NCBI RefSeq assembly: GCF_009389715.1
Contig: NC_052393.1
Location: 4,030,001 to 4,094,000, forward strand
Source: Phoenix dactylifera
Lineage: Eukaryota > Streptophyta > Magnoliopsida > Arecales > Arecaceae
DNA length: 64,000 nucleotides
Direction: 5' to 3'
Position 1 is the stretch's first letter. Each line of letters opens with the position of its first letter. Below, in pieces: positions 1 to 64,000 of the stretch. Made by a program: the position numbers and the translations under genes. A model generated the notes under the pieces. The model did not search any database and was not told where the DNA came from. It saw only the letters and a program-made list of their open reading frames with translations.

Positions 1-163
1 AGGCCAGCTATCAACGTTTTGATCTCTGGAGCGCCCTCCATAATGACCATCATTAGTATGGTGATTCGGGGAGATTTGCTGAGGCCGTCTTGAGGCCTGC
101 CACATGGCGAACCCCGCCTCGTCTGATCGCTCAGGCTACCCGATCAGAGCCACTGTAGTGGGT

Positions 164-170
164 TATATAA
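164..170 (+). promoter_or_regulatory. TATA box of the element's opposite-strand gene
   Basis: TATATAA lies in a block that is also conserved, reverse-oriented, upstream of the equivalent gene in the second element (39912-39918). Conservation of a TATA box on the strand opposite to gag in both copies suggests the passenger gene has its own promoter. Function is inferred from position and conservation only. Confidence 0.5.
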
Positions 171-373
171 GGACTGAAAGGGGGGCCCTAGGATCGTTGC
201 TTGGTCCTCTCCCACTCTTGGTCCTCTTCTTTCAGCCGCCATTGCCATGGTGTTCAAGCTTTTCTTTGGGCACTCTAGGAGCTTTTCATCAACCTTCGCA
301 TCAGGCACTACTTTCACCTCCCGGCGATCATTCTCCTTCTTTCCTGATCACCATTTTCGGCAAGCTTTCGGGT

Positions 374-1664
374 AGGCATTTTATCACCTATAGTTTGGTG
401 CCTACACAGCTCGCCCCGAATTCGTGAAGAATAATTATCGACTTCCTCGGCCTTTGCCTTGCACATGGTCTGTCCCCCTCGGTAAACGTCTTTAGGAGTT
501 GCTTCATATTAAAAAGCAACCCCATGGACAAAGGGTGGTGGTACTTCTCCCCCCGAGGAGGTTGCAAGCTTTTTGGGGGTATGCCTACTTCCATCCACAG
601 ATGGAAGGATAACTTTTTCTTTGTTTTCTCCGAGCGGTCGTGGGGGTTTAATCCGACCTGGTGCTTTCCGCTGGTTTCGGTGAATAACAGGCTCCCACGC
701 AACCGCATACTGATGGAAGAGAACCTTGGCAACCTCGTCCATTAGGTTTACTCGGCAAGCGTGCAGGTAAGTAATGCGGTCCTTCCGTTCCTTATTTATT
801 TTCTTTGTAAATGCTCGGCTTTTGTTGACACTTTATCTTCTCGTGCCAGTCTCTTCATGTGGTTGATATGCTAATGTCCAGCATGCTCGCCGACCGGAAG
901 GAACTGAGGATGCTCAGGCCGAGAATGGAGCGTGCTGAGCTCCAGGAGCAGGAGGCCAAAGCTTGGGCGGCATCTGCTGCACAGCAGCAGCAAAAGGCCA
1001 AGGAACGGGCGGCGACCATTGAGCAGCAGCGGCGTGAGGCTGAGGAGAAGGATATAGTCACCGCGCAGCGACTTCGGAAGGCCAAAAAGAGAGTACGGGC
1101 TACCGAAGTCCTGATAAAGGACTAGCTCGCTCATATTCAAAATATGGAGGCCGAGCATTCTAGGGCTTGCTCATCTGCTGCAAGCCGCATCTCCGAGATC
1201 GAAGCTACCCTGATTAGACTACAGGGCGAAGCCGGGGAACAGAAGCTGAAGATTGGGCGGCTCGAAAATCTAGTGAAGTCATCTGCCCGTGAGGCCGTCG
1301 AAAAATTTCACCCGTCGGAGGAGTACCTCAATGAGCTGGCGGAAGGGGCTACTGCTGCCATGGTCCAGGGCTTCGACAATTGTTGCCTCCAAGTCCAGCA
1401 GTTCTGCCCTGGGGTCAACCTTAACAGCCTGGAGCCAAACCTGGATGAAGCTGCTAAAGTGATCGGGGATGCTGCAGAGGCTAGCGCTGAAGTCAGGCTA
1501 GAGATCGCCCCTGAAGCCGCCGCCGGGATGAAATCAGTAGCCATTCCTGATGCCAGCGTCGAAGCTGAGGCCGCCTCTGAGGTTAGCAGAGATGGTGCTT
1601 CCGAGATTGTGCTACGATGGAGGCCGCACCTGACGCCAATGTAGAAGTCGTCCATGTCGATTAA
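374..1664 (+). pseudogene. Transposase_28 (putative gypsy-type) / coiled-coil gene, internally deleted remnant
   Basis: This is the strand opposite to gag. The first part keeps only the end of the Transposase_28-like domain (LVPTQLAPNS, then a TGA at 425-427 where the related copy has Trp, then a continuing frame to 745). About 130 upstream codons present in the second element are missing, including the conserved start. A probable intron follows: CAG|GTAAGT near 766 to GTGCCAG near 849, conserved in the second element. The next exon encodes a Glu/Ala/Arg/Lys-rich coiled coil (from about 859), with a stop at 1123-1125, then the GFDNCCLQVQQFCPG region. A late frameshift separates the frame from the probable original stop at 1662-1664. 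It is non-functional as it stands. The role of this family is unknown to me. Confidence 0.7.
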
Positions 1665-2112
1665 CTTTCATTTTTATTTTTGTAAGGTCGACCATTTGGG
1701 CCTTTTATAGTCAACCTGACCTCTAGGTCGGGTACCCTTGTATCTGGCCTTCGGCCTTTGTCATCAATGAAGTCTGCATTTTCTTTTTAGCATGTTGCGC
1801 CTTTGATCAAGTATTTGAGCTCGTCCCGCTTCATGCTCGGATATCGAAATTCGAGCTACGTAACTTAGGTCCGGGCCTATCTCGCATAGCAGGAGCCGCG
1901 TTTGGCATTTGCAGAAGTCTTCGAGCTCGGCATATACCTTCGATTCAAAGATAAACCTCCCGTAAGGCGAGCTTGTAGCTCTCTGTGTAATATTGCAGGC
2001 CACTTTAAGCTCTGCCCAGAAGGGTGAAATTGGAGGAGGAAGAAACTGACTGGAGATTAGCTTTAAAATAAAAGCCCGCCCGAGGGCCAATGACAACTCG
2101 GGAATAAAGATG

Positions 2113-2475
2113 AGCTCGGGGATATGCATCTACCCGAGAGTAGAAATCCACTCGAGGGCTAATGCCAAATCGAGATTAGAAGTCCGTCTAAGGGTCGACG
2201 CCAACTCAGAAATAAAGATTAGCTCGGGGATAAGCATCTACCAGAGAGTAGAAATCCGCTCGAGGGCTAATGCCAACTCGAGATTAGAAGTCCGCCCGAG
2301 GGTCGACGCTAACTCGGGAATAAAGATGAGCTCGGGGATAAGCATCTATCCGAGAGTAGAAATCCGCTCGAGGGCTAATGCCAACTCGAGATTAGAAGTC
2401 CGCCCGAGGGTCGATGCCAACTCGGGAATAAAGATGAGCTCGGGGATAAGCATCTATCCGAGACTTAAACAAACC
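2113..2475 (+). repeat. Tandem repeat, 108-bp period, about 3.3 copies
   Basis: AGCTCGGGGAT recurs at 2113, 2221, 2329 and 2437, exactly 108 bp (36 codons) apart, so a frame is open through the array (2110-2556) and encodes a 36-residue repeat. Each unit contains shorter related modules around GTAGAAATCCGCTCGAGGG. It matches, inverted, the array at 36071-36960 of the second element. The open frame is probably a by-product of the period being a multiple of three. Confidence 0.85.
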
Positions 2476-2479
2476 TTGC

Positions 2480-3775
2480 AGTTGCCCCCCACTCAAATCA
2501 GAGGCATACTTGTAGAATCCTGCAGACGAGGGTGCTCTTCCTTGGCTCCCCGTTGACGCCCCAGGGCATCCCAAGCCGAGCTTGAGGGATGACTTTGTAG
2601 ATGCCCTCCACTCAGATCAGAGGCTTACTTGTAGATGGAGGTGCTCTTCTTTGGCTCCCCATTGACGCTGTACGGCATCCCAAGCCGAGCTCAAGGGATG
2701 ACTTTGTAAATGCCCCCCACTCAGATAAGAGGCTTACTTGTAGAATTCTGCGGACTGGGGTGCTCTTCCTTGGTTCCTCATTGACGCCGCAGGGCATCCT
2801 GAGCTCGAGGGATGACTTTGTAGATTCCCCCACTCAGATCAGAGGCATACTTGTAGAATCCTACGGACGGGGGTGCTCTTTCTTGGCTCCCCGTTGACGC
2901 CACAGGGCATCCCGAGCCAAGCTTTGAGGGATGACTTTGTAGATGCCTCCTACTCAGATCAGAGGCGTACTTATAGAATCCTGCGGACGGGGGTGCTCTT
3001 CTTTGGCTCCCTGTTGATGCCGCAGGGTATTCCGAGCCGAGCTCAAGTAATGACTTTGTAGATGCCCCCCCACTCAGATCAGAGACATACTTGTAGAATT
3101 CTGTGGATGAGGGTGCTCTTCCTTGGCTCCCCGTTGACGTCGCGGGGCATTCCGAGCCGATCTCGAGGGATAACTTTGTAGATGCCTCCCACTCAGATCA
3201 GAGACGTACTTGTAGAATTCTGCAGATGGGGGTGCTCTTTCTTGGTTCCCCATTGATGTCGCTGGGCATCCCGAGCCGAGATCGAGGGATAACTTTGTAG
3301 TTGCCCCCCACTCAGATCAGAGACATACTTGTAGAATCCTGCAGATGGGGGTGCTCTTCCTTGCCTCCCCGTTGACACTGCAGGGCATCCCGAGCCGAGC
3401 TCGAGGAATGATTTTGTAGATACCTCCCACTTAGATCAGAGGCATACTTGTAGAATTCTACAGATAGGGGTGCTCTTCCTTGACTCCCCGTTGACGCCAC
3501 CAGGCATTCCGAGCCGAGCTCGAGGGATAACTTTGTAGATGCCCTCCACTCAGATCAGAGGAGTACTTGTAGAATCCTGCGGACGGGGGTGCTCTTCCTT
3601 AGCTCTCGTTGACGCCGCAGGGCATCCCGAGCCGAGCTCGAGGGATGACTTGGTAGATGTCCCCCACTCAGATCAAAGGCATACTTGTAGAATCCTACGG
3701 ACGGTGGTGCTCTTCCTTGGCTCTCCGTTGATGCCGCAGGGCATCCCGAGCTGAGCACGAGGGATGACTTTGTAA
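2480..3775 (+). repeat. Tandem repeat, about 119-bp period, about 11 copies
   Basis: ACTCAGATCAGAGGC-type starts recur near 2490, 2610, 2718, 2830, 2952, 3072, 3191, 3310, 3429, 3548 and 3667. Each unit joins a GAGCTCGAGGGATGACTTTG block to a block around GTGCTCTTCCTTGGCTCCCC. The second element carries the same two kinds of block, inverted, as two separate arrays of about 85 bp period. Short open frames here are repeat shadows. Confidence 0.85.
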
Positions 3776-3963
3776 ATAGAACCTAGATTTATCGGCATAT
3801 AACTCGTGCCGCCAGGGCATCCAAAGCGCATCGAGCCCATTAGGGCACTTCAGAGATGCCTTGAGAAAGTTTCGAAGGATATTTTCATTAATTTACACAG
3901 TCTGGAGAAAGAAAGCCCTGACTTGGAGGGGCTAAGGTCCTTTCCTGGGGAAGTAATTTACGT

Positions 3964-4555
3964 CTAGAGTCGCCAGCCCCGGGCTGATGAAAGTGCGGCC
4001 TCTTTCCGGCCCCTTAGGGCCAAGGTGGCATTAACGCATAAGACGCGTAGATGGGGCATAGTGCCCACAGTGGGGTGACTGTTGTCGGATTCGTCAGATG
4101 GCCCTGAACTTTGTCCATCGAGCTCCGCCCTGTCGGTCGATCCACCGACGAACCGGCTCAGGAGGCCTTGGCGGACGATCACTTCGATCTTATCACGAAG
4201 CTGGTAACAGTCCTCCGTGTCATGACCGTGATCCTCATGGAAGCGATAGTATTTATCCAAACATTTCCGTGACTTGGATGGTTGCATTTCGGCGGAGATC
4301 AGAGGTAGTTGCAACCCTCAATTTCCTTGAGGATCTCGGTCCGGGAGGACGTGAGAGGGGTGTACTCCTTAAAAGTTCGGTGAGAGACATACCTTCCGGA
4401 CCTCCGAGGGGACCTGCTCCTCGATTGATAGCACTCCTCGCGGAGTTCTGCAGCCTGATCCCAAAACATTTGGATTTGTCACCCCACTTCCTCGACTTCC
4501 TGTCGAGTTCAGCGATTGATAAAGCTCCGGCCGGATGAATGGTTTGAATAACCAC
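3964..4555 (-). pseudogene. gag C-terminal remnant of element 1
   Basis: The minus strand encodes YYRFHEDHGHDTEDCYQL followed by RDKIEVIVRQGLLSRF. This is the conserved C-terminal region of gypsy gag proteins in plants, whose usual form is Y-C-R-F-H-x-D-H-G-H-D-T-E-x-C. The upstream part (SIAELDRKSRKW) is in another frame, so at least one frameshift is present. The first Cys of the usual motif is Tyr here. Gag would form the particle core; this copy cannot encode the whole protein. Its orientation, towards the LTR at 4759-5628, sets the element's strand. Confidence 0.75.
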
Positions 4556-4735
4556 GGTCAGAGCTTGGACTTGCTAGGCGAGCAGATAAGACTGTGCTGG
4601 TTAGATCTGAGAAATTTGATCTGCCGGTACATGCGGTGTAGGAGGTAAACTTTGGAGGGAGCAGTCGGGCGCTGATTCCCGGCTGCTCGACGCGTTTGGG
4701 GCTCCCTGGCTCATTATCCTCGTGATCACGGCTCA

Positions 4736-4754
4736 GGCCCTTCCTCTAGCACCA
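4736..4754 (-). other. Primer-binding-site candidate of element 1
   Basis: Immediately inside the LTR the minus strand reads TGGTGCTAGAGGAAGGGCC, matching TGGCGCTAGAAGAAGGGCC at the same place in the second element. A TGG start is expected, since tRNAs end in CCA. I cannot name the primer tRNA. Confidence 0.5.
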
Positions 4755-4758
4755 GAAA

Positions 4759-5628
4759 TATTGTGGTTCAAATTTGGCCTGAGGGTGACCACGCCGGAGG
4801 AGTCGAGGGAGCCGCCGATGGTTGGAAGAAGACAGGGGCTACTTCCTACGCGGCGACGGCAAAAGACCTGCACAAAGTCTCACCGGTGTTTCCAGTGAGG
4901 GCCTTCCGACGATCAAGTTAGAGTGGGATAAATTTGGTCAAATTAAAAAAAAGTTACTTGATTGGGCTATTTATAGTCCCAGTGGAAAGGATCAGGTGGC
5001 AGAGGCACTGTCCGTCCTCATTATGAGAGGGGGTGTGGCTCTGAGCCGAATGGCGCGCAGTTAAGGTTGGCCGGTGGCGTGTGATGCTGTCCGTTCTCAA
5101 GAACGGTAAGGTGTTGACAGCCATAGTAGGGTATGGCCGAAGTAGTCATGGTGCTGTCCTTTGACTGTCGAGGGCCAGCTATCGAAGCATGGCGCAGTGG
5201 CGTTGTAATGTATGGCTACGTAAGAGGGCATGGTCACGCACATGGTGTGGTTATTGGCGAGGCTAAACCCGTTGAGAGGTCACATCATGCGTTTGGCGAG
5301 GTCGGCTAGGCAGGTGCTGAGGGTAGCTCGACTCCCCGAGTTCCGAGGTGTGCTCGGTGGTGCATCCCGAGCTCAAGGACCGGAGCGTACTACTGTAGTA
5401 GGCGTCTCGAGCTTGGTCGAGCAGGTCGGCGAGTATTGGAGGTGCCCCAAACTTGGTCGGGGCGGGTCGGCGAGTATCCGAGGCCAATGAAGCTTTTGGC
5501 GGAGTCTGAGGCCGAGCTGATTCTAGGCCGGTCCGAGGATTCAATCAGTCGGTGTCGGCGTTTATTGGGCCAAAACGCAGGGGGGGGCTCTTAGCTGTGG
5601 GCTGGACGATCCATTTTGCCCCCCATCA
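4759..5628 (-). repeat. 5' LTR of element 1 (870 bp)
   Basis: On the minus strand it begins TGATGGGGGGCAAAATGG and ends ACCACAATA. Both ends match the LTRs at 31501-32497 and 40418-41214. It contains a TATA-like TATAAATA on the minus strand and GTCGGCGAGTAT subrepeats that correspond to the roughly 43-bp subrepeats in the other LTRs. The terminal CA has decayed to TA at the inner end. Confidence 0.8.
4968..4975 (-). promoter_or_regulatory. LTR TATA box
   Basis: The minus strand reads GGGACTATAAATAGCCC. The same motif at the corresponding LTR position in the second element is GGGGCTATAAATGACCCC. It is the likely core promoter for gag transcription. Confidence 0.5.
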
Positions 5629-5796
5629 TTGGGCATTAATAAAAAATCAAGGAACTAAATAATACCTTCCAATTAGTCTTTTTGGGTGAGGTTCCGGATT
5701 ATTAAAAATTGTATCAGAACGGATCTAGCACAGGATCAAAAAATCTAAATAATACCATCCGACTAACCATTTTAGGCAAAGTTCTGGATTATTACA
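5629..5796 (+). mobile_element. TRIM-like remnant, interrupted by element 1
   Basis: It matches the TRIM copies at 14063-14288 and 22434-22649 from TTGGGCATTAAT onward: the right part of one LTR, a degenerate tRNA-Met-type primer site (TTGTATCAGAAC), then the 3' part of a second LTR ending GATTATTACA. The left part of the first LTR is missing because element 1 ends exactly here, so element 1 inserted into the TRIM. Confidence 0.65.
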
Positions 5797-6114
5797 GAAA
5801 TATTGTATACATTCAACAATCATTGCCTATGACAATGTCATGGCTGCTTGGGCACCAAAGCGTTCATTTCAACATCTATGTGCTGCTAACTTGGTTAACC
5901 TGCATTGATTCAGAAAGGAAAATTCCAGCTTGGTAAGTCCTTCTGTAATGCCCATATATACAATATAATCGCAATGTAGGGTCCATGGTTTTATCCCATC
6001 CGGCCACCAATCATTTGTATCACCACCGTTAATCAAGACAGTTTGGCTATCTCTCCATCATTTGTTTATGAAAATTAGTAAAACAGTTGGTGGAAACTAG
6101 TAATTTGGGTTTAA

Positions 6115-6330
6115 GTTGGGTCGGTTCGGATCGTTGGGTAAACGATCCAAAATTGACCCAATAAAAAAAAGGATTGGGTCAGGTTTGGGTTGGATCGAGA
6201 TTCAGTAAACTCAGATCTGATCTGAAAAATACAATGAGTCCAATTTTAAGATCCAACTCGACTCCATGGATCCTCCAATTCAGATCAGGTAGGGTCGGAT
6301 CATGGGCCAACCCAACCCATCTGCAGCCTT
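6115..6330. repeat. GGGT/ACCC-rich repeated block upstream of F-box copy A
   Basis: The block is dense in TTGGGTCGG-like and inverted CCAACCCAACCC-like motifs. Equivalent blocks precede the other F-box copies at about 14634-14850, 22985-23210 and 42095-42310. It is probably part of an old transposon; I cannot assign a family. It lies 240-450 bp upstream of the F-box start codon and so could influence the promoter. Confidence 0.5.
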
Positions 6331-6569
6331 ACTCTCCACTCATTTGATTATGAAAATTAGTAAAATAGCCGGTGGAGCGGAAAGGCGGGTTTTAGGGCGA
6401 ATGGCGTAAATTTGATTTTATGTTAAATGTTCGTTTCGTTCGTAGCTGTGTTCTTGCAAGAATCGGAAGGGCGCGATCTCGATCAAGAAACCCAACCAAG
6501 AAAAAGAAACCCTATAGGCTCATCCCGTTTCCACCACCACCTCCACCTCCTTTTCTCCGAGCGGCAACA

Positions 6570-7724
6570 ATGGCGTCCGGCGAAACAAGCAGCAGGAGGT
6601 GGGTCCCCCGATGGCCCGATCTCCCTACCGATATCCTGGACGTCATCGTCAAGAAGCTCACCCGCGCCTCCGATTACCTCCGCTTCCGTTGCGTCTGCAA
6701 GTCCTGGCGCTCCTTCGCCAAACCCACCAATCTTCCCTCCCACCTCCCTTTCCTCGTGCTCCCCTACGACCCCGACTCCCTACAACGTCCCGTTCTCAGC
6801 CTCCCCACCAGGGAGATCCACGCTCGCCCCATCCCCGACCTCGTCCACACAGTAACCCTCGCCTCCTCCCGCGGCTGGCTCCTCCTGCTCGACCTCGAAC
6901 ACGCGGGCGAACGCCTCTTCTTGCTGAACCCCCTCACCGGTGCCCAAGTCCAGCTCCCTCCCACCGATGGTTTCCTCCACCAGACCGCCTTCGAATTCTC
7001 GTGGAAGGCGTACTTGCTTTTGAGCCCGAACTTGGACCCGAGGGATTCCGTGGTGGTGATCGCCGAGTGCTATCGTAGCTCCCGTGAAATCGCCTTCTGT
7101 AAATTGGGAGATGAATCATGGACCGTGATGAATACCGGTTTGGTCACTGAGCTCGTCTCCGTGGCGCACCATGAGGGGAGCCTCTATATGATCGACATGG
7201 AAAGCAATGCTTCGGTTTGTAAAATTGCTTCCCCTTTGAACCCTGAGCCTATCAATTTGCCGAATGTTGATCTTGAGGGGTGTTATCTGTTTTTCGTGAC
7301 AACATCTACGCAGTTGTTGTTATTTGTCCAATATCATGCAGATCTTATCCCCGATGATGCTGTTTTTGATGATGAACCTTTCGATCATTTTATTGGAGTA
7401 TTTGAGTTGAAGCAGGGGAACGCACCCGGATGGTATAAGATCGAAAGCATTCATTGCAATAAATTGTACATGGCAATGGAGCTATTTTCGACCTACCTTC
7501 TTTTCGGTTGGGCTATTCCTGGACGCAGAGGAGATTGCATTTTCTATAGCAGTGCTTCTGGCTTTTCATATAGACAGCTGAAGAGCGATTTTCATGAAAT
7601 AGATGCTTTCGACTTCGAGATCGGCTACGATGATCATATAATTCGTAGCTGGTGTAACTCAACGTCGAATGAGCAGCTGGCTCCTTTTTGGATCGAGCTC
7701 AATCTCTGCAAAATGTTGGAATAG
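6570..7724 (+). CDS. F-box protein with C-terminal DUF295 domain, copy A
   Basis: A 384-residue single-exon protein. The F-box is at about residues 14-55 (WPDLPTDILDVIVKKL, then RFRCVCKSWRSF). A DUF295/KIB-type beta-propeller-like region follows (LFLLNPLTGAQVQLPP near 116-131, then to the C-terminal WIELNLCKMLE). F-box proteins of this type bind SKP1 through the F-box and are expected to recruit substrates to an SCF ubiquitin ligase; the substrate is unknown. I chose the Met at 6570 because MASGE is shared by all four copies. The frame is open 50 codons further upstream in A and C, but copy B has a deletion there and the extension is Pro/Arg-rich, so it is more likely 5' UTR. GC content falls sharply from the 5' to the 3' half. 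Confidence 0.85.
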   Translation: MASGETSSRRWVPRWPDLPTDILDVIVKKLTRASDYLRFRCVCKSWRSFAKPTNLPSHLPFLVLPYDPDSLQRPVLSLPTREIHARPIPDLVHTVTLASSRGWLLLLDLEHAGERLFLLNPLTGAQVQLPPTDGFLHQTAFEFSWKAYLLLSPNLDPRDSVVVIAECYRSSREIAFCKLGDESWTVMNTGLVTELVSVAHHEGSLYMIDMESNASVCKIASPLNPEPINLPNVDLEGCYLFFVTTSTQLLLFVQYHADLIPDDAVFDDEPFDHFIGVFELKQGNAPGWYKIESIHCNKLYMAMELFSTYLLFGWAIPGRRGDCIFYSSASGFSYRQLKSDFHEIDAFDFEIGYDDHIIRSWCNSTSNEQLAPFWIELNLCKMLE

Positions 7725-9579
7725 AGTCCAGTTCAGGTAATGCTTGAAAACCATCTTCTATACTTTGAATTTATTTTAGAGTCTTGGTTACTTATCTGAT
7801 TAGATGTGAGATGGCATTGTGTGGCTTCCTGAAAATATTTTCTGGAGAAGGAAAATAACATTGATTCAGAACTAAAACTGTAGTTTGACGATATTGCAGT
7901 TTATGGCTTATGCTCTGCCAATTATACAATCATTCCTACAGCACAGTTTTGCACTTAAACTGCCGAGCTGAATCTCCTTTGAAATCATGCAATGACAATG
8001 CTTTATAAGTCAAGAAGTTTAATTAGGTGTAGGAATTAGATTGCTGTGCCAATTGCCTTTTTGTGTTTATAATGATTTCCACGAGCCATTGCTTTGTAGG
8101 TTGATTCATCCTTATTGCCTAGCTTGTGGCTCAAATATTTATACTACACAAGCCTTCGCTCCTCAAACATTTTTTGCTTTAACAATTATTACATTTTAGT
8201 CATGTATGTTAAAGTTTTTACCCCACTGAGCCTACATCGTTTGTTATCTAAGCTCAAAAGCAATATAGGAGGAGCCATTTCATACAGACCAACAATTGTC
8301 TAGTTGAGATCATTTTTTTTCTTAAGCCATACCTGCTTAATGTATGAAATAGCAGTGAAAACCATGCTTTGTCTATAGATCCTAATACCCTAATATAGGC
8401 TAATCTTGTACAAGTTTCTTAGTTATAATAATGGAAACTTCTAAGTATTTTCTGACCCACAAAAAAAAAACAGAAGAAAAGTAGAACTGAGAATGCAAGG
8501 GCATGTGAAACCACGGAATAAGAGGGTACAAAAAAAGGTATAAATAGATTGTGGGCACATAGTGTGATGACCCGTGCGGGTATTGCACATACGTGTTCCA
8601 CAACTTTCTTTGTTGGTGATTGATCTTTCATATCTGCGATCCACAACTTGCTCAATTCTTCTGCTCCTCTGGTTTTACTATGTCCTTTGTGTCGTGTATA
8701 TTTGGAGAAAATTACGTTGATGCCATACTATTTTCTTGTTATTTTATCCTTTCTGCAAGACACCCACGCTTTTGTCAGATAAAGGTGATCCTACTTATTA
8801 AAGAAAGGCAAGAAAGTGTTGCAATGCATTTTTGCTGGTTGATATTACCAAATCAAGGATGAAGAAAGCATGTTGGAGACACGGAATATTCTGATTATCC
8901 TATCATTTTGGAGCAACACCAGCTCGATGTATCCAACATCTGAGACTCTGAGGATTATCTGACCATCAAGTTTAGTTTGATTTCTTTGAGTCTTTTTCGT
9001 GCATCATCTCCATAATCGAAGTTAAGTTTGAATTTTTAAGTCTTTGCCGTGCATGATCGCCATAATCACTTCCTATATTCTGTGATGAAATATCTTAAAC
9101 ATTCATTACAGAAACCCTTTCAATCTATAAAAGTCTCTGTTTTTCTCATTTAGTTGTTTTCCACAGATAGATTCTATACTCTTTGGTATATCTTCTTCAT
9201 TAGTTTTTTCAAGGAGATGCCGTGTGTAGTTTGTAAAAAAATATTTTTCATTACGTTCCACATCTGATGCTTTTCTCTGGTTCGTTTTCTCCCTTGAACT
9301 GATAATGAATGGCTGATCTTTGCAGGACCTGCAAAAGTTTGAACCTAGGTGTAGCAGACAAGTCAAGCTTGAATCTGGGAAGAGGCAACCTTTGCTGAAG
9401 TAGCACAAATGCATATATTTGTTGCAGTTCTAGAATGTTTTTTTTTTTTTTTTTCCACTTTTTTTTCTAGTTCTTTTACTAGTTGAGAATGTCCTCTCCC
9501 TGAATGAAAGTCCGCTTTTTGGCTGCTCGAATTTTTCTTTTCTTTTTCTTTTCCCTCTTTTGTCTTTTCTATTTTCTAC
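7725..9579 (+). other. Downstream region of F-box A; possible 3' UTR intron
   Basis: No gene is seen. Twelve bases after the stop codon TTCAG|GTAATG looks like a splice donor (intron from 7737). CTTTGCAG|GACCTGCAAAAG at about 9318-9337 looks like an acceptor. Both are kept in all four copies, so the mRNA may carry a spliced 3' UTR. An 18-bp stub of a TRIM LTR (TGTGATGACCCGTGCGGG, 8563-8580) marks a deletion relative to units C and D. The rest is AT-rich. Confidence 0.4.
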
Positions 9580-10760
9580 ATGAGCGAGACTGAGATCAAG
9601 GTCTTAGCGGCGAGTTGGTCGTCCGACCAATCTCCTCGAGTTCGGCATTCCTCACATCCCAGTGTAGCTAAGCCCAAAGTCCACTCTGGCTTAGAATACG
9701 AGGTCAATACTTCGTTCCTCCTAAGTTCACTTTTGAGCTCACCAGTCCCGAGTACTGGGTAACTAGTCCTCCTTCTTCTCGGTTCGACTTGTATGAGGAA
9801 ACTCTCGAGGCTGGGATTAGATTGCCTCTCCACCCTTTCATCATCCAGTTGATGAGGGTTTATAGCTTCATCCAGACCTAACTGGTTTTGAACTCATGGC
9901 AGGTTGTCGTAGGTTTTCTTGCTCTCTATTTTCTTCATAACATTCATGCCTCGGTTTCTTTCTTCTAGGGATGCTTCACTTTAAAGAGGCATCCTCAAAA
10001 AAGTAATTAGTGATATTTTTCTTCTCGGAAAAGACCATCAATTGATCCGAGGTACTCCTTTGAGAGCATGACAGTTTGAGACCCTCTAAAGGACACCTTG
10101 GAGGTCTTTGAACTGATCTCCACAGTTGTCCGGTGACGATAAGGGATCTTTGGACACTCTTCTTAAATTGAAGATTCGTCTGTTGCAAGAACTGTTATCC
10201 AAGGAGACACTAATTAATGTTGTCTTGAGCCCAGCCGGCCCTTAGGATAAAATTCCTTAGATTTTTAATCTTTTCACCTCATCGTTAAGTTCTATTGTCT
10301 AACATTCTTCTCAGCCTTGCAGTTGTTGGAGCTATGAAGGCCGACCTAGCATTGATTCGAAAAGCTATGCGCAAGAGAGCAGCTGCGACATTTGGGGGTG
10401 AAACTCCTCAAAAGAAGAAGACGAATTGAGGATTTACTTTGAGTTTTTTCGAGGCCATGGTTAAGGCCTCTGTTCCTAAGGTCTCTATTCCTGAGGTGCT
10501 GGAACCTCGGCCAGAAAGTGTAGAGCTCAACCTTGAGGTCGAGATCATGTCATCCATCAGGTTGGCTCTTCCAGAAGGGCTTGTCCTTGCCTAGCTGGCC
10601 ACCACCGCTCTGATTGCCTATCCAACATCATATGATGCTACTACCTCACCCTAAGCTGTTCCAATTTCATCAGCTTCACTAGAACACAGCTCTGTAGCTC
10701 CGTCCTCCACACCGATCTCCTTGGGTCGTGCTGCCTCTGAGTTCTCCATCCTGAGGTGGT
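9580..10760 (+). pseudogene. Transposase_28-type gene fragment, copy A1
   Basis: It starts MSETEIKVLAASWSSDQSP and resembles the N-terminus of the gypsy-borne gene. A 40-bp deletion near 9705, relative to copy B1, removes the EEMDLLRAQYFVP region and shifts the frame. The domain then continues with stops (for example after SFIQT). The basic linker exon (MKADLALIRKAMRKRAA near 10334) follows an intron-like acceptor. The copy ends within the linker at about 10760, where it joins a second copy of the upstream sequence GAGGCAACCTTTGCTG, so the coiled-coil exon is missing. Not functional. Confidence 0.65.
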
Positions 10761-10960
10761 TGGGACGAGGCAACCTTTGCTGAAGTAGCACAGATGCATG
10801 TATTTGTTGTATTTCTAGAATGTATTTTTTTTTCTCCACTTTTTCTCTAGTTCTTTTACTAGTTGAGAAAGTCCTCTCACTGAATGAAAGTCCACTTTTG
10901 GCTGTTCGAATTTTTCCTTCCTTTTCTTTTTTTTTGTCTTTTGTCTTTTCTATTTTCTAC

Positions 10961-12951
10961 ATGAGCGAGGTTGAGATCAAGATCTTAGCGGCGAGTTGGT
11001 CATCCGACCAATCTTCTCGAGCTTGGCTTTCCTCACAGCGCAGTGTGGTTAAGCCCGAAGTCTACTCTGGTCTAGAATACGAGGTGCCAGTCCTCACCCA
11101 AGAGGAGATGAACTTGCTCCGAGTTCAATATTTCGTTCCCTTAAAGTTCACTTTTGAGCTCGCCGGTCCTGAGGACCGAGTAACTAATCCTGCTCCTTTT
11201 CGGTTCGACCTGTACAAAGAAACTCTCAAGGCTGGGCTTAGATTGCCCCTCCACCCTTTCATCATCCAGTTGATGAGAGTTCATAGCCTCATCCAGACTC
11301 AATTAGTTCCGAACTTCTTACGGGTCATCATAGGTATTTTTGCCCTCTATTTTCTTCATAACATTCATGCCTTGGTTTCTCTCTTTTGGGGATGCTTCAC
11401 TTTAAAGAGTTATCCTCAAAAAAGTAATTGGTAATATTTTTCTTCTCGGAAGGGCCGCTAATTGATCCGAGGTACTCCTATTCACGGTTGGAATGAGATA
11501 TTTTTTTCGTTTCTTCTAAGCAGCCATGGCGGTTTGAGACCCTATAGAGGACATCTCGGAGGTCTTTGAACTGACCTCTATAGTTGTCCGGTGACGATTA
11601 GGGATCCTTGGACACTCTTCTTAAATTGAAGATTCGTCTGTTGCAAGAACTGTTATTCGAGGAGACACTTATCAATGTTGGCTTCAGCCCAACCAACCCT
11701 TAGGATAAAGTTCCTCAGATTTTTAATCTTTTCACCTCGTCATTAAGTTCTATCGTCAAACATTCTCCTCAGCCTTGCAACTGTTGCAGCTATGAAGACT
11801 AATTTAACATTGATTCGAAAATCTATGTGCAAGAGAGCAGCTGCGACATCTGGCGTTGAAACTCCTCAGAAGAAGAAGACGAAGAGAGGATCAAGTTCAG
11901 GTCTTTCCGAGGCCATGGTTGAGGCCTCTATTCCTAAGGTCTATGTTCCTGAGGTGCCAAAACCTCGAACAGAAAGGGTGGAGCTCAACTCTGAGGTCGA
12001 GATCATGTCACCCATCTAGTCAGCTCCTCTAGAAGGGCTTGTCCTTGCCTAGCTGTCCACTACCACTCTAACTGCCTCTCCGACATCATATGATGCTTCT
12101 ACCTCAGCCCAAGCTAGTCTAATTTCAACAGTTCCACTAGAACACAGCTCCGTAGCTCCGCCCTCCACATCGAGCTCCTTGGGTCATACTGCCTCTGAGT
12201 TCTACATCCCGAGGTGGTCAGTTAAAGCTTCAGACTCGGCTTTGTTTTCTCCTCTGAGTTCTACATCATAGTTCATGATGTTTAGCTGTAGGGTGATAAA
12301 AATATCGTAAGATCTGTCCATGTCAATGACTTAATTGATAGGACTTTTACCTCGATCATCTGGGTAAGTTTTTATACTAATATTTTATAAAGTGTTTTAC
12401 TTCGGATATTGATCACTTCTTTTCTGCAACATGTCCACGAGGCTTGTTATATGTACGAGGCCATTATGACGCTTAGGCATCATGTCTCGGACGTTGAAGC
12501 AAAATGGAGGCTATCAAGCAGAAAGTTGCTAAGGTCGAGGTGAAGTCAAGGGCCGATCTTGAGCAGGCAGAGGAGCTAGCTCGGCTAGCTAAGGAGAGGG
12601 CGAGGAAGGCCGAGGAAAAGATTGAGTCAGTAGAAGTGCAAGCCTCGACTGCTCGAACTCGTGCAATGATATCCGACAGCCGTCTTTCTGAGGCTAGGGA
12701 GGCCTTCTTGCCGTCCGAATAATGAGTAGCAGAGCTATTTGTGAAAATTGGTCAGGCCGAGTAGGAGGCTGTCAAGGCCAAGAAGAAGGTTAGTAGGGCC
12801 GAAGAGAGGGCCACTCGGGCGCTTAAGGAGTTCTTTGCTTCAGATAAATTTAAGGTGGAGTCTGCTGAGAATGCCACCGATGCCTTTGCAAAAGGCTTTG
12901 AAGAGTATCGAGCTCAAGTCCAATGAAGAGGATGGCAATGACGAAGAGTGA
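10961..12951 (+). pseudogene. Transposase_28 / basic linker / coiled-coil gene, copy A2
   Basis: This is the most complete array copy. Exon 1 (ATG 10961, open to 11434, 157 codons) holds the Transposase_28-like domain: EEMNLLRVQYFVP, then RFDLYKETLKAGLRLPLHPF, then LIQTQLVPNF. After LKSYPQKSNW a stop replaces Trp of the related GWWYFSPRGG, and more stops follow. Exon 2 (about 11768 onward) is Lys/Arg-rich (TPQKKKTKRGSSSG), a possible nuclear signal, with a stop at 12017-12019. A donor-like CTGGGTAAGT lies near 12360. The coiled-coil exon (about 12430-12951) has several stops and ends DDE-rich. The exon plan matches the antisense gene of the gypsy elements. Likely a pseudogene; the 157-codon first exon could still be translated. 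Confidence 0.65.
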
Positions 12952-14062
12952 TACTCCTATCCTCCCCATTACTATGGCAATATATAATAACTACCTGCGC
13001 CATAGCAAATCTGTAGTCACATCAAGTCATATCCTCCTTACCGAACATATTTAGATGACATGTCATGACATGTTGAAGTATGACAGTTATAACAAACTGC
13101 TTGTATGCTATTAATGGATTTTGATGTCCTTTCTTTACAACGAGCTCTTCTCTTGACTTCATCATGAATGCTTTCTATTAGGAAGCCTCATAGCAGTAAC
13201 CATTGCAGTGGATGCTCCATTTTCGTGAATCCTTTCATGTTGGCTTTAAGGCATGCTGCTGCTTTCGAGTTTCAACAATATTTGATTCATTAGAGCACAA
13301 CCTTTTAAAATGGGCTTTCTAGGGAACATTGAAACCAGGTACATTAATCTACATGCTTTTCACTTATGCGTTGTTTCATTCACATATCGCCATCGGTTTT
13401 TGTCAGCTGTTTCGTTGTTGTCTTGTGCTTATCTGCATCCATTTCCTCATTTGGTATCTGCAATGTTTCAGTTAATTTGACAAATTGTGACTTGTTAAGC
13501 ATTCGATCACATCGAGTTTATATGTAAACAGTAGATAATACACATCAAGATCTTGATAGAACATCTTGACGAGCTGACCCCATGGTTGACACAGGGGATA
13601 TTCAGCTTCTTTGTACTTTAATGATCCACCTTAATGTGATTGTCCTCGCATGATACGCTGATTACTAGCTTTATGATACACAACTTTAACAGCATAGGTT
13701 CATAACTTCTAAATTTTGGAAAGTGTGGTTTACTACAATGTCATGCTTTCACCTCCCCCAAATTTCCATAATATTTGCATTTTCCTTTTAACCCAGTTCT
13801 ATCCGATCTGAAAGGATATTCTGACCTGAAAGGTCATTGCATTGTTAGAATATGCGAAGTACTTTGATCAGCTCTAGGAACTTATTTTAATGGCTTCTGG
13901 AAGTGATTCCTTCAGAGAGCTTTGTTCTTTATGATTATTACTAGCTTGTGACTCATCACACTTTCTTAATATTTCTTTCCCTAGCTACTTTAACCAACAA
14001 TAATTACCTTCTGGTGTACTGTTTCTTTGGTGTCAAAACTCAAAGTCAATCTTAGAGGAAAT
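12952..14062. other. Spacer between units A and B
   Basis: AT-rich sequence repeated in units B, C and, in part, D (41220-41685). I see no gene or clear element. Confidence 0.5.
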
Positions 14063-14288
14063 TGTGAGGATCCGTACGAGCGCGTATTTAGTCCCACATC
14101 GGTTATTCGCTGGGTAGATCTTGGGCATTAATACAGAATCAAAGAACCAAATAATACCTTCTAATTAGTCTTTTTGGGTGAAGTTCTGGATTATTACAAT
14201 TTGTATCAGAACAAACCCAGTCCAAGATCAAAAAATCCAAATAATACCATCCGACTAACTATTTTAGGTGAGCTTTTAGATTATTACA
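14063..14288 (+). mobile_element. Truncated TRIM (one LTR, primer site, 3' part of second LTR)
   Basis: LTR 14063-14198 starts TGTGAGGATCCGTACG, contains TCCCACATCGGTTATTCGC and ends GGATTATTACA. It is followed by ATTTGTATCAGAAC, a decayed form of the tRNA-Met primer site TGGTATCAGAGC. About 40 bp later a partial second LTR ends GATTATTACA. The family is defined by the complete copy at 45913-46344. Confidence 0.7.
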
Positions 14289-14633
14289 GAAATATTGTAT
14301 GCATTCAACTATCATTGCCTATGACAATGTCATGGTTGCTTGTGCACCGAAGCATTCGTTTCAATATCTATGTGCTGTTAATTTGGTTAACCCGCATTGA
14401 TTCAAAAAGGAAAATTCCAGCTTGGTAAGTCCTTCTGTAATGCCCATGTATATAATATAATTCCAATGTAGGGTCCATGGTTTTATCCCATCCGACCACC
14501 AATCATTTCTATCACCACCGTTAATCAAGACAGTTTGCGGCTGGGATCTTAGATCCGGTTGCATGAGAGTATTGGCTATCTCTCCATCATTTGATTATGG
14601 AAATTAGTAAAATAGTTGGTGGAAACTAGTAAT

Positions 14634-14850
14634 TCGGGTTTAGGTTGGGTCCATTCGGATCGTTGGGTAAACGATCCAAAATTGATCCAATAAAAAAAAG
14701 GATTGGGTGGGGTTTGGGTTGGATCGAGATTCAGTAAACTCAGATCCGATCTGAAAAATACAATGAGTCCAATTTTAAAACCCGACTCGGCTCCATGGGT
14801 CCTTCAATTTAGATCGGGTTGGGTAGGATCATGGGCCAACTCAACCCATT
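14634..14850. repeat. GGGT/ACCC-rich block upstream of F-box copy B
   Basis: Counterpart of 6115-6330, with the same internal order of TTGGGT-type and inverted ACCC-type motifs. Confidence 0.45.
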
Positions 14851-15082
14851 TACAGCCTTTACTCTCCATATTTCATTATAAAAATTTGTAAAATACCCGG
14901 TGGAGCGGAAAGGCGGGGTTTTAGTGCGAATGGCGTGAATTTGATTTTATGTTATATGTTCGTTTCGTTCAAGAATCGGAAGGGCGCGATCTCGATCAAG
15001 AAACGTAACCAAGAAAAAGAAACCCTATAGACTCATCCCATTTCCACCACCACCTCCACCTCCTTTTCTCCGAGCGGCAATA

Positions 15083-16239
15083 ATGGCGTCCGGCGAAACA
15101 AGAAGCAGCAGGAGGTGGGTCCCCCGATGGCCCGATCTCTGTACCGATATCCTGGACGTCATCGTCAAGAAGCTCACCCGCGCCGCCGATTACATCCACT
15201 TCCGTTGCGTCTGCAAGTCCTGGCGCTCCTTCGCCAAACCCATCAATCTTCCCTCCCACCTCCCTCTCCTCGTGCTCCCCTACGACCCCGGCTCCCTACG
15301 CCGTCACGTTCTCAGCCTCCCCACCAGGGAGATCCGCACTCTCCTCATCCCCGACCTCGTCGACAGAGTAACCCTCGCCTCCTCCCGCGGCTGGCTCCTC
15401 CTGCTCGACCTCAGACACTGGAGCAGACGCCTCTTCTTGCTGAACCCCCTCACCGGGGCCCAAGTCCAGCTCCCTCCCACCGATGGTTTCCTCCACCTGA
15501 CCGTCTTCGAATTCTCGTGGAAGGCGTACTTGCTTTTGAGCCCGAACTTGGACCCGAGGGATTCCGTGGTGGTGATCGCCGATTGCTATCGTAACTCCCG
15601 TGAAATCGCCTTCTGTAAATTGGGAGATGAATCATGGACCGTGATGAATACCGGTTTGGTCACTGAGCTCGTCTCCGTGGAGCACCATGAGGGGAGCCTC
15701 TATATGATCGACATGCAAAGCAATGCTTCGGTTTGTAAAATTGCTTCCCCTTGGAACCCTGAGCCTATCAATTTGCCGAATGTTGATCTTGAGGGGTGTT
15801 GTCTGTTTTTCGTGACAACATCTACGCAGTTGTTGTTATTTGTCCAATATCATGCAGATCTTATCCCCGATGATGCTGTTTTTGATGATGAACCTTTCGA
15901 TCATTTTATTGGAGTATTTGAGTTGAAGCAGGGGAACGCACCCGGATGGTATAAGATCGAAAGCATTCATTGCAATAAATTGTACATGGCAATGGAGCTA
16001 TTTTCGACCTACCTTCTTTTCGGTTGGGCTATTCCTGGACGCAGAGGAGATTGCATTTTCTATAGCAGTGCTTCTGGCTTTTCATATAGACAGCTGAAGA
16101 GCGATTTCATGAAATAGATGCTTTCGACTTCGAGATCGGCTACGATGATCATATAATTCGTAGCTGGTGTAACTCAACGTCGAATGAGCAGCTGGCTCCT
16201 TTTTGGATCGAGCTCAATCTCTGCAAAATGTTGGAATAG
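15083..16239 (+). pseudogene. F-box/DUF295 gene, copy B, frameshifted near the 3' end
   Basis: The frame opens at ATG 15083 and encodes an intact F-box (WPDLCTDILDVIVKKL) and most of DUF295. One T is missing relative to A, C and D (GCGATTTCATG against GCGATTTTCATG, near 16104-16110). The frame therefore stops at 16115-16117 after 344 residues, losing about 40 C-terminal residues whose sequence is still present to the old stop at 16237-16239. A truncated protein with the F-box could be made, so it may not be fully dead. Residues about 75-211 resemble copy C, while the 3' part and downstream sequence match copy A, a mosaic. A deletion upstream of the ATG removes the in-frame extension seen in A and C. 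Confidence 0.8.
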
Positions 16240-17878
16240 AGTCCAGTTCAGGTAATGCTTGAAAACCATCTTCTATACTTTGAATTTATTTTAGAGTCTT
16301 GGTTACTTATCTGATTAGATGTGAGATGGCATTGTGTGGCTTCCTGAAAATATTTTCTGGAGAAGGAAAATAACATTGATTCAGAACTAAAACTGTAGTT
16401 TGACGATATTGCAGTTTATGGCTTATGCTCTGCCAATTATACAATCATTCCTACAGCACAGTTTTGCACTTAAACTGCCGAGCTGAATCTCCTTTGAAAT
16501 CATGCAATGACAATGCTTTATAAGTCAAGAAGTTTAATTAGGTGTAGGAATTAGATTGCTGTGCCAATTGCCTTTTTGTGTTTATAATGATTTCCACGAG
16601 CCATTGCTTTGTAGGTTGATTCATCCTTATTGCCTAGCTTGTGGCTCAAATATTTATACTACACAAGCCTTCGCTCCTCAAACATTTTTTGCTTTAACAA
16701 TTATTACATTTTAGTCATGTATGTTAAAGTTTTTACCCCACTGAGCCTACATCGTTTGTTATCTAAGCTCAAAAGCAATATAGGAGGAGCCATTTCATAC
16801 AGACCAACAATTGTCTAGTTGAGATCATTTTTTTTCTTAAGCCATACCTGCTTAATGTATGAAATAGCAGTGAAAACCATGCTTTGTCTATAGATCCTAA
16901 TACCCTAATATAGGCTAATCTTGTACAAGTTTCTTAGGCTAATCTGCTCCTCTGGTTTTACTATGTCCTTTGTGCCGTGTATATTTGGAGAAAATTACGT
17001 TGATGCCACACTATTTTCTTGTTATTTTATCCTTTCTGCAAGACACCCACGCTTTTGTCAGATAAAGGTGATCCTACTTATTAAAGAAAGGCAAGAAAGT
17101 GTTGCAATGCATTTTTGCTGGTTGATATTACCAATTCAAGGATGAAGAAAGCATGTTGGAGACACGGAATATTCAGATTATCCTATCATTTTGTTAAAAA
17201 TTCATTTTGGAGCAACACCAGCTCGATGTATCCAACATCTGAGACTCTGAGGATTATCTGACCATCAAGTTTAGTTTGATTTCTTTGAGTCTTTTTCGTG
17301 CATCATCTCCATAATCGAAGTTTAGTTTGAATTTTTAAGTCTTTGCCGTGCATGATCGCCATAATCACTTCCTATATTCTGTGATGAAATATCTTAAACA
17401 TTCATTACAGAAACCCTTTCAATCTATAAAAGTCTCTGTTTCTCTCATTTAGTTGTTTTCCACAGATAGATTCTAGACTCTTTGGTATATCTTCTTCATT
17501 AGTTTTTTCAAGGAGATGCCGTGTGTAGTTTGTAAAAAAATATTTTTTATTACGTTCCACATCTGATGCTTTTCTCTGGTTCGTTTTTTCCCTTGAACTG
17601 ATAATGAATGACTGATCTTTGCAGGGCCTGCAAAAGCTTGAACCTAGGTGTAGCAGACAAGTCAAGCTTGAATCTGGGAAGAGGCAACCTTTGCTGAAGT
17701 AGCACAAATGCATATATTTGTTGCAGTTCTAGAATGTTTTTGTTTTTTTTTTTCCACTTTTTTTTCTAGTTCTTTTACTAGTTGAGAATGTCCTCTCCCT
17801 GAATGAAAGTCCGCTTTTTGGCTGCTCGAATTTTTCTTTTCTTTTTCTTTTCCCTCTTTTGTCTTTTCTATTTTCTAC
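16240..17878 (+). other. Downstream region of F-box B
   Basis: Nearly identical to the same region of unit A, with the same donor-like CAGGTAATG after the stop and acceptor-like TTTGCAG near 17618-17625. No gene is seen. Confidence 0.4.
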
Positions 17879-19125
17879 ATGAGCGAGACTGAGATCAAGG
17901 TCTTAGCGGCGAGTTGGTCGTCCTCTTAGCGGCGAGTTGGTCGTCCGACCAATCTCCTCGAGTTCGGCATTCCTCACATCCCAGTGTAGCTAAGCCCAAA
18001 GTCCACTCTGGCTTAGAATACGAGGTGTCAGTCCTCAGCCAAGAGGAAATGGACTTGCTTCGAGCTCAATACTTCGTTCCTCCTAAGTTCACTTTTGAGC
18101 TCACCGGTCCCGAGTACTGGGTAACTAGTCCTCCTTCTTCTCGGTTCGACTTGTATGAGGAAACTCTCAAGGCTGGGATTAGATTGCCTCTCCACCGTTT
18201 CATCATCCAGTTGATGAGGGTTTATAGCTTCATCCAGACCTAACTGGTTTTGAACTCATGGCAGGTTGTCGTAGGTTTTCTTACTCTCTATTTTCTTCAT
18301 AACATCCATGCCTCGGTTTCTTTCTTCTAGGGATGCTTCACTTTAAAGAGGCATCCTCAAAAAAGTAATTAGTGATATTTTTCTTCTCGGAAAAGACCAT
18401 CAATTGATCCGAGGTACTCCTTTGAGAGCATGACAGTTTGAGACCCTCTAAAGGACACCTTGGAGGTCTTTGAACTGATCTCCACAGTTGTCCGGTGACG
18501 ATAAGGGATCTTTGGACACTCTTCTTAAATTGAAGATTCGTCTGTTGCAAGAACTGTTATCCAAGGAGACACTAATTAATGTTGTCTTGAGCCCAGCCGG
18601 CCCTTAGGATAAAATTCCTTAGATTTTTAATCTTTTCACCTCATCGTTAAGTTCTATTGTCTAACATTCTTCTCAGCCTTGCAGTTGTTGTAGCTATGAA
18701 GGCCGACCTAGCATTGATTCGAAAAGCTATGCGCAAGAGAGCAGCTGCGACATTTGGGGGTGAAACTCCTTAAAAGAAGAAGACGAATTGAGGATTTACT
18801 TCGAGTTTTTTCGAGGCCATGGTTGAGGCCTCTGTTCCTAAGGTCTCTATTCCTAAGGTGCTGGAACCTCGGCCAGAAAGTGTAGAGCTCAACCTTGAGG
18901 TCGAGATCATGTCATCCATCAGGTTGGCTCTTCCAGAAGGGCTTGTCCTTGCCTAGCTGGCCACCACCGCTCTGATTGCCTATCCAACATCATATGATGC
19001 TACTACCTCACCCCAAGCTGTTCCAATTTCATCAGCTTCACTAGAACACAGCTCTGTAGCTCCGTCCTCCACACCGATCTCCTTGGGTCGTGCTGCCTCT
19101 GAGTTCTCCATCCTGAGGTGGTTGG
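17879..19125 (+). pseudogene. Transposase_28-type gene fragment, copy B1
   Basis: Close relative of A1 but without its 40-bp deletion, so the EEMDLLRAQYFVPPKFTFEL segment is present. A direct duplication of about 23 bp (two copies of CTTAGCGGCGAGTTGGTCGT, 17902-17945) shifts the first start out of frame. The frame open from 17914 ends at a TAA in 18241-18243, after SFIQT. As in A1, the linker exon is cut and joins a second copy of the upstream sequence, and the coiled coil is absent. Confidence 0.65.
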
Positions 19126-19321
19126 GACGAGGCAACCTTTGCTGAAGTAGCACAGATGCATGTATTTGTTGTATTTCTAGAATGTATTTTTTTTCTCCAC
19201 TTTTTCTCTAGTTCTTTTACTAGTTGAGAAAGTCCTCTCACTGAATGAAAGTCCACTTTTGGCTGTTCGAATTTTTCCTTCCTTCTCTTTTTTTTTCTCT
19301 TTTGTCTTTTCTATTTTCTAC

Positions 19322-21314
19322 ACGAGCGAGGTTGAGATCAAGATCTTAGCGGCGAGTTGGTCATCCGACCAATCTTCTTGAGCTTGGCTTTCCTCACATT
19401 GCAGTGTGGTTAAGCCCGAAGTCTACTCTGGTCTAGAATACGAGGTGCCAGTCCTCACCCAAGAGGAGATGAACTTGCTCCGAGTTCAATATTTCGTTCC
19501 TTTAAAGTTCACTTTTGAGCTCGCCGGTCCTGAGGACCGAGTAACTAATCCTGCTCCTTTTCGGTTCGACCTGTACAAAGAAACTCTCAAGGCTGGGCTT
19601 AGATTGCCCCTCCACCCTTTCATCATCCAGTTGATGAGAGTTCATAGCCTCATCCAGACTCAATTAGTTCCGAACTTCTTACAGGTCATCATAGGTATTT
19701 TTGCCCTCTATTTTCTTCATAACATTCATGCCTCGGTTTCTCTCTTTTGGGGATGCTTCACTTTAAAGAGTCATCCTCAAAAAAGTAATTGGTAATATTT
19801 TTCTTCTCGGAAGGGCCGCTAATTGATCCGAGGTACTCCTATTCACGGTTGGAATGAGACATTTTTTTCGTTTCTTCTAAGCATCCATGGCGGTTTGAGA
19901 CCCTATAGAGGACATCTCGGAGGTCTTTGAACTGACCTCTATAGTTGTCCGGTGACGATTAGGGATCCTTGGACACTCCTCTTAAATTGAAGATTCGTCT
20001 GTTGCAAGAACTGTTATTCGAGGAGACACTTATCAATGTTGGCTTCAGCCCAACCAACCCTTAGGATAAAGTTCCTCAGATTTTTAATCTTTTCACCTCG
20101 TCATTAAGTTCTATTGTCAAACATTCTCCTCAGCCTTGCAACTGTTGCAGCTATGAAGACTAATCTAGCATTGATTCGAAAATCTATGTGCAAGAGAGCA
20201 GCTGCGACATCTGGCGTTGAAACTCCTCAGAAGAAGAAGACGAAGAGAGGATCAAGTTCAGGTCTTTCCGAGGCCATGGTTGAGGCCTCTATTCCTAAGG
20301 TCTATGTTTCTGAGGTGCCAAAACCTCGAACAGAAAGGGTGGAGCTCAACTCTGAGGTCGAGATCATGTCACCCATCTAGTCAGCTCCTCTAGAAGGGCT
20401 TGTCCTTGCCTAGCTGTCCACTACCACTCTAACTGCCTCTCCAACATCATATGATGCTTTTACCTCAGCCCAAGCTAGTCTAATTTCAACAGTTCCACTA
20501 GAACACAGCTCCGTAGCTCCGCCCTCCACATCGAGCTCCTTGGGTCATACTGCCTCTGAGTTCTACATCCCGAGGTGGTCAGTTAAAGCTTCAGACTCGG
20601 CTTTGTTTTCTCCTCGGTTATTCAGAGACATAGTTCATGATGTTTAGCTGTAGGGTGATAAAAATATTGTAAGATCTGTCCATGTCAATGACTTAATTGA
20701 TAGGACTTTTACCTCGATCATCTGGGTAAGTTTTTATACTAATATTTTATAAAGTGTTTTACTTCGGATATTGATCACTTCTTTTCTGCAACATGTCCAC
20801 GAGGCTTGTTATATGTACGAGGCCATTATGACGCTTAGGCATCATGTCTCGGACGTTGAGGCAAAATGGAAGGCTATCGAGCAGAAAGTTGCTAAGGTCG
20901 AGGTGAAGTCAAGGGCCGATCTTGAGCAGGCAGAGGAGCTAGCTCGGCTAGCTGAGGAGAGGGCGAGGAAGGCCGAGGAAAAGATTGAGTCAGTAGAAGT
21001 GCAAGCCTCGACTGCTCGAACTCGTGCAATGATATCCGACAGCCATCTTTCTGAGGCCAGGGAGGCCTTCTTGCCGTCCGAATAATGAGTAGCAGAGCTA
21101 TTTGTGAAAATTGGTCAGGCCGAGTAGGAGGCTGTCAAGGCCAAGAAGAAGGTTAGTAAGGCCGAAGAGAGGGCCACTCGGGCGCTTAAGGAGTTCTTTG
21201 CTTCAGATAAATTTAAGGTGGAGTCTGCTGAGAATGCCACCGATGCCATTGCAAAAGGCTTTGAAGAGTATCGAGCTCAAGTCCAATGAAGAGGATGACA
21301 ATGACGAAGAGTGA
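19322..21314 (+). pseudogene. Transposase_28 / basic linker / coiled-coil gene, copy B2
   Basis: Counterpart of A2. The start codon is ACG (CTACACGAGCGAGG), and a TGA occurs soon after (near 19379), so the N-terminus is broken. The domain frame is open over 19406-19795. The basic linker frame (20114-20380) is open and encodes TPQKKKTKRGSSSG; the coiled-coil frame (20771-21085) is open for 104 codons and rich in Glu, Ala and Arg heptads. Stops separate the coiled coil from its C-terminal part. Confidence 0.65.
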
Positions 21315-22433
21315 TACTCCTATCCTCCCCATTACTATGGCAATATATAATAACTACCTGCGCCATAGCAAATCTGTAGTCACATCAAGTCATATCCTCC
21401 TTACCGAACATATTTAGATGACATGTCATGACATGTTGAAGTATGACAGTTATAACAAACTGCTTGTATGCTATTAATGGATTTTGATGTCCTTTCTTTA
21501 CAACGAGCTCTTCTCTTGACTTCATCATGAATGCTTTCTATTAGGAAGCCTCATAGCAGTAACCATTGCAGTGGATGCTCCATTTTCGTGAATCCTTTCA
21601 TGTTGGCTTTAAGGCATGCTGCTGCTTTCGAGTTTCAACAATATTTGATTCATTAGAGCACAACCTTTTAAAATGGGCTTTCTAGGGAGCATTGAAACCA
21701 GGTACATTAATCTACATGCTTTTCACTTATGCGTTGTTTCATTCACATATCGCCATCGGTTTTTGTCAGCTGTTTCGTTGTTGTCTTGTGCTTATCTGCA
21801 TCCATTTCCTCATTTGGTATCTGCAATGTTTCAGTTAATTTGACAAATTGTGACTTGTTAAGCATTCGATCACATCGAGTTTATATGTAAACAGTAGATA
21901 ATACACATCAAGATCTTGATAGAACATCTTGACGAGCTGACCCCATGGTTGACACAGGGGATATTCAGCTTCTTTGTACTTTAATGATCCACCTTAATGT
22001 GATTGTCCTCGCATGACACGCTGATTACTAGCTTTATGATACACAACTTTAACAGCATAGGTTCATAACTTCTAAATTTTTGAAAGTGTGGTTTACTACA
22101 ATGTCATGCTTTCACCTCCCCCAAATTTCCATAGTATTTGCATTTTCCTTTTAACCCAGTTCCATCCGGTTCTAGTCGGATATTCTGACCTGAAAGGTCA
22201 TTGCATTGTTAGAATATGCGAAGTACTTTGATCAGCTCTAGGAACTTATTTTAATGGCTTCTGGAAGTGATTCCTTCAGAGAGCTTTGTTCTTTATGATT
22301 ATTACTAGCTTGTGACTCATCAAACTTTCTTAATATTTCCTTCCCTAGCTACTTTAACCAACAATAATTACCTTCTGTACTGTTTCTTTGGTGTCAAAAC
22401 TCAAAGTCAATCTTAGAGGAAATTGTGAGGATT
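21315..22433. other. Spacer between units B and C
   Basis: Counterpart of 12952-14062. AT-rich, no gene seen. Confidence 0.5.
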
Positions 22434-22649
22434 CGTATGAGCGCGTATCTAGTCCCATATCGGTTATTCGCTGGTTAGATTTTGAGCATTAATGCAGAAT
22501 CAAGGAACCAAATAATACCTTCTAATTACTCATTTGGGGTGAGATTCTGGATTATTACAATTTGTATCAGAACAAACCTAGCCCAGGATCAAAAAATTCA
22601 AATAATACCATCCGACTAACTATTTTAAGTGAGGTTCTAGATTATTACA
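22434..22649 (+). mobile_element. Truncated TRIM at the start of unit C
   Basis: Same structure as 14063-14288: LTR from TGTGAGGATTCG, primer-site remnant TTTGTATCAGAAC, then a partial second LTR ending GATTATTACA. Confidence 0.65.
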
Positions 22650-22984
22650 GGATGCATTCAACAATCATTGCCTATGACAATGTCATGGTTGCTCGTGCAC
22701 CGAAGTATTCGTTTCAATATCTAAGTGCTGTTAATTTGGTTAACCCACATTGATTCAGAAAGGAAAATTCCAGCTTGGTAAGTCCTTCTGTAATGCCCAT
22801 GTATATAATATAATTCCAATGTAGGGTCCATGGTTTTATCCCATCCGGCCACCAATCTTTTGTATCACCACCGTTAATCAAGATAGTTTGTGGCTAGGAT
22901 CTTAGATCTGGTTGCATGAGAGTATTGGCTATCTCTCCATCATTTGATTATGAAAATTAGTAAAATAGTTGGTGGAAACTAGTA

Positions 22985-23210
22985 ATTCTGGTTTAAGTTG
23001 GGTCGATTCGGGTCGTTGGGTAAACGATCCAAAATTGACCCAATAAAAAAAAGGATTGGGTCAGGTTTGGGTTGGATCGAGATTCAGTAAACTCAGATCT
23101 GATCTGAAAAATACAATGAGTCCAATTTTAAGATCCGACTCAACTCTATGGGTCCTCCAATTCAGATCAGGTTGGGTCGGATCATGGGCCAACCCAACCC
23201 AAACCATCTG
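22985..23210. repeat. GGGT/ACCC-rich block upstream of F-box copy C
   Basis: Counterpart of the block before copy A, ending in GGGCCAACCCAACCC. Confidence 0.45.
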
Positions 23211-23456
23211 CAGCCTTACTCTCCGCTTATTTGATTATGAAAATTAGTAAAATAGCCGGTGGAGCGGAAAGGCGGGTTTTAGGGCGAATGGCGTAAATTT
23301 GATTTTATGTTAAATGTTCGTTTCGTTCGTAGCTGTGTTCTTGCAAGAATCGGAAGGGCGCGATCTCGATCAAGAAACGCAACCAGGAAAAAGAAACCCT
23401 ATAGACTCATCCCATTTCCACCACCACCTCCACCTCCTTTTTTCCGAGCGGCAACA

Positions 23457-24611
23457 ATGGCGTCCGGCGAAAGAAGCAGCAGGAGGTGGGTCACCCGATG
23501 GCCCGATCTCTCTACCGATATCCTGGACGTCATCGTCAAGAAGCTCACCCGCGCCGCCGATTACCTCCACTTCCGTTGCGTCTGCAAGTCCTGGCGCTCC
23601 TTCGCCAAACCCACCAATCTTCCCTCCCACCTCCCTCTCCTCGTGCTCCCCTACGACCCCCACTCCCTACAACGTCACGTTCTCAGCCTCCCCACCAGGG
23701 AGATCCGCACTCTCCTCATCCCCGACCTCGTCGACAGAGTAATCCTCGCCTCCTCCCGCGGCTGGCTCCTCCTGCTCGACCTCAGATACTGGTGCAGACG
23801 CCTCTTCTTGCTGAACCCCCTCACCGGGGCCCAAGTCCAGCTCCCTCCCACCGATGGTTTCCTCCACCTGACCGGCTTCGAATTCTCGTGGAAGGCGTAC
23901 TTGCTTTTGAGCCCGAACTTGGACCCGAGGGATTCCGTGGTGGTGGTCGCCGAGTGCTATCGTAACTCCCGTGAAATCGCCTTCTGTAAATTGGGAGATG
24001 AATCATGGACCGTGATGAATACCGGTTTGGTCACTGAGCTCGTCTCCGTGGCGCACCATGAGGGGAGCCTTTATATGACCGACATGCAAAGCAATGCTTC
24101 GGTTTGTAAAATTGCTTCCCCTTTGAACCCTGAGCCGATCAATTTGCCGAATATTGATCTTGAGGGGTGTTATCTGTTTTTCGTGACAACATCTACGCAG
24201 TTGTTGTTATTTGTTCAATATCATGCAGATCTTGTCCCCGATGATGCTGATTTTGATGATGAACCTTTCGATCATTTTATTGGAGTATTTGAGTTGAAGC
24301 AGGGGAACGCACCCGGATGGAATAAGATCGAAGGCATTCATGGAAATAAATTGTACATGGCAATGGAGCTATTTCCGACCTACCTTGTTTTCGGTTGGGC
24401 TATTCCTGGACGCAGAGGAGATTGCATTTTCTATAGCAGTGCTTCTGGCTTTTCATATAGACAGCTGAAGGGCGATTTTCATGAAATAGATGATTTTGAC
24501 TTCGAGACCGGCAACCATGAACGAATAATTCGTACTTGGGCGGATTCAACGTCGAATAAGCGGCTGGCTCCTTTTTGGATCGAGCTCAATCTCTGCAAAA
24601 TGTTGGAATAG
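23457..24611 (+). CDS. F-box protein with C-terminal DUF295 domain, copy C
   Basis: 384 residues, single exon, MASGE start. The F-box at about 14-55 (WPDLSTDILDVIVKKL, CVCKSWRSF) and DUF295 region are intact, with the same length as copy A. It differs from A around residues 75-115 (TLLIPDLVDRV, LRYWCRR) and near the C-terminus (ETGNHERIIRTWADS). The expected role is substrate adaptor of an SCF ubiquitin ligase. The frame extends 50 codons upstream as in A, but that part is probably 5' UTR. Confidence 0.85.
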   Translation: MASGERSSRRWVTRWPDLSTDILDVIVKKLTRAADYLHFRCVCKSWRSFAKPTNLPSHLPLLVLPYDPHSLQRHVLSLPTREIRTLLIPDLVDRVILASSRGWLLLLDLRYWCRRLFLLNPLTGAQVQLPPTDGFLHLTGFEFSWKAYLLLSPNLDPRDSVVVVAECYRNSREIAFCKLGDESWTVMNTGLVTELVSVAHHEGSLYMTDMQSNASVCKIASPLNPEPINLPNIDLEGCYLFFVTTSTQLLLFVQYHADLVPDDADFDDEPFDHFIGVFELKQGNAPGWNKIEGIHGNKLYMAMELFPTYLVFGWAIPGRRGDCIFYSSASGFSYRQLKGDFHEIDDFDFETGNHERIIRTWADSTSNKRLAPFWIELNLCKMLE

Positions 24612-27600
24612 AGTCCAGTTCAGGTAATGATTGAAAACCATCTTCTATACTTTGAAATTATTTTACAGTCTTGGTTACTTATCTGATTAGATGTGAGATG
24701 GCATTGTGTGGCTTCCTGAAAATATTTTCTGGAAAAGGAAACTAACATTGATTCAGAACTAAAACTGTAGTTTGATGATATTGCAGTTTATGGCTTATGC
24801 TCTGCCAATTGTACAATCATTCCTACAGCACAGTTTTGCACTTAAACTGCCGAGCTGAAATATTTGATCTGCTGTACTTTTCCTCGCACTGGAGAATAAA
24901 TGTTGTTAAACAAGCAGCTTAGTGCTGATACATTGATAATCTTATATGCCTTGATAGAACTTTTGACTTGGCATGAGGTTACAATGCACACTTGCTTTCT
25001 GCAATCTCCTATATAGAAAAATGATTCGCTTAATGTGATTGTCCTCTCATGACACTTTTGATTCTTATCTATATGAGACAGAAGTTTCAATATTTCAATT
25101 TTTATCTTCTTTTTTATTATTCTTGAAAGGTGATGTAGGACTCACTAAAATTTTAGTTGAGTGATGCTTCAGTAAATCATGCTTTATGAACTTAGGCATG
25201 GGATAGGTGTGTTTGAAGTCCTTCAATTTTTTGCTTTTCAGTTCGTTTTATCCTTTTCAGTTTGAATCTCCTTTGAAATCATGCAATGACAATGCTTTAT
25301 AAGTAAAGAAGTTTAATTAGGTGTCGGAATTAGATGTGAGATGGCATTGTGTGGCTTCCTGAAAATATTTTCTGGAAAAGGAAACTAACATTGATTCGGA
25401 ACTAAAACTGTAGTTTGATGATATTGCAGTTTATGGCTTATGCTCTGCCAATTGTACAATCATTCCTACAGCACAGTTTTGCACTTAAACTGCCGAGCTG
25501 AATCTCGTTTGAAATCATGCAATGACAATGCTTTATAAGTAAAGAAGTTTAATTAGGTGTAGGAATTAGATTGATGTGCCAATTGCCTTTTTGTGTTCAT
25601 AATGATTTCCACGAGCCATTGCTTTGTAGGTTGATTCATCCTTATTACCTAGCTTGTGGCTCAATAATTTATATTACACAAGCCTTCACTCTTCAAACAT
25701 TTTTTGCTTTAACAATTAATTACATTTTAGTCATGTATGTTAAAGTTTTTACCCCACTGAGCCTACATCATTTGTTATCAAGGCTCAAAAGCAATATAGG
25801 AGGAGCCATTTCATACAGACCAACAGTTGTCTAGTTGAGATCATTTTTTTTCTTAAGCCATACCTGCTTAATGTATGAAATAGCAGTGAAAACCATGCTT
25901 TGTCTATAGACCCTAATACCCTAATATAGGCTAATCTTGTACAAGTTTCTTAGTTATAATAATGTAAACTTCTGAGTATTTTCAGACCCACAAAAAAAAC
26001 GAAGAAAAGTAGAACTGAGAATGCAAGGGCGTGTGAAACCATTAAAATAACAGGGTACAAAAAAAGGTATAAATAGATTGTGGGCACATAGTGTGATGAT
26101 CCGTGCGGGCTTGTGTTTAGTTCCACATCGGTTATTCGCTGGGTAGATCTTGGATACTTATATAGGATCAAGGAACCCAAACAATACCTTTTAGTTGGTC
26201 ATTTTGGGTGAGATCTTAAGTTGTTACACATACGATGATGATTGACAGATATTCTCGTTGAAGGTAGAGGCTTGGAGTTATATCTTCAGGTTAGGAAAAA
26301 GGATTGAGAAGAATCGGATAATCTTTCTACAAAAGTTTTGAGAAGATGGGGTAGGATTTCAGTGACAACAAATAGCTAAGTAGATAAAATGATTTACAAA
26401 TCTGGCCTCGAATAAATATGGCATGTCGGTATTGCACATACGTTTTGCAGTTAATGTTTTCTCTCCTCCTCCTTTGTTTATGTTATTATGCATTAATGCT
26501 ACCCTGACACGGTCTATTAACACATGCATTGATATAATGCTTTCTAGATTTCAGAAAATAAAAAAGAACATGGGTCTGAAGCCTCCAGTGATCCATATAG
26601 TTTAGCTTTTAATGAGTCTCCGTTTCAATCATGAAAGTATGCATGCTCACTAATTTGCTCTAAGGGAGAGAATCTCAAGTTTAGGATCTTTCATTGGACT
26701 TCAAAAATGTTGGTCGAGTAGAGACTTTGTTAAGAAAATATTCAAATGAACGCTCTTGAAATTTGAATATTCTGTAGGATGTTTTTTGAGGAAATAATTT
26801 GTTGGATGAATTTCTTAGAAACAGTTTGAACCAAGCTGCCAATATTCCGCATCAAGCTTGGGGCATGCCCTTAATAGCTGGAAATTTCTATCCAAGCTAC
26901 CAAACCTGTAAGTATCTTAAGCTGTAACTAACCACATGGTTGATTGCCAGATCTGAAAGCATATTTTGTACAGAATTTATCCATAGATCACTAGAAAAGA
27001 AATATTATATTCAGTGAAACAAATAAAATCTAAAGAAAAAGAGATAGTGAGATTGTATGGTGGAAATTATAGGACATTATATAAATATCTCATGATACTA
27101 TCATATAGAGGGATAGATAGGTAATTATAATAATTAATCCAATCCAAAAGGCAATGATGTCCTCAGAGATGTGCAAAGGTCACTTCTCAAAAGACAACTT
27201 TGGAATGGGGAAACCTAATTATTATGTCACATGTTTAGTAATTTCAAAATGATAGTTGTGGGAAGAGCAATTTTTCACCCGGTGAAGACAACATCCATAT
27301 CCAACATAATCTGATTCCATGAAAATCCAACTTCAGCACGATAGGAATAAAATCATCTAAAAACCACCAACCCTATGCTCATCTCTTCAAATCATAGAAT
27401 ATTTCTCAATTTACTTTTTTTTTTTTCACTTCCAAACTTGTGATTTGCACTTCTTCATGCTTGCCAAAAAAAAAAAACTCTGGCAATGGTGGGAGAAAAA
27501 AAGGAGAAACCAATCCCACTCGATGAGATATTCTATTTTAGCAACATATATGCATATATAAACATGTGGTGACTCATAGTGGCTTGTATAGTATGTACAA

Positions 27601-28882
27601 CTGCGCTATGCTGTAGTATTGGCTAGATCTGTAACTATGAGCTGTACGCAATCGTGTATATGACAGGTGTTTATTGTCTAAGAAGTAAATACTGAGCAAT
27701 ACTTAGAGCAATCTAGGATTTAAATGTTGAGTAGCGAAGAACATAATTTCTCCTCTTTAATTTACTAGGTTATAAAAGTAAATTTTCATATGTAATATTG
27801 CAGAACAAGTCATAATTAGCACCAAGTTGGATGACGGAACCTTCTAACATGACAATTTTACTTGGCTGGGATTTTTTTTTTTCTGGTTGACTTTTGACCC
27901 CCGGTGCTTTTCTGTCAGTCTCACTAAGGGGTATGATTCGACAGCTGACATTTGTAACTTTCTTTATTAGTGATTGATCTTTCATATCTGCGATCCACAA
28001 CTTGCTCAATTCTTCTGCGATCCTTGACTTTTATCCTTTCTGCGAGACACCCACGCTTTAGTCAGATAAAGGTGATACTACTTATTAAAGAAAGGCAAGA
28101 AAATGTCGCAATGCGTTTTTGCTGGTTGATATTACCAAATCAAGGATGAAGAAAGCGTGTTGGAGACACGGAATATTCAGATTATCCTATCATTTTTTAA
28201 AAAATTCATTTTGGAGCAACTTCAGCTTGATGTATCCAACATCTGAGACTCTGAGGATTATCTGACCATCAAGTTTAGTTTGATTTCTTGAGTCTTTTCC
28301 GTGCATCATCTCCATAATCGAAGTTTAGTTTGAATTTTTAAGTCTTTGCCATGCATGATCGCCATAATCACTTCCTATATTCTGTGATGAAATATCTTAA
28401 ACATTCATTACAGAAACCCTTTCAATCGATAAAAGTCTCTATTTTTCTCATTTAGTTGTTTTCCACTGATAGATTCTAGACTCTTTGGTATATCTTCTTC
28501 ATTAGTTTTTTCAAGGAGATGCTGTGTGTAGTTTGTAAAAAATTATTTTTCTATTACGTTCCACATCTGATGCATTTCTCTGGTTTGTTTTCTCCCTTGG
28601 ACTGATAATGAATAGCTGATCTTTGCAGGACCTGCAAAAGCTTGAACCTAGGTGCGGCAGACAAGTCAAGCTTGAATCTGGGAAGAGGCAACCTTTGCTG
28701 AAGTAGCACAGATGCATATATTTGTTGCAGTTCTAGAATGTATTTTTTTTTCACTTTTTCTCTAGTTCTTTTACTAGTTGAGAAAGTCCTCTCACTGAAT
28801 GAAAGTCTGCTTTTTGGCTGCTCGTATTTTTCCTTTCTTTTCCTTTTTTTTTTTTCTCTCTTTTGTCTTTTCTATTTTCTAC
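24612..28882. other. Long region downstream of F-box C
   Basis: No gene is seen. It is collinear with 44547-48960 of unit D, except for a local duplication: the stretch from GAGATGGCATTGTGTGGC through GCACTTAAACTGCCGAGCTG occurs at about 24690-24858 and again at about 25331-25502. The first copy continues as in unit D, the second as in units A and B. A solo TRIM LTR lies at 26092-26228. Acceptor-like TTTGCAG occurs at about 28622-28629. Confidence 0.45.
26092..26228 (+). mobile_element. Solo TRIM LTR (137 bp)
   Basis: It starts TGTGATGATCCGTGCGGG and ends AAGTTGTTACA, the same 137-bp length as each LTR of the complete copy at 45913-46344. The flanks are CATAG and CATAC, the same site and nearly the same target duplication as in unit D. 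This is one ancestral insertion that lost its interior by LTR-LTR recombination in this unit. Confidence 0.8.
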
Positions 28883-30926
28883 ACGAGTGAGGCTGATATC
28901 AAGGTTTTAGCGGCGAGTTGGTCATCCGACCAATCTCCTCGAGCTCGGCATTCCTCACATCCCAGTGTGGCTAAGCCTGAAGTCCACTCTGGCCTAGAAT
29001 ACGAGGTGTCAGTTCTTACCTAAGAGAAGATGGACTTGCTTCGAGCCCAACATTTCGTTCCTTCCAAGTTCACTTTTGAGCTCGCCGGTCCTAGGATCGG
29101 GTAACTAATCCTGCTCCTTCTCAGTTCGACCTGTACTAGAAAGCTCTCAAAGCTGGGCTTAGATTGCCCCTCCACCCTTTCATCATTCAGTTGATGAGGG
29201 TTTATAACCTCATCCAGACTCAACTAGTTCCGAACTTCTTACGGGTCATCATAGGTATTTTTGCCCTCTATTTTCTTCATAACATCCATGCCTTGGTTTC
29301 TCTTTTTTGGGGGATGCTTCACTTTAAAGAGGCATCCTCGAAAAAGTAATTGGTGGTATTTTTCTCCTCAGAAAAGCCGCTAATTGATTCGAGGTACTTC
29401 TTCTATTCACGGATGGAAGGAGACATCTTTTTTCGTTTCTTCTGAGCAGCCATGGTGGTTTGAGACCCTGTAGGCGACACTTCAGAGGTCTTTGAACTGA
29501 CCTCCACAGTTGTCCAGTGATGATCAGGGATCCTTGGACACTCTTTTTAAATTGATGATTTGTCTGTTGCAAAAATTGTTATCCAAGGAAACACTAATCA
29601 ATGTTGGCTTCAGCCCAACCGACCCTTAGGATAAAATTCTTTAGATTTTTAATCTTTTCACCTCGTCATTAAGTTCTATTGTCTAACATTCTCGTCAGCC
29701 TTGCAGCTGTTGCAGCTATGAAGACTAACCTAACATTGATTCGAAATCTATGTGCAAGAGAGCGGCTGTGACATCTGGGGTTGGAACTCCTCAGAAGAAG
29801 AAGATGAAGAAAGAATCTACTTCAGGTCTTTTTGAGGCCATGGTTGAGGCCTCTATTCCTAAGGTCTCTATTCCTGAAGTGCCGGAACCTCGAATAGAAA
29901 GTGTGGAGCTCAATCCTGAGGTCGAGATCATGTCACCCATCTGGTCGCTCCTCTAGAAGGGCTTGTCCTTGCCTAGCTATCCATCGCCGCTCTGACTGCC
30001 TCTCCGACATCATACGATGCTTCTACCTCAACCCAAGCTAGTCTAATTTCATCAGCTCCACTGGAACACAGCTCCGTAGCTCCATCCTCCACATCGAGCT
30101 CCTAGGGTCATGCTGTCCTTGGGTCATGTTGCTTCTGAATTCTACATCCCGAGGTGGTCGGTTAAAGCTTTAGACTCGGCTTTGTTGTCTCCTTAGGTGT
30201 CCAGAGACAGTTCATGATGTTTAGCTGTAGGGTGATAAAAATATCGTAAGATCTGTCCAGGTCAATGACTTAATTGACAGAACTTTTACCTCGATCATCT
30301 GGGTAAGTTTCTGTACTAATATTTTATAAAGTGTTTTAATTCGGATATTGATCACTTCTTTTCTGCAACATGCTCACAAGGCTTGTTATATGTACGAGGC
30401 CATTATGACGCTTAGGCATCATGTCTCGGACGTTGAGGCGAAATGGAAGGCTGTCGAGCAGAAAGTTACTGAGGTCGAGGTGAAGTCAAGGGCCGATCTT
30501 AAGCAGGCAGAGGAGCTAGCTCGGCTAGCTGAGGAGAGGGCGAGGAAGGCTAAGGAAAAGATTGAGTTAGTAGAAGTGCAAGCCTCGACTACTCGAACTC
30601 GTGCAATGATATCCGACAGCCATCTTTCTGAGGCTAGAGTGGCCTTCTTGGCATTCGAACAATGAGTAGCAGAGCTATTTGCGAAAATTGGTCAGGCCGA
30701 GTAGGAGGCTGTCAAGGCCAAGGAGATGGCTAGTAGGGCCTAAGAGAGGGCCACTCGGGCGCTTAAGGAGTTCTTTGCTTCAGATAAATTTAAGGCGAAG
30801 TCTGTTGAGAATGCCACCAATGCGTTTGCAAAAGGTTTTGAAGACTATCGAGCTCAAGTCCTTCGATTTTACCTAGAGATGGATTTCAACATCCTTCATA
30901 TTGACCTCGACAATGACGAGGAGTGA
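28883..30926 (+). pseudogene. Transposase_28 / basic linker / coiled-coil gene, unit C
   Basis: Single copy here, without the internal duplication of A and B. The start is ACG as in B2. Stops and a frameshift break exon 1 (after SVLT and after the AGP segment), but RLPLHPFIIQLMRVYNLIQT and LVPNFLRVIIGIFALYFL are preserved. Exon 2 (about 29718 on) keeps the basic linker PQKKKMKKESTSG. The coiled-coil exon is open for 105 codons (30348-30665). The true 3' end is kept only here: AKGFEDYRAQVLRFYLEM, then HIDLDNDEE and TGA at 30924-30926. It aligns with the QVQQFCPG region of the gypsy-borne gene. Confidence 0.65.
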
Positions 30927-31500
30927 TACTCCTATCCTCCCAATTACTATGGCAATAAATAATAACTACCTGCCCCATAGCAAGTCCGTAGTCACATCAA
31001 GTCATATCCTACTTACCAAACATATTTAGATCGCATGTCATGACATGTTGAAGGATGACAGTTATAACAAACTACTTGTGTGCTATTAATGGATTTTGAT
31101 GTCCTTTCTTTACAACGAGCACTTCTCTTGACTTCATCATGAATGCTTTCTATTAGGAAGCCTCATAGCAGTAACCATTGCAGTGGATGCTCCATTTTCG
31201 TGAATCCTTTCATGTTGGCTTTAAGGCATGCTGCTGCTTTCGAGTTTCAACGATATTTGATTCATTAGAGCACAACCTTTTAAAATGGGCTTTCTAGGAA
31301 ACATCGAAACCAGGTACATTAATCTACATGCTTTTCATTTATGCGTCGTTTCATTTACATATTGCCATCAGTTTTTGTCAGCTGTGTCGTTGTTGTCTTG
31401 TGCTTACCTGCATCCATTTCCTCAATTGGTATCTGCAATGTTTCAGTTAATTTGACAAATCGTGACTTGTTAAGCATACGATCACATCGACTTTATATGT
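30927..31500. other. Spacer of unit C, left of the insertion
   Basis: Counterpart of the start of the A/B and B/C spacers. It ends in TATGT (31496-31500), the left target duplication of the 9.7-kb element. Confidence 0.55.
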
Positions 31501-32497
31501 TGATGGAAAATGGATCGTCCTACTTACAACAATGAGGGCCACTCAATTTCGGCCAAATAGGCCCCAGCACCGACCGGGCCGGATATCGGCCCCGCCCAGA
31601 GCCAGTTCGAGCCCAGACTCCGCCGAAGGCACAGTTGACCTCGGCCGAATATCTCCGCTGCCGCGGCCTACAGCAATCTTCTAATTGTCATGATGACGTT
31701 CCGTGCCCAAGTATGGGACGTCCTAAAAATTTCTTCGACCTCGGGGCGCCTCCTGTATTCGCGGACTCGCCTCGACCAAGCTCGGGACGCCTTCTGTATT
31801 CGCCGACTTGCCCTGACCAAGCTCGGGGCACCTTCCTTATTCGCCGACGCGCCCCAACTGAGCTCGGGGCACCCTCGCCTATGATACGCCCCGACCCTTG
31901 ACCTCGGGGCGCTCTGCCGAGCACACCTCGAAACCCGGGGTGCTAGGCTAACCTCAGCACCCGTCAAGCCGACTTCGCCAAATACATGATGCGACCTCTC
32001 AACAAACTTGGCCTTGCCAACGGCTGCATCCATGTGCGTGCCTACGCCCTCCTACGTAGCCGTACATCGCGACACCACTACGCCATGCTTGCTGGCTCAC
32101 GACAGTCAAGAATAGCGCCATGATACTCTAGCCATACCCTGCTACGACTGTCAATGTCTTACCACTCACAAGGATGGACCGCACCATGCGCCACAAGCAA
32201 GCTCTGGCTGCACACCATCTCCACTCATGATGAAAATGGGCCATACCTCCGCCACCTGGGCGCCACCACCGGGGCTATAAATGACCCCATTAGGTAACAC
32301 CTAAGGAACTTTTTTGCTGGACCAACTGAATACCACACTGACTTGATCGTCGGAGGGCCCTCACCAGAAAAACCGGTAAGGCTTTGTGCACGTACGCCAC
32401 CGCGTGGGAAGTGGCTTCCATCTTTTTCTTCCACACTCCGGCAGCTCCCTCGACTCCTCCGGCATGGTCACCCTCGGGACAGATTTGAACCATAATA
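31501..32497 (+). repeat. 5' LTR of element 2 (997 bp)
   Basis: It matches the 3' LTR from TGATGG to GAACCATAATA. It contains about three GCTCGGGGC...GTATTCGCCGACT subrepeats of about 43 bp (31737-31870) and about 200 bp that are missing in the 3' LTR. Its outer open frames are not genes. Confidence 0.85.
32276..32282 (+). promoter_or_regulatory. TATA box in the 5' LTR
   Basis: GGGGCTATAAATGACCCC occurs here and at 40993-40999 in the 3' LTR. It is the likely core promoter for the sense transcript. Confidence 0.5.
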
Positions 32498-32499
32498 TT

Positions 32500-32518
32500 T
32501 GGCGCTAGAAGAAGGGCC
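32500..32518 (+). other. Primer-binding-site candidate of element 2
   Basis: TGGCGCTAGAAGAAGGGCC starts 2 bp after the LTR end. It is conserved in element 1. The tRNA was not identified. Confidence 0.5.
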
Positions 32519-32699
32519 TGAGTCGTGATCATGAGGCTAAGGAGTCACGGAGCTCCAAACATATCGAGCAGCCGAGTACCAATGCCCGGCTACTCCCTTC
32601 AAAGTCCACCTCCTGCAGCGCCCACACCAGCAAACCAGATTCCTCAGGTCTAGCCATAGCAGTTTTACCTCCTCGCTTAGCAAGTCCAAGCTCTTACCA

Positions 32700-33143
32700 C
32701 AGCTGTTCAAAGCCTTCAACCGGTAGGAGCCTCATTAATCGCCGAGCTCGATAGAAAAGTTGAGAAAGTGGGGCGACAAGTTCAGATGCTCTGGCTCAAG
32801 TTGTAGAACGCCACGAAGAGCGCCATTGATCGAGGAGCAGATCCCCCTGAAGGTCCAGTAATTATGCCCCCCTCCAAGGTTTCAAAAAGTACACTCCCCT
32901 TACATCCTTCCAGACAGAGATCCTCATGGAAATCGAGGGTTGCGGCTATTTTTGACCTCCACCGAAAATGCGACCGTCAGGGTCGCGGAAGCATTCAGAC
33001 AAATACTGACACTTCCACAAAGACCACGGTCATGACACGAAAGACTGTTACCAGCTCCGTGATAAGATTGAAGCGATTGTCCGCCAAGATCTGCTGAGAC
33101 GGTTTGTCTGTGGGCAAGCCGATAGAATGGAGCTCGAGGCATA
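32700..33143 (+). pseudogene. gag remnant of element 2
   Basis: LIAELDRKVEKVGRQVQ near 32732 corresponds to the gag part of element 1. From about 32998 a frame reads DKY, stop (TGA 33007-33009), then HFHKDHGHDTKDCYQLRDKI, the plant gypsy gag C-terminal motif. The stop replaces the usual Cys codon (TGC to TGA), and another stop lies in the upstream frame after MLWLKL. Gag cannot be made from this copy. Confidence 0.7.
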
Positions 33144-33439
33144 GAGCCTAGAGCCACCCAACGGGCCCGACAACAATCGCCCCAGCGTAGGCACCATCAA
33201 CACCGCACCTGCGCATCCCGCACGCTAGCAGCTTTCTGACTTCCGGGGGGGCAAGGACGAGGCCGCACCCCCATCAGTCCGGGTCTGACGACCTAGGATG
33301 TAAGCTATAACCCCCGGATGGGACCTTAGCCCCTCCAGATCAGAATTTTTAAATCTCAAAATGTGTCAATTAATAAAGTTACCCTCTGGAATTTTCCCAA
33401 AGTATCTTTGAAACTTCCTAATGGGCTCGACGCATTCCG

Positions 33440-34345
33440 GTTGCCCCCATAGTGCGAGTTATATATTGACAAATCTACAAAATCGTCCTCCGAGCCCGGC
33501 TCGGGATGCCCTCTAGTTTCAACCGAGAGCCAAAGGGCTTCGCAACTGCGAGATCTATCTACATAGTCGTCCCTTGAGCCCGGCTCGGGATGCCCTGCAG
33601 TTTCAACCAGAGCCAAAGGGCCTCACGACTGTAGGATCTATCTCCGAAGTCATCCCTCGAGCTCGGCTTGGGATGCCCTGCAGCTTCAACCGAGAGCCAA
33701 AGGGCCTCGCGACTGTAGGATCTATCTCTGAAGTCGTCCCTCGAGCTCGGCTCGGGACGCCCTGCAATTTCAACCGAGAGCCAAAGGGCCTCGCAACTGC
33801 AGGATCTATCTATAAAGTTGTCCCTCAAGCCCAGCTCGGGACGTCCTGCAGTTTCAACCGAGAGCCAAAGGGCTTCGCAACTGTATAATCTATTTACAAA
33901 CTCGTCCCTCGAGCTAAGCTCGGAACGCCCTGCAGTTTGAACTGAGAGCCAAAGGGCCCTGCAACTGCAAGATCTATTTAAAAAGTCGTTTCTCGAGCTC
34001 GGCTCAGGACACCCTACAGTGCCAACCGAGAGCCAAAGGGTCTTGCGACTGCAAGATCTATCTACAAAGTCGTCCCTCGAGCCTAGCTCGGGATGCCTTG
34101 CAGTTTCAACTGAGAGCCAAAGAGCCTCGCAACTGTAGGATCTATCTACAAAGTCATCCCTCGAGCCCGGCTCGAGACATCCTGCAGTTTCAATCGAGAG
34201 CCAAAAGGCATCGCAACTGTAGGATCTATCTACAAAGTCATCCCTCGAGCTAAGCTTGGGACGCCCTGTAGTTTCAACTGAGAGCCAAAGAGCATCGCAA
34301 CTGCAGGATCTATCTACAAAGTCGTCCCTCGAGCTCGGCTCGGGG
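33440..34345 (+). repeat. Tandem repeat, about 85-bp period, about 10 copies
   Basis: GAGCCAAAGGGC recurs at about 33528, 33610, 33695, 33780, 33865, 33950, 34035, 34120, 34205 and 34290. Each unit also carries GTCCCTCGAGCTCGGCTCGG. Open frames across it come from the repeat. Confidence 0.85.
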
Positions 34346-34860
34346 CGCCCTGCGGCGTCAATGGGGAGCCGCTAAAGAACTTCTCTGTCCGTAGTATTCT
34401 ACAAGTGCGCCCCCCAATCTGAGTGGAGGGCACCCTACGATGTCAACGGAGAACCGTTGAAGAGCACCCCCCATCCGCAGTATTCTACAAGTACGCTTTC
34501 GATCTAAGTGGGGGGCGTCTTGCGGCGTCAATAAAGAGCCATTGAAGATCTCCTTCGTCCCCAGTATTCTACAAGTGCGCCCCCGATCTGAGTGGGGGGC
34601 AGCCTGCGGCGTCAACAGAAAGCCGTTGAAGTGCTCCCCCGTCCGCAGTATTTTACAAGTACACTCTCGATCTAAGTGGGGGGCATCCTGCGGCATCAAC
34701 GGAGAGCCGTTGAAGAGCTCCCCCGTCTACAGTATTCTACAGGTGTGCCCCCGATTTGAGTAGGGGGCCCCCTGCGGCATCAATAGGGGGCCATTGAAGA
34801 GCTCTCCCGTCCATAGTATTCTACTAGTACGCTCCGATTCAGGCGGTGGACACCTTGCGG
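34346..34860 (+). repeat. Tandem repeat, about 85-bp period, about 6 copies
   Basis: AGTATTCTACAAGT-like starts recur at about 34393, 34479, 34563, 34647, 34731 and 34815, with GATCTGAGTGGGGGGC in each unit. It corresponds to one half of the 119-bp unit of element 1 (inverted). Confidence 0.8.
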
Positions 34861-36070
34861 TACCTACAAAGTCATCCCTCGAGCTCAACTCGGGATGCCT
34901 TGCGCTGTGTCAATTGCAAGCCAAAGAGCTTCCACGACCGCAGGTATCTACAACGACGTCCCTTGAGCTAAGTTCGGGGCGCTCGACGAGCCAAAGGAAT
35001 CTCCCCCGCTGCTGCCACATTAAGGGATGTATCATCCGAGCTCGGCCCGGAAAGCTCGGCGATTATGGGATCTATCTACAAAGTCGTCCCTTGAGCTCGC
35101 CTCAGGACGCCCTGTAGTTTCGATCGGGAGCCAAAGGGCCCTGCAACTGTAGAATTTATCTACAAAGTCTTCGCCAGCTCTGCGGGAGTTGCATGGCAAC
35201 ATGGAGACCAAGCTAATCCCTAAGTTATGCAGTGCAGATCTTACTAATTAGGCACAAGGACTCAGGCGAGGCAAGTTTAACACATTGTGCTAGATTCCAA
35301 GGTGGAAAAGAAAATTCACTTCATTCTCCCTGAAAGGCCAGGGGACGATTACAAAAATGGTCGACCTTATGGTCAGGCTGAATACAAAAAGGTCTGAATA
35401 GCCTATTTAGCAAAAGCAAAAAGAGAAAAGGAAACTTAAAAAGAATCATCGGCTTGAACAAGTTTCCGGCCCGGCCACGGTGATAGCCTCTGCAGCATCC
35501 CGAATCATCACCCCCTCCGAGAGCTCGCCCGACCTGACGAGCCCACTCCTCCCGGACGTCATTCTCTCTAGCGCCCGTGAGCGTAGACAAAGCGCATCCT
35601 GTAGCGAGAGCCCTTTGTCATGCCAGTGATGAGGTTCTCCAACCTCTCCTCAGACCGAGCTCCATCCGACGCAACCACTCCATTGCGTCGTGCCATCAGG
35701 GTCTTATTGCTGAAGACCATCCCTACAACTTCTCACAGCAAGGATGGTAGCTAGGAAAGGAGATGAAAATGAGAGAAACTGAGTGAAGGCCCCGAGACCT
35801 CCTTCCTTAAGGTATTATATAGCCTATTTCAACGGCTCGGATTGGGTTAACAAAATGCCTAACTAACTGGATCTCACCATGTGGCATACCCAGAGGCTTC
35901 CTAGGCGGACCTTCCTAGGTCATAACCTCGAAGACTGAAATAGTTATGAGAGCCATTTCGGAGGACGGGCCACTGATGCCCGACTCTTCGCTTTCCATCT
36001 AGTGACGCCTCGAAAAGCGGCGCCCATATAACTCTGCAAAGAATTCCTATGGCCGCTCCCGTCCCAACTG
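34861..36070 (+). other. Element 2 internal spacer
   Basis: Isolated copies of the 85-bp repeat (about 34865-34990 and 35060-35170), then sequence without a recognised gene. Part of 35300-35950 resembles the LTR-proximal, GC-rich sequence of the family. No pol domain was seen. Confidence 0.4.
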
Positions 36071-36960
36071 ATGCAGCAGCTTAATCCGTTCCAGCTCGGG
36101 CTGGTGCTTACCTCCGAGCTTGTTTCTATTCTTGAGCCGGTGTCAACCCTTGAGCGGATTTCTATTCTCGGACTAATGCTTACCTCCAAGCTTGTTTCTA
36201 TTCTCGAGTCGGTGTCAACCCTCGAGCGGACTTCTATTCTAAGGCTGGTGCTTATCCCTGAGCTCGTTTCTATTCTCGAGCTGGTGTCAACCCTCGAGCG
36301 GACTTCTATTCTCGGGCTGATGCTTACCCCCAAGCTCGTTTCTATTCTTAAGCTGGTGTCAATCCTCGAGCGAATTTCTATTCTCGAGCTGGTGTCAACC
36401 CTCGAGCAGATTTCTATTCTCGAGCTGGTCTCGAATCGGTTTTCCTTGTTCGCCAGCGTTTCCCTTCGAGCCGGGCTCAAGGTGACCTGCAATATCAAAT
36501 GAAGAGCCGAGCTCATTTCTATTCTCGAGCTGGTGTCAAACCTCGAGCGGATTTCTATTCTCGGGCTGGTGCTTACCCTCGAGCTCGTTTCTATTCTCGA
36601 GCCGGTGTCAATCCTCGAGCGGACTTCTATTCTCGAGCTAGTGTCAACCCTCAAGCGGATTTCTATTCTCGAGCCGGTATCAACCCTCGAGCAGATTTCT
36701 ATTGTTAAGCCGGTGTCAACCCTCGAGCGGACTTCTATTCTCGGGCTGGTACTTATCCTTGAGCTCGTTTTTATTCTCGACCTAGTGTCAACCCTCGAGC
36801 GAATTTCTATTCTCGAGCTAGTGTCAACCCTCAAGCGGACTTCTATTCTCGAGCTGGTGTCAACCATCGAGCAGATTTCTATTCTCGAGCTAGTCTCGAA
36901 TCAATTTTCCTTGTTTGCCAGCGTCGCCCTTTGAGCCAGGCTTAAGGTGACCTGCGATAT
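36071..36960 (-). repeat. Tandem repeat of 36-bp modules (about 72-bp period), open on both strands
   Basis: GTGTCAACCCTCGAGCGG and TTTCTATTCTCGAGC alternate throughout. On the minus strand a frame is open for 307 codons (35944-36867) as repeats of a 12-residue motif of the type SRVDTSSRIEIR; long plus-strand frames are open too. A larger duplication of about 466 bp is seen, with TTTTCCTTGTTCGCCAGCG near 36438 and a similar copy near 36904. It is the inverted equivalent of the 108-bp array of element 1. I regard the open frames as a consequence of the 36-bp period, not proof of a protein. Confidence 0.75.
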
Positions 36961-37336
36961 CAAATGAAGAGCTACAAGCTCGTTCGACTGAAGGATTATC
37001 TCCGAGATGGAAGTAAATGCCGAGCATAAGGACTTCGGCAAATGCCCAATGCGGCTCCTGCTATGCAAGATAGGCCCAGACCTAAGCTACGCAGTTCGAA
37101 TTTTGATAACTGGACACAAAGCAGGACAAGCTCGAATGCCTAGCCAGATTCCAAAAGCAAAGCAAAACGAGCTCAAATACTTGGTCAAGGGTACAACATG
37201 CATAAAGAAATGCAAACTTTATTGATATCAAAAAAGGGCCAAGGGCCAAATACAAGAGACCCCGACCTCGAGGTCGGGTAAATACAAAAGGCCCAGGCGG
37301 CCGACTTTACAGAAATAAAAACAAAAGCTAGTCGAC

Positions 37337-39638
37337 CTAGATGACCTCTACATCAGCATCAGGGGCAGCCTCCGTTCCTTTAGCGGCCTTAGGAGCGGCG
37401 TCTAGGCTAACCTCGAGGGCGCCTTCAGCTTTGATGCCAGCCTCGGGAACGACTTCTAATTCTGTCCCAGTGGTGACTTCGGGGATGATCTCTGGCCTGA
37501 CTTAGGTAATGGCCTTTGCGGCACCCCTGACCACTTCAGCAGCTTCGGCTAGATTCGGCTAAAGGCCACTAAGGTCGACTCTAGGGCAAAATTGTTGCGC
37601 TTGGCCACGACAATTCTCGAATCCCTAGATCATGGCAGTAGTAGCCCCCTCTGCCAGCTCGTCAAGGTATTCCTTTGACTGGCGGAATCTCCTGATGGCC
37701 TCGCGGGCAGACTCCTTTATGAAATTTTCGAGTCGCCCGATCTTTAGCCTCAGGGCCTTGGCCTCGCCCTGCAGGCTGATCAGAGCGGCCTCGAGCTCGG
37801 AGATATGGCCTGCGACGGACGAGCCAGCCCAAGAGCACTCAGCCTCCATATTTTGAATTTGGATGAGCCCGTCTTTAATCAGGGCTTCGGCGGCCCGCAC
37901 CTTCCTTCTGGCTCTCCGAATCCGCTGCGCGACCATTGTGGCATTGTCCTCAGCCTCTTGCTGTCGTTGCGCGGCAGTTACCGTGCAAGCCTCGGCCTCC
38001 TACCTTCGGAGCTTAGCATGCTCCATCCTCGGCCTGAGCGCCTTCATCTCCTTCCGGCAGGCAAACATGCCAGACATTAGCATATCAACCACATGGAGAG
38101 ACTGGCACGAAAGATAAAATGTCAGTGGCGATCGGGCACTTGCAAAGAAAATGAATGAGGAACAGGAGGGCTGTGTCACTCACCTGGATATTGCTTGAAT
38201 AAGCATGACGAACAAAATCATCAAAGTCCTCTTCCATCCGAGCTCGGTCGCACGGGAGCATGATGCTGTGCACGAGCTCGCGAGCAACGTCGCCGGCTCA
38301 AGGGCCACGTTGTCCTCGGACACGCGACACTAATGCCGCAATCGCCCCCTCTCGGATTCGGAAGGAACAGAGCCAACCCTAGCTAGGGTCAAAGCCTCAG
38401 GGGAGCCAAAATCCTAGCTGACGTCGGAGCCTCAGAGAATGCCGCAGCCCCAGTAGGAGTCGGGGCCGCGGGGGAAGTTGGGAGCTCGGGTCCCCTCCCC
38501 AGCTCAAGACCCGATTCGGGTAGCTGGATGGCTTCTCCAACCTTCTGAACTCGGCCGACAGACACGACCGCCACTTGATCAGAAGGGCTCCCTCCTGCCG
38601 CCAATGGGGGCAACTCGGCCTCCACTACGAGAACCTGATCGAATCCAGCTCAAGTAAGGGTGGTGGTCTCAATTGGAGCAAGCTCACCCTGCTCAATTCC
38701 GGAGCCAAAGGTAGCTTTGGCTTTCTTTGGCCTCCGTTCTGGCTGAGCCCCCTCCAAGGTGGCCACCCTCTTTCTATACTTGGCCATTAATATCTCAGCA
38801 CTGAAGATCATCCCTGCAATGTCTGACGACAAAAGATCTTATTAAAATCCGACATGAAAAGAGAAAGGGAGCAACTATGCTACTCTTACCCTCAGGGCGA
38901 GCTGGGCTCAGGCCAACATTTACTAAGGCCTCCTCGCTGAGCAGGTCGGAAAGTCATGGAGTTCCTTCCAGTTCGAGTAAACTGTCTAGAATGCCCTGCT
39001 CAGACTATGACAACTGTAAGAGCCTGTTGTTCGCCGAGGCCAGTAGAAAGCTCCAGGTCGGATTAAACCCCCACGATCGCTCGGAGGAAACAAAGAAAAA
39101 TTTATCCTTCCACCCATGAATGGATGTAGGGATGCCCCCAAAGAGCTTGTGGCCTCCCTGAAGGGAGAAATATCATTATCCTTTGTCTGCGGGGTTGCCT
39201 TTTAATATAAAACAACTCTAAAAAGACACTTATCAAGGAGGACAGACCATGTGCAAGGCAGAGGACGAGAAAGCCGATTATTATTCTCCATGAGTTTGGG
39301 GCAAGCTGTGTGGGCACAAGATGGTAAGCCGTTAGAAGCTCGCCCATGAACCCGTGCAGAGGGAACCTCAACCCCGCTTGAAGCGTCTCTTCGTACACCC
39401 CAATCCAACCTTTAGGTGGGTTGGTGACTCGCCCTCCGAGGTACGGAAGCTCGAGGACAAACTCTGGAGGAACAAAAAATCGAGCTCGAATCGAGCCCAA
39501 ATCCTCATCACTCATAAGCGAGCCGGTCCCATACAAACCTGGGCCCGCCTCGAGCTCAGCCTCCTCCACATTGGAAGAAGCATGGGCTCGAGACGAACCT
39601 GCACCAAGCATCAAGGCTCTCGTAGGTGAACTCATTGT
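37337..39638 (-). pseudogene. Antisense Transposase_28 / basic linker / coiled-coil gene of element 2
   Basis: Read on the minus strand. Exon 1 starts at MSSPTRA (39638), the position equivalent to MSETEIK of the array copies. It contains the Transposase_28-like domain: RARFFVPPEFVLELPY, then GVYEETLQAGLRFPLHGF, then YHLVPTQLAPNSWRIIIGF, open to 39102. Exon 2 (about 38380-38832) has a basic stretch (ERRPKKAKATFGSG) after an acceptor-like GACATTGCAG. Exon 3 begins after GTGCCAG near 38106 and encodes an Arg/Ala/Glu-rich coiled coil. A stop at 37622-37624 replaces Gln, and the frame then continues to TAG at 37337-37339. Exon borders match element 1. Several stops make it a pseudogene here, but the layout is that of a spliced host-like gene. 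Function unknown. Confidence 0.7.
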
Positions 39639-39911
39639 CTTGGTCACATAATCATAAAGAAAGGAGAAGACAAGGAATTCTCCGAGCGACCGAGAGAGGG
39701 ATAAAATGCCTACTCGAAAGCTCACCGAAGAAGATGACCGGGGAAAAGAAGAATGAACGCCGGGGACCGAAAATAGCACTCGACGCAAAGGTCAACGAGA
39801 AGCTCTCAGAACGCCCAAGGAGAAGCTCCAACGCTACAGTAATGCTAGCCGGGAAGAAAGGAGGTAGAGGCGGAAAGGATCAAATAACGACCCTAGGGCC
39901 CCCTTCAGGTC

Positions 39912-39918
39912 TTATATA
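39912..39918 (-). promoter_or_regulatory. TATA box of the antisense gene
   Basis: The minus strand reads GGGCTATATAAG, about 275 bp before the conserved Met codon. The equivalent TATATAA exists in element 1 (164-170). Confidence 0.5.
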
Positions 39919-40401
39919 GCCCACTACGACGGCTCTGATCGGATAGCCCAAGCGATCAGACGAGCTAAATTCCGCCATGTAGCAGGCCCCGAAATGACCT
40001 CAACAAATCTTCTCGGATCGCGGCACTAAATGCCGATCATTATGGCGAGGTGCTCCGGAGAGCAGAACATTAATAACCAGGTTCTCACGTTCCGTCAGGC
40101 GAGACGCTTTGGAGAGTGGAACATTAATAGCCGGCCTTTCACATTCCATCCAGCAACTCTTCGGAAAGGAGCGTGCGCGTGGAATATTAAGAAGCTCCCA
40201 CGGCGAATTCTGCTAAGGGTGATGTAGCAACTTAAGCCACCTAAGCCCGACTCTGAAAGCCTGACTCAAAGCTCTCAGCTATAAAATACACCAAGTGTCT
40301 CCTACTCAACGTGCGCGTCTTCGCAAGCGTTTGGGCACACTGCAGGACGACCAACAATCCGGCTACTTTCTTCGCTCGAGCCACAGGGCAACCCGACCTC
40401 A

Positions 40402-40417
40402 GAAGTCGGAGGGCAAA
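40402..40417 (+). other. Polypurine-tract candidate
   Basis: GAAGTCGGAGGGCAAA directly abuts the 3' LTR start TGATGG, the expected place for plus-strand priming. It is not a pure purine run. Confidence 0.4.
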
Positions 40418-41214
40418 TGATGGGGGGCCAAAATGGATCGTTCTGCTCACAACGATGGGGGCCACTCAATTTCGGCCAAATAGGCCCTAGCACCAATCGG
40501 GCCGGATATCGGCCCTGCCAAGAGCAAGTCCGAGCTCAGACTCCGCTGAGGCACAGTTGACCTCGGCCGAATCTCTTCGCTGCTGCGACCTGCAACAACC
40601 TTCTGATGCTCATGATGACGTTCCGTGCCCAAGCATTAGACGCCCCAAAAACTTCTTCGACCTCGGGGCACCTCCTGTATTTGCCGACTCACCCCGACCA
40701 AGCTCGGGGCACCTCCTGTATTCGCCGACTCACCCCCGACCAAGCTCGGGGCGCCTTCCTTATTCCCCGACGCACCCCGACCGAGCTCGCGACACCCTCT
40801 CCTATGATATGCCCCGACCCTTGAGCTCAAGGCGCTTTGCCAAGCACACATCGGAACTCGTGATGCTAGGCTAACCTCAGCACCCGTCAAGCCGACCTCG
40901 CCATGCGCCACAAGCAAGCTCTGACTGCGCGCCATCTCCACTCATGATGGAAACGGGCCATACCTCCACTACCTGGGCGCCACTACCGGGGCTATAAATG
41001 ACCCCATCAGGTAACGCCTAAGGGACTATTTTGCTGGACCAACTGGATACCACTCTAACTTGATCGTCGGAGGGCCCTCACCGGAAACACCAGTGAGGCT
41101 TTGTGCAGGTACGCCGCCGTGCAAAAAGTGGCTCCCGTCTTTTTCTTTTACACTCCGGCAGCTCCCTCGACTCCTCTGGCGTGGTCACCCTCGGGCCAGA
41201 TTTGAACCACAACA
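40418..41214 (+). repeat. 3' LTR of element 2 (797 bp)
   Basis: Starts TGATGGGGGGCC and ends CACAACA. It lacks about 200 bp that lie between CTTCGCCA (about 31973-31980) and TGCGCCACAAGC (about 32188) in the 5' LTR. The joint here reads CCTCGCCATGCGCCACAAGC, with short shared bases, as in a microhomology deletion. Confidence 0.85.
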
Positions 41215-41685
41215 TATGTAAACAGTAGATAATACACATCAAGACCTTGATAGAACATCTTGACAAGCTGACCCCATGGTTGACACAGGGGATATACAAC
41301 TGCTTTGTACTTTAATGATCCACCTTTATGATACACAACTTTAACAGCATAGGTTCATCACTTCTAATATTTGGAAAGTGTGGTTTACTACAATGTCCTG
41401 CTTTCACCTCCCCCAAATTTCCATAATATTTTCATTTTCCTTTTAACCCTGTTCTATCCGGTTCTAGTTGGATATTCTGACCTGAAAGGTCATTGCATTG
41501 TTAGAATATGCGAAGTACTTTGATCAGCTCTAGGAACTTCTTTTCATGGCTTCTGGAAGTGATTCCTTCAGAGAGCTTTGTTCTTTATGATTATTACTAG
41601 CTTGTGACTCATCAAACTTTCTTAATATTTCCTTCCCTAGCTACTTTAACCAACAATAATTACCTTTTGGTGTACTGTTTCTTTG
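41215..41685. other. Spacer of unit C, right of the insertion
   Basis: Begins with the right target duplication TATGT and continues as the A/B spacer (AAACAGTAGATAATACACAT). No gene seen. Confidence 0.55.
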
Positions 41686-41745
41686 GATAAGATCCAAATA
41701 ATACCATCCGACTAACTATTTTAGGTGAGGTTCTAGATTATTACA
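41686..41745 (+). mobile_element. TRIM LTR 3' fragment
   Basis: GATCCAAATAATACCATCCG to GATTATTACA matches the 3' part of the second LTR in the other units. The spacer jumps into it at GTTTCTTTGG, so the first LTR and primer site are deleted. Confidence 0.55.
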
Positions 41746-42094
41746 GAAATATTGTATGCATTCAACAATCATTGCCTATGACAATGTCATGGCTGCTTGT
41801 GCACCGAAGCATTCATTTCAACATCCATGTGCTGTTAATTTGGTTAACCTGCATTGATTCAAAAAGGAAAATTCCAACTTGGTAAGTCCTTTTGTAATGC
41901 CCATGTATATAATATTATCGCAATGTAGGATAGATTGTTTTATCCCATTCAGCCATCAATCATTTGTATCACTACTGTTAATCAAGAAAGTTTGCAGTTG
42001 TGATCTTAGATCCGGTTGCATGAGAGTATTGGCTATCTCTCCATCATTTGATTATGAAAATTAGTAAAATAGTCAGTGGAAACAAGTAATTCGA

Positions 42095-42310
42095 GTTCAG
42101 ATCGGGTCGAATCGAGTCATTGGGTAAACGAACCAAAATTGACCCAACAAAAAAGTAGATTGGGTCGGGTCCGAGTTCGATCGAGATTCAGTAAACCAGA
42201 CCCGATACGAAAAATAGAATGGGTCCAATTTTAGGACCCAACCCGGCCCCACGGGTCCTCCAATTTAGATCGAGTCGGGTCACGGGTCAACCTTACCCAT
42301 TTGCGGCCTT
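42095..42310. repeat. GGGT/ACCC-rich block upstream of the broken F-box fragment
   Basis: Counterpart of 6115-6330, more diverged, with TTGGGTCGGGTCCGAG-type motifs. Confidence 0.4.
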
Positions 42311-42379
42311 ACTCTCCATCATTTGATTATGAAAATTAGTAAAATAGTCAGTGGTGCGGAAAGACGGGTTTTATATGAT

Positions 42380-42526
42380 CATTTTGTAGGTAGCTGTGTT
42401 CTTGCAAGAATCGGAAGGGCGCGATCTCGATCAAGAAACGCAACCAAGAAAAAGAAACCTTATAGACTCATCCCATTTCCACCACCACCTCCACCTCCTT
42501 TTCTCCGAGCGGCAATAATGGCCTCC
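42380..42526 (+). pseudogene. F-box gene 5' fragment fused to a TRIM
   Basis: It matches the 5' UTR and first codons of the F-box copies (GTAGCTGTGTTCTTGCAAG, CTTTTCTCCGAGCGGCAATA, ATGGCCTCC) and then switches within the third codon to TRIM LTR sequence (TCCCACACAGTTATTCGC). It is the first part of a fifth F-box copy, left by a partial duplication of about 1.06 kb (41697 region repeated at 42759). Confidence 0.75.
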
Positions 42527-42808
42527 CACACAGTTATTCGCTGGGTAGATTTTGGGTATTTGCACAGAATCAAGAAATCTAAATAATATCTTCCAGCTAG
42601 CTTTTTTGGATAAGGTTCTGAATTATTACAAATGGTATTATAGCGGATCTGGCCCATAATCTATCTAGATTAAGAGACAAAAAATCCAAATAATACCATC
42701 CGGCCCATAATTTATTAGGGTTGTAAATTTTGGATATTTATACAGGATCAAAGCATCCAAATAATTCCATCCAACTAGTTATTTTGGATAAGATCTTGTA
42801 TTATTACA
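42524..42808 (+). mobile_element. Rearranged TRIM remnant
   Basis: LTR sequence from TCCCACACAGTTATTCGC to GAATTATTACA, then AAATGGTATTATAGCGGA, a near form of the tRNA-Met primer site. Internal sequence with GGCCCATAATCTAT follows, then a second LTR part ending TATTATTACA. Confidence 0.65.
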
Positions 42809-43316
42809 GAAATATAGTATGCATTCAACGATCGTTGGTTATGACAATGTCATGGTTGCTTGTGCACCGTTCATTTCAACATTTACGTGCTGTTAATTTG
42901 GTTAACCCGCATTGATTCAAAGCGGAAAATTCCAGCTTGTTAAGTCCTTTTGTAATGCCAATGTATGTAATATAATCGCAACGGAGGATCCATTTTTTTA
43001 TCCCACCCAGCCATCAATCATTTGGATCACCACCGTTAATCAAGACAGTTTTGCGGCTGTGATCTTAGATCCGGTTACATGAGAGTATCGGCAATCTCTC
43101 CATAATTTGATTATGGAAATTAGTAAAATAGTCGGTGGAGCGGAAAACCGGGTTTTATATGTTCGTTTCGTTCGCAGCTGTGTTCCTGCAAGAATCGGAA
43201 GGGCGCCATCTCGATCAAGAAACGCAACCAAGAAACAGAAACACTAAAGACTCATCCCATTTCCACCAGCTCCACCACCACCACCACCTCCTCCTCCTTT
43301 TCTCCGAGCGGCAACA

Positions 43317-44546
43317 ATGGCGTCCGGCGAAACAAGCAGCAGGAGGTGGGTCCCCCGATGGCCCGATCTCTCTACCGATATCCTGGACGTCATCGTCAAG
43401 AAGCTCACCCGCGCCTCCGATTACCTCCGCTTCCGTTGCGTCTGCAAGTCCTGGCGCTCCTTCGCCAAACCCACCAATCTTCCCCCCCACTTCCCTCTCC
43501 TCATGCTCCCCTACGACCCCCGCTCCCTACACCGTCGCGTTCTCAGCGTTCCCACCAGAGAGATCCGCACTCTCCCCATCCCCGATGTCGTCCACAAAGT
43601 AACCCTCGCCTCCGCCCGCGGTTGGCTCCTCCTGCTCGACCTCGTCCCCGCGGGCGGACGCCTCTTCTTGCTGAACCCCCTCACCGGGGCCCAAGTCCAG
43701 CTCCCTCCCACCGATGGTTTCTTCCACCTGACCGGCTTCGAGTTCTCTCTGGTCCATCAGAAGTTTCTGAGCATCAGGCGCGGCATCCACTCCTCCACGA
43801 GCGTCCTCGATTACTCGGTCATTTTCCCGTGGAAGGCGTGCTTGCTTTTGAGCCCGAACTTGGACCCGAGGGATTCCGTGGTGGTGATCGCCGAGTGCTA
43901 TCGTAACTCCCGTGAAATCGCCTTCTGTAAATTGGGAGATGAATCATGGACCGTGATGAATACCGGTTTGGTCACTGAGCTCGTCTCCATGGCGCACCAT
44001 GAGGGGAGCCTCTATATGACCGACATGCAAAACAATGCTTCGGTTTGTAAAATTGCTTCCCCTTCGAACCCTGAGCCGATCAATTTGCCGAATATTGATC
44101 TTGAGGAGTGTCGTCTGTTTTTCGTGACAACATCTACGCAGCTGTTGTTATTTGCCCAATATGATGTAGATCTTATCCCCAATGATGCTGATTTTGATGA
44201 TGAACATTTCGATCATTGTTTTGGAATATTTGAGTTGAAGCAGGGGAACGCACCCGGATGGTATAAGATCGAAGGCATTCATGGCAATAAATACCTAACA
44301 ATGGAGCTATTTCCGAGCTACCTTGTTTTCAGTTGGGCAATTCCCGGACGCAGAGGGGATTGCATTTTCTATAGCGGGGCTTCTGGCTTTTCATATAGAC
44401 AGCTGAAGAGCGATTTTCATGAAATGGATGCTCTCGACTTCGGGACCAGCAACTATGATCGTATAGTTCCTGCTTCGGGGACATCCTCGGATGAGTGGCT
44501 GCCTCCTGTTTGGATCGAGCTCAATCTCTGCAAAATGTTGGAATAG
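43317..44546 (+). CDS. F-box protein with C-terminal DUF295 domain, copy D
   Basis: 409 residues, single exon, MASGETSS start. The F-box is intact (WPDLSTDILDVIVKKL, CVCKSWRSF). It has 27 residues that A, B and C lack, inserted after FEFS (about residue 144): LVHQKFLSIRRG, then IHSSTSVLDYSVIFP. They keep the frame. The C-terminus diverges (SNYDRIVPASGTSSDEWLPP) but ends in the same WIELNLCKMLE. It is the most divergent open copy and a good candidate for the ancestral form. Expected role: SCF substrate adaptor. Confidence 0.85.
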   Translation: MASGETSSRRWVPRWPDLSTDILDVIVKKLTRASDYLRFRCVCKSWRSFAKPTNLPPHFPLLMLPYDPRSLHRRVLSVPTREIRTLPIPDVVHKVTLASARGWLLLLDLVPAGGRLFLLNPLTGAQVQLPPTDGFFHLTGFEFSLVHQKFLSIRRGIHSSTSVLDYSVIFPWKACLLLSPNLDPRDSVVVIAECYRNSREIAFCKLGDESWTVMNTGLVTELVSMAHHEGSLYMTDMQNNASVCKIASPSNPEPINLPNIDLEECRLFFVTTSTQLLLFAQYDVDLIPNDADFDDEHFDHCFGIFELKQGNAPGWYKIEGIHGNKYLTMELFPSYLVFSWAIPGRRGDCIFYSGASGFSYRQLKSDFHEMDALDFGTSNYDRIVPASGTSSDEWLPPVWIELNLCKMLE

Positions 44547-47500
44547 AGTCCAGTTCAGGTAATGCTTGAAAACCATCTTCTATAATTTGAATTTATTTTA
44601 CAGTCTTGGTTAATTATCTGATTAGATGTGAGTTGGCATTGTGTGGCTTCCTGAAACTATTTTCTGGAAAAAGAAAATAACAATGATTCAGAACTAAAAT
44701 TGTAGTTTGATGATATTGCAGTTTATGGCTTATGCTCTGCCAATTATGCAATCATTCCTACAGCACAGTTTTGCACTTAAACTGCTGAGCTGAAATATTT
44801 GATCTGCTGTACTTTTCCTCGCACGGTTGGATCTTCTATCCAAGCTAGAGAGACGAGTTTGATAGCGAAGTTCCATCGTTGAGTGAAAAATGGGAAATTT
44901 CATGGAAAATTGCAATCCCTGGAGCATAAATGTTGTTAAACAAGCAGCTTAGTGCTGGTACATTGATAATCTCATATGCCTTGATAGAAATTTTGACTTG
45001 GCATGACGATACAATGCACACTTGCTTTCTGCAATCTCCTATGTAGAACAATGATTCGCTTAATGTGATTGTCCTCTCATGACACTTTTGATTCTTATCT
45101 ATATGGGACAGAAGTTTCAATATTTCAATTTTTATCTTTTTTTTTTATTATTCTTGAAAGGTGATGTAGGACTCACTAAAATTTTAGTTGAGTGATGTTT
45201 CAGTAAATCATGCTTTATGAACCTAGGCATGTGATAGGTGCGTTTGAAGTCCTTAATTTTTTTGCTTTGCAGTTCGTTTTATCCTTTTCAGTTTGAATCT
45301 CCTTTGAAATCATGCGATGACAATGCTTTATAAGTAAAAAAGTTTAATTAGGTTTAGGAATTAGATTGATGTGCCAATTGCCTTTTTGTGTTCATAATGA
45401 TTTCCACGAGCCATTGCTTTGTAGGTTGATTCATCCTTATTAACTAGCTTGTGGCTCAATAATTTATATTACACCAGTCTTCACTCTTCAAACATTTTTT
45501 GCTTTAACAATTAATTACATTTTAGTCATGTATGTTAAAGTTTTTACCCCACTTAGTCTACATCATTTGTTATCAAAGCTCAAAAGCAATATAAGAGGAG
45601 CCATTTCATACAGACCAACAATTTTCTAGTTGAGATCATAATTTGCTAAGTTGGGCTGCTTAAAAGGCTATTTGGTGCGTATGATGCCTATTTAATGGAT
45701 GAATTAGCAATGAAAACCATGCTTTGTCTATAGACCCTAATACCCTAATATAGGCTAATCTTGTAGAAGTTTCTTAGTTATAATAATGCAAACTTCTAAG
45801 TATTCAGACCCACAAAAAAAAGGAAGAAAAATAGAACTGAGAATGTAAGGGCATGTGAAACCATGAAAGAGCAGGGTACAGAAAAAGGTATAAAAAGATT
45901 GTTGGCACATAGTGTGATGATCCGTGCGGGCGTGTGTTTAGTCTCATATCAGTTATTCGCTGGATAGATCTTAGGTACTTATACCGAATTAAAGAACCCA
46001 AATAATACCTTCCAGCTAGCCATTTTGGGTGAGATCTTTGGTTGTTACAAATCGTATCAGAGCGGACTTGGCCCATAATATATGTGGACTGGAGGACACT
46101 GCAACATGGATCCATTGAGCTGACTAAGGGCTGATCATTTGTGATTAGATTTGAATGAATTTGAACTCTTAACCCGACGAGGACGTCAGACTTAAACGGG
46201 GGGAGTATGTGAGGACCTGTGCGGGTGTGTGTTTAATCCCACATCGGTTATTCGCTTAGTAGATCTTGAGTACTTATACAAGATCAAAGAATCCAAATAA
46301 TACCTTCCGGCTAGCCATTTTGGGTGAGATCTTGGGTTGTTACACATAGGATGATGATTGATAGATATTCTCATTGAAGACAGAGGCTTGGAGTTGTGTC
46401 TTAAGGTTAGGAAAGAGGATTGAGAAGAATTGGATAATCTTTCTACAAAAGTTTTGAGAAGATTGGGTGGGATTTCAATGACAACAAATAGCTAAATGGG
46501 TAAAATGATATACAAATCTGGCCTCGAATAAATATGGCATGATGGTACTGCACATACGTTTTCCACTTAATGCTTTCTCTCCTCGTCAATGACTACCCTG
46601 ACATGGTCTATTAACAAATGCCTTGATATAATGATTTCTAGATTTCAGAAACTAAAAAAGAACATGGGTTTGAAGTCTCCAGTGATCCATATAGTTTAGC
46701 TTTTAATGAGTCTCTGTTTCAATTATGAAAGTATGCATGCTCACTAATTAGCTCTAAGGGAGAGAATCTGAAGTTTAGGATCTTTCATTGGACTTCAAAA
46801 ATGTTGGTCGAGTAGAGACTTTGTTAAGAAAATATTCAAATGAACGCTCTTGAAATTTGAATATTCTGTAGGATGTTTTTTGAGGAAATAATTTGTTGGA
46901 TGAGTTTTTTAGAAAAAGTTTGAACCAAGCTGCTAATATCCTGCATCAAGCTTGGGGCACGCCCTTAATAGCTGGAAATTTCTATCCAAGCTACCAAACC
47001 CTTAAGTATCTTAAGCTGTAATTAACCACATGGTTGATTACCAGATCTGAAAGCATATTTTGTACAGAATTTATCCATAGATCACTAGAAAAGAAATATT
47101 ATATTCAATGAAAGAAAGAAAAGCTAAAGAAAAAGAGATAGTCAGATTGTATGGTGGAAATTATAGGACATTATATAACTATCTCATGATACTATGATAT
47201 AGAGGGATAGATAGGTAACTATTATAATTAATCTAATCCAAAAGGCAATGATGTCCTCAGAGATGTGCAAAGGTCACTTCTGAAAAGACAACTTTGGAAT
47301 GGGGAAACCTAATTATTATGTCACATGTTTAGTAATTTCAAAATGATAGTTCTGGGGAGAGAAATTTTTCACCCGGTGAAGACAACATCCATATCCAACA
47401 TACTTTGATTCCATGAAAATCCAACTTCAGCATGATAGGAATAAAATCATCTGAAAACCACCAACCCTATGCTCATCTCTTCAAATCTTATTTCTCAATT

Positions 47501-48960
47501 CACATATTTTTTTTCACTTCCAAACTTGTGATTTGCACTTCTTCATGCTAGCAAAAAAAAAAAAAAAAAACTCGGCAAAGGTAGGAGAAAAAAAAGGAAA
47601 AACCAATCCCACTCGATGAGTTATTCTATTTTGGAAATATGTATGCATATATAAACATGTGGTGACCCATAGTGGCTTGTATAGTATGTACAACTGCGCT
47701 ATGCTATAGTATTGGCTAGATCTCTAACTATGAGATGTACGCAATTGTGTATGTGTCAGGTGTTTATTGTCCAAGAAGTAAATACTGTGCAATACTAAGA
47801 GCAATCTAGGAATTAAATGTTAAGTAGCGAAGAATATAATTTCTCCTCTTTACTTTGCTAGGTTATAAAAGTAAATTTTCATATGTGATATTTCAGAACA
47901 AGTCATGATTAGCACCAAGTTGGATGACAGAACCTTCTAACATGACAATTTTACTTGGCTGGGAATTTTTTTTTCTTGTTGACTTTTGACCACCGGTGCT
48001 TCTTTGTCAGTCTCATTAATGGTTATGATTCGATAGTTGACATTTGGAACTTTCTTTGTTAGTGATTGATCTTTCATATCTGTGATCCACAACTTGCTCA
48101 ATTCTTCTGCTCCTCTGGTTTTACCATGTCCTTTGTGTAGTGTATATACGGAGAAAATTATGTTGATGCTGCACTATTTTCTTGTTATTTTATCCTTTCT
48201 GCAAGACATCCACGCTTTAGTCAGATAAAGGTGATCCTACTTATTAAAGAAAGGCAAGAAAGTGTTGCAATGCATTTTTGCTGGTTGATATTACCAAATC
48301 AAGGATGAAGCAAGTGTGTTGGAGACACGGAATATTCAGATTATCCTATCATTTTGTTAAAAATTCATTTTGGAGCAACTCCAACTTGATGTATCAAACA
48401 TCTGAGACTCTGAGGCTTATCTGACCATCAAGTTTAGTTTGATTTCTTGAGTCTTTTCCGTGCATCATCTCCATAATCGAAGTTTAGTTTGATTTCTTAA
48501 GTCTTTGCTGTGCATGATTGCCATAATCACTTCCTATATTCTGTGATGAAATATCTTAAACATTCATTACAGAAACCCTTCCAATCTATTAAAGTCCCTG
48601 TTTTTCTCATTTAGTTGTTTTCCACAGATACATTCTAGACTCTTTGGTATATCTTCTTCATTAGTTTTTTCAAGGAGATGCCGTGTGTAGTTTGTAACAA
48701 ATTATTTTTCTATTACCTTCCACATCTGATGTATGTCTCTGGTTCGTTTTCTCCCTTTGATTGATAATGAATGGCTGAGCTTTGCAGGACCTGCAAAAGC
48801 TTGGACCTAGGTGCAGCAGACAAGTCAAACTTGAATCTAGGAAGTGGCAACCTTTGCTGAAGCAGCACAGATGCATATATTTGTTGCAGTTCTAGAATGT
48901 ATTTTTTTTTCACTTTTTCTCTAGTTCTTTTACTAGTTGAGAAACTCCTCTCACTGAATG
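44547..48960. other. Long region downstream of F-box D
   Basis: Collinear with 24612-28790. A donor-like CAGGTAATG follows the stop and an acceptor-like TTTGCAG|GACCTGC lies near 48782-48795. Apart from the TRIM at 45913-46344 I see no gene. Confidence 0.45.
45913..46344 (+). mobile_element. Complete TRIM retrotransposon (432 bp)
   Basis: Two 137-bp LTRs (45913-46049 and 46208-46344), each starting TGTGA and ending GGTTGTTACA. Next to the first is TCGTATCAGAGC (46052-46063), one base from the initiator tRNA-Met primer site TGGTATCAGAGC. Next to the second is the purine tract AAACGGGGGGAGTA (about 46194-46207). The 5-bp target duplication CATAG is perfect (45908-45912 and 46345-46349). The roughly 158-bp interior codes for nothing. 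It is a non-autonomous miniature; its partner is unknown. Confidence 0.92.
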
Positions 48961-51850
48961 ATACCATTTAAAGTGGAATTGTGGAAGTTGATCTAACCTT
49001 TTCTGTGGATGCCGACTATCTAGTAGTGATTACCTATGGCATCTCATATGTTGGGTTTTTAAACTTGATGTGACATGGGAGATTAGAGGTAGAATACATG
49101 GGTGCTCTTCCTTAGTCCACTGCATTATAGATGTTTTTTCATCTCCTTTTTAGCATTAGTTGATCTTTATAATATTAGTATCACATCCTACCAAGATTGC
49201 CTTGTTGTTATTACTCAGATGAAGGGGCAGCACCAGCAGTGGCACCGGTATTCAAGCTCATTGGGGTTAAGTCTTGATTTCTTGCCACGAGGATAATTTA
49301 ATTGGTGGTTTTGGGAAGCATCCAACAAAGTTTGTGGTTATATCGGTTCAGGAATTTATGGCATGAGGCTGCAGCTTTGCTGTTTTCTTGTCCATGATTA
49401 ATCAATCCTCTTGTTATTATCTTTTTTTTAAAAAAAAAAAAATTGATGGAAAACTTCTAGTTGTCATCGTTGTTATCCTTCCACTTAATTGTCAGATTAG
49501 GAGCATCATCTAAGGAGAGGAATTTTAACTTAGGGCCATGGTCATAGCTGACCAAAAGGTGAAGAGATGGCTATGATTGTTATTTGCTGCCTATCCAAAG
49601 ATGATGGTTAATAATATGATTCTTGTTCTTTAAAAATAATTAGTTCCGGGTGTTATCTGCCGGTGATATTGTATTCTGGATGGTGGCATACACTGTTTCT
49701 CCAAGTTGTGAGGTTCTTATCTGACTCCAATTTCTGGGTTATAGCTTTTTTGTGCTTTTGTGAATGATCAAGCATGTTCTAGCAATAGTTGTCAATCTAC
49801 TTGATTTTCAGACACAAGAATGGAAATATTTGTATTGGGATGTGATCATAACTGACATAAAAAGGCTAGGTGATTCCATAGAATTGTCGATTCTTGTTGT
49901 AGAATTCCAATGTTAGCTGCTGGGTGAGCAGGGCACCTGTCGCCTGATGACATCTTGCTATCTGTCCGATTTTGTGACGAAATTGTCATGGGAATCAGGT
50001 CGTCAATGGGCTTGATTTGTCTGTAGTGACGCATGGCATACTGGCTTTTATTTGCGAATGTGTTGTTCATCGTGATCTAGGCTATCAAATGGATTTGATT
50101 ATCAGTTGAGATATAATTGCACATCAATTTAAAGGCGAAGATATTCTCATAGGTTGCATGGCTGATGATTGTAAGACCGGACTTTGATAGTTTTTTCTCC
50201 TAAATATGGTACATTCATATGCTGTTCATACACTACTATTAGCTGTGAAGAATACTTCAGTATACGATTTATATGTATTATATCATTTCCTAAACTTGTC
50301 ATCATTCTAAGTTGCTCTATACTGTCATTGTTGTAAAAAGAGGAGAGAGGTGGGGATTGCTTCAGCCTTCAAGGCCATGGAAAGCCCAAGGAAAGCTGTT
50401 TGATGAGTTTGGCATTGGAGGGAATGATGGACCCACAGTGTGTGGGCAAATTACTCACATCCAACAGCAGGCACAAAAGGCTTGCACCTAAATTGGGCCT
50501 TGCTTTTAATTCACACGCGGTGGCATCTTAAATGGAGATTGTTTTTTTCATCTCGCATGTTTACAATGTGCAAGTTTAGCATGTTCGTGGTTATCAAAAT
50601 CTTTCTATAACGTAAATACTAGTGCCAATATAATTAAAACCTATTATTTTGGGTTGCTTAAGATACGGGGGGATTTTTTTTTTTTTTTTTTTGTTAATGT
50701 TAAGAAACTGGGACAGAAAAAAGCCTAGCAAAAAATCAAGTTAGTGACTTCACCAACTTCTGAGCACTCTCATGATGATCCCAATTAATTAGTTGAAAAG
50801 TCAAAGCATTGAAGCGTGTTGTTTGGATCTACCGCCAGACCATCGGACCTGCAGGCTCGGAAACTAGACAGACTAGTGAATAGTGGGATTGGGACTCCAA
50901 AGTCCAAACCACCATTCAGCGGTAGAAGGGGACGCGGCCATTACAGCATGAGATGGAATCACTCGCAGCACGCGCGAGGAAGTCTTCCATGTACGTCGCG
51001 CCCACGCCCACCACCATCCCTCAAACAGCAGGTTGTTCAGGCTCTCTTTCCCCATCCTCTGTCAAATTGCCCACCTACACATGGTCTTCTCCTTGATTCC
51101 TCTTCTTAATCAAATAAGTGCTGCCCCAAAAACACGGCCAGAGAACCCTTAGGCTCAGAGGTGAGCTTCGTCTGTCAGCAAAGATTACGAGTGGAACATT
51201 TAACAGTATCTTTTGAACTCACAGCACCACAACTTGTTACAAATCACTCGGAACATTGAAAAAGAAAATGAAACAGAAGCAGCTATCGATCAAAAGTTAT
51301 AATTTCTTACTTTTTACAAAAAGAAAGCCTTGGGCTTTTTTGTTTTCCTAGTTATTGAGCCCGATAACTGAGACCGTACACCAAAGAAGCTATTTCCTAC
51401 CATGAATGGAACACATGGTTGCTTACCTTTGGGCCACTTTTGCCGTCCGCTTCTGAAGAGCATTGCCTCAAAAAAAAAAAAAACAAAACAAAACAAAAAA
51501 GAGAATAAAACCGGCTAGAAAAGGAAGCTGAGATCGATGTCTGATAATGTTCAAAAGTGCCTAGGCGTGTAAAATGCTCAAGAGGGAGAGGGGAAACCCT
51601 ATTTCGTGAAAACTATTATATATTCCACTCCTTATTACCTAAGATAAAGTTTTCATTCATTTGTTTTAAAATTTTGAATAATTTAGTTCCTGCTAATTTG
51701 GATGTTGGATGGTTTCTCATAGCTGAAGTTTGAAATTAATCTTGGAGCTGATTGTGTTGGAAATTAAACACGAGAAAACCACTACTTACAGCTTGGGTGG
51801 TTTATTTTATTTGGAATTATGGAGATTCATTGAGAAATAATGTTTATTAT
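48961..51850. other. Gene-poor region right of the F-box array
   Basis: Single-copy-looking AT-rich sequence with homopolymer runs at about 49428-49442 and 50672-50692. Short open frames have no recognisable domain. I see nothing that can be annotated with confidence. Confidence 0.4.
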
Positions 51851-51859
51851 TTTTATTTT

Positions 51860-52150
51860 TTTTGGCTAAAGTGGGCATTTCATCATGTTCAAGTATGAAT
51901 ACACCTAATAAAGTCAAAAAACAATAAATCTCGAAGTGATCTGGACAATCTTACTCTCGACCCACAGGGTATTTCTGGAGCGACAGGCCACATAAAAAGC
52001 CATCGAGTCTGGAGCCCCGTTAGCCTCTCTAAACATATGCCTGGCTTAAAAGGTTACATCATCATTCATCATAGCCTAAATATTCTGAAGCAGGAGGTGT
52101 CTTCCTCCACCGCCACTTGAGCCACCCTGAATCTAGCTGATCACGGTAAA
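51860..52150 (-). pseudogene. LINE RNase H-like fragment
   Basis: The minus strand encodes ARHMFREANGAPDSMAFYVA with stops around it. This resembles the RNase H-like end of plant LINE polyproteins (H-x-Y/F-R-E-x-N-x-A-A-D-x-x-A). It is related to the fragment at 53440-53645. Heavily decayed. Confidence 0.5.
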
Positions 52151-52159
52151 TAGATCACC

Positions 52160-53430
52160 CTTATTGAGAAATAATGTTTATCTTCGGCCTTATTTTTCAT
52201 ATGGTAGTACTGTTTGGAGGGAACGTTCAAACCTCCACCAGCATTATAAGGTGTTCGACCCGTAAATGCTATTCCAAATTCAAATGACATAGGTTCTTTG
52301 AATTGTTCCTTCTTCAAACCTTACTGGTGAATACAAGGGCTTGACCACATAACTTGTGCACTATATATCTCGTAATTTTCCCAATGCAGTGCCTGAGTGG
52401 TACTTGAGGATATATTAAACATACTAGGTATATATCCAACAAGCACAAAAAATAAATAATAAATAAATAAAAGGAACTTATTATAGTGTAAATGAACCTT
52501 AGCTTTGTAAAATGGATTGAAAGTCGAATCAGGCTGAGGTCTTCATGCATTTTCCCTGAGGACTTCAACTTTATGTAACCCACGGGTTATTGGAGAAGCA
52601 TGTGAGCTTTTGACATGGGTGGGATCTCTTGGGGAGGTTGGGGAGAGGTCATGGATTATGAGGACAGCCCATGTGTAGTGGTGGAAATACCAAGTCTCCA
52701 TCCGAGAAGTGATAATAGCAACAAAAAGAGCGACCAACCTCCTCCCTAACCCCACTTCCAACTAAGCTTCCACCATAAGGATGTAGAAGTGGAAGGTAAC
52801 CAAAGCTCACAACCACAACTTTTTCCCTACCCTTCCCTTTCACCACCTTCTGATCTATTGCTTCCGGAAGCTCGCTCTCCTGCACATTAAAGTGCTCGTG
52901 GATCATTTTTTTCCCCTTTTATTAGTTTTAGCAATATGTAAGCATGCACCTTTTTATGACACACACACAGTGGCTTGATAAGTCTCTAAAGCAGTGTCGG
53001 TAAATATGCATGGTTCGGTGGATGATTACTTGGCATGAGTCCTCCACGCCATGGATGGTTGTATGGTCTCAATCATGCGTGGCCAATTATGAGGGGCCGG
53101 TTTTGGCTATCTTTCTTGGGTAGCACCTAACCTCTGGTCCAGGGTTAGGCAACTACCCTAGAAGGCAATGGACCCGCGCCATGATTGCACAGGTGGGATA
53201 CCAACTAGATTCTTGGGTTGGACGACGGACGGGCTTAAACTGCCGTCGCCCGGCCCTCTTAATGCTTGAGGATTGGACATCAGATCTCATGCTTTTGCTT
53301 CCGAGGTCTTATAACGTTTGTGACGGAAATAAACTTGCATTTACTACTTCATGTTCAGATTTTATTTTATTTTTTTCTAGAGCGGATGACTCATATACAT
53401 CTAGTAAATAATAAATCTCGGATTACTCTA
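52160..53430. other. Intergenic region between the LINE fragments
   Basis: No gene recognised. Part of it could belong to the same LINE remnants, but no reverse-transcriptase motif was seen. Confidence 0.3.
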
Positions 53431-53439
53431 GGCAGCACT

Positions 53440-53645
53440 TTTTTTTTCCACGCATAAGGCTTCCGGCATGATTAGCCATGTACAAAGCCATCCAATTTGC
53501 AGCTCTGTCAGCCATTCTGTAGATATGTTTGGCCTGAAAGACAATATCGCCACTCACCATGATCCGAATATTTTAGAGCAGGAGGTGATACTCTCCGCGC
53601 CACTAATACCTCTTGGACCAGCCGATCAAGAAGGATCTCTCTATA
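53440..53645 (-). pseudogene. LINE RNase H-like fragment, second copy
   Basis: The minus strand encodes IRIMVSGDIVFQAKHIYRMA followed by DRAANWMALYMANHAG, the RNase H-like C-terminal motif of plant LINEs, with stops on both sides. It is about half conserved with the fragment at 51860-52150. Confidence 0.5.
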
Positions 53646-53735
53646 CAACCAAGTTCCATATGACACAGCTCTGTACAACTTTTTGAGATAGAATTCATCA
53701 AAAAATACATCATTCAAAAAATCAGCTTTGGCAAC

Positions 53736-53769
53736 TCACTCACTCACTCTCTCTCTCTCTCTCTCTCTC
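53736..53769. repeat. Microsatellite (ACTC)n/(CT)n
   Basis: About 34 bp of ACTC repeats passing into CT repeats, ending CTCTCATGCG. Confidence 0.9.
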
Positions 53770-54312
53770 ATGCGTTAAGGCTTAGTGCTTGAGCTCAATT
53801 TAATTACCTAATTATGGAAGGTGCATGAGAAAAGAGCATGAATTTTTCATTTTTTTTGCTCTCTTTCATTTGCAAACTAGCAGGTCTACTGTAAGCACAC
53901 AGATTAAAATAGAGATATAGATTAGGAAGATCTAAAATCTCACGTCCAACACGTAATTCCCTTATTTTTGACAAACTAACCTAACACGTTTTTACCGGCA
54001 CATAATTAGGCCTGGTCACCCCGAAAGATGGAAAAAGTACGTCATTGGATGGATGTTTGAAAGGTGGCTGAACGAAGCATTTATGAAATCACGAGCTGAA
54101 ATTCCGTTCTATGCCAACTATTGTAATACAATTCCTATGTATTATGACCTCTTCTGCTATCTATATTCCCTTGCAGATAATTTTGCATTGTAGAACAGAG
54201 GCTTTTGCTCAAAAGCACTTCTAGACCCGTCATATTCAATAAAAGGTGATTTGATCCAAAATATCTCATCCAATTATTAAAAAAAATCTGTTATATCTAC
54301 CAACATTTTTTT
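53770..54312. other. Intergenic region
   Basis: AT-rich, no gene or element recognised. Confidence 0.4.
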
Positions 54313-54432
54313 TGTGAAAATCTATGTATTTAGTCTCACATCAGCTATATGCTGGATACTTATACGGATCCAAGATATCCAAATAGTATTTTCCAACTAC
54401 CATTTTTTAGATGACATTCTAAACTATTATAA
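54313..54432 (+). mobile_element. Diverged TRIM-family LTR
   Basis: It follows the order of the family LTR (TGTGA, TTTAGTCTCACATC, CTGGATACTTATACGG, CCAAATAGTATTTTCC, AACTATTATA), followed by AAATAGTATTAAAGT in place of the primer site and GACTTGGCCTATAG, like the interior of the complete copy. Confidence 0.55.
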
Positions 54433-54991
54433 ATAGTATTAAAGTAGACTTGGCCTATAGCTCATATGGACTAGAGATATTATAATATTGGAGGATTGAG
54501 CAAGTTTTCAGCTAGGTGAGGTTCTGGATTGTCACGCTTCCTCTCGTATGCATGTCTGCAGCCATGCAATTTTCAGCTAACCTGTACATACAAACGCCTC
54601 GGTATTTCCAAATCGACGAATTATGCATAAACTATGATAATTAGGTATGATGAGAAGCTTAATATGTTAGACAACAGGCCGGCCTTAATCAGGTCGATGT
54701 CATCCCATAGTTTAATGCCCACTTTAGTTCACACCTACTGAGGTCACATGCCGCTATGTTTTCCAATATATTTTTTTTTTGTTTGCCTTTGGTTTGACAC
54801 ACGGCTATGGTTGTGCCTTTTGAAACTGGTTAAGCAACATACCATATGTGGCATGATAGTGATGGCATGGAAAGGGAAAGGGCGAGGCCTCCAATCCACT
54901 CCCTCCCGTAACCTTTTTTTCTCACCAACTCGCTCGTGGAAGACCAAAAAGCCCCGCGCCCCTCCTCCTCCTTCTCTCCAAGTCAAACGCC

Positions 54992-54998
54992 TATAAAT
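54992..54998 (+). promoter_or_regulatory. TATA box of the MYB gene
   Basis: TATAAAT in CGCCTATAAATCCCC, about 80 bp before the start codon, in a CT-rich stretch. Spacing fits a plant core promoter with a short 5' UTR. Confidence 0.6.
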
Positions 54999-55074
54999 CC
55001 CCACTTCTCTCCACCCAAGAGGTCACTAATAGCCCAAGAGGAGGAAACGCTTGAGACAGGAGGAGCATAAGCCC

Positions 55075-56272
55075 ATGGGAAGGTCTCCATGCTGCGAGAA
55101 AGCTCATACCAACAAGGGAGCTTGGACCAAGGAGGAAGACGACCGTCTCATCGCCTACATCCGGGCCCATGGCGAGGGATGCTGGCGATCGCTCCCCAAG
55201 GCTGCCGGCTTGCTCCGTTGCGGCAAGAGCTGCCGCCTCCGCTGGATAAACTACCTGCGCCCCGATCTCAAGCGTGGTAACTTCACCGAGGAAGAGGACG
55301 ACCTCATCATCAAGCTCCACAGCCTTCTCGGCAACAAGTAAGCAATCCTATATTAGTATTCAGACAGGAACACTCGCTGCTAAGGAGTTCCTTTGGTGGT
55401 GGTGCAATTACTAGCTTGAAGCTCTATATATAATTCCTTTGCTAATGTTTATATTTGTTCTACGACCTTCCCCAGTGGCTGTTTGGGGTTGCATGCTTTT
55501 GGATCTCGGAAATTAAATATCTCAGATGTCTTGTTGTTCTGGTTTTCGTGTTCCTTGACCTCCATCAATGCATTAGCAAGGGTGCACCAAACCTCAACGC
55601 CATCCCAACGCAGTTAGATTACTCTTTTTCAGAAAAAAATATTACAATCATATTATTGTACTTTTTCCTTGATGCAAAAGATAGACCAAGCCAACGACCA
55701 GCAATCATATTATTATAACAATTCAAGAATTCGATAGACTTAATCTATATATGTATATGTGTATATATTAGCATTAGGTGTGATGAAGACTAACAAATTT
55801 TATAAATCTCAACAGATGGTCTCTCATAGCGGGGAGGTTGCCAGGGAGGACCGATAACGAGATAAAGAACTACTGGAACACGCATATCAGAAGGAAGCTG
55901 TTGAGTCGGGGAATCGACCCTGCCACCCACGGTCCGGTCCATGCACCTCTTTCGGACTTCACCATCACTTTTGCTAAGGCGGAGAAGAAGGATGTGCGAA
56001 TTCTTCGCCGCGACGAAGGGAAGACTGGCAGCAGCTGCAGCAGGGAAGAAGAGTCAGCATCATGGCGGCAATACAGATGCCCGGATCTAAATTTAGAGCT
56101 GTCTATAAGCCCTCCCTTCCAACAACCGGCGCAGCCCATCAAGGGAGAGAGGAGACTCTGTTTCGCCTGCAGCTTGGGTCTCCACAACCACAAGAGCCAG
56201 GAGTGCAAGTGTAATGGCTTTCTTGGCCTTAGTGCTGGAGCGTTAGACTATAGAGCAGTTGACATGAAATGA
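55075..56272 (+). CDS. R2R3-MYB transcription factor, subgroup 4 repressor (MYB4-like)
   Basis: Two exons, 55075-55337 and 55816-56272, with intron 55338-55815 (GTAAGC...CAACAG) splitting the Lys codon before TGGTCTCTC. The joined frame gives 239 residues. R2 starts [18 protein letters not shown]3 includes [21 protein letters not shown]3 has the D-L-x2-K-x3-L-x6-L-x3-R pattern that binds bHLH partners. The C-terminus carries all subgroup motifs: C1 [11 protein letters not shown], the EAR repression motif [12 protein letters not shown], a Cys-rich finger-like [18 protein letters not shown], and [17 protein letters not shown]. Proteins of this type repress phenylpropanoid/lignin and flavonoid genes from the nucleus; the targets here are inferred. 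The Met at 55075 is chosen because MGRSPCC is the family start; an in-frame Met lies 8 codons upstream. No disabling change is seen. Confidence 0.95.
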
Positions 56273-57298
56273 AATGCTCGTCAGTGTCTTCATCTTGTGG
56301 CGATGATGAAGCAACTACGAAAAAAAAAGGAGGGGGCGGATTATATGATCGATCCTATTTTTCTCTTCTTTTTGTACAATTGTTGGAACATAATACTGTA
56401 CTTCTATTTGTTTAGCTATGATTTTTTTGGTAAAAGAAAGGCATGCATGGATTTCTCTCATGAGATGCTCCCTTGTTTCATATTTTTTGTTGTTAGATTT
56501 CATAAATATGTTTTCTTGTTTATGATCTAATATTTAATAAGAGAAGATGACGGGAAAAAAGCCTGGGCATCCTTTTGCTCTTTCTGAAGTCTTTTTTGGT
56601 GGGCAGTCTGTGGCCAAGCTATATATCTCATTCAATTCATGTCGGATTGTGGATTAGAAGGTGAGGAGAAGCAAGCCTCTGGTTTGGAGGTTAGGTAATC
56701 AGTCTCAATAAAGGATGAGACAAATATCTGAACAGGCGATGCCATCAATGGCACCATCTTTGGCACAAAATGACTACGTTACCCCACCCCAACCACAAGA
56801 ATCGATCATGGGGCACTCCATTAAATCAAATCCCGTTCGTGCTCGATGCATCTCCCTTCGTCCGCTGTTGTGTAAAAAGCTGAATTCAATGATTTCATCT
56901 TGATGGCAATCTATCAATGGATCCTTATGAGGACTTGGTCTAAAGGTTTAATTCAACTAAATAAGCTTACCAATATCATGTTCCACACATAGCCCTTCAT
57001 CCGGTGCTGCGTCAATGCTTAATGAAGACTCGTCCTCTGCCAGAAGCGACGGGACTCTCAGGAGAACTGCTCCCACGTCAAGTGGCTCAGCAACGTATCA
57101 GAATATCTTGTTCTCTACTTTAGTGGTTGAATAATATCATCCATGTTGAACCCTGAAAAAGAATTCAGAGATTTGATTTGATTAACTAATAATATGACCG
57201 GATCTTAAACACATGTGTTACTTAAGTAATTAGCATGAGTTATGGAGATTGGTGGGCTGATCATAGGTTTGATTACAGTTTATTGAGGATAACATTAA
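56273..57298. other. MYB 3' region and intergenic DNA
   Basis: AT-rich 3' UTR-like sequence without a clear second gene. TAA at 57296-57298 is the left target duplication of the MITE. Confidence 0.4.
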
Positions 57299-57781
57299 GG
57301 GCTCGTTTGGTTCGCGGGAAGCATTTTTTCCCATAGGAATATGATTCCTGGAAAACAAATTTTTAGGAAAAGAATGCTTAGGAAAGTACTTTTGGCATGT
57401 TTGGTTGACCGTGAGAAAGTGACAAATTTACAAAGTACTTATGTTTGGTTGGCCATCCACTTTCCTAAGAAAATTATGTATAATTTCTATTATGCCCTTA
57501 ATAAAAATTAGATCTTTAATGCCTCTTTAATGCTTTTTTAATGTTAAAGGGTTTTTTGGAAAAAAAGTAAAAATGGAATGATTCCCACCTCATGGGAAAA
57601 TAACTTTCCCATGTTTCTCATGCGAAATTAACTTTCCCATGAAATGTGGGAATCATATTCCCATGGGAATACAACTTTCTCATCTCTCTCTTTTGAAAAC
57701 TCCAACCAAACAAGAGGCATCTCATTACTTTTCCGTTGACCACACTTTCCCCCCTTCTTTTTCCGTGAATCAAACGAGCCC
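57299..57781. mobile_element. Tourist/PIF-Harbinger-like MITE (483 bp)
   Basis: Terminal inverted repeats GGGCTCGTTTGGTTCGCGG and, reverse-complemented from the right end, GGGCTCGTTTGATTCACGG (17 of 19 match). Flanked by the 3-bp direct repeat TAA (57296-57298 and 57782-57784), which is typical of PIF/Harbinger elements. The interior has inverted CCCATGGGAA-like and TTTCCCATG motifs and no coding capacity. Confidence 0.88.
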
Positions 57782-57784
57782 TAA

Positions 57785-60700
57785 TTTTCTTACTAAATTA
57801 AGCTGAACGAAGCCATACAATAGGCGCGCAAGTTTTAATTGGAGCACATGAAGTTTATTGAGGATAACTTTATTCTTTCAAAAATGCATTGGTAAAACAA
57901 GGGGCTCTTTTACCATCGAAATCACAAGGACATAAATTTCTAATTCTGTGGTTCATTGGAAGAGCAGACAATGGATAATATTAGCCACCAAATTCACAAG
58001 CACATTGAAAAAACCAAGAAACCAAGGAATCGACAAGCATACATGCATGGTCGCCCACTCATGCATGCATGGACACACGTGTATGAATGTGTATGCTCAG
58101 ATGCCCGCAGGTACATAAGTACATGCTTGCACTCAAGTGCACATTTATATGTATGGGTCCGTCAGCATCAAAGAATTTTAAAAGTCCGTCAGCTCTTATG
58201 CAAATTGGGTATAGCAAAAATTAGCAAATTTTCTCTCGCTGCAACTTGCATGCATGCAATAGCCCTGAATTTTTAGGGCTCGTGGGTTGGCTCAGAGTGG
58301 CCAGGCTCAGCTCGACAGCGCCCAGCCAGCCCTTGGGCTTATAGAACAGCTCGAAGAGGCCAGATTGAAAGCCACCATACCCTATGGCACGATGTAATGG
58401 AGAAGAAGACTCTGATAGGAGTCTGCTTCCTCCTCTAATTCTGACAGAAATTGGAGTCATTCAAGCAATTCGAGTTCGACTAGAACTCTAAGATTTCGCC
58501 TATTTAACTCCTCCTCCATTGCAATCCGCCCACAATGAGTCCAAGATTCATCACCGATCTCGACGATCCTTCTTCGAGTCTTCTCCTCGATTCGTTGCCA
58601 GAAAGTCCCGTCGCACTGAGGTATGAATTCTTCATCTTCTCCTCTTTCTTCCTTTATTTTTTTGGATTTGAGTCGGCGATCGCTAGAGCTTCATACGAAA
58701 CAAAGCACCCCTATTTCGGCCATGTTTAGCCGCCACCGACCATCGAGTTTGGCCGAGGTTGTGGCCACTTGAGGACACCATCGGGTGGGCAGCTAGGCCA
58801 TCATGGTTGCCACCTCTTGCTGACAAGAGAAAAGAAAGAAGAGAGACAGAAAAAAGATTCTTCCCTCTTCTCTATTGTTTGTCTCTTTCTCTCTCCTCTC
58901 TCTATTTTCTCTCTCTAGAAGATCTATGAAACTCCGAATCGGGTCCTTGTCAACCCGATCTACAAACACGAGTTGACCCTTAGAAAAAGGCCTTGAACTG
59001 CCTTGGTGCCTAGGCCTCCTACTGAATCGATCACTCCAGCCTTATTAAATGTCCTTGAAACCTCCATTGATGAATAATGTTGATTGATCTTAGCCCTGAT
59101 TGAGTCGAATTCATTAAGTGTATCATCTAGAATGGACCCACATGAAACCACCTTACGCTCGGCCAAGCATTCTTGAATCATTTACTTAAAATTATGAATT
59201 AGAAATTAATTTCATTATTAATATTTCAAATTGATCTAGCGAAATCACCTAGCGAAGTCTAACAGCTTAAGACAAAAGAAGTATATATCTTATACTCCTT
59301 ATTTTTCAAATGATCATATTTTTCATGCATAAAATTTGCTTGTGGAAATAGAGTGCCTTTCTTAAAATTATGGATCAACATATATGTTATGAAAATCATA
59401 CTTTATTATGAAAAATAGTTTCATAAATATTTTTATAAACATAGCTTTGTTTGTGAGATATGAATCAGATCATGCCATTTAGTATTTATTATCTATGTAT
59501 GTGTATGTTTTAAAAAAAAGATATAAGTTTTCTAAATGCTCTTAGATTGCTATGACCGCCCCTAGAAATGGAGGCCAATCGACATCCTGGACTAGCATCC
59601 AACAAAAATAGCCCTTTGCCAATAGGTTAAAATTAGTAACGAATGCAAACTATGATATCTTGTCGATTACGAAGATAGCCTTACCACGAGTTATAGTGAC
59701 TATAACACGAATATCTGTGAACAATGTTTTGATTTATGATAGAATTAAATGACATGAATGATAATTTACGAATTTATTTGCAACATAAACGAAACTATGT
59801 TTATGAAAGATAGATGATTTGTTCATGCATGATTTGTTTTATGACTTAATATAGTGTACTATAAAATGCTTATTTTGAAATATTTGTTATTTTTCTTAAA
59901 TGATGCATTGACATGAAAAACTTATGCTTGATCCAGTAAGATAGAGTAAGGTTCACTTAATGAGTTATGTTGCTCATATATCTCTATTTTATTTTTCTCT
60001 CTCCAAACAAATAGAGCTGAAAGGAACGGATGGTGCATATTTGGAGTTCGTGTAGCAAGTTTGGCGATTTTGTAGAAAAATTTTAGTATTTTAAGTTGAC
60101 TATGAATTCGTAGTTAATAATTTTTTGAATATTGCGAATTATGGATTTGGTATTTATGTTTTAATTTAGATGCTCTAAACTAATGTTGGTTGCATTTAAT
60201 GGATAATCAATTTAGATTCCTATTTATTCAATATATTTGAGATAGATTTAAAATCTAAGATATAATATTTGGCTTCGTGTTATCGTGTGTTATACCTCTC
60301 GGTAGTACGGCCATATCATACTCCAAATCTGGAGTATGACAATGGGAAAGAGAGGTTTTCAGTTTGGAATATGCTTAAGTCCATGGTGTCATAAAACGTA
60401 CGCAGCGTTTAATGAAGCCAAGTGAAGTGGTTGGTGGAAGGCACCCGAGCGAACTTTCTAAGCAATTTTTGAGTTACTGTAGCATTACTCTTTGAGTACA
60501 AATCGGATAGATGGCATTCTTAGTCTCCCAATTATTTTTAAAAAGAAAACATAGATTTTCTCCGCAGACTTCATATAAAGTTTATCTTGATTAATTCAAT
60601 GAACCAAGGCTAAGAAAAAAAAAATCAGAGTAGTGACAAGCACCCTATTATTTTATATTTGTACAATCAGCAAGACAAATTAAGTTTCTTGATTCGCATC

Positions 60701-62330
60701 CATGTAATTTTAATTACTTGTCACGTTAATTGTTGCACCATGTCTAAACACGTGTGATGAATCTGTGGAACAGACATAAGTGGTGGAATTATAATGGTAA
60801 GAGGATTACAAGCATATGTCTTTAACTTTGACATGCATAAGTTCTGAGATCACGGATAAAATAAATATATAACCTTTCTCTTGTTCTAATCTGTGTCGTG
60901 TTCTTTGCCATTTCTCTTGCTTCCGCCATGTGTATGTTACAGCATCAAGATAACTATCAAGTCAAATTATTTATAAAGTCATCGAGCACGACAAAAAGTA
61001 AACCATCAATTAATAGCTAAGACAAAGCCTCGTGACAGATTTCTTGTGATATAAATTGTTGATTCATATATGGCTCTTGAGAGAAGACTATCGAAATCGA
61101 GTGCAATAAAAAAAGGATCGAGGATTTCCTCGACAAAATAACGAAATTAAGTGCCAAGGGAGGGTCATTAGCCAGCTGGGTTTCAACAACATTACGATAT
61201 TGACCATCATAGTGAATTCTTCATCCTATCTTTGATTATTTAAATTGATCATATGATGTCTTGCTTTTTAAGTTAAAAAAAATAGACATCCTTCTTTCGA
61301 CGAGGTTAGGTAGGAAGAAGCTTCCATGGTCCATTGATACACCTTCTTATGACCCTTTCCAAGGAAATTTTAAATGAGAAAAATGCATCAGAGTACTTTG
61401 GTTCTCCCACCAACATTACATGAATGATTATGACAGCAGACCCTTTTCAAACGACCTGGACCGGGCCTTAATTGGGTTTAGGGGAAATCTAGGTCGACTG
61501 CCATGTTGTGTTTGATCTCTGGTGATTGAAAATTTTATATCTACTCTTGGTTTTGATCATCAATTTATATTTAACCCTTGGCCATGTATAAAACAAAACA
61601 AACTGCATATAGAACAGCCTTAGATGTGTGCAAAAAGGAATCATAAGTAGCGGTCAAACAAGAAATTGGGTGTTAAATTCGCCGGAGTTTATATTCATGA
61701 TTTGAGGATCCACTTCATTTGGGTTCAACTCCAATTACAGACTGCATTCAACCCATGGACCTATGTTATCAGCCAAACCTAACTTTTTAAGCAGATGAGT
61801 TTAACACTAATTTTGAGCCGATTTAGGGCATGTCTCTCTGCGAAACACCTCTCCAGGATAAGCTGATCTAAACCTCTTTGTAACATAAAACAGATGAGTT
61901 AAACTAAACCAAATAGAAAACTTTATGATAGAGGTGAAAATAGATCAGATGATTCTTATCTAAATCTATTTTTGTATCCGAATTCAACTAATAACCGTAT
62001 CCGTATTCATATCCATCAATGAAAAACAAATATGGATATGGATATATATCCGAATATTGGATTCTATTTATAAACCTATTTAATTTTGTGCAGTACTTAT
62101 TAACTTTTAAGAAAAATGAATAACTATATTAACATGCTATTAACTTGATCTACCTTCCACTTAGTAACAACTTTGATTTTTGATTATAAAGTTTAATTAT
62201 CCGGCTTATTTTCGTATTTATATCCAAACCTCCATCTTCTTTCCATATTTGTAATTTTTATATCCAATTACTTTATTTATATTTATTAAATAAAATAAAT
62301 ATAAAAATAAATATAAATATATTAGCATGG
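57785..62330. other. Gene-poor repeat-rich region
   Basis: No protein-coding gene recognised. About 58270-60343 looks like one LTR: a promoter-like stretch near 58500 (TATTTAACTCCTCCTCC), a GCCGCCACCGACC-type GC-rich part, a long AT-rich tail, and an end reading TCTGGAGTATGACA. No matching partner, left border or primer site was found, so this is only a possible solo LTR. About 61970-62060 has repeated GGATATGGATAT motifs of probable transposon origin. Confidence 0.3.
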
Positions 62331-62374
62331 GATCCGTATGTAACTCAATTTTAGTTGCCCCACCCCACCGGAGC

Positions 62375-62398
62375 CCACCTAAAGTCATACCAACATAT

Positions 62399-62431
<33 letters not shown>

Positions 62432-62479
62432 CTTCATGGGCGGTGGTTACATTTACCACCTAAAGTCATACCAACTTAT

Positions 62480-62518
<39 letters not shown>

Positions 62519-62580
62519 CTCTTTTTTTTTTTTTTGGTACAACTTTTCCTCTCTTCATGGGCGGTGGTTACATTTACACA
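62375..62580. repeat. CT microsatellites inside a small tandem duplication
   Basis: (CT)n tracts at 62401-62434 and 62481-62515. CCACCTAAAGTCATACCAAC occurs at 62375 and 62456, 81 bp apart. CATGGGCGGTGGTTACATTT occurs at 62435 and 62556. Open frames across it are repeat artefacts. Confidence 0.85.
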
Positions 62581-62998
62581 TGCGGCCGGAGTTCTGTCCC
62601 TTGCTTAAATTCATGGAGGCCCCACTCGGACTTGGTGCCCTGCACTCCAAAGTATTCAAAGGCCTCAAGTCTCCCCCTTCTTGCTCTTTCCCTTGTTTGA
62701 GGTTCCGTTTTTGAATTCTGAAGCGTACGCCTCCTCTGCCTGCTCCAACCTAACGCCTCCTCTCGTACCATCCTTTTAATTTTCCTTCTGTCGCTTTTCC
62801 TACTTGGATGTTTGGAAGTACACCACGAGGATGACAACTTCCCATCTCCCTCTTGGATTTGCTACGCCAACCGTCTCGTTCCACCTAATTTCCCGTTATG
62901 AAAAACCGGAAAACCATGCATAAAATTGGGGATGGGACTGCCTGGAAAGAACAGCAGCGACATGACACGTATCAAACTATCTTGCTTGTTTGCGGTGA

Positions 62999-63442
62999 AT
63001 GGTTTTAGACTTTTTTTGGAACGCTTGGGTCTACTTCCACTTTCGAGCGAGGAAAGTATGGTCTGCGTTAGCCCAAGATTACAGGAAGCAATGCGAGAGT
63101 AGAGCTCTCGAGATTCACATACTTTCCATGCATCAAATTAACGAGTCTGTGGGGAAAATACGATCACAATCTCAGCCAGATTTTTCTGCTCTAATAAGGA
63201 AGGTAGCAATTGAGATTAACAATGGCATCACCTTGAAGGGTTTTGAGCTTTTAACAAGAGCAGCAGAAAGGGCTATAGATCATTGGTTGCACCCTTCTTC
63301 CACAAAGGGAGAAGCTTCGTGTTTGAATCTTGGAGATTGTTTCCTTGAGTGTTTGACAAGGATAATCTGTCATCATTTTCATGAAACCATTAGTGGCACA
63401 TCCACCATTATCGTTGACAAAAAAAAAAAAAAACACTTTTAA
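62999..63442 (+). CDS. Unrecognised 147-codon reading frame
   Basis: Encodes a mixed, fairly protein-like sequence (SALAQDYRKQCESRALEIHI; FSALIRKVAIEINNGI; LTRAAERAIDHWLHP) with no stop until 63442. I recognise no domain, signal peptide or membrane segment. It ends in a run of A (about 63419-63433) that gives five Lys codons, which could mark the poly(A) tail of a retrocopied fragment. No TATA box or partner exon was identified. It may be a hypothetical gene, a pseudogene exon or chance. Confidence 0.25.
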   Translation: MVLDFFWNAWVYFHFRARKVWSALAQDYRKQCESRALEIHILSMHQINESVGKIRSQSQPDFSALIRKVAIEINNGITLKGFELLTRAAERAIDHWLHPSSTKGEASCLNLGDCFLECLTRIICHHFHETISGTSTIIVDKKKKKHF

Positions 63443-64000
63443 TTATACAATTGCTCGACAGCAAAAATTACTCAATGCCTTCATCAAAAAACAATTATAC
63501 AATGTCGATCGGCACTGTTAGCAAGATTTTATTTTTCTTTATATCTTTTTACAAAGAACTTTTTTTTTTTAATGAAAATGAAGGTAATGAAATAATCATT
63601 CATTAAACTCAGGAGTCCAAGCATCAGAAAAAAGAGCAGCCTAGAGCATAAAAGTGGGAAAAAAGTATATAGGAACAGTTACAATGACTAGTTAATTAAT
63701 GCTTGTCTAGCAAGCAGATATGTTAAAACAACAGGTTCATGAATTGGTTTAGGCAAACAACCATCTGGTTCAATATTTTATATAGGTGATGCAGTTAAAA
63801 TTGGAATCAGATTGGCTGGATTCTTATTCAGCTGGTTGCTGGATCACTTGTTTCTGGCTTATATACTTCCATGTGTTTTTCTATCATTATAGCACTGACT
63901 TCTTAGTTAACTAACACTGGTCCATTCAGATCACTGAGACTGCGATTGAGGCTAACTCTTAAGATTTTAATAACATAAAAGATTTACGATCAGCTCACCT
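63443..64000. other. Intergenic, right window edge
   Basis: AT-rich with T and A runs. Nothing recognised. Confidence 0.35.

Follow-up and report, generated by a model that had tools for sequence, protein, structure and literature searches.

Broken TRP28 gene copies between tandem F-box genes of Phoenix dactylifera are relatives of an antisense gene of a dispersed LTR element family

The F-box array and its interrupted spacers

The window, by which we mean the whole stretch of 64,000 nucleotides analysed here (C2:4030001-4094000 of the 773-Mb Phoenix dactylifera genome), holds a tandem array of F-box genes of the KIB1-4 type (Table 1). Units 1 and 4 were identified as such by Pfam scan, and units 2 and 3 through their similarity to unit 1. 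Five of these genes are found across C2:4005001-4094000, including one left of the window with an open frame of 491 codons. Between the tandem F-box genes sit relics of a gene with the TRP28 domain (PF04195), and two LTR elements, designated E1 and E2, interrupt the array. A genome-wide DNA search with the relic added two further array loci left of the window.

Table 1. Features of the window, numbered from its first nucleotide, and of the leftmost array copy, numbered on C2
Feature	Position	Strand	Remarks
E1, LTR element of E2 type	1..5628	-	clipped by window edge; whole element C2:4028749-4035628
E1 antisense TRP28 gene remnant	374..1664	+	start and N-terminal half of domain missing
E1 LTR	about 4757-5628	-	target duplication TTGGG/TTGGA (5 bp, one copy of TTGGG changed)
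F-box / KIB1-4 beta-propeller gene, unit 1	6570..7724	+	384 aa; Pfam scan
Array TRP28 relic, unit 1 copy a	9580..10760	+	truncated in exon 2; 40-bp deletion in exon 1
Array TRP28 relic, unit 1 copy b	10961..12951	+	exon 1 open to SNW, then stops
F-box / KIB1-4 gene, unit 2	15083..16117	+	344 aa, shortened C-terminus; similarity to unit 1
Array TRP28 relic, unit 2 copy a	17879..19122	+	frame broken
Array TRP28 relic, unit 2 copy b	19322..21314	+	early exon 1 stop
F-box / KIB1-4 gene, unit 3	23457..24611	+	384 aa; similarity to unit 1
Array TRP28 relic, unit 3	28883..30926	+	single copy, no ATG, exon 1 frameshift
E2, LTR element	31501..41214	+	LTRs 31501-32497 and 40418-41214, K2P 0.136
E2 target duplication	31496-31500 and 41215-41219		TATGT (5 bp)
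E2 primer-binding-site-like stretch	32498..32518	+	adjoins left LTR; by eye
E2 tandem repeats, about 84 bp	33473..34838	
E2 tandem repeats, 36 bp	36095..36891		adjoin TRP28 gene
E2 antisense TRP28 gene	37337..39638	-	three-exon layout, splice sites by eye
E2 purine-rich, PPT-like stretch	40406..40417	+	ahead of right LTR; by eye
F-box / KIB1-4 gene, unit 4	43317..44546	+	409 aa; Pfam scan
L036, leftmost array copy	C2:4013163-4017473		left of window; carries LTR of dispersed family
LTR-like stretch of leftmost array copy	C2:4013626-4014183	

A preliminary description of this DNA had read 9580-12951 and 17879-21314 as one three-exon gene each, and both loci proved to be pairs of tandem copies (9376-10760 and 10761-12218 in unit 1; 17675-19122 and 19123-20579 in unit 2). 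Nor are any of these genes intact: E1, E2 and the five array copies of the window all carry stops, frameshifts or lost starts. In exon 1, the start or the frame is gone in four of the five array copies of the window. For example, a 23-bp tandem duplication (17901-17946) disrupts the frame of unit 2 copy a, and unit 2 copy b has no ATG at the start position.

The array copies have two lesions in common. The alignment shows one stop codon in exon 2 of each of the seven copies and another in exon 3 of each of the five that extend over the site, with unit 1 copy b and the LTR-bearing leftmost copy among them both times; the in-frame state of these stops was read in the window copies, some of which carry earlier frameshifts. 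Neither stop occurs in any of 13 aligned copies from dispersed loci, several of which do not cover the sites. Two other candidate markers were rejected, namely a stop in exon 1, which is absent from the leftmost copies and from copy a, and a change of the exon 1 donor, which is found in several dispersed copies too. Neither of the two was therefore taken as an array marker, and the stops of exons 2 and 3 were the ones used. All array copies are dead. As the two stops recur in every array copy that covers the sites, including the LTR-bearing one, the damage to the remnant preceded its joint duplication with the F-box gene.

The array copies of the window start about 70 bp ahead of the start codon position, adjoining the point at which unit 4 departs from the array (unit 1 position 9507). 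This point looks like a tandem duplication breakpoint, and we take it as one; it would explain why no LTR accompanies the copies within the window. Near these copies, no LTR-like direct repeats were found in the window apart from the tandem copies already described and some short repeats, nor was there any similarity to the LTRs of E1 or E2, nor any pol sequence or target duplication around them. A Pfam scan of 10 open frames from the array flanks (of 21 and 24 listed) gave no transposon family, the best E value being 0.031.

In E2, the primer-binding-site-like and PPT-like stretches set the sense of the element as plus, so that its PF04195 gene, on the minus strand, is antisense. This gene, disrupted by a frameshift and stops, lies near the 3' LTR as it does in the Retand type, the E2 pieces tested having shown no pol to form the other border. 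The internal tandem repeats of 36 and 84 bp match a further Retand trait, one that is frequent there and not obligatory. No Pfam match to gag or pol was obtained in 10 pieces of E2 (8 of 56 listed for 32498-37300 and 2 of 14 for 39640-40430), and at the DNA level E2 does not match the pieces of C89, an element described below; E2 would be at most a non-autonomous Retand-type member. A structure prediction for the E2 domain was unusable (mean pLDDT 41.8), and when viral contigs were scanned twice, with TRP28 proteins of E2 and of the array as queries, no relatives came up. In the E1 gene, one deletion, equal to E2 39700-39317, takes out the ATG together with half of the domain, and intron 1 and part of exon 2 are missing through another (39020-38262 in E2). 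The insertion site of E2 is empty in units 1 and 2, and that of E1 likewise in sister units; the two elements, which lie in opposite orientations, inserted into spacers of the array.

Kinship between the array genes and the antisense genes of E1 and E2, which the preliminary description had proposed, was borne out. Two array ORFs, of units 1 and 2, match PF04195 with 28.8 and 29.1 bits and the E2 gene does so with 51.3 (cut-off 26.2 bits). By tblastx, units 1, 2 and 3 align collinearly with E2 through exons 1 and 2 (E values as low as about 1e-30), the array matches E1 at the protein level in exons 1 and 3, and the array and E2 have the PF04195 domain, a basic linker and a coiled coil in common. 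Of the exon borders said to be shared, exon order and the exon 2 donor do agree by eye between array and element gene. The start is not shared by E1, and the similarity of the array to E2 stops about 50 bp above the ATG.

Dispersed relatives and the tree of TRP28 domains

Relic DNA gave at least 51 matches on many contigs of the genome (40 of 142 candidates scored), and 30 loci were fetched, seven from the array and 23 dispersed. Among the matches listed, many dispersed relatives have about 1 kb in common ahead of the gene, and in several the similarity also continues downstream, up to 1.4 kb past it. One of the relatives, C89, has a pair of LTRs (72.5% identical) and pieces of pol that run antisense to TRP28; these match RVT_1 (E 3.6e-4, 20.7 bits) and RT_RNaseH_2 (E 1.1e-4, 22.6 bits), both below the curated Pfam cut-offs of 29.6 and 29.8 bits, and five of the seven pieces scanned gave no pol family. 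Paired LTRs, pol remnants and an antisense TRP28 gene make up the Retand layout, and it is on this layout that the Retand name would rest for the putative source family.

The LTRs of C89 match 17 of the 22 other fetched dispersed loci and, in addition, the leftmost array copy, L036. With one dispersed probe, 15 of the 18 other dispersed loci given start matching within the same 13 bases, and the match of L036 starts at that same point (L036:464). The LTR and leader of L036 had no match in the other array stretches given, nor in E1 or E2. The link between array and element depends on this copy left of the window, together with the dispersed family.

A tree of TRP28 domains was built from 61 sequences (60 loci minus five repeating copies of the window, plus six stretches of the window). 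Two had no match and one was too short; the 58 domains of at least 60 residues gave 55 rows after identical ones were removed. E2 was included and E1, with half of its domain missing, was left out; from PF04195, the 30 best of 150 scored matches were entered, which represent the best-preserved part of the family. All seven array rows cluster together (96/90) and, with 19 dispersed rows, make up a group of 26 (100/99) opposite E2 and 28 PF04195 rows, with a warning from the tree program that several branches are long (E2, L038, L055 and others), that E2 may be misplaced and that the bootstrap was unsettled. As placed in this tree, E2 would belong to another TRP28 branch than the array. The order inside the group of 26 is mostly without support, and none of the starred branches requires the array to lie among the dispersed rows, but the dispersed rows stand alone on one side of a branch in 0 of 200 bootstrap trees. 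Within the array, the LTR-bearing leftmost copy is basal. The a copies of units 1 and 2 group with the copy at C2:4022666 (100/98) and the b copies with unit 3 (100/100), and the existence of these two types fits unequal crossing-over between units.

The array genes are akin to TRP28 (PF04195), the antisense accessory gene that a family of dispersed elements carries. It has been proposed that the dependence runs the other way, the array genes being a host gene family of which one member was captured by a gypsy element. The array copies do adjoin F-box genes, without any LTR found inside the window, and they have kept their exon layout. However, they are broken and have stop codons in common, their relatives lie dispersed, with the family's LTR present on most of those fetched, and the leftmost copy itself bears that LTR. 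PF04195 exceeds the cut-off at least 150 times in this genome (of 3465 candidates, 150 were scored), and in the tree the array falls together with copies from dispersed elements. A host family would have intact frames, kept by purifying selection and free of LTRs, and such frames were not found in the array. Vicient 2025 (PMC11963269) reports that TRP28 has no similar sequence outside transposable elements. Capture of a host gene is therefore very improbable, and we regard the array genes with high confidence as the remnants of one old Retand-type Ty3/gypsy insertion.

Selection and mutation pattern

Other than a host origin, another potential reading is that an element gene was domesticated and acquired a new function beside the F-box genes. 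In its favor, exon 1 is open in unit 1 copy b, and exon 1 dN/dS in the array lies below 1 in all six comparisons (0.35-0.51). It is low in two of them, at 0.37 (P 0.016) and 0.35 (P 0.005), one-sided and uncorrected, with a third at P 0.050; these low values could reflect some constraint before the death of the copies. Wrong frames of exon 1 yield similar ratios, however, and the loss of start or frame from exon 1 in most window copies counts against a retained function. In exons 2 and 3, six of eight comparisons fall inside neutral simulations and the remaining two are marginal (P 0.044 and 0.086). The mutation pattern, moreover, is like that of the LTRs of E2. We consider domestication highly unlikely and return to the remnants of an old insertion.

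Mutation contexts were compared between units 1 and 3, setting the relic against three pooled spacer stretches. Transversions are equally frequent in the two (45/2183 in the relic vs 34/1659 in the spacers, P 1.0), and the transition rate of the relic is about three times that of the spacers. The excess is found at CHH sites (84/712 vs 14/457, P 3e-8) and CHG sites (36/172 vs 7/102, P 0.002), with no excess in the relic at CG sites (38/157 vs 20/59, P 0.17). The LTR pair of E2 resembles the relic (CHG 16/89, CHH 33/269), and the F-box coding region is without the excess (CHG 7/100, CHH 15/351). In sliding windows, the excess seen when unit 1 and unit 2 are compared starts and stops near the gene body in both cases; unit 2 has an extra upstream peak near 16840-17290, where transversions are raised too. 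Transposon-type cytosine methylation would explain this excess of C-to-T type changes in the relics, and we infer from the pattern that the remnants were probably methylated as transposons.

Upstream of the F-box genes, in a region kept out of the pooled spacers, the CHG and CHH counts are also raised (10/65 and 27/267). The non-CG excess is not specific to the relic, and this region counts against the simple reading of it.

The LTR pairs of E2 (18/790) and E1 (17/868) have about the same proportion of transversions as the relic and the spacers, and by this measure E1 and E2 may be about as old as the split of units 1 and 3. Dating E2 from the raw divergence of its LTRs was set aside, the transitions being inflated. 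Between E1 and E2, the dN/dS of exon 3 is 0.37 for the coding frame (500 simulations, P 0.002), as against 0.90 and 0.82 for the other frames, which indicates that the element gene was under selection in the past. It is conceivable, although we think it rather unlikely, that E1 and E2 represent an LTR family that lost gag and pol and retained its antisense TRP28 gene under purifying selection. If so, TRP28 would aid its own copy in cis, even where elements borrow all their enzymes, and the E1/E2 type would offer a handle on TRP28 function.

Origin of the array copies and comparison with known systems

A local origin, in which the array copies stem from a gene released by E1 or E2, is barely credible: the gene layout is alike and the elements lie in the array, but the main exon 1 stretches have only about 33-44% protein identity, E2 lies across the 100/99 branch from the array, and both elements entered units whose sister units show the empty site.

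Under the favored reading of one old Retand-type insertion, an element of a second TRP28 family would have inserted beside an F-box gene and decayed. The segment with the TRP28 remnant and the F-box gene would then have been duplicated several times, giving the order remnant, F-box, remnant, F-box. The inner copies would have left their LTR behind at the duplication breakpoint, the array may have expanded by unequal crossing-over, and the remnants were presumably held under transposon-type cytosine methylation. In live elements, following published work, TRP28 is probably a DNA-binding accessory protein that regulates the element; the array remnants do not exert this role.

Release of an element gene into the genome, the second origin in the preliminary description, thus has the right direction, in that the LTR of the leftmost copy matches a dispersed element with pol remnants and the tree agrees; what was released was not a working gene, for the LTR-bearing copy shares the two stops. 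Host capture, opposed by the LTR of the leftmost copy, by the tree and by the shared stops, and E1 or E2 as the source, opposed by the other TRP28 branch of E2, both fall away. The preliminary description was to count as refuted if the array copies lay within recent element insertions flanked by LTR remnants. This holds for the leftmost copy, which has its LTR, except that the insertion is old.

According to Vicient 2025 (PMC11963269), an antisense TRP28 gene (PF04195) is present between pol and the 3' LTR in 97% of recently active Retand clusters, and about half have tandem repeats. Such genes, including those of Retand and RIRE2 and gene23 of Grande, are reviewed by Vicient and Casacuberta 2020 (PMC7264820), who describe GENE23 as nuclear and as having its own promoter. 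The element-borne TRP28 gene was thus already known and the array was the open point. The question of passenger or host is answered: the array genes are passenger debris, an ordinary outcome with an explanation, and an apparent exception to the published restriction of TRP28 to transposable elements is removed. TRP28 'genes' without LTRs that lie beside host genes can be truncated element debris. To recognise such cases in gene annotation, one could check the outermost array copy for an LTR and ask whether CHG and CHH transitions are in excess across the gene. The function of TRP28 is touched here through the E1/E2 type only, in which TRP28 is kept and the E2 pieces tested have no gag or pol.

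Among known systems, the Retand type of Ty3/gypsy elements resembles E2 in the antisense TRP28 gene, the tandem repeats and the 5-bp target duplications, and it resembles the C89 relative in the pol remnants antisense to TRP28. It differs in that E2 has no gag or pol in the pieces tested and in that the array copies are fragments, with no pol found, and no LTR found inside the window.

Dasheng and RIRE2 of rice are non-autonomous and autonomous LTR partners, of which Dasheng is regarded as non-coding. E1 and E2 likewise look like a non-autonomous family with an internal layout in common, but they differ from Dasheng in having kept the antisense TRP28 gene. Tandem arrays of F-box (KIB1-4 / DUF295) genes are known in plants. 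Here too, local duplicates of a single F-box gene lie in direct order, with the difference that the units hold a transposon remnant as a passenger.

Divergence of the F-box genes and of the sequence upstream

In all six pairwise comparisons of the four F-box (KIB1-4) genes of the array, whole-gene dN/dS was between 1.15 and 3.95, and each ratio was at or above at least 98.4% of the values from neutral simulations (up to 500 per comparison). Ratios of this size suggest that the tandem duplicates may be under diversifying selection, or else reflect effects of conversion. Between units 1 and 3, CHG and CHH transitions were raised upstream of the F-box genes (10/65 and 27/267 sites, respectively; 5629–6569 compared with 22482–23456), as if another silenced repeat lay there. 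In unit 4, the corresponding region contains internal direct repeats.

Features in the array, its spacers and its right flank
Feature	Position	Remarks
F-box (KIB1-4) genes	6570–7724, 15083–16117, 23457–24611, 43317–44546	compared pairwise
Direct repeats	41692–42080, 42755–43139	unit 4
36-bp tandem repeats	2072–2463	LTR element E1
36-bp tandem repeats	36095–36891	LTR element E2
Longest open frame across repeats	35944–36900	minus strand, 318 aa
R2R3-MYB-like open frames	55033–56272	right of array, by eye

Open frames in the spacers and the right flank

Long frames run on both strands across the 36-bp repeats of the two LTR elements. The repeats, whose length is a multiple of three, keep these frames open; their openness is no evidence for coding. 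The frames right of the array, which we take to resemble an R2R3-MYB gene, carry a C-terminal ten-residue motif, recognized by eye and presumably EAR-like.

A probable duplication boundary and a second relic series

Unit 4 ends at 48961, equivalent to unit 1 position 9507 and near the start of the relic (the dead TRP28 gene copy) in the other units; the site is probably the breakpoint of the tandem duplication. The own-genome DNA search also found another tandem series of the same TRP28 family, with three relics (L046, L047 and L048) spaced ~4.3 kb apart at C47:697089–706918.
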